A stretch of DNA of 64,000 nucleotides from Taxawa tesnikishii (nom. ined.). Lineage: Eukaryota > Ascomycota > Dothideomycetes > Dothideales. The stretch is from the NCBI GenBank assembly GCA_030247885.1, contig JAPDRO010000015.1, positions 62,001 to 126,000 of the forward strand, given 5' to 3'. The notes beneath the pieces are model-generated. The model was not told the DNA's origin and searched no databases. It worked only from the letters and a program-made list of their open reading frames with translations. Position numbers and translations under genes: made by a program. Positions 1 to 64,000 of the stretch are shown piece after piece. Numbering within the stretch: the first letter of the stretch is position 1; every line of letters starts with the position of its first letter.

Positions 1-975
1 TTCTGCACTGCCATACTCATGACACCCCACCCAGTCCGACGGGACATGGAGAGCGATCGATCTTTACCCCCATCGTCTACTGCTTGCGTTGGCGTTTGCA
101 GCAAGCGCCACGTCTAGGAAATTTGACCAACACGCTCGCGTACACTGATGCATGTGTACACATGCATCGTGCAGGCCCGCGCACACCCCTTGACGAGATT
201 ATTACGCGGGGAAAAAACAGGGAATAGATATCGAGGAAGTCGAAAGGGGGGGTGGGGGGCGGGGCGTACGCAATCTCCTCCGCGTCCTTCTCACAAAACA
301 GACCCGGTAGGTGGTCTTTTGACATTGCTGTAGACAGTGGTCTAGATGGTTGCAATCGACGGTTAGAAGCATTTCCGGAGGACTTGTATACCTGACCTGG
401 CCCCCCCCCTTTCCCCGATGTTGCCCTCTATATACCCCATCCAGTCGGAAACCGGCCAGCAATGACCACTCGCACGATGCTCAATCTGTTCCCCCATTCG
501 AAGCCGCGTCCTCGAGAGCGATGCTGTAGTCCGTCCTTTGGAAAGCTTGCAGAACCTGGGAATCCCTTCTGAGAACCCTTTCAGGTGTTTTCGGACTCGA
601 GCTTGATGGAAATATCCAAACCAGCCTTTCCCCGAGACTGACCCAACACCAACATAGACATGTCCTCCGAGGAACTACTGACTACATTTCCCATCTGCCT
701 GGAGCAAATGGGTTCCACAACACACGCACACACACACACACACACACACAAGACAAAGGAGCGCACAAAAGATTTGTATGATGAACTCGCAGTTCCAATT
801 GTGTGCACTCCAAAGCTGGAAGTGCCATTAAGAGTACATGCTTTTCTCCCCAATCATGATATCATTGAAATTCCGTCGAGCAATCTGATGCAACCACCCA
901 ACGCCGGACTGTCTTGAGGCAAGGAAAGGTCTATGCTGCGCGAGGACAGAGAACAAAGGCCACGGGGCGAGTTCT
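1..975. other. Intergenic region downstream of HSP70
   Basis: No gene is supported here. Open frames on both strands are short, overlap each other and show no recognisable domain or splice pattern. The stretch next to 975 should hold the HSP70 3' UTR. The only distinct element is the CA microsatellite listed separately. Confidence 0.6.
727..750. repeat. (CA)12 microsatellite
   Basis: Twelve uninterrupted CA dinucleotides, preceded by a short imperfect CA stretch. It lies outside any supported gene. Confidence 0.95.
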
Positions 976-2609
976 CTAGTCAACCTCCTCGACGGTTGGG
1001 CCGTCGTCACCGCCGGCGCCTGGAGCACCGCCGGCTCCGCCCATGTTTGGCATTCCACCGGGCATTCCACCTGAAGAAGGGTCAGTTGTGTACTTTCAGA
1101 TGGGGAAACTGGGAATCATGTGCTCACCTTCTCCGCCCTGGCCGTAGAACTTCATCATGATGGGGTTGGCGACGCCCTCAAGCTCCTTCTGCTGGGACTC
1201 GTACTCGTCCTTGGTGGCAGTCTGGTTGTTGTCGAGCCAGGCAACGACCTTGTCAATCTCGCTCTTCAGCTTCTCCTTGTCCTCGCTGGAGATCTTCTCC
1301 TCGACCTTGGAGTCGCTCAAGGTGTTGCGGAGAGAGTAGGCATAAGACTCCAGACCGTTCTTGGCCTGGATACGGGCAGCCTCGGCCTCATCCTCCTCCT
1401 TGTACTTCTCGGCTTCCGCGAGCATCCTCTCGATATCTTCCTTACTCAACCGGCCCTTGTCGTTGGTAATGACAATTTTGTTCTGAAATAAGTCAGCATT
1501 TGCTCTTGTCAGTCGAGGGCAAAAGGGAGGAACGTACCGTCTTGCCTGTCCCCTTCTCCAAAGCGGAGACGTTCATGATACCGTTGGCATCGACATCAAA
1601 GGTGACCTCAATCTGGGGGACACCACGGGGGGCGGGAGGAATGCCGGTAAGCTCGAACTTACCAAGGAGGTTGTTGTCCTTGGTTCTCGCCCGCTCACCT
1701 TCGAAGACCTGAATGAGCACTCCTGGCTGGTTATCGCTGAAGGTCGAGAAGACCTCGGACTTCTTGGTTGGGATAGTGGTGTTGCGCTTGATGAGCGCCG
1801 TCATTACACTACAAAACCGTCAGTAACTGCACGATAGAAACTTGGGGTTGGCTGAAACTTACCCTCCGGCAGTCTCGATTCCGAGAGAGAGGGGAGCAAC
1901 GTCGAGCAGCAGGATCTCGTTGGTGGACTTGGAAGAGGTGTCACCAGACAGGATAGCCGCCTGAACGGCGGCACCGTAGGCAACGGCCTCGTCGGGGTTG
2001 ATGGACTTGTTGGCCTCCTTGTTGAAGAAGTCGGCGACGAGACGCTGGATCTTGGGGATACGGGTGGAACCGCCGACGAGGACGATCTCGTGGACGGAGG
2101 ACTTGTCGAGCTTGGCGTCACGCAGGACACGCTCAACAGGCTCCATGGTAGAGCGGAAGAGGTCCTGGCAGAGCTCCTCGAAACGGGCACGGGTGATGGA
2201 AGTGTAGAAATCGATACCCTCGAAGAGAGAGTCGATCTCAATGGAGGTCTGAGCAGCGGAAGAGAGGGTACGCTTGGCACGCTCGCAAGCAGTGCGCAGA
2301 CGGCGGAGAGCACGTGCGTTGGTGGTGAGATCCTTCTTGTGCTTTCTCTTGAATTCATTAACAAAGTGGTTAACAAGACGGTTGTCGAAGTCCTCACCAC
2401 CCAGGTGAGTGTCACCAGCGGTAGCCTTGACCTCGAAGATGCCTTCTTCGATTGTCAACAGAGAAACATCGAATGTTCCACCACCGAGATCGAAAATGAG
2501 CACGTCTGCATTCGTTGTCAGCAGCCGCATTGTGCAGATATTTGATTAATCAGTGCAATACTTACTTCGCTCACCCTCAGTCTTCTTGTCAAGACCGTAG
2601 GCAATGGCA

Positions 2610-2641
<32 letters not shown>

Positions 2642-2672
2642 GTTCAGGCCGGCGATGAGACCAGCATCCTTA

Positions 2673-2715
<43 letters not shown>

Positions 2716-3203
2716 TGACAGCGTTGTTGACAGTGCCACCGAGGTAGGCTTCAGCGGTCTCACGCATCTTGGTCAGGACCATGGAGGAGATCTCTTCAGG
2801 GGTGAACTGCTTGGTCTCGCCCTTGAACTCAACCTCAATGATGGGCTTGCCGCCCTTCTCGACAACCTTGAAAGGCCAGTGCTTCATATCAGACTGAACC
2901 TCAGCATCTTGGAACCGACGACCGATCAGACGCTTAGCATCGAAAACGGTGTTGTGAGGGTTCATGGCGACCTGATTCTTGGCGGCATCACCGATGAGAC
3001 GCTCGGTGTCGGTGAAAGCCACGAACGAGGGAGTAGTACGGTTACCCTGGTCGTTGGCAATGATTTCAATGCGGTCGTCACGGAAGATACCAACGCAAGA
3101 ATACGTGGTTCCGAGATCGATACCCTGATGGCGGAGTCAGTTTGTGCGGTTCAAGACGTTGCAAGGATGTTCAACATACGATTGCGGGACCCGAGGAAGC
3201 CAT
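976..3203 (-). CDS. hsp70: Cytosolic Hsp70 chaperone (SSA type)
   Basis: ATP-dependent chaperone of the cytosol and nucleus that folds, refolds and translocates proteins with J-proteins and nucleotide exchange factors. Six exons can be read: 3203-3180, 3124-2566, 2505-1863, 1808-1538, 1482-1128 and 1070-976. They total 1947 nt, or 648 residues, the usual family length. The first exon codes only eight residues. Visible signatures are [12 protein letters not shown] near the start, [10 protein letters not shown] near residue 200, VGGSTRIPK near 340, a substrate-binding domain, a Gly/Met/Pro-rich tail and the terminal EEVD that marks the cytosolic class and binds TPR co-chaperones. All five introns are short with GT..AG ends. 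The reading frame is clean, unlike many genes in this window. A step-type heat-shock element and a TATA box lie upstream of the start. Confidence 0.97.
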
Positions 3204-3350
3204 GTTTGCGTTCTTTGTGCGTAGAGTCTGGGAAAAGGAGTTGGGTATCAGAAAAAGGGTATTAAGAAAGAACTCGTAAAGGTCGTGAGTTGCAGTTGAT
3301 TGATGGGATATGTGTGTGGGAGGGAAGAGTTACGGCTGGTGACGAAGAAG

Positions 3351-3357
3351 TTTTATA
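3351..3357 (-). promoter_or_regulatory. TATA box of HSP70
   Basis: Reads TATAAAA on the minus strand, about 150 nt upstream of the HSP70 start codon and about 23 bp downstream of the heat-shock element. Position and orientation fit a core promoter; no transcript data are available. Confidence 0.5.
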
Positions 3358-3379
3358 CAGTCAGTCTCCGGGCAATCGC

Positions 3380-3404
3380 AGAAGCTGGAAGAAGGGCACA
3401 GAAT
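3380..3404 (-). promoter_or_regulatory. Step-type heat-shock element upstream of HSP70
   Basis: Three nGAAn units start at 3380, 3390 and 3400, each separated by exactly 5 bp. This is the 'step' arrangement of heat-shock elements known from yeast Hsf1 targets. It sits 177-201 bp upstream of the HSP70 start and just upstream of the TATA box. I infer Hsf1 control from motif spacing and from the gene it precedes. Confidence 0.6.
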
Positions 3405-4701
3405 TCAGGCCGATTGGGACCCACCCCACTACTCGCGTGTGCAGGCTCGCGAAGGTACTACGCCACACTGGAACCAACAAGAAGCCACTAAATTGCTCTG
3501 CAGATGCTTCTGGTGGTTTGCTGCAGCTTCTCGCAGTTTCCCTAACTGTTTGACGCGTCCGACTGCCTCTGTTTGCGCGCTCTCTGCCCGCGCGTGATGA
3601 ATCTACAAAATTCTCAACAATGACGTATCAAGGCTATTGACCTCCAAGCTCGCAGCTCCACGCTCACCGACTGCACTAACCCCGGTTGTTGTGTGGCGTG
3701 TGCTTGGCAAACATGTCGTGGACCCTTGAACATTTTTTCCCGTCCTATCGTCATGCCATGGAGACTATCACCATCACCGGACCGAGGACATCGTTTTGAG
3801 CCTGCATGTGACCGAAGGCACTGCACCGTGCTTGATCACTCGCTTCACTTGTCCGATTCACTGCAAGGTCTGGTCGGCTTCGGTTGTGCCTGTGCTTTGA
3901 CAATGAGGCATGGCGGCCGGCGTTCTGTGTTGCGAGCATCGTTCATGTTGTGGCAGCACTTGAATAGCCATTCTTCCGACGCTTCAGAGAACCTGGAGCG
4001 AATAGTATCTAACAGCTTTGTGGGGAACGCATATCGTCAAGCTTCGGTTCCGTTGGCCTTCAGCCTGGTACATCAGTCCGAGTATAGCAGAAGAGATAGA
4101 CCAAGTCTGCAGATTCTTCGCAGCCTCCTTCGCAGCTTGTCTCCAGGGTCATTCCATACCCATACAACGATACTCGCGACTTGGCGTGCGGTTCTCAACA
4201 TTCTGTCAAAAGCGTGACCAAACACCGTGCAGCGGAACACTGCCACAAGATCCATCATGGCTGGTCCCCATCTCATCCCCGGAATCATGCAGCACGCTTT
4301 GCCCGAGGGAGACACTCGGCCCTGACATGCTTCACCACCGCTCTAAGGTCCCGTCAAGGCGGACTTCTGCTCAGGCTGCTTGCATGGCAGTTTGGAGAAT
4401 ATGCCGCTAAAGTTTCGCTTGCCCGGGGACATTGGCGAGGTTGGTGAGGCTCGCTCGATGACGTGGGAAGGATATGAACGAACGGATATTCAGCGCACCC
4501 CCAGCCCGTCAAAGATCGCGACCAGAACAGAACCAGTTGTAGGACGGGCTATCAACGAAAGCAAACCGGAGTAGTTGTAACACACGAAGTCGTACGCTCT
4601 ACGCTACAACCCTCTGAAACCCCAAAACGCCTTCAACCCATATCATTCCCCATCCCCCATCCGTTCTTCCCTTGGGTACCCCGTCCACTCTTCCTCCACC
4701 T
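3405..4701. other. Intergenic region between HSP70 and NEO1
   Basis: Both neighbours run on the minus strand, so this holds the distal HSP70 promoter and the NEO1-like 3' region. Open frames of 130-174 codons occur but overlap other frames and show no domain, hydrophobic pattern or splice logic. Nothing further is supported. Confidence 0.5.
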
Positions 4702-7700
4702 CTACACTCCCTGCACCTTCCTATAACTCGGCGGCTTGACCTTCCTCCTGATAACCTTGCCTCCCCAAACCGGGACCAAACTGATCGCACTGATCGCCGC
4801 AACCCTCCACAAAAAGCCCACGCTGACCACAAACCCGAGATCAAAATACCCTCCAAGCAACGGTATACTCCCGAAGTAAATCGCCGCAGTACCGAGAATG
4901 GAAAAAATCATGACAGGATGCCAGGTCGTGACCTCGGCCGCCACCATGATGAGTTCGTTGATGACGAGCACGGTGAAAGATACGCTGACCATGCGATGGA
5001 AACCCGTCTTGTCCCCATCCGCGTCTCCACTACCCGTGTCTCCGCTGGAGAAGCCGGGAACCAAGAGCTGAGAGGCGCCTTGGATGACACAGCCCTGGTA
5101 GATTGAGATGGCGACCCAGACGAAGAAGGTGCGGTAGCTGAGGCTCCGTCCGCTTGTCAACTCCTTGTAAAGCTCCGGGTACAGATTCGCCAGCCCCTCG
5201 TCCACGTCCCGATCCAGCACGAGACTGAACACGGGCGCCATGGTGTACAAGGTCGCATACCCCACGAGCAACCAATCGCGGTACAACGCGATCGGCTCGA
5301 ACGCGCTCGCCACGCTAAAGACGGTCTGGCAGACCGAGATGATGAGGCCACGGTGGATGACAAACTGCGCCAGCTTCGCGGAGCGCTTGTAGCTGTTCCG
5401 TCCATGCCACACCAAGAGCTTCGTCAAGTGCGAGAACTGCGTGATGCTGAAGTCGGCCGCAAGGGAGGCTTGTCGACCTTCTTTGCCCACGATACCCACA
5501 CCCACGTCCGCGGCTTGGATCATGCTGACATCGTTGCCGCCGTCACCAATGCAGGCGACGCGCTTTTGGTGTAGGCACGGATCAGGCGGGCTACGTCGGC
5601 TTTCTGCGTTGGGGAGCAACGGCATGCGACGACGGTGGGGAGGCGCACGGCGATGGAGATGAAGACCTCCCGGTGGTAGGCTAGATAGAGAGCGAGGGAT
5701 TGGCCGTCAATCAGCAGGCAGGCGTTGGGCTGGGAGTGTAGCGGTGACAGGGCATCAAGTGCAGCCTCCTTTCGACGCAAACCAGCGATCGTGTGGATGT
5801 ACTGGCCGCGAGCGACGAGTTTCGAGGACACAGCGACGCAGCGTGCGGTCTCGACTTTGTCACCAGTAAGCATCCAAATCTTTATGCCGGCATTACGAAG
5901 CAACTCGAGTGATGGCTTGATGTGCGCTTGCAGCTTGTCTTCCACACCTGTCACGCCGAGGAGTTCGAGGTCGTGCTCGAGATGCTGCTTCACTACCCGT
6001 GCGAGAGCGTTGTCGCGGTTGCTCAAGCTCAAGCCGGCTTCGGCGAGGGCGTTGGAAAAGCTGGCGTATTTTTCCGAGGACAGCGCCTTGCGGCCAATGA
6101 CAAGAGTGCGCAAGCCTTCGCGAGCCATGTTGGCCGTCTCCTCGTCGAGCCAGTCGTTCGCCGCCACAATCGAAGTCATCACGGTGTCTGCGCCCTTTTG
6201 GAAGAAATAAATCTCGTCCTCCTCGCTCTCAACCGGTTCGACTGAAGTGGTGTCTTTCAGGAATTTGACTATGATACCCATGCGCTTGCTGTCGGATGTA
6301 AAAGGAAAGATGTTGAGGATCTTCACGCGCACGACGATACGATCATCACCAACGAACTGCAACGTGATCGCCTTTCGGTCCCGGTGTAGAAGGCGCAGCC
6401 CGACGTTCTCAGTCCACGCCACGATGGCGATCTCATCTGGGGAGGAGGCTTGATAAGATGTGGCGGTTTCGCCGTTGACGGTCTCTGTGGTGGGAGTGAC
6501 ATTGTGGCAGAGCGCCAAAGCCAATACAAGATCGCGGACTCTAAGCCCAATCTCGCGGCGTGTTCGAGTACCGGATGCAAGAGCGGTGCCGTAATTTGAC
6601 GATGGTGTGAAAAGCTTAGTAGATTGGTCTGAAGATTGCCCTGCAAAGGCTTGACGAATGTATGATGAGACTTCATCCATGGCTTCATTGGCGTAAGATA
6701 CTGTTCCAACGTGGATCTTCTTGAGCTCCATTTCTGGCACGATGTCAGCTGTGAAACACGACTTGAATACTGCAAGGCTTACCGTTCTGCGTCAGAGTAC
6801 CCGTCTTGTCGCTGAGCAGGTACTCTATCCGGCCAAGATCTTCCGGGATCGTGCTTGTTCGTACAACTGTATCCGGGATGCCTTGGTCGCGCTCGATGAA
6901 CCAGGCATAGACGGATTTGCCCATATCAAGATTCACGCGCAAGCTGATGGGTACGATGGTCGAGAACAAGATCAAGAATCTCATGACCGCAACGTACCAT
7001 TTCCGACCATCCTTGGACTCGAAACCTTCGAGCGCGACCAGGATGAAAGACAAGGCCAAAGTCAGAAAACAAAGAATCTTCGTCAATGAGTTGATCTCGT
7101 ACTCCAGAAGACCGGTCTTTGACCGCGACTGAGATGTTGACAAAGCGGCGCGAGTTTGTGGCCCAGTGTAGATGATGACTGCAAGAACAGTAGAACTGGA
7201 CGCAAGCACAGTATTAGCCCAAGCTGTATTGTCAATAGACAATGGTATCGACTTTGCGTCTTGCTCTACATGCGAAGATTGATTGTCGACTTGGTTTGCA
7301 TCACCAGACTTCGAGTTCTTGCTGATGTAGGGGTCGTATACGCGAGACGGCTTAGGAAGTAGCTCTAAAGTTCCCACAAACTCGTTCACATTTTTGTCCG
7401 GTTTCCCAGCAGTGGCTCGAAGTCGAGCAAACTCCTCTTGAGCAAGGTCCTGGGTAAGCGGAGAGGCCAATCTGAGCTTCCAGTCCGTCTCTCCGTCCAG
7501 TTGATCCGTCCTGATGAAAGCCTCTCCGCCTGCACTTGGGTCTTCGGACGTCGTCTGATTAACCAAAGGCGCGCTCTGCGCGGATGAGGGCTGCTCGTAA
7601 CTCTCAATCAGTGCATCTTCCGGTGTATCGCGAGTATCAGATTCTGCTTCGACAGACACCTGCCCAGACAATGCAGAGGCTTCGGTTGAGAAACTCTTGA

Positions 7701-8761
7701 GAATGACCACATCAGCAGGGAATCGTTGGTCTTTGCTCATAACCAAGACATCGCCGACTTTCAAATCGCGCGAGGGTTTCCAGATGTCCTTGACGGACGT
7801 GCTTGGCCGAGTCCCTGTATTCTCCTCCTCGTCCTCGTTGTCCGATAATCTGTCCTGCGGATTGCCGCGCTTCTTCCTGATCTTCCTCCCGCTGGACCCG
7901 CTGCCACCATCATTCCTTCTGGCGCTTTTGCCTGCTGGACCTTCCCCATTCTCCTGAAATTCCAAGACCTGGTATCTTTCCGAGTTGGCTTCCTGATCTC
8001 TCCTTCTCCTTGCAATGTCGTCTGCAGCTTCTTTTCCAAGCGTGATTGCCAGCACAAAGGCCAGCGGAACAATGTAAGTGCTGAGGTATCCAATCCGGAG
8101 GGCGGGTATTATCTGCGACAACGCTACCAGTAAGAAGTACATGTTGAAGAAAAAGAGAACTCGTTATACAAGGTGCGCGGAAGGAATGATACAGGGGTAT
8201 ATTTGGCATTAGAAACAGCATTTGGCGGGAATCGGCTCGCTTGACGCTGGCCGACGGAGATGATGCGGTTAGTGGATGGGTCGTGTTCCTCGGGATCGGG
8301 CTCATTACGATCCTCGGATGGTTGATCGAGACCGGAGCGAGATGACAGGAATCGTGACTTGAATTTGCTCAGTGCTGTCTGCGACTGTTGAGAGAACCTG
8401 CGCAAGCCTGCATTTGGCCGCAACAGGGGGCATCGTCGCCGCCAGTCCCTGAGCTGGCAGCAGACTCCCTTTTCTGCGTGTCTTCGACCTCGTCGTCCCC
8501 TACGAGCGCTGTCAGATCTTCTGCGTCGGCGTCCTGGCGCCTAGCAGCCCGCTTGTAGCCTCTCAAACCACCCAGTCGTAGATTCCTCAAGGGTATGTCA
8601 TAGCTAGTTGTGCGGTTGTGTCTTTGTGGTTTACGGGCAGGTGCAGGCTGGGAGGAAGTCGTGGGATCCAACTCGTCCAGATCGAGGTCGAGATCCGAAT
8701 CATGGTCATCATGGAGGGAAGCGGGAGTGTTGGAGCGGTGGTATTCGTGAGGGCTTGACAT
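4702..8761 (-). CDS. neo1: NEO1/ATP9-type P4-ATPase (phospholipid flippase)
   Basis: P4 ATPase that moves aminophospholipids to the cytosolic leaflet; yeast Neo1 acts at Golgi and endosomes without a Cdc50 partner. Seen here: an acidic N-terminus (DLDLDLDELD), the first membrane hairpin (LSQIIPALRIGYL), QLDGETDWKLR in the actuator region, the phosphorylated Asp in LLSDKTGTLTQN near residue 655, GDGGNDVSMI in the P domain and a C-terminal membrane block. One intron is clear (6734-6782), immediately after TQN. The frame breaks three times by one apparently missing base: a C run at 8426-8430, a T run at 8150-8154 and an A run at 5564-5567 (bases given for the coding strand). Each is followed at once by conserved family sequence in the next frame. 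With three bases restored the gene is 1338 codons. It is divergent from SEC16. The N-terminal break could alternatively hide an intron. Confidence 0.9.
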
Positions 8762-9491
8762 GCCTCATCTGGGCCGCGTGTGGTCGCGCAGTATGGTTCT
8801 TGTTGCCGGAACACTCGGCTCCAACTGGTCCCGTAGAGCTCTTCCTTTGTGAGTCGCAGCAAGCGGTGATGTTGGTAAAAAGACAATGTGTTCCTTGTTC
8901 AGGTGGTAGGCAGGGGAAAGTTGACATGTGAGAGCGGATCGCTTGCTCGGTTCGCGTCAGCTTGTTGTACCAGCCATAAGAGCCTACAGCAAGCGGTCCG
9001 ACGGAACGTGTATATGGGCACATACAAGATCTGGAATGATCCAAGAACGGGATATGCACAGCACTTGAGTGTCTCTGAGCCCTTCACGCAACTTCCGACG
9101 AGTGACTTTCGCGTTCTTTGGACGTATATCACTCTTTCAGTCCAGCAGTCCCGCGTCTTCTGCAAGCGAGCTGAATGACGGTAACGTAGTGTGCAATTAG
9201 GGATGGGATGAGACACGCTCCTTTAGAGACATTCAAATCAACTCCCACCACACTATCACCCTCTATAGGGCTTGCACTTCTTGCAGCGATTCCATGGCGG
9301 CTGCTGCACTGTATTTTTAATATTCGCGTGTGTTCTTGATCCTGCGGCGTTGTTTATCTTCACCTTCAGGTACAAGTTGACTCCGTGAAAGGGGCCTCCC
9401 AGCTCCGGCACGCTTACTACGACCTTGTTCCGTACTAATCATGTCGCGCAGTAATTAATCTCTCTGCACTTTGTACACGCTGCGTCCGAAG
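8762..9491. promoter_or_regulatory. Divergent promoter region NEO1/SEC16
   Basis: This 730 bp stretch lies between two oppositely transcribed start codons and must hold both promoters and 5' leaders. No convincing TATA box or repeated motif was found. Short open frames here look random. Confidence 0.5.
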
Positions 9492-12400
9492 ATGGATTCC
9501 CCGGGAGGACCTGACTTCGGATACGCATGGGGTGGAGGTGGAGGAGGAGCTACTTGGAACCCTGCCTTGAGGCCGGAGGATGACGCCGATCTGGCGAGAA
9601 GGCAGAGCATCGCCAGTCTTGCGGCGGCAGAGGCGACGCCAGCGCATACTCAGGCGACAGAGACGGCAGACGACGATGATTTCTTTGATCGATACCCGGA
9701 TGCGACACCGAAGCGGCCCCAAACGTACTCCCATGACGTCCCGTATACCATCGAACCCGCCCCACCATCTCGCATGCCCAATCTCGAACCGCAACAAGAG
9801 ACAGTGAGATATTTAGTGGATCCGTTTAGTACTCGGACATATGCTGAGGCGCAAGATGTGGAAGAGGACGCCGCTCATGCGGATAAAACACAAGCTGAAG
9901 CGAACACCTTCACAGCAGTTAGCCAAGCTGAGCACTCGGATGCACCCTTGGAGCATCAGAACGTCTTTACACCCACGATCGAGTCTTGGGAGCTGGGTGA
10001 GACAAGCCCATACCACGAGCGGCAGATACACCAACTATCGGATGATGCGGAGGACCATTCTGACCCCGAAGTTGATCCCTCGACCGGAGAACCGTTCACG
10101 CAAGGCGACGCTGTCTCTGAGAACACGAACCAAGCTCAAGCGCCCGAGACCACGAAGGACATAGCTGCATTGGACGGCGCATCACACGATCAATACGAGC
10201 ATCAAGGCGATGACACAGCTGCAGACAAGGCGGTAGATGAAAGCCCATCGGCTCCGCTACTGGAAGATGAACAGCCTGCGCCAACACCAGGCTGGGATAC
10301 CTTAGAATCTACACATGATGGTCTTGGAATTTGGTCAGCACCGGAAGAGCCACCGATAGAGGAGGTGCCAGAGGCGGCAGAGGCTCCGCAAACAGTACCG
10401 GATGCATTTGACTGGGGTAACGATGAGGGAGACGCGGGTTTCGACGAAGCGCTCGGCTTAGGCGGGAAGCCATCGGTGAATGAGCAGACATCTGGGGCCA
10501 CAGAGGGTGCGGAACAAGACGTGACCGGAGGAGGAATCGCCGCGTCGCGGGCAACAGCTATATCTCAGGTTCTCAACGAAGCTACTGCAGACGCTGGAAT
10601 TCCACTTGCAGGGACCAGTGTGACTTCTACTGAGGAAGGATCTAAGGAACAGGATCTTGCTGCTATGTGGCAGGCCGCTCTCGATGACGATGACTTCTTA
10701 GACGACTCAAACTCACTCGATCCCAGTGCTTTCTTCGAGGATGACGGCGAAGGTTTCCTTGACGACACTGAAACTGCACCACAAGCCTTGATGAGCCCAA
10801 CGATGCCGGTCCCAGTACGCGATGCACAAGGCCAAATTCAGGGTTTCACGACTCTTGGTCAGGCGCAAGGGCAGGGAGTCCCAGCATCAGGGGTCAATAG
10901 ATATCAGCCTCCTGCTCCTCTACAACAGCAAAACATGTTGTCGCCTCCACAGAATCAATACACATTGGACAGCCCTCAGTTCTTCAGTGGGTTCCAAGAT
11001 CGTTCCCCGGCAGGCAACACTTTGAGCAGCGCTTTTGGCAATTATGGTCAAGCACCGATTGCTCCTGCTCCTCCAGCACCTCAGCAGCGACCTCCTGGTC
11101 TGCAAGCCTCGCAAAGCTTCGTGGACAAGGCCAAGGGAGGTTACTCGTCGCCGTACGATCTGCCAATGGATATCGTACAACCTCGCCGGAGACCCGCAGC
11201 ACCCGCAGCACCCACGGCTCAACCCACCCCGCCTCCACCACCAAGGTCGAGCAGCATGTACAACCAAGCGCCGGGTCCACCGCCACTCCAACGTGCACCG
11301 ACAAATATGTCGACGGCGACTCTGTCTCCTCCCTCATCAAGTCATTCGAACCAACCGATGCAGACGCGGAGTGTCACGAACCCCCACCAGCTGGACCGAA
11401 GGACAAGTCCGACTTCTTTGCCGATCTCCCAATGGTCTCAAAGCCTCGGTCGCGGCCCTCTGGAGCTTATGCGCCTGGTCCCGGTACAGCAATGCCCACA
11501 CCACCTCCGCAGCAAGGTCCACCATCAAGGCCTCCTTCTCTGCCCACGCCGACCCAAGCGCCTCCAATGGTTGGCGGGCTTGTACAACCGGAGCGATTGC
11601 CATTGCTTCCTGAAATGACGCTTGCAGCACAAGCTCCTCAGATGCAACAGCAACCTCCGGCACCAAGCGCACGCTACTCGCCAGCTGCACCTGCTCTGCC
11701 ATCTGCCGCGAACAGATTCTCTCCAGCGCCGCCCGCTGGGCCGGCATCGACTGCGCGGTACTCTCCTGCTCCTGTGGGCCAGGCTCCTGCATCGACACAG
11801 AACAGATACGGTCCAGCACCAGGCGCACCGTCTATTGCCCGTCAAGTACAACCCTTCGCACCCCGAACGTCGAGCCCTCTTGCTTATCACGAGAAAACGC
11901 AGCCTGAAGGTCCTGCACCACCCATGCGGTCCTCTTCATACCAACCGCAACCTACTCAATTCTCTCCCAGCAAGAGAATGCCATCATTGTCCGCAGAGGT
12001 GACCGCTCCTGTTACTCAGCAGCCAGCGGGTGACGATATATTCGAATCGGAAGTGACACAGGCACGTATGGTCACATCTCCACCACGACTCAACAGTTAC
12101 TCCCCACGCCCTCGGTCACTGCTTCTCCTCAATCCCGCAAGTCTCAGGCGTCGAGATATTCGCCGCTTGAGGCACGGGCGCCGAATGTGGATTTTCCGCC
12201 TCTGGGAAGGCCTCGTACGCAGTCCCCCGGCGCAGTCATGAAGGGGCCGAAGGCTATTACGCAACAGAACGATCGGCCCATTTCTGCAATGGCACCTGTT
12301 GAACAACCAGGCCCAACGAATCCTCAGCAAGAGACTAGCAAGCTGGCTTTGCCTCACCGCAGACAATTCTCAAGTGATCTCAGCTTCGCGATTCCACAAG

Positions 12401-15400
12401 ACGAGAGGGCTGCCGATCCTCTGGAGAGATGGAAGGGTTATCCTATCTTCAAGTTTGGCGCTAACGGCACTCTTATCACTAGCTTCCCGAAGCAGGCGCC
12501 CTTCTACGCTGCCGGTCATGCCATTCCGACGATAAAGTGTACTGCGGGCTCCATCACGATTCACGATACCAAGTTCATGTTCCCGCTGGATGACCGCAAT
12601 GCGAAGTTCCCGGGGCCACTAAATGGGAAGGGCAAAGGCAAGAAGAAGGATGTCCTCGCCTGGTTCACCGGAAAGATTGAGGATCTGGAGAGAGCCAACG
12701 AAGGCGCGTTCCTTGATCTTGGCATGCCTATTGCACTCAAGACGCGGACAGAAGAAAAGGTTGTGCTTTGGAAGGTAGTCAAGATCCTTCTGGAGAACGA
12801 CAATGCCTTGGCTCCGGGCAACAAGGCTGTCGAGGAAGCAGTACGTAAGGTCTTGCTTCCCAACCTTGCCCAGACCCACGTTGCACCACCGTCGGATAAC
12901 TCTGGCTTAGAGGCCGAACCAAAGAACCCTGGGGCTTTGTCGGAGATTCGCAGACACTTACTGGAGGGCGAGCGTGAGCGTGCTGTCTGGTATGCCACAG
13001 AGCAGCGTCTGTGGTCACACGCTCTGCTCATTTCCTCCACTCTCGAATCAAACGTCCACAAACAGGTTGTCCAGGAGTTTGTGCGTGCCCAAGTGAAAGA
13101 CTCTGGCGAACACGCACAGTCTCTGGCTGCCCTGTATGAGATCTTCGCCGGCAACCATGACGAAAGCATCGATGAGCTTGTCCCGCCTTCAGCACGTGCT
13201 GGATTCCAAATGATCAGTAAAGCCGACACTGTCGGCTCGAGTGCGAAGAACCCATTGGAGGGACTCAACCAATGGCGGGAAACTCTCGGCCTCATCATCA
13301 GCAACAGGACCAGGGACGATGTGAAAGCTATTGCTGCACTGGGAAAGCTCTTGGCTGGGTACGGCAGGGTAGAAGCTGCTCACACTTGCTTCCTCTTTTC
13401 ACGAGCCTTCATCCTTCATGAAGGTGCCGACAATCCACAATCAGATCTCGTATTGCTTGGTGCCGACCACAAGAATCACCCCTTGAGCTCGGCCTTGACC
13501 TTGACTCCATCATCTTGACCGAGATATATGAGTACATGGGCTCCCTCAATCCCACTACCGGTGCATCGCCTCTCATCCCTCACTTGCAAGCATACAAGCT
13601 TATGCATGCACACGAGCTTGCTGAGCATGGTCTTCGTACAGAAGCCCTTGCCTACTGCGATGCCATTGCAGCTGCGGTCAAGTCCAGTACGCGAGCTTCT
13701 CCGTACTACCACCCCACGTTCACCAGTTGCGTGGATGACCTCAGCAGGTGCTTGTCACAAGCACCGCAAACCAGCTCCGGTTCTGGCTGGCTTTCCAAAC
13801 CGTCCGTGGAAAAGGTTTCGGGAAGCGTTTGGAACAAATTCAACAAGTTTGTGGCTGGTGATGACAGTGACCGAGTCTCGACTGGTTCTGGTCCAGGCGC
13901 AGAAGGTGCCGATGTTGCTGGACCGTTCGCCAAGGTTAGCGGAGACAGCCCTGCTGTAAGCCGCTCTGCCTCAACTACCGACCTCTACAGCGCTATGACG
14001 ATGAATGGAGGCGTAGCGAACCCAGCATTATCTTCCTCCGTGCCGGGCAGATATGCTCCACCTGCTTTCCCCGCGGCGAAGCCATTCTCAGAACAGGTTA
14101 GCGGTGGTCGGTACGCTCCATCAGCAGGTTCTCCATACGCACACAGCCGCGCTTCCTGGATTCCGCACGCAGCTACGAACCTGATAGGCCGGGTACCGGA
14201 CACTCCGCATCCGGCATGTTGGGCTTGCAGCAACGCGCAATGTCAACTCCATATGGCGCTCCTATCCCACAAGTGCCGCAGACACAGCCACAGGCCATGT
14301 CAAGTCTTGCACCCAGACCAGAAGCGCCAAGAGCGGCCTCGGACTACCGTGTTCAGTACAGTCAACCACCTTCACCGAGAGAAACGAGGCAAGATGGGGT
14401 CGCAGCTGCGTCTCGTTATTCACCGCGACCAAGTCTTGACCAAGCAGCAGCGCCAGCGGCGTATCAACCTGCGTCCAGCCGACCCGGTACATCGAGCGGC
14501 TACGAACCACCTACATCTTCCTACGAACCGCATGTGGATACACCATCATCCGAACCTTCAGCATCCTACGAACCACCGGCGCCCCGCTCGAGCTACGAGC
14601 CCCACAATCCTCGTACGAGCCATCGACTTCGCCCTTCGAATCGCCAACCTCGTCACTTAACGAAGAACTGGCTGAACCGTCGTTGTACGCACCACCTACC
14701 GCTACTTCGAGCTACGAGCCACCAATTTCATCCTTCGATGAACCAGCCGCTCCATCATCATACGAGCCACCCACAACCGCTTCGGGCTATGAGCCGCCAA
14801 CCACATCCTATCAGCCCTACCAGCCAGAGCCGGACGCCGAAGAGGAAGACGAGGCACCCAAGCCTAAGAAGAAGTCCTTTATGGACGACGACGATGAAGA
14901 CGACATCATGGCTCGTGCTGCTGCCCTCAAAGGCTCGAAGCCCGCGACACCGGCATCCACCAGTGACAAAGCAGCCGCCGACCGCGCCGCCGACGAAGCG
15001 TTCCGCAAAGCTGCCGAAGCGGATGCTGAGCGCGATCAACAAGCAGCAGCGCAGAAGAAGGGCTGGTTCGGTGGCTGGTTCAAGAAAGATCCCAACGCTG
15101 CTCCTGGCCCTGTTCGCGCGAAGTTGGGGGAGCAAAGCAGCTTCTACTACGACCCGGACCTCAAGAAATGGGTCAACAAGAAGGGGGTGCGGAGGGAACA
15201 ACGAGTGCTGCGCCGACCCCACCTCCGCCAAAGGGACCACCGAGTAGGAGTGCCAGTGGTGTGAGTGTGGGTGCGATGGGCCCACCCTCCGCGCCACCAT
15301 CAAGAGCTGTGAGTGGTATGGGTGGGCCGCCTTCTCGGCCACCGAGCACTGCGGGCTTTGCTACGCCGATGGGTGGCGGGTCGCCAGCGTTGGGTCCACC

Positions 15401-15644
15401 TTCCGGCCCGCCGTCTAGAGTCGGCACGCCTGGTGCGGACGGCCTCGCGCCGCCCGGTGTCAATGCGGGCATGTTGGGAGGAGGATCGGGTCCGCCAAGC
15501 GCGCCGCCCAGTAGACCAACTACCAGTCTGAGTACGGCGAGCAGTATCGACGACTTGCTTGGCGCGCCACAAGCCAGGAAGGCAGGTGCGGCCAAGAAGG
15601 GGAAGAAGGGAGGCCGGTATGTGGATGTTATGGCGGCGAAGTAA
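9492..15644 (+). CDS. sec16: Sec16, COPII coat / ER exit site scaffold
   Basis: Large peripheral protein that organises ER exit sites and binds Sec23, Sec24, Sec31 and Sec13. The ATG at 9492 begins MDSPGGPDFGYAWGGGGGG. An acidic, repetitive N-terminal half is followed by a Pro/Gln/Ser-rich linker. The central conserved domain with its helical Sec13-binding part lies at about 12400-13500 (for example FGANGTLITSFPK and WSHALLISSTLE). A YEPP-rich repeat follows, and then the C-terminal Sec23-binding region with SFYYDPDLKKWVNKK and repeated GPPS/PPSR motifs. The coding frame steps six times, always in the same direction, as expected from one missing base each: near 11381-11385, 12102-12105, 13479-13482, 14155, 14600-14603 and 15183-15187. 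Restoring six bases gives 6159 nt (2052 residues). No intron is needed. Because Sec16 is normally essential, an assembly error is likelier than a dead gene. Confidence 0.9.
14490..14835 (+). repeat. YEPP-type degenerate peptide repeat within SEC16
   Basis: About ten copies of a short unit with core S-Y-E-P-P, spaced 8-20 residues apart, encoded by recurring TACGAGCC-like DNA. It lies between the central domain and the acidic/Lys segment that precedes the Sec23-binding tail. One of the apparent missing bases (14600-14603) falls inside it. Confidence 0.75.
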
Positions 15645-16313
15645 GCATTCATGCTGTTGGTATGGGTGGGACAGGCGGGACTGGACAAAGAAGAAGAACT
15701 CAATGATGATGGATGGGAAGGGATCGGCGATGTTGCACTTGCATCGGCACACCGGCGTTATGGGTGGCTCGTGATTGCTAGAGGTCGCTTGCGATGTGTC
15801 TCGCACGGCTTGAGAGCCGTGGTGGCGTGGCCTCTGTTTTGCGTTTGTTGTTTCTTCACCCCGCTCACTGTCGGCCTGGTTCGGCCCAGTGGCGGATGGT
15901 TGTACAATTCTTTTTTCGATTAGCCGTTGCGGAGATTTTCGTGTATGAGTTGTAATATGTTGCCTTTGCTATCGATACTTTCATGCGCGGATTCAAAAGA
16001 TCGTGCTTTGTGTGTGCCTGAGTGAGTGATCGATGTGATGTATTCAACGAGACAGGACAGTACCGTCTATAGGTCTAATCTTACAGCAGGTGTGAAAGAA
16101 GTCAATTTGCAACCAGCAGCGCTTTTACTCAAACGCCAAACACAACTGCATCCCTAACATGCAGGTGAGGAACTCCATGGTGTCATCCATCCCGTTTCCC
16201 AACGCCGATCGCAAAGTCATGTATGCATCCCACCAAATCCCAGATCGCTCAACAACATCGACAAATTACCTAGCTCACGCACCCTTTCCCTACGACCGTG
16301 CCATCTTTCTCTT
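15645..16313. other. Convergent intergenic region SEC16 / MFS transporter
   Basis: SEC16 ends at 15644 on the plus strand and the MFS gene ends at 16314 on the minus strand, so this is shared 3' sequence. A pyrimidine-rich tract occurs near the MFS end. No coding or structural feature is supported. Confidence 0.5.
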
Positions 16314-17909
16314 TCACGGTTGTCCCTTCCTCTCCTTCCTCTCTTTCCTCCCCTCTACACTCCTGTCCACATTTTCCCTCCACTCCCTACCCCAGATGGT
16401 GACACACCACGTCATGCCCGCGGCCACGACCAGGAACCCAGCGCTGATGGTGCTGAACCAACCGACGCCAATCGCCTCGATAGCCGGGAGACAGACGGCG
16501 GTACCGGTGGCCGCGAACACATATCTGAAGACGTAGTTGCCCGCGACGACCTCTGCGCTCCTCGTCTGCATGACGTCCAAGCAGTACGTGTTCAGGCTCG
16601 GAAAGCAGAACAACTGGGCGACGCCCTGCAGGAACATGACGATGACGGGCAGCGGGATGCCACCTTTGGCCTTCTCGATGCTCCAGCCGTAGACGAGCAT
16701 GCAGGCGGGGATGACGACGCCGAGGGCGAAGAGGCAGCTGCGCAAGCGGTCCTCGGGCACGCGGTCGCCGTCGCGCTTGCCGATCCACTTGCGCACCGTG
16801 CGGTCGGCCCAGCGGCCGCCGAAGAAGGTGCCGAAGAGGTATCCGCAGCCGGGCGCGATGTAGAAGAGGCCGGATTGGATGGGGCTGGTGAGGTGGAAGC
16901 GCGGGTTGAGCACGTACCGGATCGGCGTCAGGAGGGAGTACATGTTCCAGACCAGACTGCTGCTCGCGAGGCCGGCGACGAGCAGGTTCGGGTACCGGTA
17001 GAGGCGCAGGACGCGCATCGGGTTCGTCCACGTCCACAGCTTGGCGGCGTAGTCCTTCCGGCTGAGTCCCTCGAGCTCGACGGCGCGCTTGCGGTGGATG
17101 GTCTCGGGCAGGCAGAAGGCGACGAGGAGGGTGGCGAGGCCCGAGAGGGCCGTCTGCAGCCAGAAGATGTCCCGCCAACTCGCGTACGTGACGATGATGC
17201 CGCCGATGAAAGGCCCGAAAGCCGGGCCGATGAGTGTGCCGGACAGGAACCACGAGAGCGCGGTGGCGCGGTCGACGGGCCGGTAAATGTCGCCGATGCA
17301 GCTGCTGCCGATGATTAGGAAACTGGTGCCCTGGAAGGCGGTCAGGACGCGGAAGACGAAGAAGGAGGCCAGGTTGGGTGCCAGCGCTGTGCCGACACTG
17401 AATGCGGTGAAGAAGGCGGCGGAGAGCAGTTGCGTCCAGCGACGACCATAGACTTGACCCAAAGGGCCCCAGAACATGGGCGAGAGACCCATGAAGATCA
17501 GGTAGCACGCGTTGGACACGTTGATGATGGTGCCGGTGGTGTTGTACGTGGCCACAACCTCGGGGACGGCGGCGAGGACGGTGGTGCTGGAGATGGGCGC
17601 CAGAAAGCTGCAAAACGACAAAATGGCGACGATGACGATTTTCCTGTGATGTGGGAATGTGTCGTAGATCTCGTCGCCAACCTCATGGTGCTCGAAGTGC
17701 GGCGCATCGTGGGTGCTGACATGACTCCGGATATGCGTGAGGTAATTCGGTCTTTCGCGTTGCGTGACCGGGATGACAGACTCCTCGTGAAGTTCCTGTT
17801 TCTCGAGGTCGCGTGCTTCCTTTCTAGGTTCGAGGTCGGCCTGGGGTACTGGAACGGGCTCCAGTTCTGGCTCCGGCGGCGCTTCTGGGGTTCGCTTCTT
17901 GTTGGACAT
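16314..17909 (-). CDS. MFS drug:H+ antiporter-like transporter (DHA1 type)
   Basis: A single uninterrupted frame of 531 residues. The first ~85 residues are Pro/Glu-rich and hydrophilic, and about 12 membrane segments follow. Motif A-like GPLGQVYGRRW lies after TM2 and a motif C-like GPAFGPFIGG in TM5, as in 12-TM proton antiporters of the DHA1 group (fungal multidrug or organic-acid exporters). The Arg/Lys-rich central loop and short basic C-terminus are also typical. The substrate cannot be told from sequence. GC-rich codon choice produces long antisense open frames over the same stretch, which I treat as shadows. Unlike many neighbours, the gene has no frame break. It is convergent with SEC16. 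Confidence 0.9.
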   Translation of the reverse strand: MSNKKRTPEAPPEPELEPVPVPQADLEPRKEARDLEKQELHEESVIPVTQRERPNYLTHIRSHVSTHDAPHFEHHEVGDEIYDTFPHHRKIVIVAILSFCSFLAPISSTTVLAAVPEVVATYNTTGTIINVSNACYLIFMGLSPMFWGPLGQVYGRRWTQLLSAAFFTAFSVGTALAPNLASFFVFRVLTAFQGTSFLIIGSSCIGDIYRPVDRATALSWFLSGTLIGPAFGPFIGGIIVTYASWRDIFWLQTALSGLATLLVAFCLPETIHRKRAVELEGLSRKDYAAKLWTWTNPMRVLRLYRYPNLLVAGLASSSLVWNMYSLLTPIRYVLNPRFHLTSPIQSGLFYIAPGCGYLFGTFFGGRWADRTVRKWIGKRDGDRVPEDRLRSCLFALGVVIPACMLVYGWSIEKAKGGIPLPVIVMFLQGVAQLFCFPSLNTYCLDVMQTRSAEVVAGNYVFRYVFAATGTAVCLPAIEAIGVGWFSTISAGFLVVAAGMTWCVTIWGREWRENVDRSVEGRKERKERKGQP

Positions 17910-18581
17910 TGCGGAGGCCGTCTATTGTTTGTTGACCCTTCTGGACCATTTGATCTTGATCGGGTTTTCCTCCAAAGTGCCTGGTAAAAGGGGCGCAAAT
18001 ATCCAACTGGATTGCGGGAAAAGGAAGGAGAAGAGGATAAGAAACGAGCGTAGAAGACATGGAAGTAAAGCGTGACTCTTCGTCGGTGAAAGCAGGAAAA
18101 GTAATGCGTTAGATTCGGTATCATGGACAGAATGCCGAACAAACGGCGTCTCTTGCTTCGTCTGTGTCTGCGGCCCCTCAAAGCCCTTTTTTCATATCTA
18201 GCCCGATTTCGGCCAAGCTGGTCGCATCTCCGCCTGTCTAAGACCCGTTATTGCCGGCGTTCGACAACTCGTCGCCGTCTGCTTGCAACCAGCCCGAGTC
18301 ATCATGCAACGCTGACTGTTTGCCTGCGGCTGTCGTGGATTACCTCTTGGAGAGAGGATGTGTAGAGGATCATACAACCGGGCATCAGCCTCCTTGACCG
18401 CCAATGTGTGAGGCGAGAGTAATGGAACGATGTTGTTCGGAATGACTCCGCGCTTCAGTCAACCATCCTCGGTCAAAGATCGTCCCTCTCAATGGGTCGC
18501 ATGAAACGATTACTTGCTCGACAGCAAAGATCCCACTACATATCCAGTTGGTTCGGCCAATCAATCTAGTTCACTGCGCTC
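17910..18581. other. Intergenic region upstream of the MFS gene
   Basis: Holds the MFS promoter on the minus strand and the upstream side of the doubtful gene at 18582. The first ~200 bp beyond 17910 contain pyrimidine-rich stretches. No gene or clear motif is supported. Confidence 0.45.
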
Positions 18582-19279
18582 ATGGAATCCAGTGTTTTCC
18601 CCGAATGCATTAGAAACAACCGCCGTTCATGGACTTTGCACCGGTCAGGAAATGTGCTTATAGCGGGATTTTTGTCTCTACTTTTCCGCGGCGACATCTT
18701 CTGCGATACCAATAGCCAGATTAGCTCCAACGTGCATGCATTCCGTACACATCAAGCTCTACCTCTCTCGAGCTCGCCAGTCAGCCGCGACAACAACGGG
18801 ACGATCGCCTTCACCTCAGGTTTTAGTCAATACGAGTTCCTGAACGATTCGGGCCTTATCGATATCACGGTCGCGCACAAGGCAACAACGGACTCCTCTG
18901 GCAAGCTTACAGTCCGTAACTGCGTATTGCCAGCCGCTACTGTTGACTGTTCCGTTATCGTTTGACAGTAACACATCAACCGTCGTGCCGGACCCGGTAT
19001 CCAGCGTCTTCGGTGACAGATCTGGACCACCTCTTTACCTATCCGAGCGAAGAGAACGAAGGCGCTCCTTTGCCTATCGGAGGCATCTGCTACGCTTTAC
19101 AGAGCGCTCGTACCTCCTACTGTGTCATAGCTTGGAACGGTGCGAGGGGTTGTGCCGTGAAAGAACCCCGACTAGGACTCGGTGGTTTCCTCCTAGATGA
19201 GGGTTCATGTGAACTGCTCTTCCTACCTGTTTGCACGTCGTCGTGGCTGCTGATAACGACGTTTCGTCATCCTGTGTGA
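18582..19279 (+). CDS. Doubtful small protein, possibly secreted
   Basis: Not recognised. An ATG frame from 18582 runs to 18965 and includes a hydrophobic stretch (NVLIAGFLSLLF) near residue 27 and a soluble Ser/Thr-rich part. A plausible intron at 18916-18968 (GTAACT...TTGACAG, 53 nt, with a TTGAC branch) joins it to a second frame ending at 19279. That frame contains several cysteines in protein-like context (IGGICYAL, SYCVIAWNGARGC, GSCELLFLPVC). Without splicing, a one-base loss near 18961 would give the same join. The cysteine spacing suggests a small extracellular protein, but no family is known to me and the whole locus may be non-coding. Confidence 0.3.
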
Positions 19280-19675
19280 AAGAGAAAAGCAAAAGAAAGA
19301 AAGCCATCCATGAAAGAAACTCTCCTGAGAAGACATGAAACCCTCTCTCATCCGTTACACCTAGAGTGAGGTATCTCCGCTAGTAATACATCCCTACATG
19401 TGACCGCTGCCGAAAGAAATAGAGACGTAAGAGCAATACTAACTTGTCGTGGTGTGCCTTGCTCCTTCAACAACCACAACGATCAACCATTCTCCCGACT
19501 CGACCACATCCTCGAGTTTCCTCCTTCGGCCTGCAGAGCCTATCCCAAGCAGAAAGTGAGCCCAAAGGAAACAAGAGCCTCCGTGCACAATTCCCACCGA
19601 AGGCCAATGCAATCCCGATTTTTGCCAGTCCACCTTAATCAATATACAAATGCAATCTCCACCGAATCAGCGCCT
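19280..19675. other. Intergenic region downstream of GGC1
   Basis: Contains the expected GGC1 3' UTR (minus strand). No other supported feature. Confidence 0.45.
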
Positions 19676-20854
19676 TTACAGCACCTTGTTGAAAGCAGGG
19701 ATAAGGGTCTGTGCAAGCCAGAAACTGAAGACGAGCTTGGGGCCGGTCATGAGCAGCTTAGGAGTAAGACCTTTGAAGAAGGACGTAAATCCCTCGTTCT
19801 TGGCCATGTTCGCCACAATCCTGAATCCAGACTCCTTGGCCTCGAAGTTGCGGTTCTGAATACGAGTCTTGACGACATCGAGCGGGGCGGAGACGATCAG
19901 AGAGGCAGAGGCACCGGCGATGGAGGCGACGAAGTTCTGGGCCCAGGTGGCGGTGTTGTAGTCGCTCAGGCGGTAGAGGTACTCCTTGGCTGCGGCACTG
20001 CCACCGAAGAGCTGTGGAGTTTGTCAGTCATGCAATCGAAGGGGGCAGAAAGTACGGGCAACGTACGGCGAAAGAACCTGGCGCGTTGCGAGCAGCAGTC
20101 CAGCCCCATCCTCTATAAAGACCGAAACCCTCATCGGCAACGATCCTCATGACACCACGCCCACGGAACGCCTCTGGGTTTGTCTGACGCTTGATCTTGA
20201 GCACATCGAGAGGCAGGATGACAATCTCTCCAATACCAATCAAGCTACCAGCAGTCGCGTGCATGACTGCCTTTCCGTTGCCCTTACCGAATGTCCGGTC
20301 GAACGACTCGCCGTGGTTCAAGGCCAAGTAGTCGCGCACAAAGGGTTGACCACCGTACTTGTACACTCGCTGGAGGACCTTGTATGCCGCTGCGTACCCG
20401 AGACCGGGAAAGAGGGAGAAGAAGCGGGTGCCGATTGGTGCGGCGGCCTTGTCTTTGAAGACGACCGCGTTCAATTGCGAGGCGGAGGTGATCTGCGGGC
20501 GCGTGTGAGCGTGTGACTTGCGACCGAGCGAACTTGTTGGGCATGCGTACCTTGCCCTGGTTGCTCATCAACCGCTTGGCGGTGGTATCGACCTATTCCG
20601 TCAATGTCAGATGCGTGCTCTTGTTGCGCTCCGACCTTTTCGTTGCCTTACAGGGTGGAAGACTGCGAGTTCAGCAATACCGGCGGTACCTGAAAGTTGT
20701 CAGTTTTTCGAGTCTTGGTACAAGTCCATGATCGCCTCACCTGCTCCAAGAAGGCGGGCAGCAGTCGACTCCTTCTTGAACTCCTTTGCGGCAGAACCAC
20801 CAGCCAACGCATCGCCGACCTTTGCGGCAGCGTCCTTGGGAGAAGGGGAGACAT
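19676..20854 (-). CDS. ggc1: Mitochondrial GTP/GDP carrier (Ggc1)
   Basis: Mitochondrial carrier of the inner membrane; the yeast orthologue exchanges GTP for GDP and affects iron homeostasis. Five exons: 20854-20741, 20689-20652, 20592-20551, 20492-20067 and 20011-19676. Carrier signatures are visible (AVFHPVDTTAKR, LPLDVLKIKR, SAPLDVVKTR), and the stretches GLGYAAAYKVLQRVYKYGG and GLYRGWGWTAARNAPGSFA match the Ggc1 branch closely. The ATG at 20854 is out of frame with the rest of exon 1 by one base. One extra C in the run at 20845-20848 (coding strand C4 to C5) restores an MSPPSPKD start and a 318-residue product, near the family length. It shares a 527 bp divergent promoter with the gene at 21382. 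Confidence 0.92.
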
Positions 20855-21381
20855 TGTGGATGAGTGTATATGTATGTATCAGAACCGCCGAACGCCTTGC
20901 TACAGAGAGAACAGCGAGGGATAGGATATGAACAGGAAACTGAAGATGGACCGAAAAAGGAAGACGAGGTTGATAGCAATGGGGATTCGGTCAGGAAAGG
21001 AAATTGTTCAACCATGCGACGAGCTCGACGGTCTGTGCTCTCCGCAATCCTTCCCCGGCCTCGCTATCTCCGCAACACTACACCGACAACGGCACGAGAC
21101 TACACTCGACAGACAGAAATGGCGACTGGCATATGTCGTGCACGAAGAAGACACAAGCTGCTCATCAACGCCTCTCATGTATTCCAAGTAAGCAAACGTA
21201 GGCCTCCGATGGAGCAAACAAGTCCCTTGTAAGTGATATCGGCGTGACAGCTTCTCCAACCATGACGCAAGCGCTGCATGAACTCCCAGTCTGTTCACAT
21301 GTATCCACTCTCTTCCTTTCCCACCTCTCAGTATCTCTTCCAAGCCAACCTGTTCCTTTGACTATTCGGGTCACCGCAAAC
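20855..21381. promoter_or_regulatory. Divergent promoter GGC1 / AhpD-like gene
   Basis: This 527 bp stretch lies between opposite start codons. It contains a pyrimidine-rich leader just before 21382 (many CT and TTCC groups), common upstream of fungal starts. No defined binding site was recognised. Confidence 0.45.
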
Positions 21382-22326
21382 ATGTCTACCCGCGCGCCTC
21401 CAATCGCTCCCTCCGACCTCAGCCCAGAGCAGAAGAATGGCTACGACAGCATGTCGGAGACTGCCTCCACCGTCTTCAAAGACAAGTAAAACTTGCCCGT
21501 TAAACCCTGCCCCATTTCCTCCTCTAAGTACATCAGGTTCGTCTACAAGCGCGAGGATGGCGCCTTCATCGGTCCCTTCGCCGCATTTTGTTATACTCCA
21601 GCCGCCGGCGAAGCCTTCTTCCAAGTACGTGGTGTCCCGACAAAACACTGCCAGACGCGGATGTTCTCAGCAGGCCGTTTGGCTGGACGTCAAAGCGCAT
21701 GTCAAGCCGCCTTTCCGCGGCAGTTCTCGATAGCACTGTCAACGAACGCCCAACGGATATGCCCCTCGATGGCCCGCCTCTTTGGACGGCGCCCTCCAAC
21801 TGCCAGCCGCCGTCCTCTTTAGAAACACTGATATGCTTTCCGATACTTGCGAGCACTGCGTCAGGAAACTCTGATGGTACTCTAACCCCTTTGTCAGGTA
21901 ATGAAAGCGCTGGCCAAAATCCCCGGGCTCCCGCAATACGCGCGCGAAGTCGCCATCCTCGCCACGGGATCGCACTTCAAGGCGGCGTACGAAATCTACT
22001 CGCACGAACGCATCGCGATCGGTACCGAGCTCAAGCAGGACCAGATTGATAAGATCAAGCACGGCGAAAAACCTGGCGATCTGCAGGAGATCGGGAACGT
22101 GGCGTTCGATGTCACGATGGAATTGTTGAAGAAGCCCGGGCCGTTGGCGGAGGAGAAGTGGAAGGAGGCTGAGAAGGCGTTTGGGAGGGAAGGAGCTATG
22201 GCTTTGGTTCATTATGTCGGGTACTATGCGTATACGAGCCTGCTGCTGAATGGGCTGGATATTCAGTTGCCGGAGGGCGAGAGTATCAAGAACGAGGGGA
22301 CGAAATGGAAGGGCACTGGTTCGTAA
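21382..22326 (+). CDS. Carboxymuconolactone decarboxylase / AhpD-like protein
   Basis: Three exons: 21382-21485, 21537-21624 and 21898-22326, giving 206 residues. The frame is closed across both introns (GTAAAA...CAG; GTACGT...CAG). The core REVAILATGSHFKAAYEIYSHE has the Glu and His arrangement of the CMD/AhpD fold. No AhpD-type CxxC is visible, so the thiol-dependent peroxidase activity known for AhpD is not predicted. Many fungal relatives are uncharacterised and a substrate cannot be assigned. The second intron is unusually long for this window (273 nt). It is divergent from GGC1. Confidence 0.8.
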
Positions 22327-23050
22327 TGTATGTTTCTGATGAGTAGATATAGCGACGTTGTACGTTGATATGTGCAAAGATTGAAGATAAAAATGAAGCG
22401 GCAAAGTCGAGTCTGGCAGGCCCGATTGAGCTGCATTGCATGGCATGGGTTGCCTACTGGACACGGTAACTTCCGAATATGTGCCGCATCAATGTGCTGG
22501 CTGAAAGGTGTGGCAACCCTCAAGGCGGAGAGCAGACGTGTGTCTGCAGACCAAAGATTGTGCTTGCTCTTGCCCTTGTGTATCCTTTGTCTGGGTGTTC
22601 TGGTTGCTAATGCAAATAACCCGTACTTCAGAGACAAAGATCAACGGTTGTTTTGGAAATCAAGTATCCTACAATGAGCTAATCTGCTAATTCCGACTGC
22701 CTACATGCTCACCACCGCTATACAAAACTTATAGTTGTGGAGGAAACGTGGAAGAGCAGACATACGGAAGCTCTATACTTACAACTCTCTCTTGCTTCGG
22801 ACGTGGCCGTCGAGGCTATCATAATAGTCTCCTTGCTAACCTTACACCTCTATCATCCTCTGGCTGGGTCATGCGGATTCGATGACGGGTTCCTGACAAG
22901 TTCGGGGCAGCATGCCCTAGGAAGTTTTTAGTCGCTCCAACGGTACGGCCTCTGCAGGCAACATGGCCGCCCGTCAACCTACTCCGGCATGTGCAATGCA
23001 GGTTGCATTCCATCGAGCTGTATTCCCTTTGCAGATTGTGCACCCTCGTA
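22327..23050. other. Convergent intergenic region
   Basis: Lies between the plus-strand gene ending at 22326 and the minus-strand gene ending at 23051, so it is 3' sequence of both. No coding potential, repeat or RNA gene was recognised. Confidence 0.5.
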
Positions 23051-24226
23051 TCATCTCATCAACTTTGCTCTCCAGTCCATTGGAGTTTCATCAACTTGGA
23101 TCAGCTGGTCAAGCACTGTTCGTCTCGTCAGCAATCCACCATCTTTCAAAACCATGCGAATACCCAGCTGACCTTTTGCACCTTGAGGCGTCTTGCAGTC
23201 CCTCATGTCCAGCTTCCAGTTCTTGTACTCTCCGACTCTGAGTCTTGCAAAACCCCTCCTGGAAAACGTGTTCGAAATCGCAAAGGCTAGGTTATCCCAA
23301 TAATTTCCCAATCTACTTCTCTTGCTCCTCCTTTCTGTCAGCCGCTTGTGCCATTCCTCAATTTCCGGTTCCTTGTATCGGTCGGAAAACACTTCGGCCA
23401 TTGGGACCTCGAACGCTCTAGAGGATCTGCCCGGGAAAAGCTTGATGGGAGTAAATCGCAGTGTTGGCCGCGCATGTGGAAGAATGCCTCCTGAGCCAGC
23501 TTTTGCAGGGACCGCAGTGATGTTCTGTATTGTCTTGGCAGGTGCCAGACCGAGCCAGAGTGCCAGAAGAAACCAGGCGGTAGCTTGAGCGTACCCAGAA
23601 CCCTCGACTACAGTACTGATCCAATCGTTACTCGGGCCCGTAAAGTTGGAGTATTGACTGAGGGTCCAGCTGGACAGGTACATTGAATAAGCTGCAGATA
23701 CATATGAGACGCCAACGAGGAGACCATGATTGGGCGCTTGGTAGATCAGAACGGGTTCGGGACTGGTTGCGAGCTTGTGTATTACAAGATTTGTAGGGTC
23801 AGTTGGGAGGATGAGCTGGTCGTTGGCAGACTGATGGCGCGATACATTGCCAGTGGATATTGGCGTGCTCGTCGAAGGGGAAGTAACTGGCCGAGATTGT
23901 ACTGGATTATGAGGCCCTTCTGTGTGTCTCTGCAACGAGGCCTCTGCGGGATTTGGTGGTGCAGTCGTGGAACGCAGGACCTTAGGTGTTTTCCGGGGTG
24001 GACTCGAGGGAGGTGGCTGGCCCCTTGTCGGTGTGGGATGCGGGCTCACAACTGCACTTTTGGGTTTCCTGATAGCGAGAAAAGGAGACGTGTGGAATGC
24101 GCGGAAAGCTGGTTGCGAGGACCTGACCGTCAGGGCGGCCTGCAAGGGAGAGCACTGTCGGAGGGCAGATGGTAGCTGTAGAAGCTGGATGTGGTAGGCT
24201 GTATGGCCCCGGGAGAAGAAGGCCAT
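23051..24226 (-). CDS. Predicted mitochondrial membrane protein, function unknown
   Basis: An uninterrupted 391-residue frame; the ATG at 24226 is the first true ATG. The N-terminus is Arg/Ser-rich without acidic residues (RAFHTSPFLAIRKPK near residue 45), as in mitochondrial presequences. A Pro/Ser/Thr-rich linker to about 140 follows. Two hydrophobic segments near 165-187 and 210-232 come next, separated by a polar loop. The first is preceded by PVLIYQAP, and the second ends in APAKTIQNITAVP. The C-terminus is basic and soluble. This layout recalls small families of fungal mitochondrial inner-membrane proteins, but I cannot name the family. The start is 275 bp from the divergent NNF1 start, so they probably share a promoter. 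Confidence 0.75.
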   Translation of the reverse strand: MAFFSRGHTAYHIQLLQLPSALRQCSPLQAALTVRSSQPAFRAFHTSPFLAIRKPKSAVVSPHPTPTRGQPPPSSPPRKTPKVLRSTTAPPNPAEASLQRHTEGPHNPVQSRPVTSPSTSTPISTGNVSRHQSANDQLILPTDPTNLVIHKLATSPEPVLIYQAPNHGLLVGVSYVSAAYSMYLSSWTLSQYSNFTGPSNDWISTVVEGSGYAQATAWFLLALWLGLAPAKTIQNITAVPAKAGSGGILPHARPTLRFTPIKLFPGRSSRAFEVPMAEVFSDRYKEPEIEEWHKRLTERRSKRSRLGNYWDNLAFAISNTFSRRGFARLRVGEYKNWKLDMRDCKTPQGAKGQLGIRMVLKDGGLLTRRTVLDQLIQVDETPMDWRAKLMR

Positions 24227-24501
24227 GGCCGCGGTACTGCCAATTGAAGACTCTGTCACCAGAGTCTCTCAGCGTCTCGTGCCGTAGGTGTATTTCGTAC
24301 CGGACAGCAATAGAGTAGAGCTCCAACGAAAGTCTGCAACTTTCACATGCGGCCCGAGCTTCCGCGCCTCGGCATGCACCTTCATGTTTACCGTTCGCAA
24401 ACAACAGACATACAGTTCGACACACTCGCTCAAACAACCCAGCAACCCATCTCTACCGTGACTTTCGACACGACAAGCACGCACAGCATATCTTCGCGAC
24501 A

Positions 24502-25320
24502 ATGCCGACTCCAGCATCGCGCTCACCCTCACCCGCCGCACCTCCCCGTAGCAGCAACACCGGGCCCACGCGCTGCAGCGCTCCAGAAACTCTACGCAGA
24601 CGCCGTGTCGCACACGATTAGAACATGCAGCTATGCGAACTTCGCGGCCTGTTTTCCAACTCCGGCGCAAAAGGCTGGAGCCGATCTACAGGTGCTTCAT
24701 AAAGAATTCACCGAGAGGCTGGAGGACCAGTGCAAGGTGTGTACTGCGTCGCGTACATTGTGCCATATATTGTGCACGTTTGGAGAGGGATTCTGGGGAG
24801 TCGCATTGTTGTCGCAGGGCTGACGGACATGAACAGCAACATTTTGACATTATCATGCAAGAGCGCAATGTTGTCGCGCACCTCAATGATCTGGACCGGC
24901 TGGTAGATGAGGCGAGGAAGAGAAAGGCAAAGGCGGAGCAGGAAGCGAGTGGAGGGCCCGTTGAAGCGCCTGTACCGTGCGTGCACCATCAACCCTTTGG
25001 CTCAAGGGACCTTGGGGGCTGACGTGATGTTCAGGCCGCATACGCTTCCAGCGTCATCACTCTATCTATCACACCTCACGCCGTCTCTCCAGGAACGCCA
25101 GACTGCGCTTACGACCAAATTGGAGAAGGTGCAAACAGAAAACGCAGATATCCTGGCCAACATCCTGAAGCAACGCCAGGAGGTTGAAGCCCTCGTAGCC
25201 GGGTTAGAGCATGTGGTCAGAGATCTCGATGCAAGTCTCGACGCTATGCCGGCGGACGACATGATGGCTCTCACGGAAGAAACAGTGGCGGTGGATGAGG
25301 AGATGAGGATGAATGGTTGA
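24502..25320 (+). CDS. nnf1: Kinetochore MIND-complex subunit Nnf1
   Basis: Nnf1 pairs with Mtw1/Mis12 in the MIND complex linking inner kinetochore to Ndc80. Exons 24502-24736, 24837-24976 and 25035-25320. Recognisable features are PGPRAAALQKLYADA and TCSYANFAACFPTPA near the start, the helical EFTERLEDQCK joined to QHFDIIMQERNVV, NDLDRLVDEARKR, and a final coiled coil from SLQERQTALTTKLEKV. The ATG at 24502 (MPTPASRSPSP) matches the expected start but is out of frame. Two extra C residues at 24532-24534 and 24544-24547 restore it and give 220 residues. An alternative is a frame open from 24347, which would add an unlikely N-terminal extension. Identity is firm; the start is less so. Confidence 0.85.
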
Positions 25321-26800
25321 GTGGTGTTTGACTTGCGATGCACCATTGACCGAAAAAAGAAAATAACAATGCATGACCGGGACAGTACGCCGACCAGCAG
25401 TCCCGATCGGCTCTACACGCTCGGGCCCGTATCACCCGATACGCGGCAACGGTAAGATAAGGTGAAGGGCGCGAGATGAGAAGGGCATGAGTGAAACGAG
25501 TGGCAGGTCGCAAGATGACAGCTGAGAAGCCGTGATCAAGCGCTGACATAGTGACCCAACGTGTTGAAGGTGTGGCAGATTCACAGTAAGGGACGTGAGA
25601 AAGCCACGGGAGGACGAGATGAAGCTTGTTGCGGCTGGAGGGTGTGATCCCAGCCGGTCAGGAAGATGGCAGACTACACCTGAATAGGCATCTTGGACAG
25701 AGGACTGCTTCTTTTTATTTTCGCCGTCTGAAGTGACTGTCTTGTGCTTGGACAACCCGTTCCGTTTCAGAGAAAGACACGGCCGTGACCGAATGACTCT
25801 CGACGGCACCCCGCTTAGCCTTCATCGTCTCGAGCGGAGAATTGCGCGGAGAACCATCCAGGCCCGACGTTGCGGCACGGTATCATGCAGCTAGCCGAAG
25901 GTCACCTCGCTTTCCCGCACGGTGTTACCACACTCCGCCAGTGGTCGCAGTGATTACATGTGTACCAAGCCGAGTCTAATCATCCCGTGGCTGGGGTCCA
26001 GGCGTTCCAAGACAACGGCGCACTCTGCAGATAAGTAGGCGAGTACGGGTGGTTGTGTGGTTGCGCGTAGCGTGATGCGACAAGACCGACTTGCTTGCTG
26101 TTCTTGTTCTTTAGCCTCGCCCTCGCTCGCTCCTCTTGTGTCCAGCATTACCACGATATCCACGACGATACAGCACACGTTCCTGGTATTCCAAGTTTTG
26201 CGACAAGATTTGGACCGGTCCTCTGGAGCCACGCGGTCCAGATCTTAGCTTTCCCCACAGCACGCGGCGATTCGGAGAGGCATAGACAGGTCGGGGTCCG
26301 TGTTAAACTGGTGACGGCAAAGCGACAAGAGAAAGCCGTGGGTCTGCCCACACAGAGTGACGAGACCAACCAGTGACGGCCTCAATTCCCACGTCTCTGC
26401 ACATCTTTCCTTGCCCATCTTCCTTCAGCAGCTGCCTGTCGCCAATAAGCAGCTTCATCCGGGTCATCTGCTCGGACGCTGTTGGAGTATCCGATAACGC
26501 CCTGCATCCGATCGTCTCTCGCCAACAGCTTGGCAGTGGAGTGACAAGACCATAGGAACATATTAACCACCACCACCACCACCACCACCCCATCGCCTCG
26601 TTTACTTTTGCGAAGGACTCTGGTTCAAGACTGCCGGGAGCTTCGAGGAGAAGAAACAGCAACGGAAACGAAACACACAAGAGTTCGAATCGTCGAAAAG
26701 GTCAGCGTTCGTGGGTCCCGCAGCGCAGAGGGTTTGGAGCCAGCCACGGCGGCTCGCCATCGCTATCGCAACTGCCTTCGCCATCGCCACCGCTATCACC
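25321..26800. other. Long intergenic region upstream of the PH-domain gene
   Basis: This 1.48 kb region separates the NNF1 end from the PH-domain gene start. Open frames in it are short and mutually overlapping. It contains the ACC repeat at 26566-26589 and a CGCCATCGC-rich leader before 26801. Nothing else is supported. Confidence 0.5.
26566..26589. repeat. (ACC)8 microsatellite
   Basis: Eight perfect ACC units about 210 bp upstream of the PH-domain gene start, probably in its promoter or 5' leader. Confidence 0.9.
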
Positions 26801-28467
26801 ATGTCCTTCACCGAGCTTTCCTCCAACACTACTACTACCACCATCACCACCACCACCACCACCAACAACGACAGGCCACAGTCGCGAACAAGTGCAACAA
26901 ACGCACCTGAAGAGCGTGGCAATGGAACATCGACTCCCGAGCGCCCGCAAGAGAGAAGGGCGACCAGCTACCACCACCCATTTCAGACAAAATGCTCGCC
27001 GTCCGACGATGCGCCCCCTCGTACGCTGCCGCATCTCGTCAATCCCGCTTCCCGGTATCGCGTCGCTACCTCGACAACGGCAATGAGATCTTGCCGAGAT
27101 ACACCTGCACCGTGGAGAAGGAAGGCGTCATGGCTATGTGCGTCGAGGCATTGTCTCCATTCAACTCACTTCCAGTGCAAACGTGGCGCGAGGTCTACGT
27201 CGTTCTCAGCGGCACCATGCTCAACATCCACAAGGTCAAGACAACGAGCGTTGGCAGGTTGAGTGTTGCCAGTGCGGGACGCTTGTTGCGCACATTCACC
27301 TTGCAGCACGCTGAAGTTGGTCTGGCCTCGGACGTCTTTTACAATATCCTGGAGCCGACCACCCGCCTCGCACACCTCATTCCGGCAGTAGCGCGTCGCA
27401 AGGCCTTTCAGAAGGATCCTGACCTCTTCCGCCTCGTGCGCCAATCCGTTCTGCGTCTGCGTCTAGAGGCTGAGCAATTTCTCCTCGCTGAGCAACGTGA
27501 GGAGACTATCTTCAATTGGATCAACCGCATCAGCGCCGGCATCGACATCTCGCTCGCCATCGACGAACGCAGTATCCCGCGTCAATGCACTGTACCGCGG
27601 CGCCGTCGTCGGCAAAACCGACCCAGTTTGAACGGCGACCTCAACGACCGCAGACTCATCGAGGAACAAGAACAAATCCTCCGTGACTTGTACCCAGCTT
27701 TCGCCTCCAACGAGAACGAGTCCGTCGCCACTACGCAACTAAGCAACGAACTCACGCAAACAACGACAAACGAACAACAGCAAGATGAAGAAATCGACAT
27801 CTCCGTTCTAGCCGAGGACAGCGGCGCCACCCTTACACAGACGACCAGCAACGCCCTCAACGACTCCTCTTTGACCACACTCCGCCCGACCGCAAGCCGG
27901 CAAACTACCTCCTCAACCCTCCTCTCCACCGTCAGCAGCGACAGCGATGCGACACTCGACTCAATGACCGCCACGGATTCCCTCATCGACCCAGCGACGG
28001 GCAAGTGGGCCTGGGCGCCATCTCACCCACGCACCCCGGCCCAGCAACTCCGGTACATCAAGCGTTGCATGCCAGTATTGTACGTCGACAGCCCGCGTGC
28101 CAGCAGCGTGCTGATGTGCGCCGGGAAACGCGTGCGCATCAACCCGCTCCTGGAGACGCTGGAGGAATGGACTCTCTCGCCGCCTTCGTATGCCGCGCAC
28201 GACTTCGCCGAGGCTCAGAGCCCGAGCAGGAGGCAGAGCGCGAGCGCGAGCGCGAGCGGTGATGAGATTGCTCCCGCCAGCCCGGCTGTCTCGACGACGG
28301 ACATACAGGCCATGACTTCTGCGGCGCTTGAGAAGACGACGAGCGGGTCTGGAACTGCGAAATCAGTGCCTGCTGTGGCTGGGCCGCAGACGGCGGGACG
28401 TAGGAAGAGAAACGAGCGCCTCACTGCTGTTGAGGCCGAGGCCGCGTTGCCGGTTTTCGGTTTCTGA
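26801..28467 (+). CDS. PH-domain protein
   Basis: About 555 residues. The N-terminus from MSFTELSSN is a Thr-rich low-complexity tract encoded by ACC/ACT repeats, followed by an NPASRY motif and then the conserved YLDNGNEILPRYTCTVEKEG that opens the PH-like domain (about residues 90-240, with WREVYVVLSGTMLNIHK and FNWINRISAGIDIS). A basic PRRRRRQ segment, a Ser/Thr-rich linker, a short conserved block (RYIKRCMPVLYVDSPRAS) and a disordered tail follow. The tail contains a GCGAGC repeat coding Ala-Ser pairs. One base appears to be missing near 27050-27062: the frame of NPASRY continues into the frame of RRYLDNG if one C is added, giving 1668 nt. The family is common in filamentous ascomycetes and, to my knowledge, uncharacterised; lipid binding is inferred only from the fold. 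Confidence 0.82.
28237..28258 (+). repeat. GCGAGC tandem repeat in the PH-protein tail
   Basis: Nearly perfect hexamer repeat coding alternating Ala-Ser. It is length-variable in principle and lies in a disordered part of the protein. Confidence 0.8.
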
Positions 28468-29238
28468 TGTGTTGGACCCCATCTTATACTCACGATCAAG
28501 AGGAACGAACCGATGTGTTCTCGAGCGCAATGGGGCGGATATTTCTCCTTTGTTGATGTTTGGCTCATAATGTGCTATGGTGCTTACGATGTTCTGTACG
28601 TCATGGGGATTTGGAAGTGCTCCACTCCCCGCAGTTGACTTTTCTACCGTTCTTTGGTATGGATATGAATGACCTTTTTTTCAATTCGTCTGGCGATGGG
28701 CTGTTGTTTTCGGGCTGAACGAAACCCACTACTCGTCATCACTCTCCTCTAAAACCTGCACGACCCCCTTGCATCTCCTGGTCGTATGATGTGTCGGAAA
28801 CGTCCAGAAGGAAGAACCTCTCCATCGCCCATGATTTCGCATTTAAATCCGATGTTTGCATCGATGATACTTTCGCCTGAGGCCCCTTTCCAGTTCGGGA
28901 CGTGTGAGGTACCGCTACGAAAATCGTACCAGACCCGCCTCAACTTCTCTCATGGTAGAACTACGCCTCACCGGCCCTTGCTTGCGTTGAGTATGCCCTA
29001 CGCCTGCCTCTCTCGCCTCCTTCGTGGTAGAGACGAGGTGTCAGCCTGTTTGGAGAAAGCAGAGGCAGCAGCGCAGCAGCTGAAAATATTCATTATAGAC
29101 CAGCACGATTCAGATCAGTTGGATGTGTTGTGGTCCAGCTGATCAGCAAGACAACATTCTGGGTTGTGAGTTAAGTGAAAACCCACTGTTTGGGTCTCAG
29201 TGACTTTTCTTGCAGCCTTCGTCGATCCTCAAAAATCC
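28468..29238. other. Convergent intergenic region
   Basis: 3' sequence of the PH-domain gene (plus) and of the minus-strand gene ending at 29239. A 118-codon open frame at 28786-29142 lacks domain or codon support. Confidence 0.5.
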
Positions 29239-30579
29239 TCAACTCCAACACAACGCCCACCCACCCTTCATGTCTTCAATACTGAAGAGCACACACAGTC
29301 CACCATCCTCTATCCCCGCATGGTCGTCCAATAGAAACACCTTGATCGAGCTAATCTTCTTCGGTCCCAGCAACGTCTTATGCCTGATCAGGAACCACGC
29401 CACACCCGCTCCATTCTCCGAGCCCAGAATCGCCTTCCCCTCGTTCGAACCGACATCGAAGTCAAAGCCCGGCCATGGCGCGAGCTGCTGTTGGCGGTTG
29501 CTCAGGGCGCGCGCGACGATCCCAGAGGTATCCGGGTTGATGATATTGGTACGGAAGATGTGCCTGATCTCCTTGACGTCTCCTCAGCGGCCCTGAGGGC
29601 TGGTTTGGAACTGCCATTCGAGGAACGCGACGTCGGCCCACGATTTTAGCGGGACGACTTTTGGCACCTCGACGCCCGTTTTGTCCGGGCTGTGGTTGTT
29701 GTAGGCGTAGATGGCACCGCCTTTGGCGTCGTACCCGTTGTGCATCTGTGCTTCCGTGGGCTTGGAGGGGTAAGCGTGGTAGCAGGAAAAGCGATACGAA
29801 AGATAGAACGAACGGAGAGAGTGAAGGATAATGAAACATCGGAACGTTGATCAAACTTGTTTTGGTTTACCTGATAGCGAGTGCCCTGCGGATAAGACTT
29901 GTCCGGGGTTGACTGCTTCTTGTGATCCCACTCGACCCAAGCGCAGTCACCAGCATCCGGTCGACCCTGCGGATAGACCGGGTTACCATTGAGACCCAGG
30001 GCATTGAGTGCCGTTTGGAGACCTATGAACGAGGCCGGAGGATTCTCCGCCGTCTCCTCTGGGTTCAGCGTGTTCCCTTGCGTTCTCACCCAACCGTAGT
30101 CTCGTAGCTGGTCCGTCGCCGTCCACGGACTGTCGGCTTTTGGTTAGGTGGTATCTGCGGCATTCTTCCGCTCTGGACAAGGCTATCTGTTGCTCCATCC
30201 TGGTCTGTCTGCAAGAGGCACAAAAGTCTCGACCCTTATTGACGGCGTTGTTCAAATCGCGGTCATTGGCGGGGGTGACGGCGCGCTTCGACACGTTGTT
30301 AAGGTGGGTTTCAGATGGGTTGTGGACTTCATCAACGTCGATCAGGCGCTCATCATGGGCTTGGATGTGCGAGGGTGCAGATGCCTTATACTTCCGGACA
30401 CCAAAGGCAAACGGCTTGTCGAAGGAGACGGCTTGCACGACAGAGGCTCGTCTTACGACGACCTTGGGACCAGAGAGCTTGGGGAATTTGGAGGAGGTGC
30501 CGATGCTGGCACAGATGTAGAGTGTAGCCAAAAGGCAGGCAATGAGGACCAGACGCAGCTGACGAGGCCGGAGAGCCAT
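29239..30579 (-). CDS. Conserved membrane-anchored protein of unknown function, broken in this sequence
   Basis: Two exons: 30579-29871 and 29745-29239 (intron 125 nt, GTAAAC...CACAG). The N-terminus has a signal-anchor (RLVLIACLLATLYICA) and a variable stem. Next come a conserved DRDLNNAVNKG, a Cys/Leu-rich stretch, SPWTATDQLRDYGW and WVEWDHKKQ. After the intron come YDAKGGAIYAYNN, WADVAFLEWQ, EGKAILGSENGAGVAWFLIRHK and SIEDMKGGW. I remember this order from uncharacterised fungal proteins but know no function. Two single bases seem to be missing (runs at 30233-30235 and 30138-30141), and an in-frame TGA lies at 29584-29586 between two well-conserved segments in the same frame. With two bases added the reading is 406 codons including that TGA. 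It may be an assembly fault, a recent pseudogene or an unrecognised small intron. Confidence 0.65.
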
Positions 30580-31373
30580 GCTTGAATCCTGGACTGGAGG
30601 CGCGAAATGTGGGCGTGCACGATGCTGTTAGCTCCCCTTCCTTCCGGGCGTTGGTGCGCAGGAGGCTGGCTGTCGTAGCTGCGGACCACTGTTTTGCGAG
30701 ATTTGAGTTTGGCATCGTGTTGGGAGTGGCCATATGACCAGCGTTGACTGCTATTGAATGTTCTTGCATGTGATCGTACCGGTTAAACGAGATCGGAATC
30801 CGCGACATCACTGGCGCCAGGTGGTCGTGAACAATGGGCGAGAGACGCTGAATTCACTTACCTATTAGCTCGTCGCACCGGTGAAGCATTTGCGTTGCGA
30901 CAGCCGGTTGAGACATTCATAATGGTACTCTGCCATTTGCAATTGCTGCATACTAGCCTTCACTGCCTGGAGCAACGTCATTGACCACAGGATAGATTCC
31001 ACCTCCTTTCACCAGTTTCCAGGAACAATTATTGTACCAGTACCCGTCAACGACATGTCTTTTGGTGACAGGGGACCGCGCGCTCCAGCAGAGGTGAGGA
31101 TACTGCCGGTGCTCCATTGAGTGGGTTCAGCTCGACTTGGCCTCCACAGGGATTCACCTCGCATTAACATACGACAACGTCAAGAAGGCTGTTGAACTAA
31201 CGTTCAATTCCCGCAATTGTCTCAACAGAAAGTGTGCACCATGAAACACCTTCCGATGCAAGGGGTATAAGACCTTCCCGAAGATACCCATGCGACGCCA
31301 AGCGTGCCCGAACCGGCTGAATGCAGATTGTATCTTCTTTCTCACAACTTCTTCTCAAGTGACACTTATAAGC
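30580..31373. other. Intergenic region between two minus-strand genes
   Basis: Promoter of the gene starting at 30579 and 3' region of the Hook-type gene. No element recognised. Confidence 0.45.
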
Positions 31374-33856
31374 TCATCTCCGATGATGCTGCTGCAAGGT
31401 ATCAGCTTCACACACCCTTCAAGCCTCCCATAGGACTCACCTGCACGCCAACCCCAGCAACAAGCGTCCTCTGCTTACCCAACCAGCTCTTGGGGCTTTC
31501 CTTCCTACGACCAACCATCACGGTGTTGCTCTGTATGCGGCTAGCCAGATCGTACCACGCGCTCGTCATGAGCTGGTTCTCGCGCTGCAGGTTCGTCATA
31601 TCCTGCATCTGGCTCTTCGAAAGGGTGGCAGGGTTCTGCGCCGCTTCGAGCTGCTTCTTGAGATCCTCGACAGCAGAGGCTTGCTCAGCTGCGCGTTTGT
31701 CGGCGGCAAGGCTCGCGAGCCGGCCACTCTCGATCCTGTTTGTCAGATCCGCTGCTGTGTCCATGAGGACGTCGGTTTCTGGGTCAGCGTCTCTGACTCC
31801 CTCGAGTTGGTGCACGACGAGCTTGTACTCATTGCTGCGGCGGATATCGTCAGATTCCTTCAGCAGGGTAGCCTGGCTAAGCAGTGCGTGACGGAGAAGG
31901 CTTCGTTGTTCCTCCAAGCTTGATTCTAGGCCTTCGCTGTGTTCGTGCAGTTCGCTGTAGCGGTCGACCAGAGCCTGGTATTCTGCGTTACCGTCGAGCG
32001 AGGCGATATTGTTGCCTGTCTCCTGCAAAGCTTTCCCGGCGGCCAAGAGCTTCTCTTTTGCCTTGGACAATTCGGTCGTGGTGCTGAAGCAGGTGTTTCG
32101 GAGTTCTGACAGTTCCACTTCGGTGGCCTGGAGTTTCTTTCTTTGTTCCAGGAAAGGTACGTTTTCTTCCGGTTCTCTCGAGGGTTCGCGAAGATCTTCA
32201 ACGGTGGTTTCGAGACCAAGTTTGTCCTGCAGCAAGTCCAGATATTCCGTTTCCAGCTTAGCATTGCGGGCGTTGAGCGCATCAAGCTTCTGCTGCAGTA
32301 AGGCGAATTCAGCTGAGGGGATGGTATCGAGAGATTTAGTCCTGTTTTTGTATCAGCCTTTGCACGAATGTGTCGAGCAAATTTGAGGAGTATAATACTT
32401 CTGCTCTTCCGCTTTGGCGTTCTCACTCGCGGCGATCTCATCCTCCAAACCTCCGGGAGTCTGTCCGTTTAGAGATGCGGTACCCATTTCCAAAGTCTGG
32501 ATCTTGTTTTCGAGTTCAGTGATGGTTTCGTGATCTCTGCTTTGTCTCTCCTTTGCAGCTTCCCACTTTTGTGCAAGGACCTTGTACTCATGCTCCAGGC
32601 GTTTCCTGCTTGTCTTTTGGTCGAAGATTTCTTGTTCGCCATTCGCAATCGTCTTCATGTTCTCTGCGTTCGCTTTTTGGAGTGTTGTACATTGCTCTTT
32701 GAGCTTGTCGAGTGACAGTAGCTGTTCATTTGCTACGCGCAGGTCTTCCTTAAGAGTCGCATTGGCCTTTTCCTGATCCTGGAGCGTCTGGATCTTCTTC
32801 TTGAGATTCTCATTCGCCCTGGTCTTCTGTAGTAGCTCGTCCCGCTCCGCCCGCAGAAACTGCAGGTCGTCCCTCAACTTCTGCTTGGCATCCGTATCTG
32901 CCATCTTCAAGCGTTCCATCTGCCTCTCGTGGGCCTGTACGGCTGACCTGGTGCTCTCGAGCTCCGTTTCCAGTTCCGCAATGTAATCCCTATCTCGGTC
33001 TGCCTTGCTCTGAAGTTGCTTCACGGAGTCGTTCTCTGCCTTGCGCCTGCCTTCCGTCTCCGCCTCGTATCGGAATGTCTCGAAAGCCTCCTGCAAGCTT
33101 TCCTTCTCTTTTCGCAATTCTTCTAGCTCAGTCGCTACCTTCGCGTTGGTGGATTCTAGCTGCTTAATTGTTTTGTAGGCCTGGATCAGCTTCTCCTCCT
33201 GCTCCAGCTCGGGGTCACGTTCAACAGAGGTCCTTCTTGTACTCGATGCCAACTCCGAGTCCGTCGAAACATCTATCTCGGAGTTTCCCTCTGTCTCGGT
33301 CTTCTTTCTTGCGTCTGCTATCTCCCTATCCGACTCTTCCATCTGTGACATGGCTGCTGCGATAGGCTTAGCGACTTCCGGTCCCAGGCCGACTAATATC
33401 CGGCCCATCCTTTGGTTCGAGGCAGGTGAATACATCGCCGTACGGAGAATAACCTTGAGAAGCTACGCGGTCGTTAGTCCCGATCCTGTTGATGAATGAT
33501 TCCACTGAGAGTTGTACCATGACTGTATCTTGTGGGCTTGCATCCGTCGCGATAGCCTTGAGGTCGGGCGTCATGTTTCTGGACGGCTCCTCCAAAGTGC
33601 CACACATATCTCGTACGTATGCGATGACCAGACGATTGATGTGCTTGAGGTTCTGCCATCGCGGTATCCAGTTGTCTGCTGCATCCGCCCGCGATTCGGG
33701 AAGGCTTTCTGTAAAGTAGTCCGGATCGATGTCGTGCAATATCTCCCATAGAACATGTCCATCCCTGAGATCGTCCCATGCGTTCACCGTCCTGGAAGTT
33801 TGAAACGCCTGGACCCATCGTAGGAGAGCTATCGTCAGCTCTGGCGGATCAACCAT
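31374..33856 (-). CDS. hookA: Hook-type dynein adaptor (HookA orthologue)
   Basis: Hook proteins link early endosomes (through FTS/FHIP) to dynein-dynactin; Aspergillus HookA is required for endosome transport. Exons 33856-33518, 33462-32399, 32341-31441 and 31391-31374 give 773 residues in one clean frame. Residues 1-165 form the N-terminal Hook domain (LLRWVQAFQ, DGHVLWEILHDIDPDYF, DNWIPRWQNLKHINRL), which in this family binds the dynein light intermediate chain. Continuous coiled coil follows from about 190 to 700 (long heptads rich in Glu/Lys/Leu). The last exon codes only six residues (QHHRR-type end after VGVQ). Introns have good donors and branch sites. The promoter is on the side facing the F-box locus. 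Confidence 0.9.
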
Positions 33857-34200
33857 TGGAAGTGCAGAGAGATTAGGACAGTCCGGGCGTGTTGATTGTC
33901 TATCTCTTCATAGGATTTGAAAGCGGGGTATTGATCAAGTCATCCTGATATGTCTATTCAACGGTATATCCAGGGGGAACTTTTGGTATTGGCCGGACAT
34001 AGAGAGATGCGCTCCGGCCGCAGGGAGACGTGACGATGATTGGTCTTGGCACTGCTTCCCGCCCACCCCTCCGCTCCTCTCTCCACTCCATTCTACTCTT
34101 CTACTATTCGTCCACAAACGGCTCGTCCGTAGCTTGCTGAGAAAGAACATCGTGTCGATTCTGAAGTTGACGTTGTACAGTTTATGTAGCTGCCTGTAAG
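33857..34200. promoter_or_regulatory. Upstream region of the Hook gene
   Basis: This 344 bp stretch lies between the Hook start (minus) and the F-box fragment (plus). It presumably holds the Hook promoter. No specific site was recognised. Confidence 0.4.
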
Positions 34201-34468
34201 ATGATTTCAATGACTCTGATCGATCTTCCTCCGAAACTACAATCCATGATAGTGGTATGGGTAAGGCCGCCTATGGATATCAATTGCCGATTTCAGTCTC
34301 CCCTGGATAACAAGGCCATCTGACCTCAAAAAACTTGTGCTTGGCCTGCAAACTCCTAAGGGCAGCAGCAACAACTCTACCCTACAACAGCTTCTTTCTC
34401 GACGTTGCCAGATATAGCGACGACTTTCCTAGTCACATTTTCCACAAAGGCATTCTCGTGCGGCGGTA
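34201..34468 (+). pseudogene. F-box-like gene fragment related to the next gene
   Basis: The ATG at 34201 opens a short F-box-like start (LIDLPPKLQSMIV). An intron-like stretch ending TTTCAG at 34296 follows. Then comes TRPSDLK followed, one frame over, by LCLACKLLRAAATTLPYNSFFL and a stop at 34466-34468. The block TRPSDLKN-LCLACK parallels TRPTDLKN-VCLASK of the gene at 35008, so it is a paralogous 5' end without the leucine-rich body. Here the run of six A at about 34329 looks one base too long, the opposite of the other frame breaks in this window. The region from 34469 to 35007 shows no continuation. Truncated copy is my best reading. Confidence 0.5.
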
Positions 34469-35007
34469 GCCGGATGAATGCACCCGTCAAATGTGAAAAA
34501 TGGCGCGAATATCACCAGTAAGATGCATATGTAAAGATTCTTTTGAACGCGTACCAAGCAGCCTCCATATATCGCTCTGTTGCCTAATTCGGCTAACCTT
34601 AAGCTTAGCGCCAGCCAAGACCGCAAAGTCCCGCGCGCATACCTTCCTTTCACGGAACATGGCGACCTGCGACCGGGTTTTCTCCTTGCACCTCAGTATT
34701 TCGCACGCTTCTGTGCGACACAATCCGTTCGATGCGATCGTTAGCCTCTTCATAAACCCAGCTTCCGCAACATCCTTCATCGTTCGCGCGAAACGTACTA
34801 TCGCCAGGCTAGGCGATGTGCGTACTTCCGTTCACATCGATCACTCAAAGGTGACGTCTTTCACAATCGTATCAACGACGCCGACAACCACACTTCGACA
34901 TTCCCAATTGACACCTCAACGTCCTCTACCGACACGTTCCTGATCAGAGAAGGGACGCGTCTTCCGGCACCGCAACGCTTGCGACCCTACCGCCACAAGC
35001 GCCCTTC

Positions 35008-36895
35008 ATGTCGTTCGACACTCTCCCTACAGAGATTGCAGCTTCGGTTGTAAAGAACGTGCGTCAAGCTCTGCCCTCGCGGAGATGTGTACGGAAACTG
35101 ACCGCTTCTAAGATCACCCGCCCAACAGATCTGAAGAACGTATGTTTGGCCTCCAAAGGCCTTTACGCCGTGGCCGTCACGTTTCTGTACAGGAACTTTA
35201 TCCTGAAGCTGGACCGTTATATGGACGTTTTGGCACCAGATCGCCTGCAGTTAATTCATGGAGATAATGTCGGCCTACGGTATATCCGGACGGTAACCAT
35301 GACTCTCGACAACTCCCATTTCTTACAGAGCCTTAATGGTTGCCGAAAGACGATACGCGCATTTCTTGACCTGCTTCCTGAAAACAAGCTTGAAGAATTC
35401 AAGTATGTCTCCCTTGAACCACACCCTGACGTGCTACCGTCGAAGATGCTTTCCTGTATCTCTGGCGACTAACATCGGCAGGATCTCGGGGAGGTAGTGA
35501 TTGATGTGGAGACGACGTTGCACTTGCATTCCATGCAGAAGAACCTGAAGGTTCTACGGCTAGGCCCACTGGCCGATTCTGTCTCAGACATGTTGACACA
35601 AAGGCTTGAGTGCCTGATCATTCCTCCCATACTCGGAAGCTTTGATGATCTAACACTCTACGGATCGCTTTTGGAGTCCTGTAGAAACCTGAAGCATCTT
35701 GCAGTCCACTGTCGATCTAACATCGATCTCAGCGAAGATCGAAGCAGATTCAATGATGGTAGAACGTACGACAGCAGGATTGTCAAGAGATTGTTTGGCC
35801 ATCTTACCCGCTCATATAACAACCCCCTTTGAAGCTTGAGAGGCTGGAGCTCTCCCACATCCTTCTCAAATATGGTAATCGGACCTACCTTCAGATCGTC
35901 GACTTTGCCGGTCTCACCAGTCTTACGTTATCCAACTGCCCCTGGTCAACTGAGTTCTTGCGTCACCTGAACCAGCAATTCCGGATTCGATCTCCCGCGT
36001 TGAAGCATCTCAGATACGAAGCAGAAACAGTGCACTCGGCTGTCATCGCGGAGTTTCTGGGATCGCTTACCGGGCTCGTAACACTCCATGTCAGTGTTGA
36101 GAGCTTGTCCATGGATTACCGAGACGTACTTGTGGACGCTGTCCAATTGCATGCTTTGACATTGCAAGACTTGTTGCTTCGTCGCTCCTGGAAGGTGATT
36201 CAGAACAAGATCCAGTCTTTCAGCACACAGATGGTCAAGCTGCGGCAGCTTGGTGTGGCATTGCCAGAGATCTCGACTCAGGACGCTGAGCTTGGGGAAT
36301 GGGGCGAGTATGGTGACGCCATCGTAAGTAATCCAGGAATATTGAGGCAGTCGCACCACTGGCCTTCTGAAGGCTGTCATCAGTGTTTTCTGCATCTGCT
36401 GACTATGCGCAGGCTGCTATCGCCGCTGCTCCAAGACTGACGTTGCTTCGCCTTCTGAGCTGGCCAAACCCACCTGCGCACGAATTTGAGGGTCTCATGA
36501 CTGTCCCTTCCCCAGTAGATGACGAAGATGACGACTACGATTACAACTTTGCTTTCGATATAGACGTCAAGGTTGCTCCGATTACGAACCGGATCTTCGC
36601 CACGATCATGGATGATTTCGCTACCAACCTAATGCGCTACATCGAGAGCCGAGTTCCTGGCAAGCCCTGCCCTACCTTGGTGTTTGGTACCCGTGACCGA
36701 AACGATCCTGTTGACAGCACGGGAGTTCGTCGCAAGGTCAAACCCACGGCTTACATCCCTGGAAAGCAGATGGACAAGTTCGGACAGGTACATCGCGTCG
36801 CCATTCGTACTGAGCCTCGCTTACTGAAGTACGTTGATCCGGAAATGGATGAAGTGGCTACAAAGTGGCTTGATGACAGGGCAGAAGCGGCCTAG
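35008..36895 (+). CDS. F-box / leucine-rich-repeat-like protein
   Basis: F-box-like proteins recruit substrates to SCF ubiquitin ligases; the target is unknown. The model uses exons 35008-35058, 35113-35402, 35482-36323 and 36413-36895. Introns are GTGCGT...TAAG (54 nt, in frame, so retention is possible), GTATGT...GACTAAC...CAG and GTAAGT...CAG. The N-terminus shows FDTLPTEIAASVVKN, TRPTDLKNVCLASKGLY and FLYRNFIL, an F-box-like pattern. The body is built of irregular leucine-rich repeats (LKVLRLGPL, LERLELSHILL, LTSLTLSNCPW). The C-terminus has an Asp-rich loop (DDEDDDYDYNF). Two single bases seem missing (G run 35488-35491, C run 35823-35827). Restoring them gives 556 codons. Such genes evolve fast, so family assignment rests mainly on the start. 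Confidence 0.7.
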
Positions 36896-37397
36896 CTGCC
36901 AAGAAGACCGAAACGGCAGAAGGAGATCAATGAGTCTGACACGTCCTGAGCTTTTCACCCGATCGAACTCACTTGATGTCCGTAGCAGTCTGGAGGCCTG
37001 CTGGGGGCGATAGCAATGAGGTTCTTTGCTTTTTCTTCTAAAGAGTCCTCTGGTGACTTTCTGCTTAAGTCCTTGAAGCAATTGCAAAGGGATTGACAAA
37101 ATCCCGAAAGGTGTCTTGATGGCTTAAAAACAAGATAAACAACTTTCTGCAATTGAGTTCGGTCCCATACGTTTTGACTTCCAGTACTCGGTACTCCACA
37201 GCCGACTCATGGGACGATATTTGTAGACTCTTCTTGCTCTAGACTTTCTTCCTTTAAGCTTGCTTTAGCCTTTTTTCCTTTAGGCTTTCTCTCACACCCG
37301 CAATGCCATACATAAAAAGCATCTCCGTCTCCTTCTCTCTTGATCCTCATCCAATTCTTCGGACTGCACCGAAGAGCCAGAAAAATCCGCACCCAAC
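36896..37397. other. Intergenic region after the F-box gene
   Basis: 3' side of the F-box gene and upstream of the small TM protein. A T/C-rich stretch near 37230-37290 (CTTTCTTCCTTTAAGC-like) repeats loosely. Nothing else is supported. Confidence 0.4.
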
Positions 37398-37955
37398 ATG
37401 GCTACCATCATCAACATACAGGACTCACCCTCCTATCATTCCTCCACCAACCTGTCGCACATAGTCACCCACCATTCATTAGACGACCCGTATTTCCGCC
37501 ACCACTTCTACGACGACCGCTGCTCCGAATACTTCAAGCACAGGAAATCTCCAACGAACGAGTCAGAGGACATAACCAAGGCAGAGAGATGCACCATCAG
37601 CATAATCGACGACGAAGATTTCCTGCCCGCGAACACAACACTACACGACCTCTACACTCTCGAGGCCCTCGAGACCGGCGTCGCGCACCACCCACCATCG
37701 GGTATCATGAGAAAACACAGCATGCGCTTCGCTATCTGGATCTTCTTCTGCCTTCTTGTCGGCTTGGTGCTTTGGCACGAAGGAGAAGCGGGCTGGCTTG
37801 TCAAGGAGGTGGTGATGCTGCTCGCACTGGATTTTACGGCGTTCTTGGGGAGAGGAGGAAGGAGGCGGTGTGCGGAGGATGGAGAGGTTGGGTGGCTGAA
37901 AGGGTTTGTAGAAAGAAATTACTGTAATGGTTGGTGGTTGATGCACGATGGATGA
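37398..37955 (+). CDS. Small orphan protein with one membrane segment
   Basis: Not recognised. The 185-residue frame begins at an ATG in good context (CCCAACATGGC). The first ~100 residues are hydrophilic and rich in His, Asp and Ser (HHSLDDPYFRHHFYDDR). A possible membrane segment lies near residues 112-130 (RFAIWIFFCLLVGLVLW), followed by a second weakly hydrophobic stretch and a Gly/Arg/Trp-rich end. A parallel open frame in another phase covers the same DNA, and which is used cannot be settled by eye. No homologue comes to mind; it could be lineage-specific. Confidence 0.45.
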   Translation: MATIINIQDSPSYHSSTNLSHIVTHHSLDDPYFRHHFYDDRCSEYFKHRKSPTNESEDITKAERCTISIIDDEDFLPANTTLHDLYTLEALETGVAHHPPSGIMRKHSMRFAIWIFFCLLVGLVLWHEGEAGWLVKEVVMLLALDFTAFLGRGGRRRCAEDGEVGWLKGFVERNYCNGWWLMHDG

Positions 37956-38828
37956 TGTTATGGAAAAGGCACATGGTATGTCATGTGTGGTGTGATATAG
38001 GAATTGGCTGAGCAACGAGCATAAATGGATGGCCGATTGGCAGCCGAAAGCAGCGGGAAGGTACAAATGCTTCTCTTTCCTTAATCTGTCAAACCGTAGA
38101 TGGCTTCTTTGCCTGTCTCTGTCTGTTTCTCTAGCAATCCCACCAAGAACATGGGAAATCAGTAGAACACAGCAGTGTCAAGAGTCAACACGCTATCTAA
38201 ACTGGGTTCTGCGGGATGATCAGAAACTGTATTGTGACGGCAACACTGTACAGGAAGCTGGTGGGACGACTGGTGTCTACCCATGCAACAAAAAGGGTTC
38301 TCTGCATCTCCAAGCTTTTAGGTGGAAAGAGTCCTCGACGGTCCCCTTGATGTTGCATCGAGCATGAGAAACGGCGCTTCGGCCCCACGGAGATGGTCAT
38401 AGGCATCTTGATGAGCATTATCAAACACTTGCCACTCCCTCAGGACATGTGTTGGAGCCGAAATCGCACAGCTCATGCCACGCGGTGTCCCAACTGAAGT
38501 GAAGAGTTTTACTGGGCAGATGACTGGTGGCAATACGTGGTTGCGATGGCGAGAGGAATTGGTCAGCTCCACTGCCGCTACAGAAAAGGGCCGAAATTGT
38601 TATGTAACCATGAGATACGGGCTTTATGTAACCGCGAGATACGGCGTCGCATCCTGGAGGAGCAGGCGATCACAACACATGGACGGTATGGTATAGAGCA
38701 ATAGAGCAGAGGTCGGGAGTCTTTGATTGAGGTCTCGAGTAGCCGGGGCCAGAACCCGGGAAACGTTCGCTTTGAAGTAGCCAGACGGTCGCCCGAGGTC
38801 CTCCGCATAGGTCGGGAGTTCACGGGGA
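37956..38828. other. Intergenic region upstream of the GAPDH promoter
   Basis: No gene supported. It contains the short tandem repeat at 38600-38644. Open frames on the minus strand over 38600-39170 do not show coding features. Confidence 0.45.
38600..38644. repeat. Two near-identical 21-bp tandem copies
   Basis: Copies at 38600-38620 and 38624-38644 (TTATGTAACC..GAGATACGG) differ at two adjacent positions and are separated by 3 bp. Confidence 0.8.
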
Positions 38829-38869
38829 CCAATGGCGGGGTTGAGATGCTTGTAGGAGTGATATAAATA
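38829..38869 (+). promoter_or_regulatory. Candidate GAPDH core promoter (CCAAT and TATA)
   Basis: CCAAT at 38829-38833 and TATAAATA at 38862-38869, in the order and spacing of strong fungal promoters, about 410 bp before the GAPDH ATG. Downstream lies a possible 5' UTR intron (GTAAGT at 38963 to CCCACAG at 39164) and a CT-rich, then CA-rich leader. Position alone supports this. Confidence 0.4.
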
Positions 38870-39278
38870 AACGCGTGAGAGCTGGTATGGCAGCACGACA
38901 TAGAACATCATTTCAGCGCATCTCCGTAACCAACTTTCGTCTCCTGGTCGTGTCCTGATATCGTAAGTCGTGTCACCGTCAGTTTCTTTTGTCAAGAGAT
39001 ACAGGGGACCCAATAGAGTTAGCGGCGGGCTGAGCTCTGACGTCTTGACAACAGAGAGGGGCGCCGAAGCTGCTCTTTCATCCCACCTTGCTCTCAACAC
39101 TTTGAATACAAAAACATCCTTCTCACTACTCCTCTCCCATAGACACACTCCACACCTCCCACAGCAAAACAAGCTCAGACATCAGAGAAACAACACATCA
39201 ATCTGTACGTCTACAAGTCCCAGCACTCAATTCACACAATCACAAACGGTTCAACTGACGAGCGGGGTAGCAGCAAAC

Positions 39279-41708
<2,430 letters not shown>

Positions 41709-44475
41709 TCACAAAACCACATGTCCCGGACTCGGCGGCGCCACGCCCGTCTCCCAAACCTTCGGGCCGTCACCGACCGTGAACTCGATGGTCCCCCTCA
41801 ACCATCACGTCCGTATGCTCGAACCAGTTCCTGTCCCATTCCCGACCGTTGATCCTGACGCCCTGCACATAGTAACCGCTCTGGCCAAGCCCCTGGGCTC
41901 CTCCCGTGGCTGCAGTAGAATTGGCGCCGCTGGCGGAGTTCGAAGTGATCCGTAACGTAGCATTGCCGTTGATGGTCATGTTGATATCGTCAAACCATGG
42001 CGATTCGAGCAGGTACACGGGTTGGGTCACGATCGGGTAGAGGCCGAGCATCTGCCAGATCAGCCAGCTGTTGAGGGCGCCGGCGTCGGAGTTGCCGGGT
42101 ACGCCGTAAGGCGCGTTGTGGAAGCTATACCGAAGCCCGATTAGTGCTGCTTTCGGGTCGAACGAAGAGAGAGAGGGAGAGGAGATAGAGAAGTAGTGCG
42201 GCAAGAGAGGGCAATGCACATACTACTGGTTCGTCAATGCGCGCGAAGTCTCCACGCTCTTGTACTGTTTGTTGATGTAGTTGTACAGATACGGGGTTGC
42301 GAAATCGGGTTCGTTGCTGTAAAGAGGTCTCAAATCAGCGGGATGATGGTCGGATAACACGGGAGAGAGGGACGTACCCGATGTTCATGATAGTATCGAT
42401 TCCGGCGCCGTTGGCACCGAGATTCTGCTGGCTCGTGTTGGGCTGCATCTAAGCCAGATGTGAGTACCGTGTCAGAGGGTGGATACCGGCGGGCTTACAA
42501 TGTAATCCAGGCGCGTCTCGAAGGAATTGTTACCGCCCATGAACTGGATCAAGGTCTGAGCATCATGTGGGACGACGAAGGAGTACTCTGCCAAGAGTAA
42601 GAAAACGATATCCCTCGTTACAGACGGACACAACGTACCAAAAGGCGTCGCCTCGTACGAAATAGCCTTCCATTCACACTCCCCGCACAGTGCCGGATTG
42701 TAATCTGTGAGGTTGAACGTCCCATCCGCAAGTCTCGGAGCCAAGAAACCGGTGAAGTTCTCGCTGGTGACATTGTTCGACCATATCAATTGCCAACCTG
42801 CAGAGCGGTTCAGATACAGCTGTCGGTCGTCTTCGAGTCCCAAACCAGCCGCTACCTGGCTGAGCGAGAAATCATTGAGGGCGTACTCCACTGTCCTGGA
42901 GATGGCGCGCGTGCTGCGATCGCTGGAGACGTAGCCAAGGGGGATCCAATCATAAAGCGCACCCCGTCCTTCCTTGACGCTAGCAGAGGGGTCGTCGATA
43001 CTGAATGTGTTGTAGGGTACGACTTCGGCATCTCTCTTCATTGCGGCATAGCCGTCTGTCCAATTGATGCCACCGCGTAATCCTTTCACATACGCATCCG
43101 CCAGCACATTGTCTGCGTTACTACCACCTTGAACCAGACCGTTGTAGTTTCCGGAACGGCCGTCTGGCATGAAGCCCTCGTAGCGCCAGATATCAATTAG
43201 GGCTCTGATCATGCCTTCATAGTATGTTGGTTGAATCAGGTGGTACAGACTGACGGTGTTGCGGAAGATGTCCCACAAGGTGTAAAAGTCATCCCAGTAA
43301 GGCTCAGTGGACTCCCATAGCGGATTCTCGCCCGTACGGTCCGAAGGCATAAGGTGCATGAAGTACATCGACGAGTACAGGAGAACGAGGTTAGTCTGGT
43401 TTGCGTTTGGGCCAGTGTCCACGCGGATCTTGCTGAAGACATCTTCGTTCCACTCTTGCCGCGCGGCGGATACTGTGTCATTCAGGTTCCAGGACTGAAT
43501 CTCGCTGTTCTTGAACGAGCAGGCTTTGTCTGCGGAGATGAACGAGATGCCCACTCTGGATTTGATTTGTGCGGCTGTGCTTCCGTTCCAAGTGAACAAT
43601 GCCCCGATACGATCATTCAGGGGCCCCGAGGTCTGGCTGTTTCCGCCAAAGCTGGCTTGTGGGATCGGACCGTCACTGAAGGTGTGATAACGCTGCATGG
43701 GATCTGTGTTGCGGCCACGGAATGTTCGTGCCTGATCCGGCGGGCTGTCGAATTCGCCGCAGAAGTAGACAGTGTAAGGGGCACCTTCATTCCAGCCTCC
43801 GCCGTAAGTCCCGTAGCCTGTGTAGATGGTCCCGTTCGGCTGGAGGTTGATCTCGCCGCCGAGGAAAACTTGGACGCTGTAGCCGCCTGTTTCGTCAGGC
43901 AGATAGTGGGAAATGTCGACCAGAACGTGCTTCTCCCCGCCGGGAAAGAGTATTGCATTATCCCAGAGTGGCGAGCACCGGACAACTCAGCGGTCACGCC
44001 GTTTTCCAGCTGCGTCTTGAAGTAGCCGACCTGCGCGGTATCGTTCCCCACACGAGACTGGAAGTATGTCTGGTTATCCAAAAGATTGACGGGCGCATCC
44101 ACTGTCGTCAGGGGCATCTGAGGGATGATGCCGTATTTGGGAAACCCGCCGGTCCCAGATTCGTGCATCATGGAGATGGCGGTCACCTTGCCGTTAGGCG
44201 TATACCCTCCATTCAAGGTGGCGATGCTCCTGTTGGCTTCGTATGTGTCGATACCCACCTTCACAACGCCGAATGGCACGGCTCCGCCGACGAAGATGTC
44301 ACCACCTACCATGTTAGCGCAGTCCGGGAAAGAGCCAAGAGGAATGTTTACCTCCATATGCCTGTCCTGGTAGTGGCCCCTCAGAGCCAATGATAGGGTT
44401 TACATATTGAGCGTAGTCGACCTGTGCTAAGGTATGCTGCCCGAACGCTACGAAGATCAACGGTAACAGCGCCAT
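41709..44475 (-). CDS. Secreted GH92 alpha-mannosidase
   Basis: Glycoside hydrolase family 92, calcium-dependent alpha-1,2-type mannosidases acting on N-glycans or fungal mannans. Exons 44475-44352, 44305-42639, 42587-42499, 42448-42378, 42316-42224 and 42124-41709; about 820 residues. A signal peptide is visible (ALLPLIFVAFGQ). The N-terminal domain has YVNPIIGSEG and GGAVPFGVVK. The catalytic domain has WESTEPYWDDFYTLWD, YEGFMPDGRSG, GGSNADNVLADAYVKG and, after short introns, NEPDFATPYLYN and PGNSDAGALNSWLIWQMLGLYP. Many N-x-S/T sites fit secretion. One G is apparently missing at 43935-43938. Near the end (41793-41797) the frame is off again: two G missing, or one extra, is needed to reach the family-like end before the stop at 41709. 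Confidence 0.92.
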
Positions 44476-45321
44476 GACGAATAGGACGAACGAGACTTGG
44501 AGCAAAGCAGTTACGCACTTACTCTACCGTAGGCCTGATGGCCATGATATACCTACGACTGCAGCAACGTAACATCGTCGCGATGCATGATATCACAAAT
44601 CACACGGTAGGAACACCCCGCAGCGATGATCAGTGTTTGGTGGGATGTGTGTTCCGAAATCACGTTGGAGACAGAAAGCTGCGAAGGAGGAGAGGGGAAG
44701 AGAAGAGGGGAACCAACATGGTGATTCATCGGCAGAACCCGGACATCATGATCAAGAAGGATTGCGGAGTCACATCACAACGTGAAGATACGAATCGGTA
44801 GAGTGTGGCATGGCAGAAAGATCTTCCCTTCGGAGATTAGCACGGAGGACTGACACAATAAATGGGACCGACATCACGAGCACCAGCCAAGCGCGTGCGA
44901 CTGTGTCATGGTACGGAGTGTAGCTTGCAGTCCGGTCGCGAAGACATGCGCTGCAGTTGATGGTGTCGGACTCGGAAGACCGTGTATACATCCCTCCCAT
45001 CTACCCTAGCTGAGGCGGCGAAAGCTAGCGTGACGAAGGTCTCAGCCATGATATATCCTACGCTGTAGAATGCGGCTTCTTTTCAAGAGGCGGGCCGCTC
45101 TCAGATTCCAAGCATCACTCACAACATCCATAGACAGGAAGTGTAGACAACAGGCTTGCACGAACATCTACTTCGTTTATTCACACATGCATCGTGGATC
45201 CTGTCTCTGTAGGAATGTACAGTCAGATCTCCCGCCTCCAATCCACCGCAGCCTCATCTCATCATATGTCTCCGTTTGTAGAATCCCTTCAAACTTCGTT
45301 ATGCATACCCATTACCCATGC
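44476..45321. other. Intergenic region upstream of GH92
   Basis: Promoter of the mannosidase and 3' side of SEY1. No site or gene recognised. Confidence 0.45.
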
Positions 45322-48147
45322 TCAAATATCATCCAGGTCGTCTTCATCAGCCGTAGCATTCGTCGTCGTCCGGCCGTTGCTGTTGAGCGTGTCCATGCTA
45401 CATGCCATGTTAGCCTATCGTCCAGACGCCTACCCCATCTCTATCTCTGTGGGGGTGTAAGAGAACGTACCGATACCCGTCCGGCTTGCTGCCACTCATA
45501 GCCATGGCCTGTCTACCGGTATCGCTGCTCTCCAGAAACTCCCTCAACCTCTCCTTGGCGACTTCGACCTGCGTTGCAATAAGCCATTGTCCTCAAACCA
45601 CTCCTCTCCTTTCCCTCTCGGAGGACCCGCTCCCAAGGGGGACAAGGAATCACTTACCGCCTGTGCACTAGCCGCATTGCCCATCCTGAGCATCGGACCC
45701 CACAGATTCAAAGTCCACGTCACATAAGCGCCCACGCCCAGCAAGATGAGAAAGAGGAAGTAGACGGGGTTTCTAAGGACCGCGACGATCTCGTTCCAGC
45801 CGAGGGCCAGTAAGAGGCCGTAGAAGTAGAGCGGCACCTGCGTTACCCCACCAATGGCGGAGCGCTTCGCTTCGACATAGACACCGTCAGCAGTCTTGCG
45901 GAAGCGCTGAGAGAGATCCGCACGCTTGCTGTCGGTAAGGACCGTCATCTCGTCCTCCAGCGACTTGCCCTCGTCATCGTCCACGCCACCAATAGGAGCG
46001 AGGTCCTCCTCGTCTGCGGGCGTTACGCTGGACGGAGCAGCGCCGATCCATGCGTCGAGAGGAGGTGCCGCCCCGGTTTTTGACAGGCGGAAGCGTGAGA
46101 GGAGCGGTATAAGCTCGAGCGTAGACTCGCGGGCACGCGTGTAAATGCCCTCGATATCGTCCGTCGGCCTCCATATGCGTGGCACACCCTCCTCGTCGTA
46201 TCTGAATTTGTCCTCGAAATTCTCGCGCAGTTTGAGGAGCAGATTGCCCTCCATCACTTCCTCATCGAGCTTGGCGCGTAGGACGCCCCAGGACTTGCGC
46301 CGCAGACGCCAGAGGCCGACATCGACTTCTTCCGGGCTTGCGTCAAGGCTGCGTGCGCGCTCGGTGAACCTTGACTCGGCGTGGCCAACGGTATCGGTGA
46401 ACAGATTCCAGATGCGGTCCCAGAGGTCCTTCTCAGAGCCTTTGTCGCCGACTTCGGGCGCATTAGAGCCGCCACGGCCAGAGCCAAGCTTGTTGAACTC
46501 CAGGCCGACACTCTCGCCAAGCCGGGACCGGACCCAGCGCTCTATACGGGTAGCCAGTCGCCTCATCTCATCCTTGCGCAGCCGCGAGCTGACTTCGTCC
46601 AGATCCTTCTGGTAAAGGTTCAGCTCTTGCTGGTAGTCGCTAAAGCTCGCGCCTTCAACCAGTGTGCTTTGAGCTTCCTTCTCGAACCTCTCAAGAGCCC
46701 TTTGCTTCTCCGACTTGACGACTTGTGTAAAGTCGTAGCTGGCACCCTTCTTCTGTCCCGATTTGACTGATGCTGAGACTGCTTCGCTGAAGTCCGCAAC
46801 GCCAGACTTATGCGCTGCGCTGAGTTGACCTTGGAAGAGAGCCTTCAGCCTGCCGTCAACCTTGCCTTCCAACTCCACCTGCTTCCTCTTAAAAACGCCC
46901 TTGTGATATCTGCTGGCTTCCGTCTCGAAGTTCTTGAGCACGTCGGCTCTAGCAGAGTTCATGACCTTGCCGAGCTCGGAGATGACAGTGGGGCTACCGG
47001 CTTTCGCTGCAGCGGCTTGCTTCTCCTCGAGCGGTGTCATGGCTTCATCGAAAGGAATGAGGACCTCCCGCGAGATCTCGTCACACCTGAACTGAGCGAG
47101 CAGCTCCTGTTGAGTCGGCAGGTCCAGATCCTTGTTGCTCTCGATCTGGTCCCAGATCTGCTCTGCGTATACCGGAAAGCCATCTGCGGGAATGCGACGG
47201 TGGTATTCCGGCAGAAGCACGGGCTCTGACTGTTCGTCCAGCAGTAGGGCACTCTTCTTAGGATCTTTGTAGCCTTCCCTGAACCTTGTTCCCAGCTTTT
47301 GTACTGCCTCGACGAACTTCTCCGGCTGGAGGATCTTGTGAGGAAGAGCGACAAAGGCGAAGTCGAAGTAGTCTTCGATCTTTGATTGCTCCAGACCAGG
47401 AGGCTTGGACAGTGTAGACCATATCCTAGAAAGATCCGCCAGTAACGTTTGCCGCAAGTTGGAGAGCGGTGTGACACCAATGTGATCGCGAATGACGAAG
47501 AACAGGAGTGAGCGAGGGACGCTCTTGTGTGTGGCATCCTTCAGGAACAGCTGCAGGTTGACCTCGAAAACCGTCTTGAGAAGCCCCATGTTTGCTCCCT
47601 GGTACAGACCAACCTGGTGCTCCCAGATGTTCACGATCAAAACCTCACTTGTAGCCAGTGCAAACAGGGCGCTCTTCCTCTCAAAGTCTTGGTCTTCACC
47701 CCGCTCTCTTCCATCGGTACCCTCAACGTCCATGACGAGGATGTTCTCTGCCATCTGTCCTTCGTTCTTGTTCTTGCTCATCCAAATACCCTTCGTTGTT
47801 TGTCTCCGCTCTTGCTCACTCATGACACCGAACTGAGTGCCGAAGAGGTGGTTCAGTAGCGTACTCTTGCCCGTGCTCTGACTGCCGAATACGGATATAA
47901 GGTGGTAGTTGAATCCGGAGCGTATAACGCCCTCCTTCTGCAGGTATTGCGGCAGGGCCTGATTGAATACCTTATCCTCATCGATAACCTGAATGCCATG
48001 TTGGAAGTGATCAGCAGAAGGCGCGTCGCCCACGCTGGCAAAGTGGCCGTTCATTGTTGTCATTATAGAAGGGGCGGTGGAGTTGCGCGCAGGGGAGAGC
48101 GGACGATGTTGGTCACCGTCATGGGAAATTGTATGAGAGGAAGCCAT
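45322..48147 (-). CDS. sey1: Sey1/atlastin-like ER fusion GTPase
   Basis: Dynamin-like GTPase of the RHD3/Sey1 family that fuses ER tubules. Exons 48147-45658, 45568-45471 and 45397-45322; 887 residues in a clean frame. The P-loop [10 protein letters not shown] is near residue 88, and the switch/G3 region [16 protein letters not shown] near 137. The G4-like FFVIRDHIG follows, then a long helical domain. Two close membrane spans lie near residues 790-840 ([18 protein letters not shown] and [16 protein letters not shown]), with a short amphipathic C-terminus ending in an acidic DEDDLDDI. Reading through the first intron (donor GTAAGT at 45657) would give a false, longer C-terminus. The spliced tail ([15 protein letters not shown]) matches the family. 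Confidence 0.96.
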
Positions 48148-49607
48148 GTGCCCGGAAAGTGGCTTGCCTTGTGGCAGTACGGCAACGGTAAGTGCAGGTC
48201 ACAGTGACAGGCGATCGCTGTTGCTGTCCGCCTGTGATTGGCCGAATCCGAGCTGTACCGCCAGGGTCCAAGCGGGTTGTTGTTGTGGTGTGTTGCGGTG
48301 TGACGTCTGTTTGCCAACGCTACTCTACATATCACAAGGCAGTGAACATTCTGCTGCACCACTATGCCTATGATCAATCCGGGAGTAATTCCCTTCTTTG
48401 CTGCCCTTCTTTACTGCCCTCTACGTTAGAGAGCACCTCTTAAGACAAAGAACGGCAACAATTTAGACAAGTCAAGCCCTTTTGCTAAAACCACCTCGAC
48501 TTGTGATAGCACCCCGGCCTGGACAGGTTACGTACTTGAGAGTGGATGATCGAGTGAGCTTTGTTTGTGTGTAGTCACAAAAGAAGCTCGAGTGAAGCTT
48601 GGATGGACCAGGAGACTTGCACCCACTGAACGTTCTCACGCGAAGCCAACATCCCTACAACGGACTATAGCCAAACGCAAAGTTTCGCTTCTTTGTGGGC
48701 CATGCACATTCCAATGGTCGTATCGTTACATCCTCATGTGTGTCATAGCTATGCAAAAGCCGAACAGGATGCTAGATTTGTCAGTCTGATGGCACCCGTG
48801 GATGTTGCCATGGTCGTCCCTATTCCATGGGGCCGACAGCCATTCGATAATCGTAGAGTGACTAGCGAGCTGGCGTCATGTTGAGATCAACCACGACCAT
48901 ACTTGAGAGAGAGCTGTGTACTTTGTACGCATTGAAATACGAGTCACGGAAGAGCGCTTATCAGCAATGTCATCATGGTTGATATGCCGCTTACGCAATC
49001 ATCTACTACTTTCTGTAATACACTCAATTTAATCCATCCCCTCCTCCACATTACATGTCCTTTTAGACATTCCATCGTCTTGCTGTCACCAACTAAACTG
49101 CCAGGTAAGGGACCAATGTAAGATATACACAATGACAATCCTTTGAAAGCATCACCGTCGTTCTTTCTTGGTCTAGCCATATCCGCCGGCAATGGTAGCC
49201 AATGGTTGCTGAAGAAGCTCTGATATAGCTGCCAAGCAATCCAACCGGGCAGAGAGCTTAGTCTCTGCCCAATGCGTAGACCTTTTGACCAGACACGATG
49301 ATGAGCTGGATGAGACACAGATAGAAGAAAGAAAGATGTAAATCCGAACGAAAGTGAAGATGCTAATCCTTGGGGTGATAGCTGCATCTGAACATCCTTA
49401 AAGCAGCGCACCAGATCCGATGATGACATGGCGGTCTGAAAGCAACCATGCGTATGCGTGCGCAGCCATGCAATACCGGCACGAAGTCGCGGGACATGGA
49501 AGCCTAAGTAGTTCGAGATATGATGGAATGCGTAAAGATTAGTTCGTTGTCCAGCGAGATCTCGACGTGGTGTAAGCCGTACGTGGACTTCGAGACGGTG
49601 AGGAAAC
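48148..49607. other. Intergenic region SEY1 promoter / PUF 3' side
   Basis: 1.46 kb between two minus-strand genes. A 235-codon minus-strand open frame (48944-49651) overlaps the PUF terminus and shows no family pattern; it is more likely PUF 3' UTR. PUF genes often have long UTRs, but none can be measured here. Confidence 0.45.
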
Positions 49608-52294
49608 TCAACGGTAGCTGTTGCCGTACGGGCCGGCACGAGTATTGCCACCGTATCCCTGACGATCGATGTAACCGCTGCTGTTGTTGCGGGTCAACAT
49701 ACCGTTTCCGGGCCCAAGACGAGTGGCGAAGGCAGGGTTGCAGCAAAGCATGGCGACGCGGGAGCCGTACTTGGAGCCGCGGAGTGAGACCATGTGCTTG
49801 CGGATATGGGCGGCGACGATTTCACGACGCTGCGGATCAGCGTGGGTGAGGATGTGCTGGACCAGGTAGTTGCCGAACTGATCGCCGGCGACTGCGGTTT
49901 CTATCAGCATCGAATAACACTATGAAGGATAGAGGATACTTACTGTCGATCAACGGCATGCGTGGGCGATCCGGACGAGCCTCGCAGACACGGTCAAGGT
50001 AGCGGTCGAGGAGGTCTGGACCACCGATCTTCAGGCACTTCTCGACGACCTTGGAAGCGAATTGATCCATGCTGTACTCGGTGGCGAAGCGGACAACGTG
50101 ATCAATGGCGCGAGTGCGGTCGGGGACCGAGCCATGCTCACAGATATGCTGAATGCACCAGTTGCCGAACTGGCCGTGAGCGACGACATCGATGCTGGCA
50201 AGGACTTCGTTGATGCAAGGGCGCTACATGCATGTTAACAACCTATCACCCATGGTAATGCTACATAGCTCACCTTGTCTTCTTCGAGACAATTCTCAAA
50301 GATGTTCTGAACCACAAGACTTCCGGTCTCTCCAAGGGCAACCTCGTGCCACATACCACGCAGTGCCTCGTTGACGTACTTCATGATCTGGGGTGGCGAG
50401 TCGCTCCAGCGAAGCTCGAACAGCTTCTGCCAGACATGGCAGGCGTACCGATGGATGACAGTCTCTGGGATGCGGCGGAGAAGCTCGTGCACCATGATGG
50501 CCTTGTACTCCTCGGGAACACAGTCAAAGGCCTTCTGGACGACGTGGCAACCGAAAGCATCCATGCTCAGGTTGAGAGTGTTACCTCTGATGGCTCGGGC
50601 GATGGCAATAACTTGCTCAGGGGTACCGTGCTCGAAGCAGCGCTGAACAAGGAAGTTACCGAAGCGGTTGACCATGAGAGGATAAGCTTGGTCGATGATG
50701 GCTTGAACAATCTCGTACTTCTGCTCATTGGTGGCACACTTGAGCTTCTGTTGGAGAAATATTGAGGCTTGCTGGTCGTTGCTGCATACGATCTTGTCCA
50801 CAATGTATTTCCAGTTGCAGCTCATGTTGCGATCAAGAAGACGACGGTAGTTCATCGGCTCGGTCGTGCTAAGGTAACCCGCCGGTTGCTCAGATTGTGC
50901 TTGGGTGGTCCAAGATCCGGGACCACCATATGGGCCACTTTGTTGCTGCTCGAAGCTGAACTCAGGGGCAGTAGGCGACATGCGGCTGCCGCCTGGACCT
51001 GGGAGTGGCATATACGAAGCCGGGTTGGGAGGCAGGACCATCTGCTGCATTGGGTTCATCTGATGCATAGCAGGCATGGGTTGCTGCTTAGGCTGCTGCA
51101 TGGATTGATAGGGGTGCGCCGTCATGGGTGGGGCCATGCGAGCAGCGTCTGGGACACCATGTCTAGAGGAGCCCCAAGGCTGCACGTGATGACCGAAAGC
51201 AGATCCTGGGCGACTCACTTGGCCACTACCACCACGGCGGGGATAATCAACGGGCGATGGCTCACTGCTGTAAAAGGCACCCGTGTCGGTAGTGCTTACA
51301 CGTAGAGACGGTGGTTGCTGGTGTCCGATAGAACCCAACATAGGGTGCGGAGTCATGGCACGGCCCCCACGACCGTTCATGTTGCTAACAGCGTGGCCGG
51401 ACCAGCCGCTGTCGAAAGAAAGAGACATGCCAGGAGTTCCGAGCTTCACACCACCTTGCAGAGGACCGCCAATGACGGACGTAGCAGGGGTCCAGATGCT
51501 GGTGTTGGACTGGGTCGAAATGGATTTCTGATCGAAGTCCCCATCGAACTGGGGACCCATGACCTGCTCCAGGGTGTGCTTGGTGATCCGGGACTGAGAC
51601 AGCTCTTGGTCCATGCGAGCAATTTTGTTCTTTGCCATCTCTAACTCTCTTTTGAGACGCAAGACCTCTGCAGCATCCATACCATCGCAGTCAGGGGAAG
51701 GGGTGCTACGAGGCGACATCGCATATGGGTTGGTGTTGGTCTCCCACTGGGAAGTCGAAGGGTCGGAGTTTCGGTCTTCCAAGGCCTTCCTCTGTTGTTC
51801 AAGGACAACCTGCTGCTCCTGCAGCTTGGCTAAAAGTTCGTCCATTGGAAACTCAGGAGGCTGCTGTTCAACAGCAGAGGGCGTGCTGTCGATCTTTTGC
51901 TTCTGGCGATGCGGTCAGTTCAGGAAGCACAGGGGTTGAATGAGACTTGTTATCAGGGATAACGTTGATGTTGGACAGGAGTATGATGAATCCTCACCTT
52001 AGAGAGGATGTTGAAGGTTGCTGGAGACGGAAGCTGATTGAGCAGTCTGGAGGTGGTCAGAGGCAGTGGGATGTCACTGTTCTCACGCTTGACGCCCTGA
52101 TCGAGGGAGAGTGAGCTAAGGCTTTGCAAGAGACGTGCATTGATATCCTTGAACGATGGTAAATCAGGACGTACGGTGGCACCCGACGCTACTCCTCCGT
52201 CAGTCGCAGTGCTGTCTTCGAAGATTGCAAAACCGGTCGAGGATCTCATACTCTTGCGTGGGGTAGGGGAACCGTCGAAACCGACAGAAGCCAT
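49608..52294 (-). CDS. Pumilio/PUF-family RNA-binding protein
   Basis: PUF proteins bind UGUA-type sites in 3' UTRs and repress or localise mRNAs. Exons 52294-51998, 51902-50274, 50223-49944 and 49891-49608; 829 residues, clean frame. The N-terminus is low-complexity with a short motif (LNQLPSPATFNILSK) and a coiled coil (LLAKLQEQQVVLEQQRKAL), then a Gly/Met/Pro/Gln-rich linker. The C-terminal PUF array starts near YIVDKIVCSNDQQ. Repeat cores are visible: NRFGNFLVQRCFE, DAFGCHVVQKAFD, HRYACHVWQKLFE, ETGSLVVQNIFE, GQFGNWCIQHICE, DQFASKVVEKCLK, DQFGNYLVQHIL and SKYGSRVAML. That is about eight repeats, as in the family, followed by a short Asn/Gly-rich tail. Which yeast PUF it corresponds to is not clear to me. 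An upstream in-phase GTG is not used; 52294 is the first ATG. Confidence 0.93.
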
Positions 52295-52846
52295 GCTGAT
52301 CGATGCTGCTGATGTAGACGATGTACCAATGTCGTGTTGGACAATCAGGGAATGGCGCGTGACAAAGGGAGGGGCAGGTCTGGTATGATGCTTGGGATGT
52401 TTGATGCGCGGATAAAGCACGTTGGGGTGGTTTGGTTGTGTTAAGGTGAGAGTTGATCGTGTTGTTCTTGATGTGTGAAGAGAGGAGACGAGATGGTGAT
52501 GTATATGAGCAACACAGAAGGAGGAGGGAGGGAAGAGAAGGTGTTGTGTGAGATGTGATGTATAAGGAGAGAACTGGTTGTGGTGTCAAGGGAAAGGCCG
52601 TGTTGCAGTGTGGAGGACCTTGTCGCGCTTTCCGTGAAGCGCGTCAAGTTGGTGATTAAGCCTCGCCACCGTTGACGCGCAGCCGAGCCAAGACTTCCGC
52701 AACAGGAAGGACCACCTACCCAATTTCCCCAATGGGCTTGCCCGCTAACCAACAACCAACGCAAGTACCTTGCAGGCGCATGGGCAGTCGCATCGATACT
52801 GTATTTCGCAGGTGGGTCCTACACAAAGCTCGTCATCCACCTTTCC
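52295..52846. promoter_or_regulatory. PUF promoter and 5' leader
   Basis: The sequence is purine-rich on the plus strand near 52440-52560 (hence a CT-rich leader in the PUF sense) and continues to the end of the upstream hydrolase gene. No discrete motif recognised. Confidence 0.4.
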
Positions 52847-55618
52847 TCAGGTGAAGAATGAGTTCTTCGACACCTTCCATTGAGTATCAAAGAACCCCAG
52901 GGCCAAGACGCCATCTGCGCCTTTCCGCAGTATTCCTTTGGACACCACCACGAAATCTGGCTGACCGACGCCCGTGAGCATCGGCGCCAAGCGAGCCGCA
53001 GTGCGGAGGCCTTCCTCATCCGCGCCCCATACCACAAGTTCCAGCGATTCGCTCTTGAGTGGTCTCAGAAAGATGGCCCCTATACTCTGACCTGAGTATT
53101 TCCCTCGCCTCCAGTATCCCTCTTGATTGAAAGAGAGTTGTGTGAGTCAATCGTAATTGGGTGATCGTCAAACAAGCCCGTCGGAAGATCCATGCCGATT
53201 GCAACCTGAACGACATTTCCCGCCGTCTCCGAAAGAGTAATCTCTCTACCGACGATCTCGGTATCCGCGGCAAAGTACTGACACAAATTGCGCGAAACCT
53301 GAAGCGCGATGTGTCTTGAATTGGAACCGGTGAGGATGCGGAGCCTTCCCTGGGTTCGCAATATGGAATCCATAGCACCGAGCTGTCGGCCAGAGCGAGT
53401 AGGTCTGCCCTTCAGATCCCACTCTGATTGCGGTACCTTGACCTAAAAGCGTGAGCAAGTCTTCAAGCTGTCCTTCCGAGCGTTTGCTTACCTGCCAAGA
53501 GCGACTGATAGGTCCACGGCACAGCTCTATCTGCCGTAAGCCATCCACGAACGGAAGCTCCACGCGTTGGCCGTCTACTTCCACGTTGCTTGCCTGACGT
53601 AATCTGTATCCACGCAGCTCGAAACACAGGACGTTACTCGCGGTCACCCGGAGTGCATGCGTCTCATCCACACCAACATTGAGCTTGCCGAGCTGTCCTG
53701 GGGTAACCAACTGGAGGATACGGAAACCGTTCTTGGAACCAGTATCTGCTGGATTAGCAACAACCAGACAGAAGCTCTCTGATGTTTTCTTCATTCGGGA
53801 TTTGTGGTTCAGATGCTCATGGTAAAAGCCTTTTAAGGGCGCAGTCGTCAAGATACCGTCAACCCAGTGCCCTTGCCCGGGAAATTCGACATAGTGGGAT
53901 GAGGCATCGGCTTCGTGGATCATCTGATACATCAGCCGAGAATGGTAAGCAGGAACGTTGTCGTCGTTACTCCCATGTTGTTGCAAGACTGGGATGCCTT
54001 TGACGTTGGAAAGCAGCATCTCATGACGGTAACTGCTGATGGAGCCATCCAAAATTGCACGCACTGCAGGCTGCATCGAATGCCAGAGCTTGAAGGGAAC
54101 ATAATTCTGAATGGAAGAGTATCCAGAGACAGGTGCTGCAGCTATGATATTGTCCGGCTGGTGCGCCATGGCGTACCATGTTCCTTGGCCGCCATTCGAA
54201 TGTCCGCTCACGAGCCATCGCTCGATGTCGACACCAGGTCCAGGCCATCCGGTTGCAGTGATCCATGATGATATTGCGCGGATAGCGGCTTTCACATCCT
54301 CGAATCCCCATGCATGCCAGTCGTCTCCGGACCATGGAGTAACTCCAGTCGGGAACAGCACCCAGGCGCACAGGTCTGGTACCGGGTCCAGAGCATGCGC
54401 CACTAATGGGTCATCCGCTTCGAGTCCAGCACCATGTAGACTCAACAACACCGGCAACGCCTCATGCTCTTCCGGCTGGCATGACATGTTCAAAGGAGGA
54501 GGACGGAGTATGGCATAAGATACGATTGCCCCAGGATGGAGGAATGTGATCTTGTGCGGTTCACGAACAGAGCGCTCTGGAAGAACCTGGGAGACCGTAA
54601 GGGTGGCGATATCGTGCTGCCCAGCGAACACGTATTCCAACGTCAAGCTGACTCGTGAGGGACAAGGAGTCTTGATGCAAGTCAAGTTGAAAGCTATCGG
54701 CCGTGTCTGTCCGGATACGACGAGCCAAGCATCGTCAACCGCCAGCCCGGCACGGTAACCGGCGTCATCTGCGGATATGCCGGTGATCACAACATCGTCC
54801 AAGGCGTGGTTCCTCACAGTCAGGGAGCCGAAAGAACCAGCAAGTACACCTCCAACAATGTCCGGGAGCAATGCTTTCTCTGCCACAAGCTGAAGTCTCG
54901 GCGCGAATGCCTGAGCGCGCAGAGTAATCTGGATATCAGGAGCTCCAATACCACCCATGGCGCGTACGTCTCTGACGAGACGGACATCGATCCGATGCTC
55001 CCCGGTTCCAGATGCAGTACGAGCGGGGCTCTTCTGTAGGAGTAGAAATCGCCGCCGAAGTGATGCTGGCCATCGACCCAGAACTCCAGTACACGGTCTG
55101 TGTAGAGCGCGATACTCTGCGTCTCGGAGCCGTGTATGATGATGGAACCTCGTGCCCAGGCCTGATACTGGAGCACCGCCCAACCATAGATCTTCTGAAG
55201 GAAGTCGAAGTCTACTTCTGGAAAACTGACTATGAAATCCGATTCACTGAAGGTTTCATTGCAGTCACTCGAAATGGGCTTTACCGTGGACCAAGTGACG
55301 GTTCCGTTTAGCGCCAATGAACTTCGGAACGTGGCATTGCTGTCAGGCTTCAGTGAAGGAAAACCGCCATAGTACTCCAAGGGATCAGCTCCCCACGTCG
55401 CCTCTATCGCAGCATCAGCGTTCTGAAGCTATCTACACAGCAGTCTCGGGGCGGCGGTGTTTCATGCCTCTGGTGCCGGTCTGGAATGGTCCTAGAACGT
55501 GCCAATCTGTAGAGAAATTGATGGGGCATGCACTACAATTATGGGGAGGAGATGAAGTAGAAGGGCTCAGATAGCTTTGGAACGATGACAGTGCAGTGAA
55601 GATGCCAGTAACTTTCAT
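52847..55618 (-). CDS. Large alpha/beta-hydrolase (S9-like esterase/peptidase)
   Basis: Two exons, 55618-53492 and 53442-52847 (GTAAGC...TTTTAG), about 908 residues. The start at 55618 opens DWHVLGPFQTGTR, then WGADPLEYYGGF and a beta-rich N-terminal domain (WAVLQYQAWARG, DGQHHFGGDFYSY). The hydrolase core has LLSLHGAGLEADDP, WHAWGFEDVKAAI, a Ser nucleophile in GHSNGGQGTWY near residue 474, Asp in QQHGSNDDNVP near 551 and His in PGQGHWVDG near 583. This is a complete triad of the prolyl-oligopeptidase/esterase type. A C-terminal domain follows (PTGLFDDHPI, VVSKGILRKG). Four bases seem missing: two in the first ~60 codons after GTR (exact places unclear), one G at 55000-55003 and one at 53091. 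The N-terminus is only weakly hydrophobic, so secretion is uncertain, and the substrate is unknown. Confidence 0.8.
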
Positions 55619-56075
55619 CTCCGCTCAGCATCTGAAGAGGCCTCGTATTGCAGCACGGACAATAGGCAGATAGACAATAGAGAAGTTGCATCAAGCTTTG
55701 TGACATCCAGTATCCGTGTTTGAGATGCCTGGGGATGGAATTCCGCCATACGGCATCTTCCGTCTGATGCGATTGACCTGCAAAAGGGACACGCAACGCT
55801 GTACCACGTTACCACATCAACCATTGCACCCCTTCTTTCGTCCCTGTAGACTTTGCCCGCTAGGCACTGTCGCAGCCTTCATCGCTCAGCATCGTTGAAA
55901 GTGAGCCTATTGCAGTATATGGACACCCATTGAGCGGTCAGAAGCTTTGTAAACAGCGAAACGTCAACCAACCCTTTGTCACCTTCCTTATACAGCATAT
56001 TGCTTGATCCACTGAAGAAGTCCAAAACACGCACTCTCATGGCGTGGTAGACCACGCTCGTCGTCCATACAGAAC
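55619..56075. promoter_or_regulatory. Divergent promoter hydrolase / SLY41-like
   Basis: 457 bp between opposite starts. It holds both promoters; no motif recognised. Confidence 0.4.
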
Positions 56076-57790
56076 ATGACAACCACACATACCGGCATCG
56101 AGCGACGGTCATCATCGTCCGCGGATCCAAGGATCTTCAAATTCCCCGAGTTCTCCCAAAACGGCCTCTCAGTATACGACGAAGATGCGATAGACAGCGG
56201 ATCAAGATCGCCTAGCCCGCGACCACTACCACTTCAGAACAATCTGCATTCGGCTGAGCGCTGGCAAGCGCGCAGAAACTCGCGCGTAAATGGTGGACTT
56301 TGGGGAACTGGAGGGATGGGAGGAACAAGACATGGCAGACAAAAAGCTTGAGCGAGGCGATAAGAACGGTGAGGACAAGAAAGGGAAGCGTCAGTGAAAA
56401 TGCGCACGAGATTGCAGAGGCGCTGAAAGCTCCCGTGTCTGGGAAGCTCATTGTACGTAGGCAACGCTATCATAATCGTTACAGTGACGGGGCTGATATT
56501 CCACCAAGCTCCTCTGTGGTGTCTGGTACGGCACTTCCATCCTCTCGAACACGTCTTCCAAAGCCATCTTGACCGCGCTTCCTATGCCCGTTACCCTGAC
56601 CCTTGTACAATTCCTCTTCGTCTCCGGGCTGTGCATGTTCTTCTCCTGGCTGGCCCGGATATACCCACCCCTCCGCAATGCTGTACCCGCTCTGCGATAT
56701 GGGATCCGACGACCGAGCAGGGAACTCGTAATGACCACGCTTCCCCTCACGGCCTTCCAAATCGGCGGTCACATCCTCAGCTCCGACGCCATGGCGCGCA
56801 TTCCCGTCTCACTGGTCCACACCATCAAGGGCCTGTCTCCCCTCTTCACCGTCCTTGCATACCGCTTCTTTCTCAACGTCAAATATTCCTCCGCGACGTA
56901 TCTGTCTCTGGTGCCCCTCACGCTCGGCGTCATCATGGCCTGCTCCACCAGCTTCAGCTCAAACTTCCTCGGCCTCCTCTACGCTTTCGGCTCCGCCCTG
57001 CTCTTCGTCACCCAGAACATCGTATCCAAGAAACTCTTCAATGAGGCAGCCCGTGCCGAAGCGGACGGCATCCCACGCAAGAACGCCAAACCGGATAAGC
57101 TCAACCTGCTCTGCTACTCCTCCGGTCTAGCGTTTGTGTTTACAGTGCCCATCTGGTTCTGGTCCGAAGGCTTTGGAATTATCGGCGACTTCCTCAACGA
57201 CGCCTCCGTCGAGCTCTCCGAGCGCCCGGGCAGCTTAGACCACGGTCGTCTTGCCTTGGAGTTCATCTTCAACGGCTCCTTCCACTTCGGCCAAAACCTC
57301 GTCGCCTTCGTTCTCCTGGGCCTCGTGAGTCCCGTCACGTACAGCGTCGCCAGTCTCATCAAACGTGTCTTTGTCATCGTGTTTGCGATCATCTGGTTCG
57401 GAAATCCGATGACCAAGATCAAGGTTTCGGCATCGCGCTCACGTTTCTGGGTCTGTACTTGTACGATCGCACGAGCGATGCGGCGAGAGCGGACAAGAGG
57501 GCGAGGCTTGGCAAGGAGGGGCAGACGTTGCTGCCGTTGGTCAGCGGGGACGCGAAGAGGCATGATGCTGGGCCGGGGATGTATGTGCAGAGTCCGGCGA
57601 GTTATGCGCCGCCCCTGAGTGGTACGAATGGCGCGCCGAGCGGGCCCGGCGGGTTTGGGGGATTACTGGGAGGCCGAGGGCGCCGAGTGGCGCGAGTCCG
57701 GGCAATACGGGTATGTGGTTGCCGCCGGGGACGAAGGCTGAGGAGACGTGGAACAATAAGGATTTGATGAGGGAGAAGAATGTAGGATAG
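56076..57790 (+). CDS. sly41: SLY41-like nucleotide-sugar/triose-phosphate transporter family protein
   Basis: Member of the TPT/DMT superfamily; yeast Sly41 is a multicopy suppressor of ER-to-Golgi defects. Exons 56076-56452 and 56509-57790. The first ~125 residues are soluble and Ser-rich, with SEAIRTVRTRKGSVSENAHEIAEAL. About nine to ten membrane segments follow, with WYGTSILSNTSSKAIL, TAFQIGGHILSSDAMARIPVS, HTIKGLSPLFTVLAYR, GSALLFVTQNIVSKK, LVSPVTYSVASLIKRVFVI and IWFGNPMT, all typical of the TPT domain. The soluble tail is Gly/Pro-rich. Three bases seem missing: a G at 56302-56305, a C at 57420 and a G at 57678-57680. Adding them gives 553 residues ending at the TAG at 57788. A naive reading would end too early in each case. 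Confidence 0.9.
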
Positions 57791-58106
57791 TGGATTTGTA
57801 CAATGTGAGCACATTCTTTTGATCCTGTTTTGAGTCTTGCCCCTTGTGGCTGATGTCTGACGCTGAATGGATTGGTTGACTGACTCTATTGAGCGATAGA
57901 TGGGTGTACGAAAGAAACGTATCAACCTCTATTGATTCAAATTAAGACAGGTTCTTTGAGTTGATATCAACAAGGAGCTAACACCCAGGCAAGACTGGAT
58001 CGTCTCGCAGCTAGTAAGAGCTTAGCACGACGACGACAATAGCGCGAAATCGCAGAAACAGCACGGATTTGAGACGCTATCGATGAAGCTCAACGCGTTG
58101 TAACCA
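57791..58106. other. Convergent intergenic region SLY41-like / P450
   Basis: 316 bp of shared 3' sequence; nothing else seen. Confidence 0.5.
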
Positions 58107-60076
58107 TCAATCGCGGGCTCTTAATGCAACCCTGCAGAGCAAATTCTTCTGCTTTACGAACCAGACATTCTGCGACTCTAAGTCCTGTTCAGGGTGTACA
58201 AGAGTAAAGTCGAAATGCTGGACGAGCTCAGGAATCAACTTTGATATCTCCATCAGGCTGATGTTTTTTCCTATGCACGTCCGGGATCCGTGGCCGAACT
58301 GATTCGGTCGTCAATTTGATGGCAAACATGGGGAAAACAGACGCGGACTCACTGCCAGGAAGTATCTATCCATCGCCGCGGCCCGCTGTGGGTCACCAAG
58401 CCAGCGTTCCGGTACAAACTCAGAGGCATCCGGACCAAAAACGGCTGTGTTGTGGTGAGCGACCCAAGAGTTGACTCCGACGACAGTCTGCATAGGGATG
58501 TTAGTCGCTTGACTATCCTGCCAAATGGAAGCGCGAGCAATCTTACCCCTTCAGCAAAGTTGTGTCCTGCAATGACTGCGCCCCTTTTGGCACCACTCTT
58601 CCAAGGGGCAAACCCGTAGCTGGATGCATTCGCAGGCCTTCTTTGATGCACGCTTGCAGGTATGGCAGCTTCTGCGATTCTTGGAATGTGACTGGACTGG
58701 AGAGCAGACCCTGGGACGCTGCATCATCCAGCTCGTTCCGCAACTGCACAGAAATAAAGACGTCAGCTTCAAGGAGCAAGGGGTTGGATGTCCACGTAAT
58801 GGCTGCCTTGATGCGGCCTGGCTCGCTCATTCTTACCTTGTCCAAACATCTCGGATCCCTCATCAGCTGGAACACTATCGCAGACAGACTGATAGACGTC
58901 GTATCAGATCCAGCCCCGATGTTCGTCATGCAAGCTATAAACACATCTTCCATTGTAAACTTCGCCGGGTCCGCAGCATGCAAGCTCAGCGCCTTGGACA
59001 AGAAGTCTCCACCCTCGCTCTTCGAGCTCTTCTCAGCACCGGTCCGCATCCGCTCCACGCGCTTCTGCAGCTCCCTCTGCGTGAAATCCCGCAAGTAGGC
59101 ACCGCCAGCTTTCTGCGGGAGCAGGGACATAATTTTGTAGATTATGGGGTGCCACTCGGAGTAGACGCCTACGTTGGCGCAGTAGAAGAGGTACTGGTGC
59201 AATGCGGCAAGAAGACCTCCTTTGTCCTCGCCGTCATCGAGGAAGCCGAAACGTTCGTCTAACTATCAACTTGCGTCAGCCCCAAACTCACACACTTCCA
59301 GCCATTCACTCCGCCTCCTGCCCTTCGCTTTCATCGCCGAACAGCAGGAACAGGACAGACTCACAGTGATAAGAGCGATAACGTCGAAAGCATAACACTG
59401 CAGCCAATGTTGCAAATTAAACGCCACGCCGCTCATCGCAAACTCCTTCAATTTCCGTTCTAACAGATCCGTACATGTGGCCACGTACGGTTCCATCTGC
59501 ACCAGATTTGTCATCGAGTACAACGATGCTACCTTGCGACGGTTCGCGGCGTGGCGTTTGCCGTCCCGGTCTGTGAAGAGATCCCAGTTGTTGGGCGACG
59601 GGTGCCCGGATGCGTAATACCAGGGTGACTGACCAGGCGCGTGAAGAGTTAGCCACGCTGCGAGCATGTAACGGGATGGACAGCAGGATTTTTCTGTACC
59701 TTAATGAATGCAGTGCCATGGCCGTAAATGGTCTTTACGGCGTCAGGGTCGTCGACGCTGTATTCATTCGGCGCGATCCTGACAAGAGGACCTAGATAGG
59801 AAACTCGGTCGGCACAAGCTCCACTAACAATAGTTGCCAAGGACTGAGACCGCGTTGTGACTGGATAGAATTCTCACCATATTGTGCGTGCAACCTTATG
59901 TCCGTCTTCTCGAAATCACCATGCCAGACGCTTCGAAGGTACCAGAGACGCGTGAACCGGGCCAAGAATGGTCCGGGTACCCGTTTGAGAGGGGAGAGTA
60001 GAGCTCGGACGATGGCAAGGATAGGAAACAGAAGAAGTAAGAGAGGAATAGCATATGCTGGGCTTAAGTGGGCCAT
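58107..60076 (-). CDS. Cytochrome P450 monooxygenase (pisatin-demethylase-like group)
   Basis: Microsomal heme monooxygenase. Seven exons: 60076-59878, 59791-59700, 59628-59365, 59262-58837, 58743-58547, 58487-58353 and 58298-58107; 501 residues. An N-terminal anchor (AIPLLLLLFPILAIV) and hinge KRVPGPFLARF are present. The I-helix has GAGSDTTSIS near residue 304, the K-helix EGLR near 361 and the PERW motif PERWLGDP. The heme loop FGHGSRTCIGK places the ligand Cys near 446. The phrases PLVRIAPNEYSVDDPDAVKTIYG and KVASLYSMTNLVQMEPYV are typical of the pisatin-demethylase-like clan. One G is missing at 58581-58584, between VVPKG and GAVIAGHN. The substrate is unknown. An alcohol dehydrogenase lies upstream on the same strand, which hints at, but does not prove, a shared oxidative role. 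Confidence 0.93.
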
Positions 60077-61017
60077 ATTGCAGAAAATAATATCGACAAT
60101 ATTACCGGATTGACCCTTTTAATCCTACATGCGGAACAAACGAACGATTCCAGAAGTTGCCGCCTACCTATATAATCGAATCAATAATCGCTCACGTTGT
60201 AACAAACTCTGCGGGGTTTGGGGTACATTGAGGGGTAGCGGAGCTTGAGAAGATCTCCGGCCGCAGGAGATTTTCGGCCGCGGAGGGAGGAATGGCTTGG
60301 TAAAGGTTCTCCCCGAATGGCTTGGTAGAAGTTCTCCCCGAATGCCATATCCCGCAAGGAAGCGAGCGCTAGTGTGGTAGAGGGCGATCGAGTTGCACCT
60401 TCCTAGCCTCTTACCGGGCGACTACTATGCTCCAGTTAAAGGAAAGATAAAGAGCAAGTCATAGGCTGCTTTTTACGGGCAATCTAGGATATGGTTAACG
60501 ATCTAGAAGTGTGGCTCGAGACCAACGTATATAGCGCAATAGTATACAAAGGTAACTTACTCGATAGAGTAATAGAGTAGACGAGATGATAGATTAATCG
60601 AACGCGACCTGTTTAGCTTTTCTTGTCATCTACGGACTATGATAACTATTAAAACGGGGGTAGAGTTCTAGTCATGGGAGCGAAGCCGCGATTCTTAATG
60701 GCACGCAGTTCGATGAAGCCGGTTGGGAACAACGCAGACAAGAGGACGGTTGCGATGGTTGCGTCATCCGCTGTTCGCCAACAGCCTCCTCCATCACTTG
60801 TATCACCGGCGTCAGCATCCCAATCCTGGCCCTGTCTTGAGATTCGGAAATTTTGCTAACAACGTCTTCGTCAATGACAAGAACAACAGGCTGTTGAGAA
60901 GGCCGGCATTCTACATACTTGTCACCAGAACCAAGTGGGAGGATCCTAGCAGACCATCTGGTGATGACTCCAGGTGAGTGCTTGAGGTGGGTCGAAATTG
61001 TCTCGATGTGGTAGAGA
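60077..61017. other. Intergenic region with A+T-rich part and short repeats
   Basis: Promoter of the P450 and 3' side of the alcohol dehydrogenase. The part around 60400-60650 is richer in A+T than its surroundings and full of TATA/GATAGA-like words. A 25-bp tandem duplication lies at 60290-60339. A protein-like minus-strand stretch (about 60690-60930) is too short and unplaced to call. A decayed mobile element is possible, but no family is recognisable. Confidence 0.35.
60290..60339. repeat. 25-bp tandem duplication
   Basis: Two adjacent copies of GAATGGCTTGGT...TTCTCCCC (60290-60314 and 60315-60339) with two differences, followed by the first bases of a third copy. Just upstream, CGGCCGC-containing 12-mers are also repeated. 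Confidence 0.85.
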
Positions 61018-62242
61018 TCATGCATTCCACCTGAACACTGCTTTGATAGCCTTTCCGTCTTTTAGATCAGAGAATGCACGCTCATGGTCTCTGATGTCAT
61101 AATAGGTGATAAGCTTTTCGAGTGGAAATTTGCCATCCGCGTGCTGCGCAACAATCCATGGTATCATCTATATTGAGGATCAGTATCACGCAGTGCTTGG
61201 CGATTGCCGTGAAGATTTTTACCTCGCGTGATATACTGTCTCCTTGGTGGGTGCCCACGTACTGACGACCGAAGAGCAGATGGCTAGCGATCTCGATGCC
61301 AGCACGCGGCCCCTTTCCGGGTGAGCCCACCGTACATCCTCGTCCTCGTATCCCGAGTGAGTCGACCATGTTCTGCACGACGCTAGGGAACCCGGCACAA
61401 TCCACGGCATATTTGACGCCGTTAGGCGGACAGAGCTCTTTGATCTCTTTGACAGTGGTTTCCGAGCTGAGGATCGTGTGCGTGGCGCCTAGTTCCTTCG
61501 CTAATTCGAGACGATCAAGACTGATATCCACAGCGATAATCTTCCCGCCTCGCGGATCTTAGCAGCCATAACCGCACTGAGTCCGACAGAGCCAACTCCG
61601 AAAACTGCAAGGTCACTGCCAGGCTTGACGTCCAGGACATTCAGAACAGCTCCCACGCCTGTTTGTATACCGCATCCAAGCGGAGCGAATAACTCCAGAG
61701 GCGTATCCTGGGGAACCTTGTTCAGGCTATTACGATGTACAATGGCGAGGCGAGAGAAGCTGCTTTGGCCGAAAAAGTGTCCATTGAGCGGACTACCGTC
61801 CTCGAGGAACAAAGTATGAGAACCATCAGCACGACGTCCGCCGAAAAGAAGTGAACCGATGTGGTCGCAGTACGCTGGATCTTCCGATGTGCACTGGGCA
61901 CAGTTTCCACAGAAGGGATAGCTGAGAATAACCTTGTCGCCTGGTCGTACGCCCTGCACTTCTGAGCCAGCCTCAATAACAACGCCAGCACCTGTGGGAG
62001 TGAGGTTGGCATGGACGAAGCGGACAATACTCTGTTGCTGGGGGCTTACCTTCGTGACCAAAGACTGCTGGAGCCGATGCTGGCATAGCTCCTGAGGCGC
62101 TCTTTAGGTCAGTATGGCAAACACCCGTAGCATGTATCTCCACCAATGCTTCATCTGGACGCAGATCGTCAAGCGTGATTGTCTCGAGTTTGAAGGGCGC
62201 ATTGAACTCGCGTACGACGAGCGCGGTGGTCGTCTTGGTCAT
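61018..62242 (-). CDS. Zinc-dependent alcohol dehydrogenase (aryl/benzyl type)
   Basis: Medium-chain NAD(P)-dependent alcohol dehydrogenase. Exons 62242-62050, 61991-61223 and 61167-61018; 370 residues. Catalytic zinc ligands are visible in GVCHTDL and FGHEG, and the structural zinc loop is CGNCAQCTSEDPAYC. The cofactor-binding turn reads AVFGVGSVGLSAVMAAK, followed by VDISLDRLELAKELGATH. The C-terminus has KLITYYDIRDHERAFSDL and ends KAVFRWNA. One G is missing at 61544-61546, between REAG and KIIAVD. The long loop after the structural zinc (SLLFGGRRADGSH) recalls aryl- or benzyl-alcohol dehydrogenases. Divergent from the deaminase. Confidence 0.92.
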
Positions 62243-62945
62243 GATGCTTGGCTGGAGTTTAGAGGTATCCTAGCTCTCAAAACGGTAGGGCATCAAAAGC
62301 ATGATGTGCAGTACATGTATGGGACGGCAGTGGGGGCAGATGATGTGGGGATCAACAGCGGAGACCGGCAGTGGAGAAGTGGCTCTTTCGTCGTCATGCA
62401 CTTCGGTTCTTCCACTTCAGCCCGTCCTTAAACAAAGCCCGAGTCCCACGCCTAGGCCCAAATACTCTCCTCAACGTGCTCGAATTGGATGTAGTAGGTA
62501 CGCAGCCGACGATACGGCGAACTGCTTTGTTCGCGATACCAAGCCGATGGGCTTCCGGGGACTAACCGCGGGAGATGTCGTTGTTTGACACTTTACTCAC
62601 GGCTTTTGTTTTCTAACCTGCTGTAACTATAATTCCATCTCTCATTCTCAGCATAGACTACGGAGCAAGAGGGTGGTTGTTCGACAGCGAGCCTCTTCCT
62701 GAAAGTTTTCACTGCTCATCAATGCACGATGACGACAACAGTCATCATTGCTTTACTACTTATTCAAACTACATATGTTATATATCGTAGCTACTGTTCA
62801 CCTTCAAAGCGACAAGAGAGCAACTACCCTTTCCTTGAACGCTTCCTCTGTCCGCTCTTCCTGGTCTTTCCGTCCCATTGCTCTCCCACAGCGAAACCGA
62901 AGCTACAGCTAACAACATGAATCTCAATTCCCCGTGATCCTCTTA
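62243..62945. promoter_or_regulatory. Divergent promoter ADH / deaminase
   Basis: 703 bp between opposite starts; no discrete motif recognised. A T/C-rich stretch precedes 62946. Confidence 0.4.
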
Positions 62946-63619
62946 ATGCTCTCTCTCCTTTCCATCCCTTCTATCGCCACCCATTCTCCCCCTCAGTTGA
63001 CTCTGTACCATTTCCGACCCGCCTCCACTGGATGCGCGTAGCCTCTTCCGCCAACCTAGCACTCTCCCCTGCCCATTTGCCCCCTTCGGCGCCGCAATCG
63101 TGAACCACACGCCGCCTTCCTCTGCCGGGGATCTCATCTGCACCGGCCTGAACCACAACGGCCTTACCGGCAACCCTTCTCTCCACGGCGAAATGGCCGC
63201 GCTGGCGAACTGCAGCGAGATCCTAACCCCCTCGCCATGCAGGCGGCTTCGGGTTAAGCGCGGCAGAGGCCCTAGAGAGCTACAAGCACTTTACGCTCTA
63301 CACGACTGGCGAACCTTGTCCCATGTGCGCATCCGCGATCCGGTGGGCCGGGTTTAAGGAAATGGTCTTCGGCACGTCGATCACCACGCTCGTCGACTTT
63401 GGGTGGAGCCAGATCGGGATCGAGAGCAAGGAGGTTTTTGAGCGGAGTGAGGGACTGGGGACGGAGACCAGATGGATAGGGAGTGTGGGCGCGAATGAGA
63501 CGGATGGCTTGTTTGGGTGGCAATTCAGAGATGGCGGCAGATGTCCAACGGGGTGCGAGAGAAGGAAAGGAGAGGGATGTGCGCCGGCTGAAGAAGTGCG
63601 AGGGAGGGAGGAGCTGTGA
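62946..63619 (+). CDS. Zinc-dependent CMP/dCMP-type deaminase family protein
   Basis: Cytidine/deoxycytidylate-type deaminase fold, with zinc ligands in LHGEMAAL (His and the proton-shuttling Glu) and EPCPMCASA (two Cys). The start at 62946 gives a short hydrophobic N-terminus (LSLLSIPSIA), then HWMRVASSANLAL, CPFAPFGAAIVNHT and GLNHNGLTGNPSLHGEM. After the zinc site come AIRWAGFKEMVFGTSI and WIGSVGANETDGLFGWQF, and a Cys-containing end. The order matches fungal deaminase-like proteins related to tRNA-adenosine and guanine deaminases; substrate unknown. Four bases appear to be missing, in C runs at 62988-62992, 63066-63069 and 63227-63231 and in a G pair at 63245. With them the product is 225 residues. 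The first break could instead be an intron end (CCCTCAG). Confidence 0.8.
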
Positions 63620-64000
63620 TGAGGGGTTCCGTTGGCGAGAAAGAGGCCGAAGGAAAAGAGCTAGGCGCCTTAGAACGCTAGACCAGGGGAGTATTCCTTT
63701 TGCAGGAAGCAGTGATGACCGAAGCGACGAAATGCCGCTGAAGGCTACAAAGCGATGTCCGTGGCACGCCAAGAGATTCAAGTCCTCAGTTCAAAGGGAA
63801 GGTGTATGCAGAGTAGTCGGGTAGAACCAGATCAGTCGCCCACGGAATATCATCAAGTGCGGCCGTCACCTAGTTTAATAGCTTTCCGTCCGTTGGCACA
63901 AGTCGGCTGCAAACACCTCCTTTACTCTCGCTCGTGGATCCTTATACCCTATATCTATTACTCGGATGCTTCTCGATATCCTCCCGTCGCAGTCTCCCAG
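63620..64000. other. End of window, no gene seen
   Basis: 3' side of the deaminase. Open frames on either strand are shadows of, or run on from, the deaminase region. No feature supported. Confidence 0.45.

What the first reader, a model, noticed from the sequence alone, without database searches (positions are those of the whole stretch)
4702..63619. About 31 apparent single-base losses break 13 of the window's protein genes
In NEO1, SEC16, GGC1, NNF1, the PH protein, the unknown anchored protein, the F-box gene, GH92, the hydrolase, SLY41-like, P450, ADH and the deaminase, conserved protein sequence stops and resumes one frame over at a short run, mostly C or G. The direction is that of a lost base at every site I could place, apart from a length-ambiguous spot at the GH92 end. 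Adding one base per site makes total coding lengths divisible by three. Unrelated essential genes are hit alike while others are clean, so under-called homopolymers in the assembly are the simplest cause. Genome-wide programmed frameshifting is a remote alternative, as no shared slippery signal is seen.
Basis: partly seen in the sequence, partly recalled or inferred. Interest (0 to 1): 0.8.

Follow-up and report, generated by a model that had tools for sequence, protein, structure and literature searches.

The report
Sequencing errors splitting fungal genes
Several genes in this fungal DNA stretch look broken by one-base frame slips, but such slips turn up across the sampled assembly and look like long-read sequencing errors, so this is very probably a draft-quality artefact and not biology.

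Summary
At five junctions similarity shows a frame change, one nucleotide short, with no room for an intron: NEO1, SEC16, GH92, ADH, SLY41-like (the last read by eye). NEO1 and ADH resume at the next residue of the homologue. A frame-switch model losses and 5 gains in the window, 33 and 11 over 264 kb; model-drawn error-free DNA gave 1 and 0. In E. coli it made 31 calls: 30 at gene boundaries, one at prfB's known frameshift. Breaks occur in 15 of 20 stretches elsewhere; the window is not special (p 0.24). G/C runs of six or more are depleted (10 seen, 36 expected), runs of four in excess. Corrections: gains exist, 31 sites were not reproduced, introns suffice for P450 (part examined) and probably GGC1. 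Against: 20 of 33 losses have no run of four within 12 nt. In-frame slippery heptamers are not preferred over other phases. No reads were available, so the cause is inferred. Interest low.

The parts
4702..8762 (-). NEO1-type P4-ATPase gene, frame broken; similarity-pinned break near 5566-5570, a second, model-only break near 8429
9492..15645 (+). SEC16 gene; similarity-pinned break in 13489-13514; model-only breaks near 11182, 12046, 15214 (loss) and 14488 (gain)
26801..28468 (+). gene without Pfam match; model-only break (loss) near 27066
31408..33857 (-). HOOK_N-domain gene; model-only break in the gain (or two-base-loss) direction near 33394
37398..37900 (+). decoded gene without Pfam match; model-only gain call near 37848
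41709..44313 (-). GH92 gene; similarity-supported break (loss) near 43923-43976; model-only gain call near 41791
52847..54959 (-). hydrolase (Peptidase_S9 match); model-only break (loss) near 53088
56584..57742 (+). SLY41-like transporter (TPT family); break (loss) near 57425, model-only gain call near 57643
61097..62243 (-). zinc-type alcohol dehydrogenase; similarity-pinned break near 61543-61545, missed by the model

Best explanation
The breaks are residual base-level errors of a long-read draft assembly that was not corrected with accurate reads. When the consensus was made, a base was lost at many places, often in short runs of one base; fewer places gained a base or lost two. Each error shifts the reading frame of an otherwise normal gene, and the living fungus is expected to carry intact genes. 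Shown here: the frame breaks, the lean to loss, the spread over the sampled genome, the shortage of long G/C runs. Inferred: that the cause is base calling and consensus making, that the assembly is from long reads (29.4 Mb in 34 contigs), and which platform.
For: Five similarity-pinned junctions, each one nucleotide short. Model scan 33 losses and 11 gains in 134 kb coding, p 0.0013, against 1 and 0 in 194 kb coding of synthetic DNA. E. coli control: 31 calls, 30 within about 32 nt of an annotated gene boundary (by eye) and one in prfB near its known frameshift. Breaks in 15 of 20 other stretches on nine other contigs; rate in the window not different, p 0.24. Runs of four or more near 13 of 33 losses, random 14.0%. 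G/C runs of six or more 10 seen, 35.8 expected; runs of four 940 seen, 826 expected. Precedent: PMC7500977 (passages).
Against: 20 of 33 model-called losses have no run of four or more within 12 nt, although the model places breaks only roughly. 11 of 44 model calls are gains. Genome-wide family junctions are 10 losses of 12 only under a cut-off I chose after seeing the table; with the script's preset gap limit it is 13 losses, 7 gains, 2 same frame of 22. Three G/C runs of 9 to 11 bases are present, where about none is expected. Diverged repeat copies on contig C2 differ by single-base gaps few of which lie at runs. In PMC7500977 the errors were more often over-long runs. No reads, no second isolate, no fungal control genome.
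Confidence: 0.95

Rival explanations
1. Real mutations: the strain carries single-base losses in many genes, for example after loss of mismatch repair.
For: Single-base changes at runs are the usual product of lost mismatch repair (recalled); the sequence alone cannot exclude it.
Against: NEO1 and SEC16 are essential in yeast (recalled). In NEO1 and ADH the protein stays highly similar to the homologue on both sides of the break. 23 of 76 decoded genes are hit, a load that a living strain would hardly bear.
Confidence: 0.03
2. Genome-wide recoding: the genes are truly one base short and ribosomes or RNA polymerase slip back by one.
For: The lean to minus-one is the direction such slippage would need. 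XXXYYYZ heptamers are enriched near losses: 8 of 33, random 6.0%.
Against: The heptamers are not preferentially in the frame that ribosomal slippage needs: in frame 3 of 33 (random 2.7%), other phases 5 of 33 (random 3.4%). 25 of 33 losses have no such heptamer within 20 nt. 11 of 44 calls go the other way. It would not explain the missing long G/C runs.
Confidence: 0.005
3. Introns, gene ends or adjacent genes misread as frame breaks.
For: It does explain P450 (part examined) and probably GGC1. The detector chains neighbouring E. coli genes by false frame changes and inserts 50 false introns there.
Against: At the five pinned junctions there is no space for an intron and the homologue continues at once. 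The synthetic control with introns gave one false call.
Confidence: 0.015

Closest known systems
Indel errors in nanopore-only fungal assemblies (Drechmeria coniospora, PMC7500977; passages seen)
   Same: Conserved genes split by small indels, mostly in homopolymers, over a whole fungal genome; corrected there with short reads.
   Different: There polishing made more insertions than deletions; here losses prevail. The platform of the present assembly is not known.
Systematic nanopore errors after polishing (Homopolish paper, PMC8011154; passages seen)
   Same: Indels at homopolymers that shift frames; one of its isolates keeps mostly deletions after Racon and Medaka (7891 deletions, 1114 insertions).
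   Different: Another of its genomes keeps more insertions (704) than deletions (324) after the same steps, so the direction is not fixed.
Euplotes programmed frameshifting (PMC10235951, PMC4759687, PMC5011710; starts of abstracts in the listing)
   Same: Many unrelated genes need a frame change.
   Different: Euplotes shifts by +1; here the net change is mostly minus one and no shared in-frame signal was found.

Membership tests
Long-read consensus indel artefact | Genome-wide, regardless of gene function | tested here: met
   15 of 20 stretches on nine other contigs; family junctions on ten contigs
Long-read consensus indel artefact | One direction of one-base change prevails | tested here: met
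   33 losses, 11 gains; weaker under the preset cut-off (13 to 7)
Long-read consensus indel artefact | Errors sit at runs of one base | tested here: inconclusive
   13 of 33 near runs of four or more, random 14.0%: enriched, but a minority
Long-read consensus indel artefact | Long runs under-represented | tested here: met
   G/C runs of six or more 10 against 35.8 expected; E. coli 11 against 15.0; three G/C runs of 9-11 are exceptions
Long-read consensus indel artefact | Accurate reads disagree with the assembly | not testable with these tools
   no reads held
Programmed minus-one ribosomal frameshifting | Slippery heptamer in the zero frame | tested here: not met
   3 of 33 in frame (random 2.7%), 5 of 33 in other phases (random 3.4%)
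Programmed minus-one ribosomal frameshifting | Stimulatory RNA structure downstream | not tested
   not examined
Euplotes-type +1 frameshifting | Net change of +1 | tested here: not met
   33 of 44 model calls and the five pinned junctions are minus one

The most novel reading that the evidence does not exclude
The fungus truly lacks a base in a large share of its genes, essential ones included, and reads through by minus-one slippage of the ribosome or RNA polymerase at short runs, without a fixed signal.
Probability: 0.005. Interest if true: 0.95.

Novelty: not a real feature. Interest (0 to 1): 0.06.

Why it matters
As biology it does not. As a warning it does: 23 of 76 decoded genes in the 264 kb examined carry at least one called break, so protein predictions and pseudogene claims from this assembly are unreliable until accurate reads are used. 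If the breaks were real, it would be an unknown kind of decoding in a fungus.

Tried and rejected
Repeat copies, to see whether they differ mainly at runs: those on contig C2 are either identical over 4 kb (one pair) or about 7-13% diverged over the long aligned parts, with single-base gaps few of which lie at runs; no support for the artefact from there. The 5.8S RNA search, meant to place the organism, found nothing. PDB gave no match for the GH92 N-domain at the limit used and one too distant to pin the break for the next piece. The sugar-transporter search scored 9 of 323 candidates and was left out; the AMP-binding search (14 of 75 scored) gave five same-frame neighbours and no frame break. 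P450 and kinase searches scored 92 of 127 and 128 of 189 candidates. The first run-length comparison was redone with an E. coli control. Limits of the detector: the synthetic control is drawn from the model itself and so is flattering; the E. coli run used one training pass, the fungal one several; E. coli calls sit at operon gene boundaries because chaining two genes costs less than ending and starting one, and 50 false introns were inserted there (not checked one by one). Some of the 44 fungal calls may be of that kind.

Full report
What the window is. It is part of a 29.4 Mb genome in 34 contigs. The genes (NEO1, SEC16, SEY1, GAPDH, GH92) and the short decoded introns (121, median 62 nt) suggest a filamentous ascomycete; that is inference, and the species was not determined.

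Are the breaks in the sequence? Yes. In NEO1 the frame 5520-6791 matches yeast Neo1 (7rd6) up to residue 873 and the frame 4702-5706 starts at residue 874, the last codon of one and the first of the other sharing one nucleotide. In the alcohol dehydrogenase the same holds at residues 227/228 of 5tnx. In SEC16 the two parts of the Sec23-binding domain lie 26 nt apart where nine profile positions are missing. In GH92 the N-domain match overlaps between two frames, offset by one nucleotide (my calculation). In the SLY41-like transporter the end of the domain continues in another frame (and 51 by eye). No intron fits at these five places, and each is one nucleotide short.

How many, and in which direction? 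I trained a codon-level hidden Markov model with introns and symmetric one-base frame changes on the window and 20 stretches of 10 kb from nine other contigs. At penalty 9 it losses and 5 gains in the window and 33 and 11 in all (p 0.0013); penalties from 7 to 14 give 48/17 down to 8/4. On 27 synthetic stretches drawn from the model, with introns and without errors, it loss and no gain. Run on 150 kb of E. coli K-12 after training there, it makes 31 calls, 30 of them within about 32 nt of an annotated gene boundary (by eye) and one in prfB, near the known programmed frameshift (the prfB site itself is recalled, the record shows a gene joined from two pieces). The detector is not sensitive (it missed ADH) and its introns are not reliable. 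My lower bound for the window is 9 genes: 8 of 20 decoded plus ADH. P450 (part examined) and probably GGC1 are explained by introns; NNF1 is ambiguous.

Is the window special? No. It has 15 calls per 35.4 kb of decoded coding sequence, the other stretches 29 per 99.0 kb (p 0.24), and 15 of 20 stretches carry at least one. Neighbouring P450, kinase and AMP-binding matches (266 matches) were also compared. Where the DNA gap and the profile gap agree within 20 nt, a cut-off I set after seeing the table, there are 12 junctions on ten contigs, 10 of them in the loss direction (p 0.039). With the script's preset limit (gap of 38 nt or less) there are 22: 13 loss, 7 gain, 2 same frame; most of the extra ones have an excess of 46 to 72 nt and so look like introns with over-extended ends. 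The family evidence thus shows the spread well and the direction only weakly.

What causes it? Runs of four or more lie within 12 nt of 13 of 33 losses and 4 of 11 gains (random 14.0%; p 0.0003 for losses). The other 20 losses have none, so runs are not the whole story, or the placement is too rough. G/C runs of six or more are at 28% of a third-order Markov expectation, runs of four at 114%; E. coli K-12 has 73% (11 against 15.0, p 0.18) and 101%. A/T runs of six or more are at 71%, in E. coli 93%. Three G/C runs of 9 to 11 are exceptions. Slippery heptamers are enriched near losses but not specially in the frame that ribosomal slippage needs. Nanopore-only assemblies of Drechmeria coniospora show frame-shifted conserved genes that short reads corrected (PMC7500977, passages), though with more insertions than deletions; the Homopolish paper shows polished assemblies with either sign in excess (PMC8011154, passages). 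I conclude on a consensus artefact; the platform cannot be told.

Novelty. None. Genome-wide minus-one decoding is not strictly excluded and gets a probability of about 0.005.

Noticed in passing
L029-L033 (contig C2 of the same genome, 1.16 Mb): Contig C2 holds several kinase-like repeat copies; a search with one 3.2 kb copy found all 10 matches on C2 and none on other contigs, and another 4 kb stretch occurs twice without a difference. It could be an accessory chromosome or a foreign contig.
   Followed up: partly
whole genome (no locus): A search for 5.8S rRNA found no match in the assembly; the rDNA may be missing from it.
   Followed up: no
G000 contig C10, about 190-200 kb: Three AMP-binding domains within 9 kb, one in an open frame of 2757 aa: perhaps a peptide synthetase cluster, and an example of a very long unbroken frame.
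   Followed up: no
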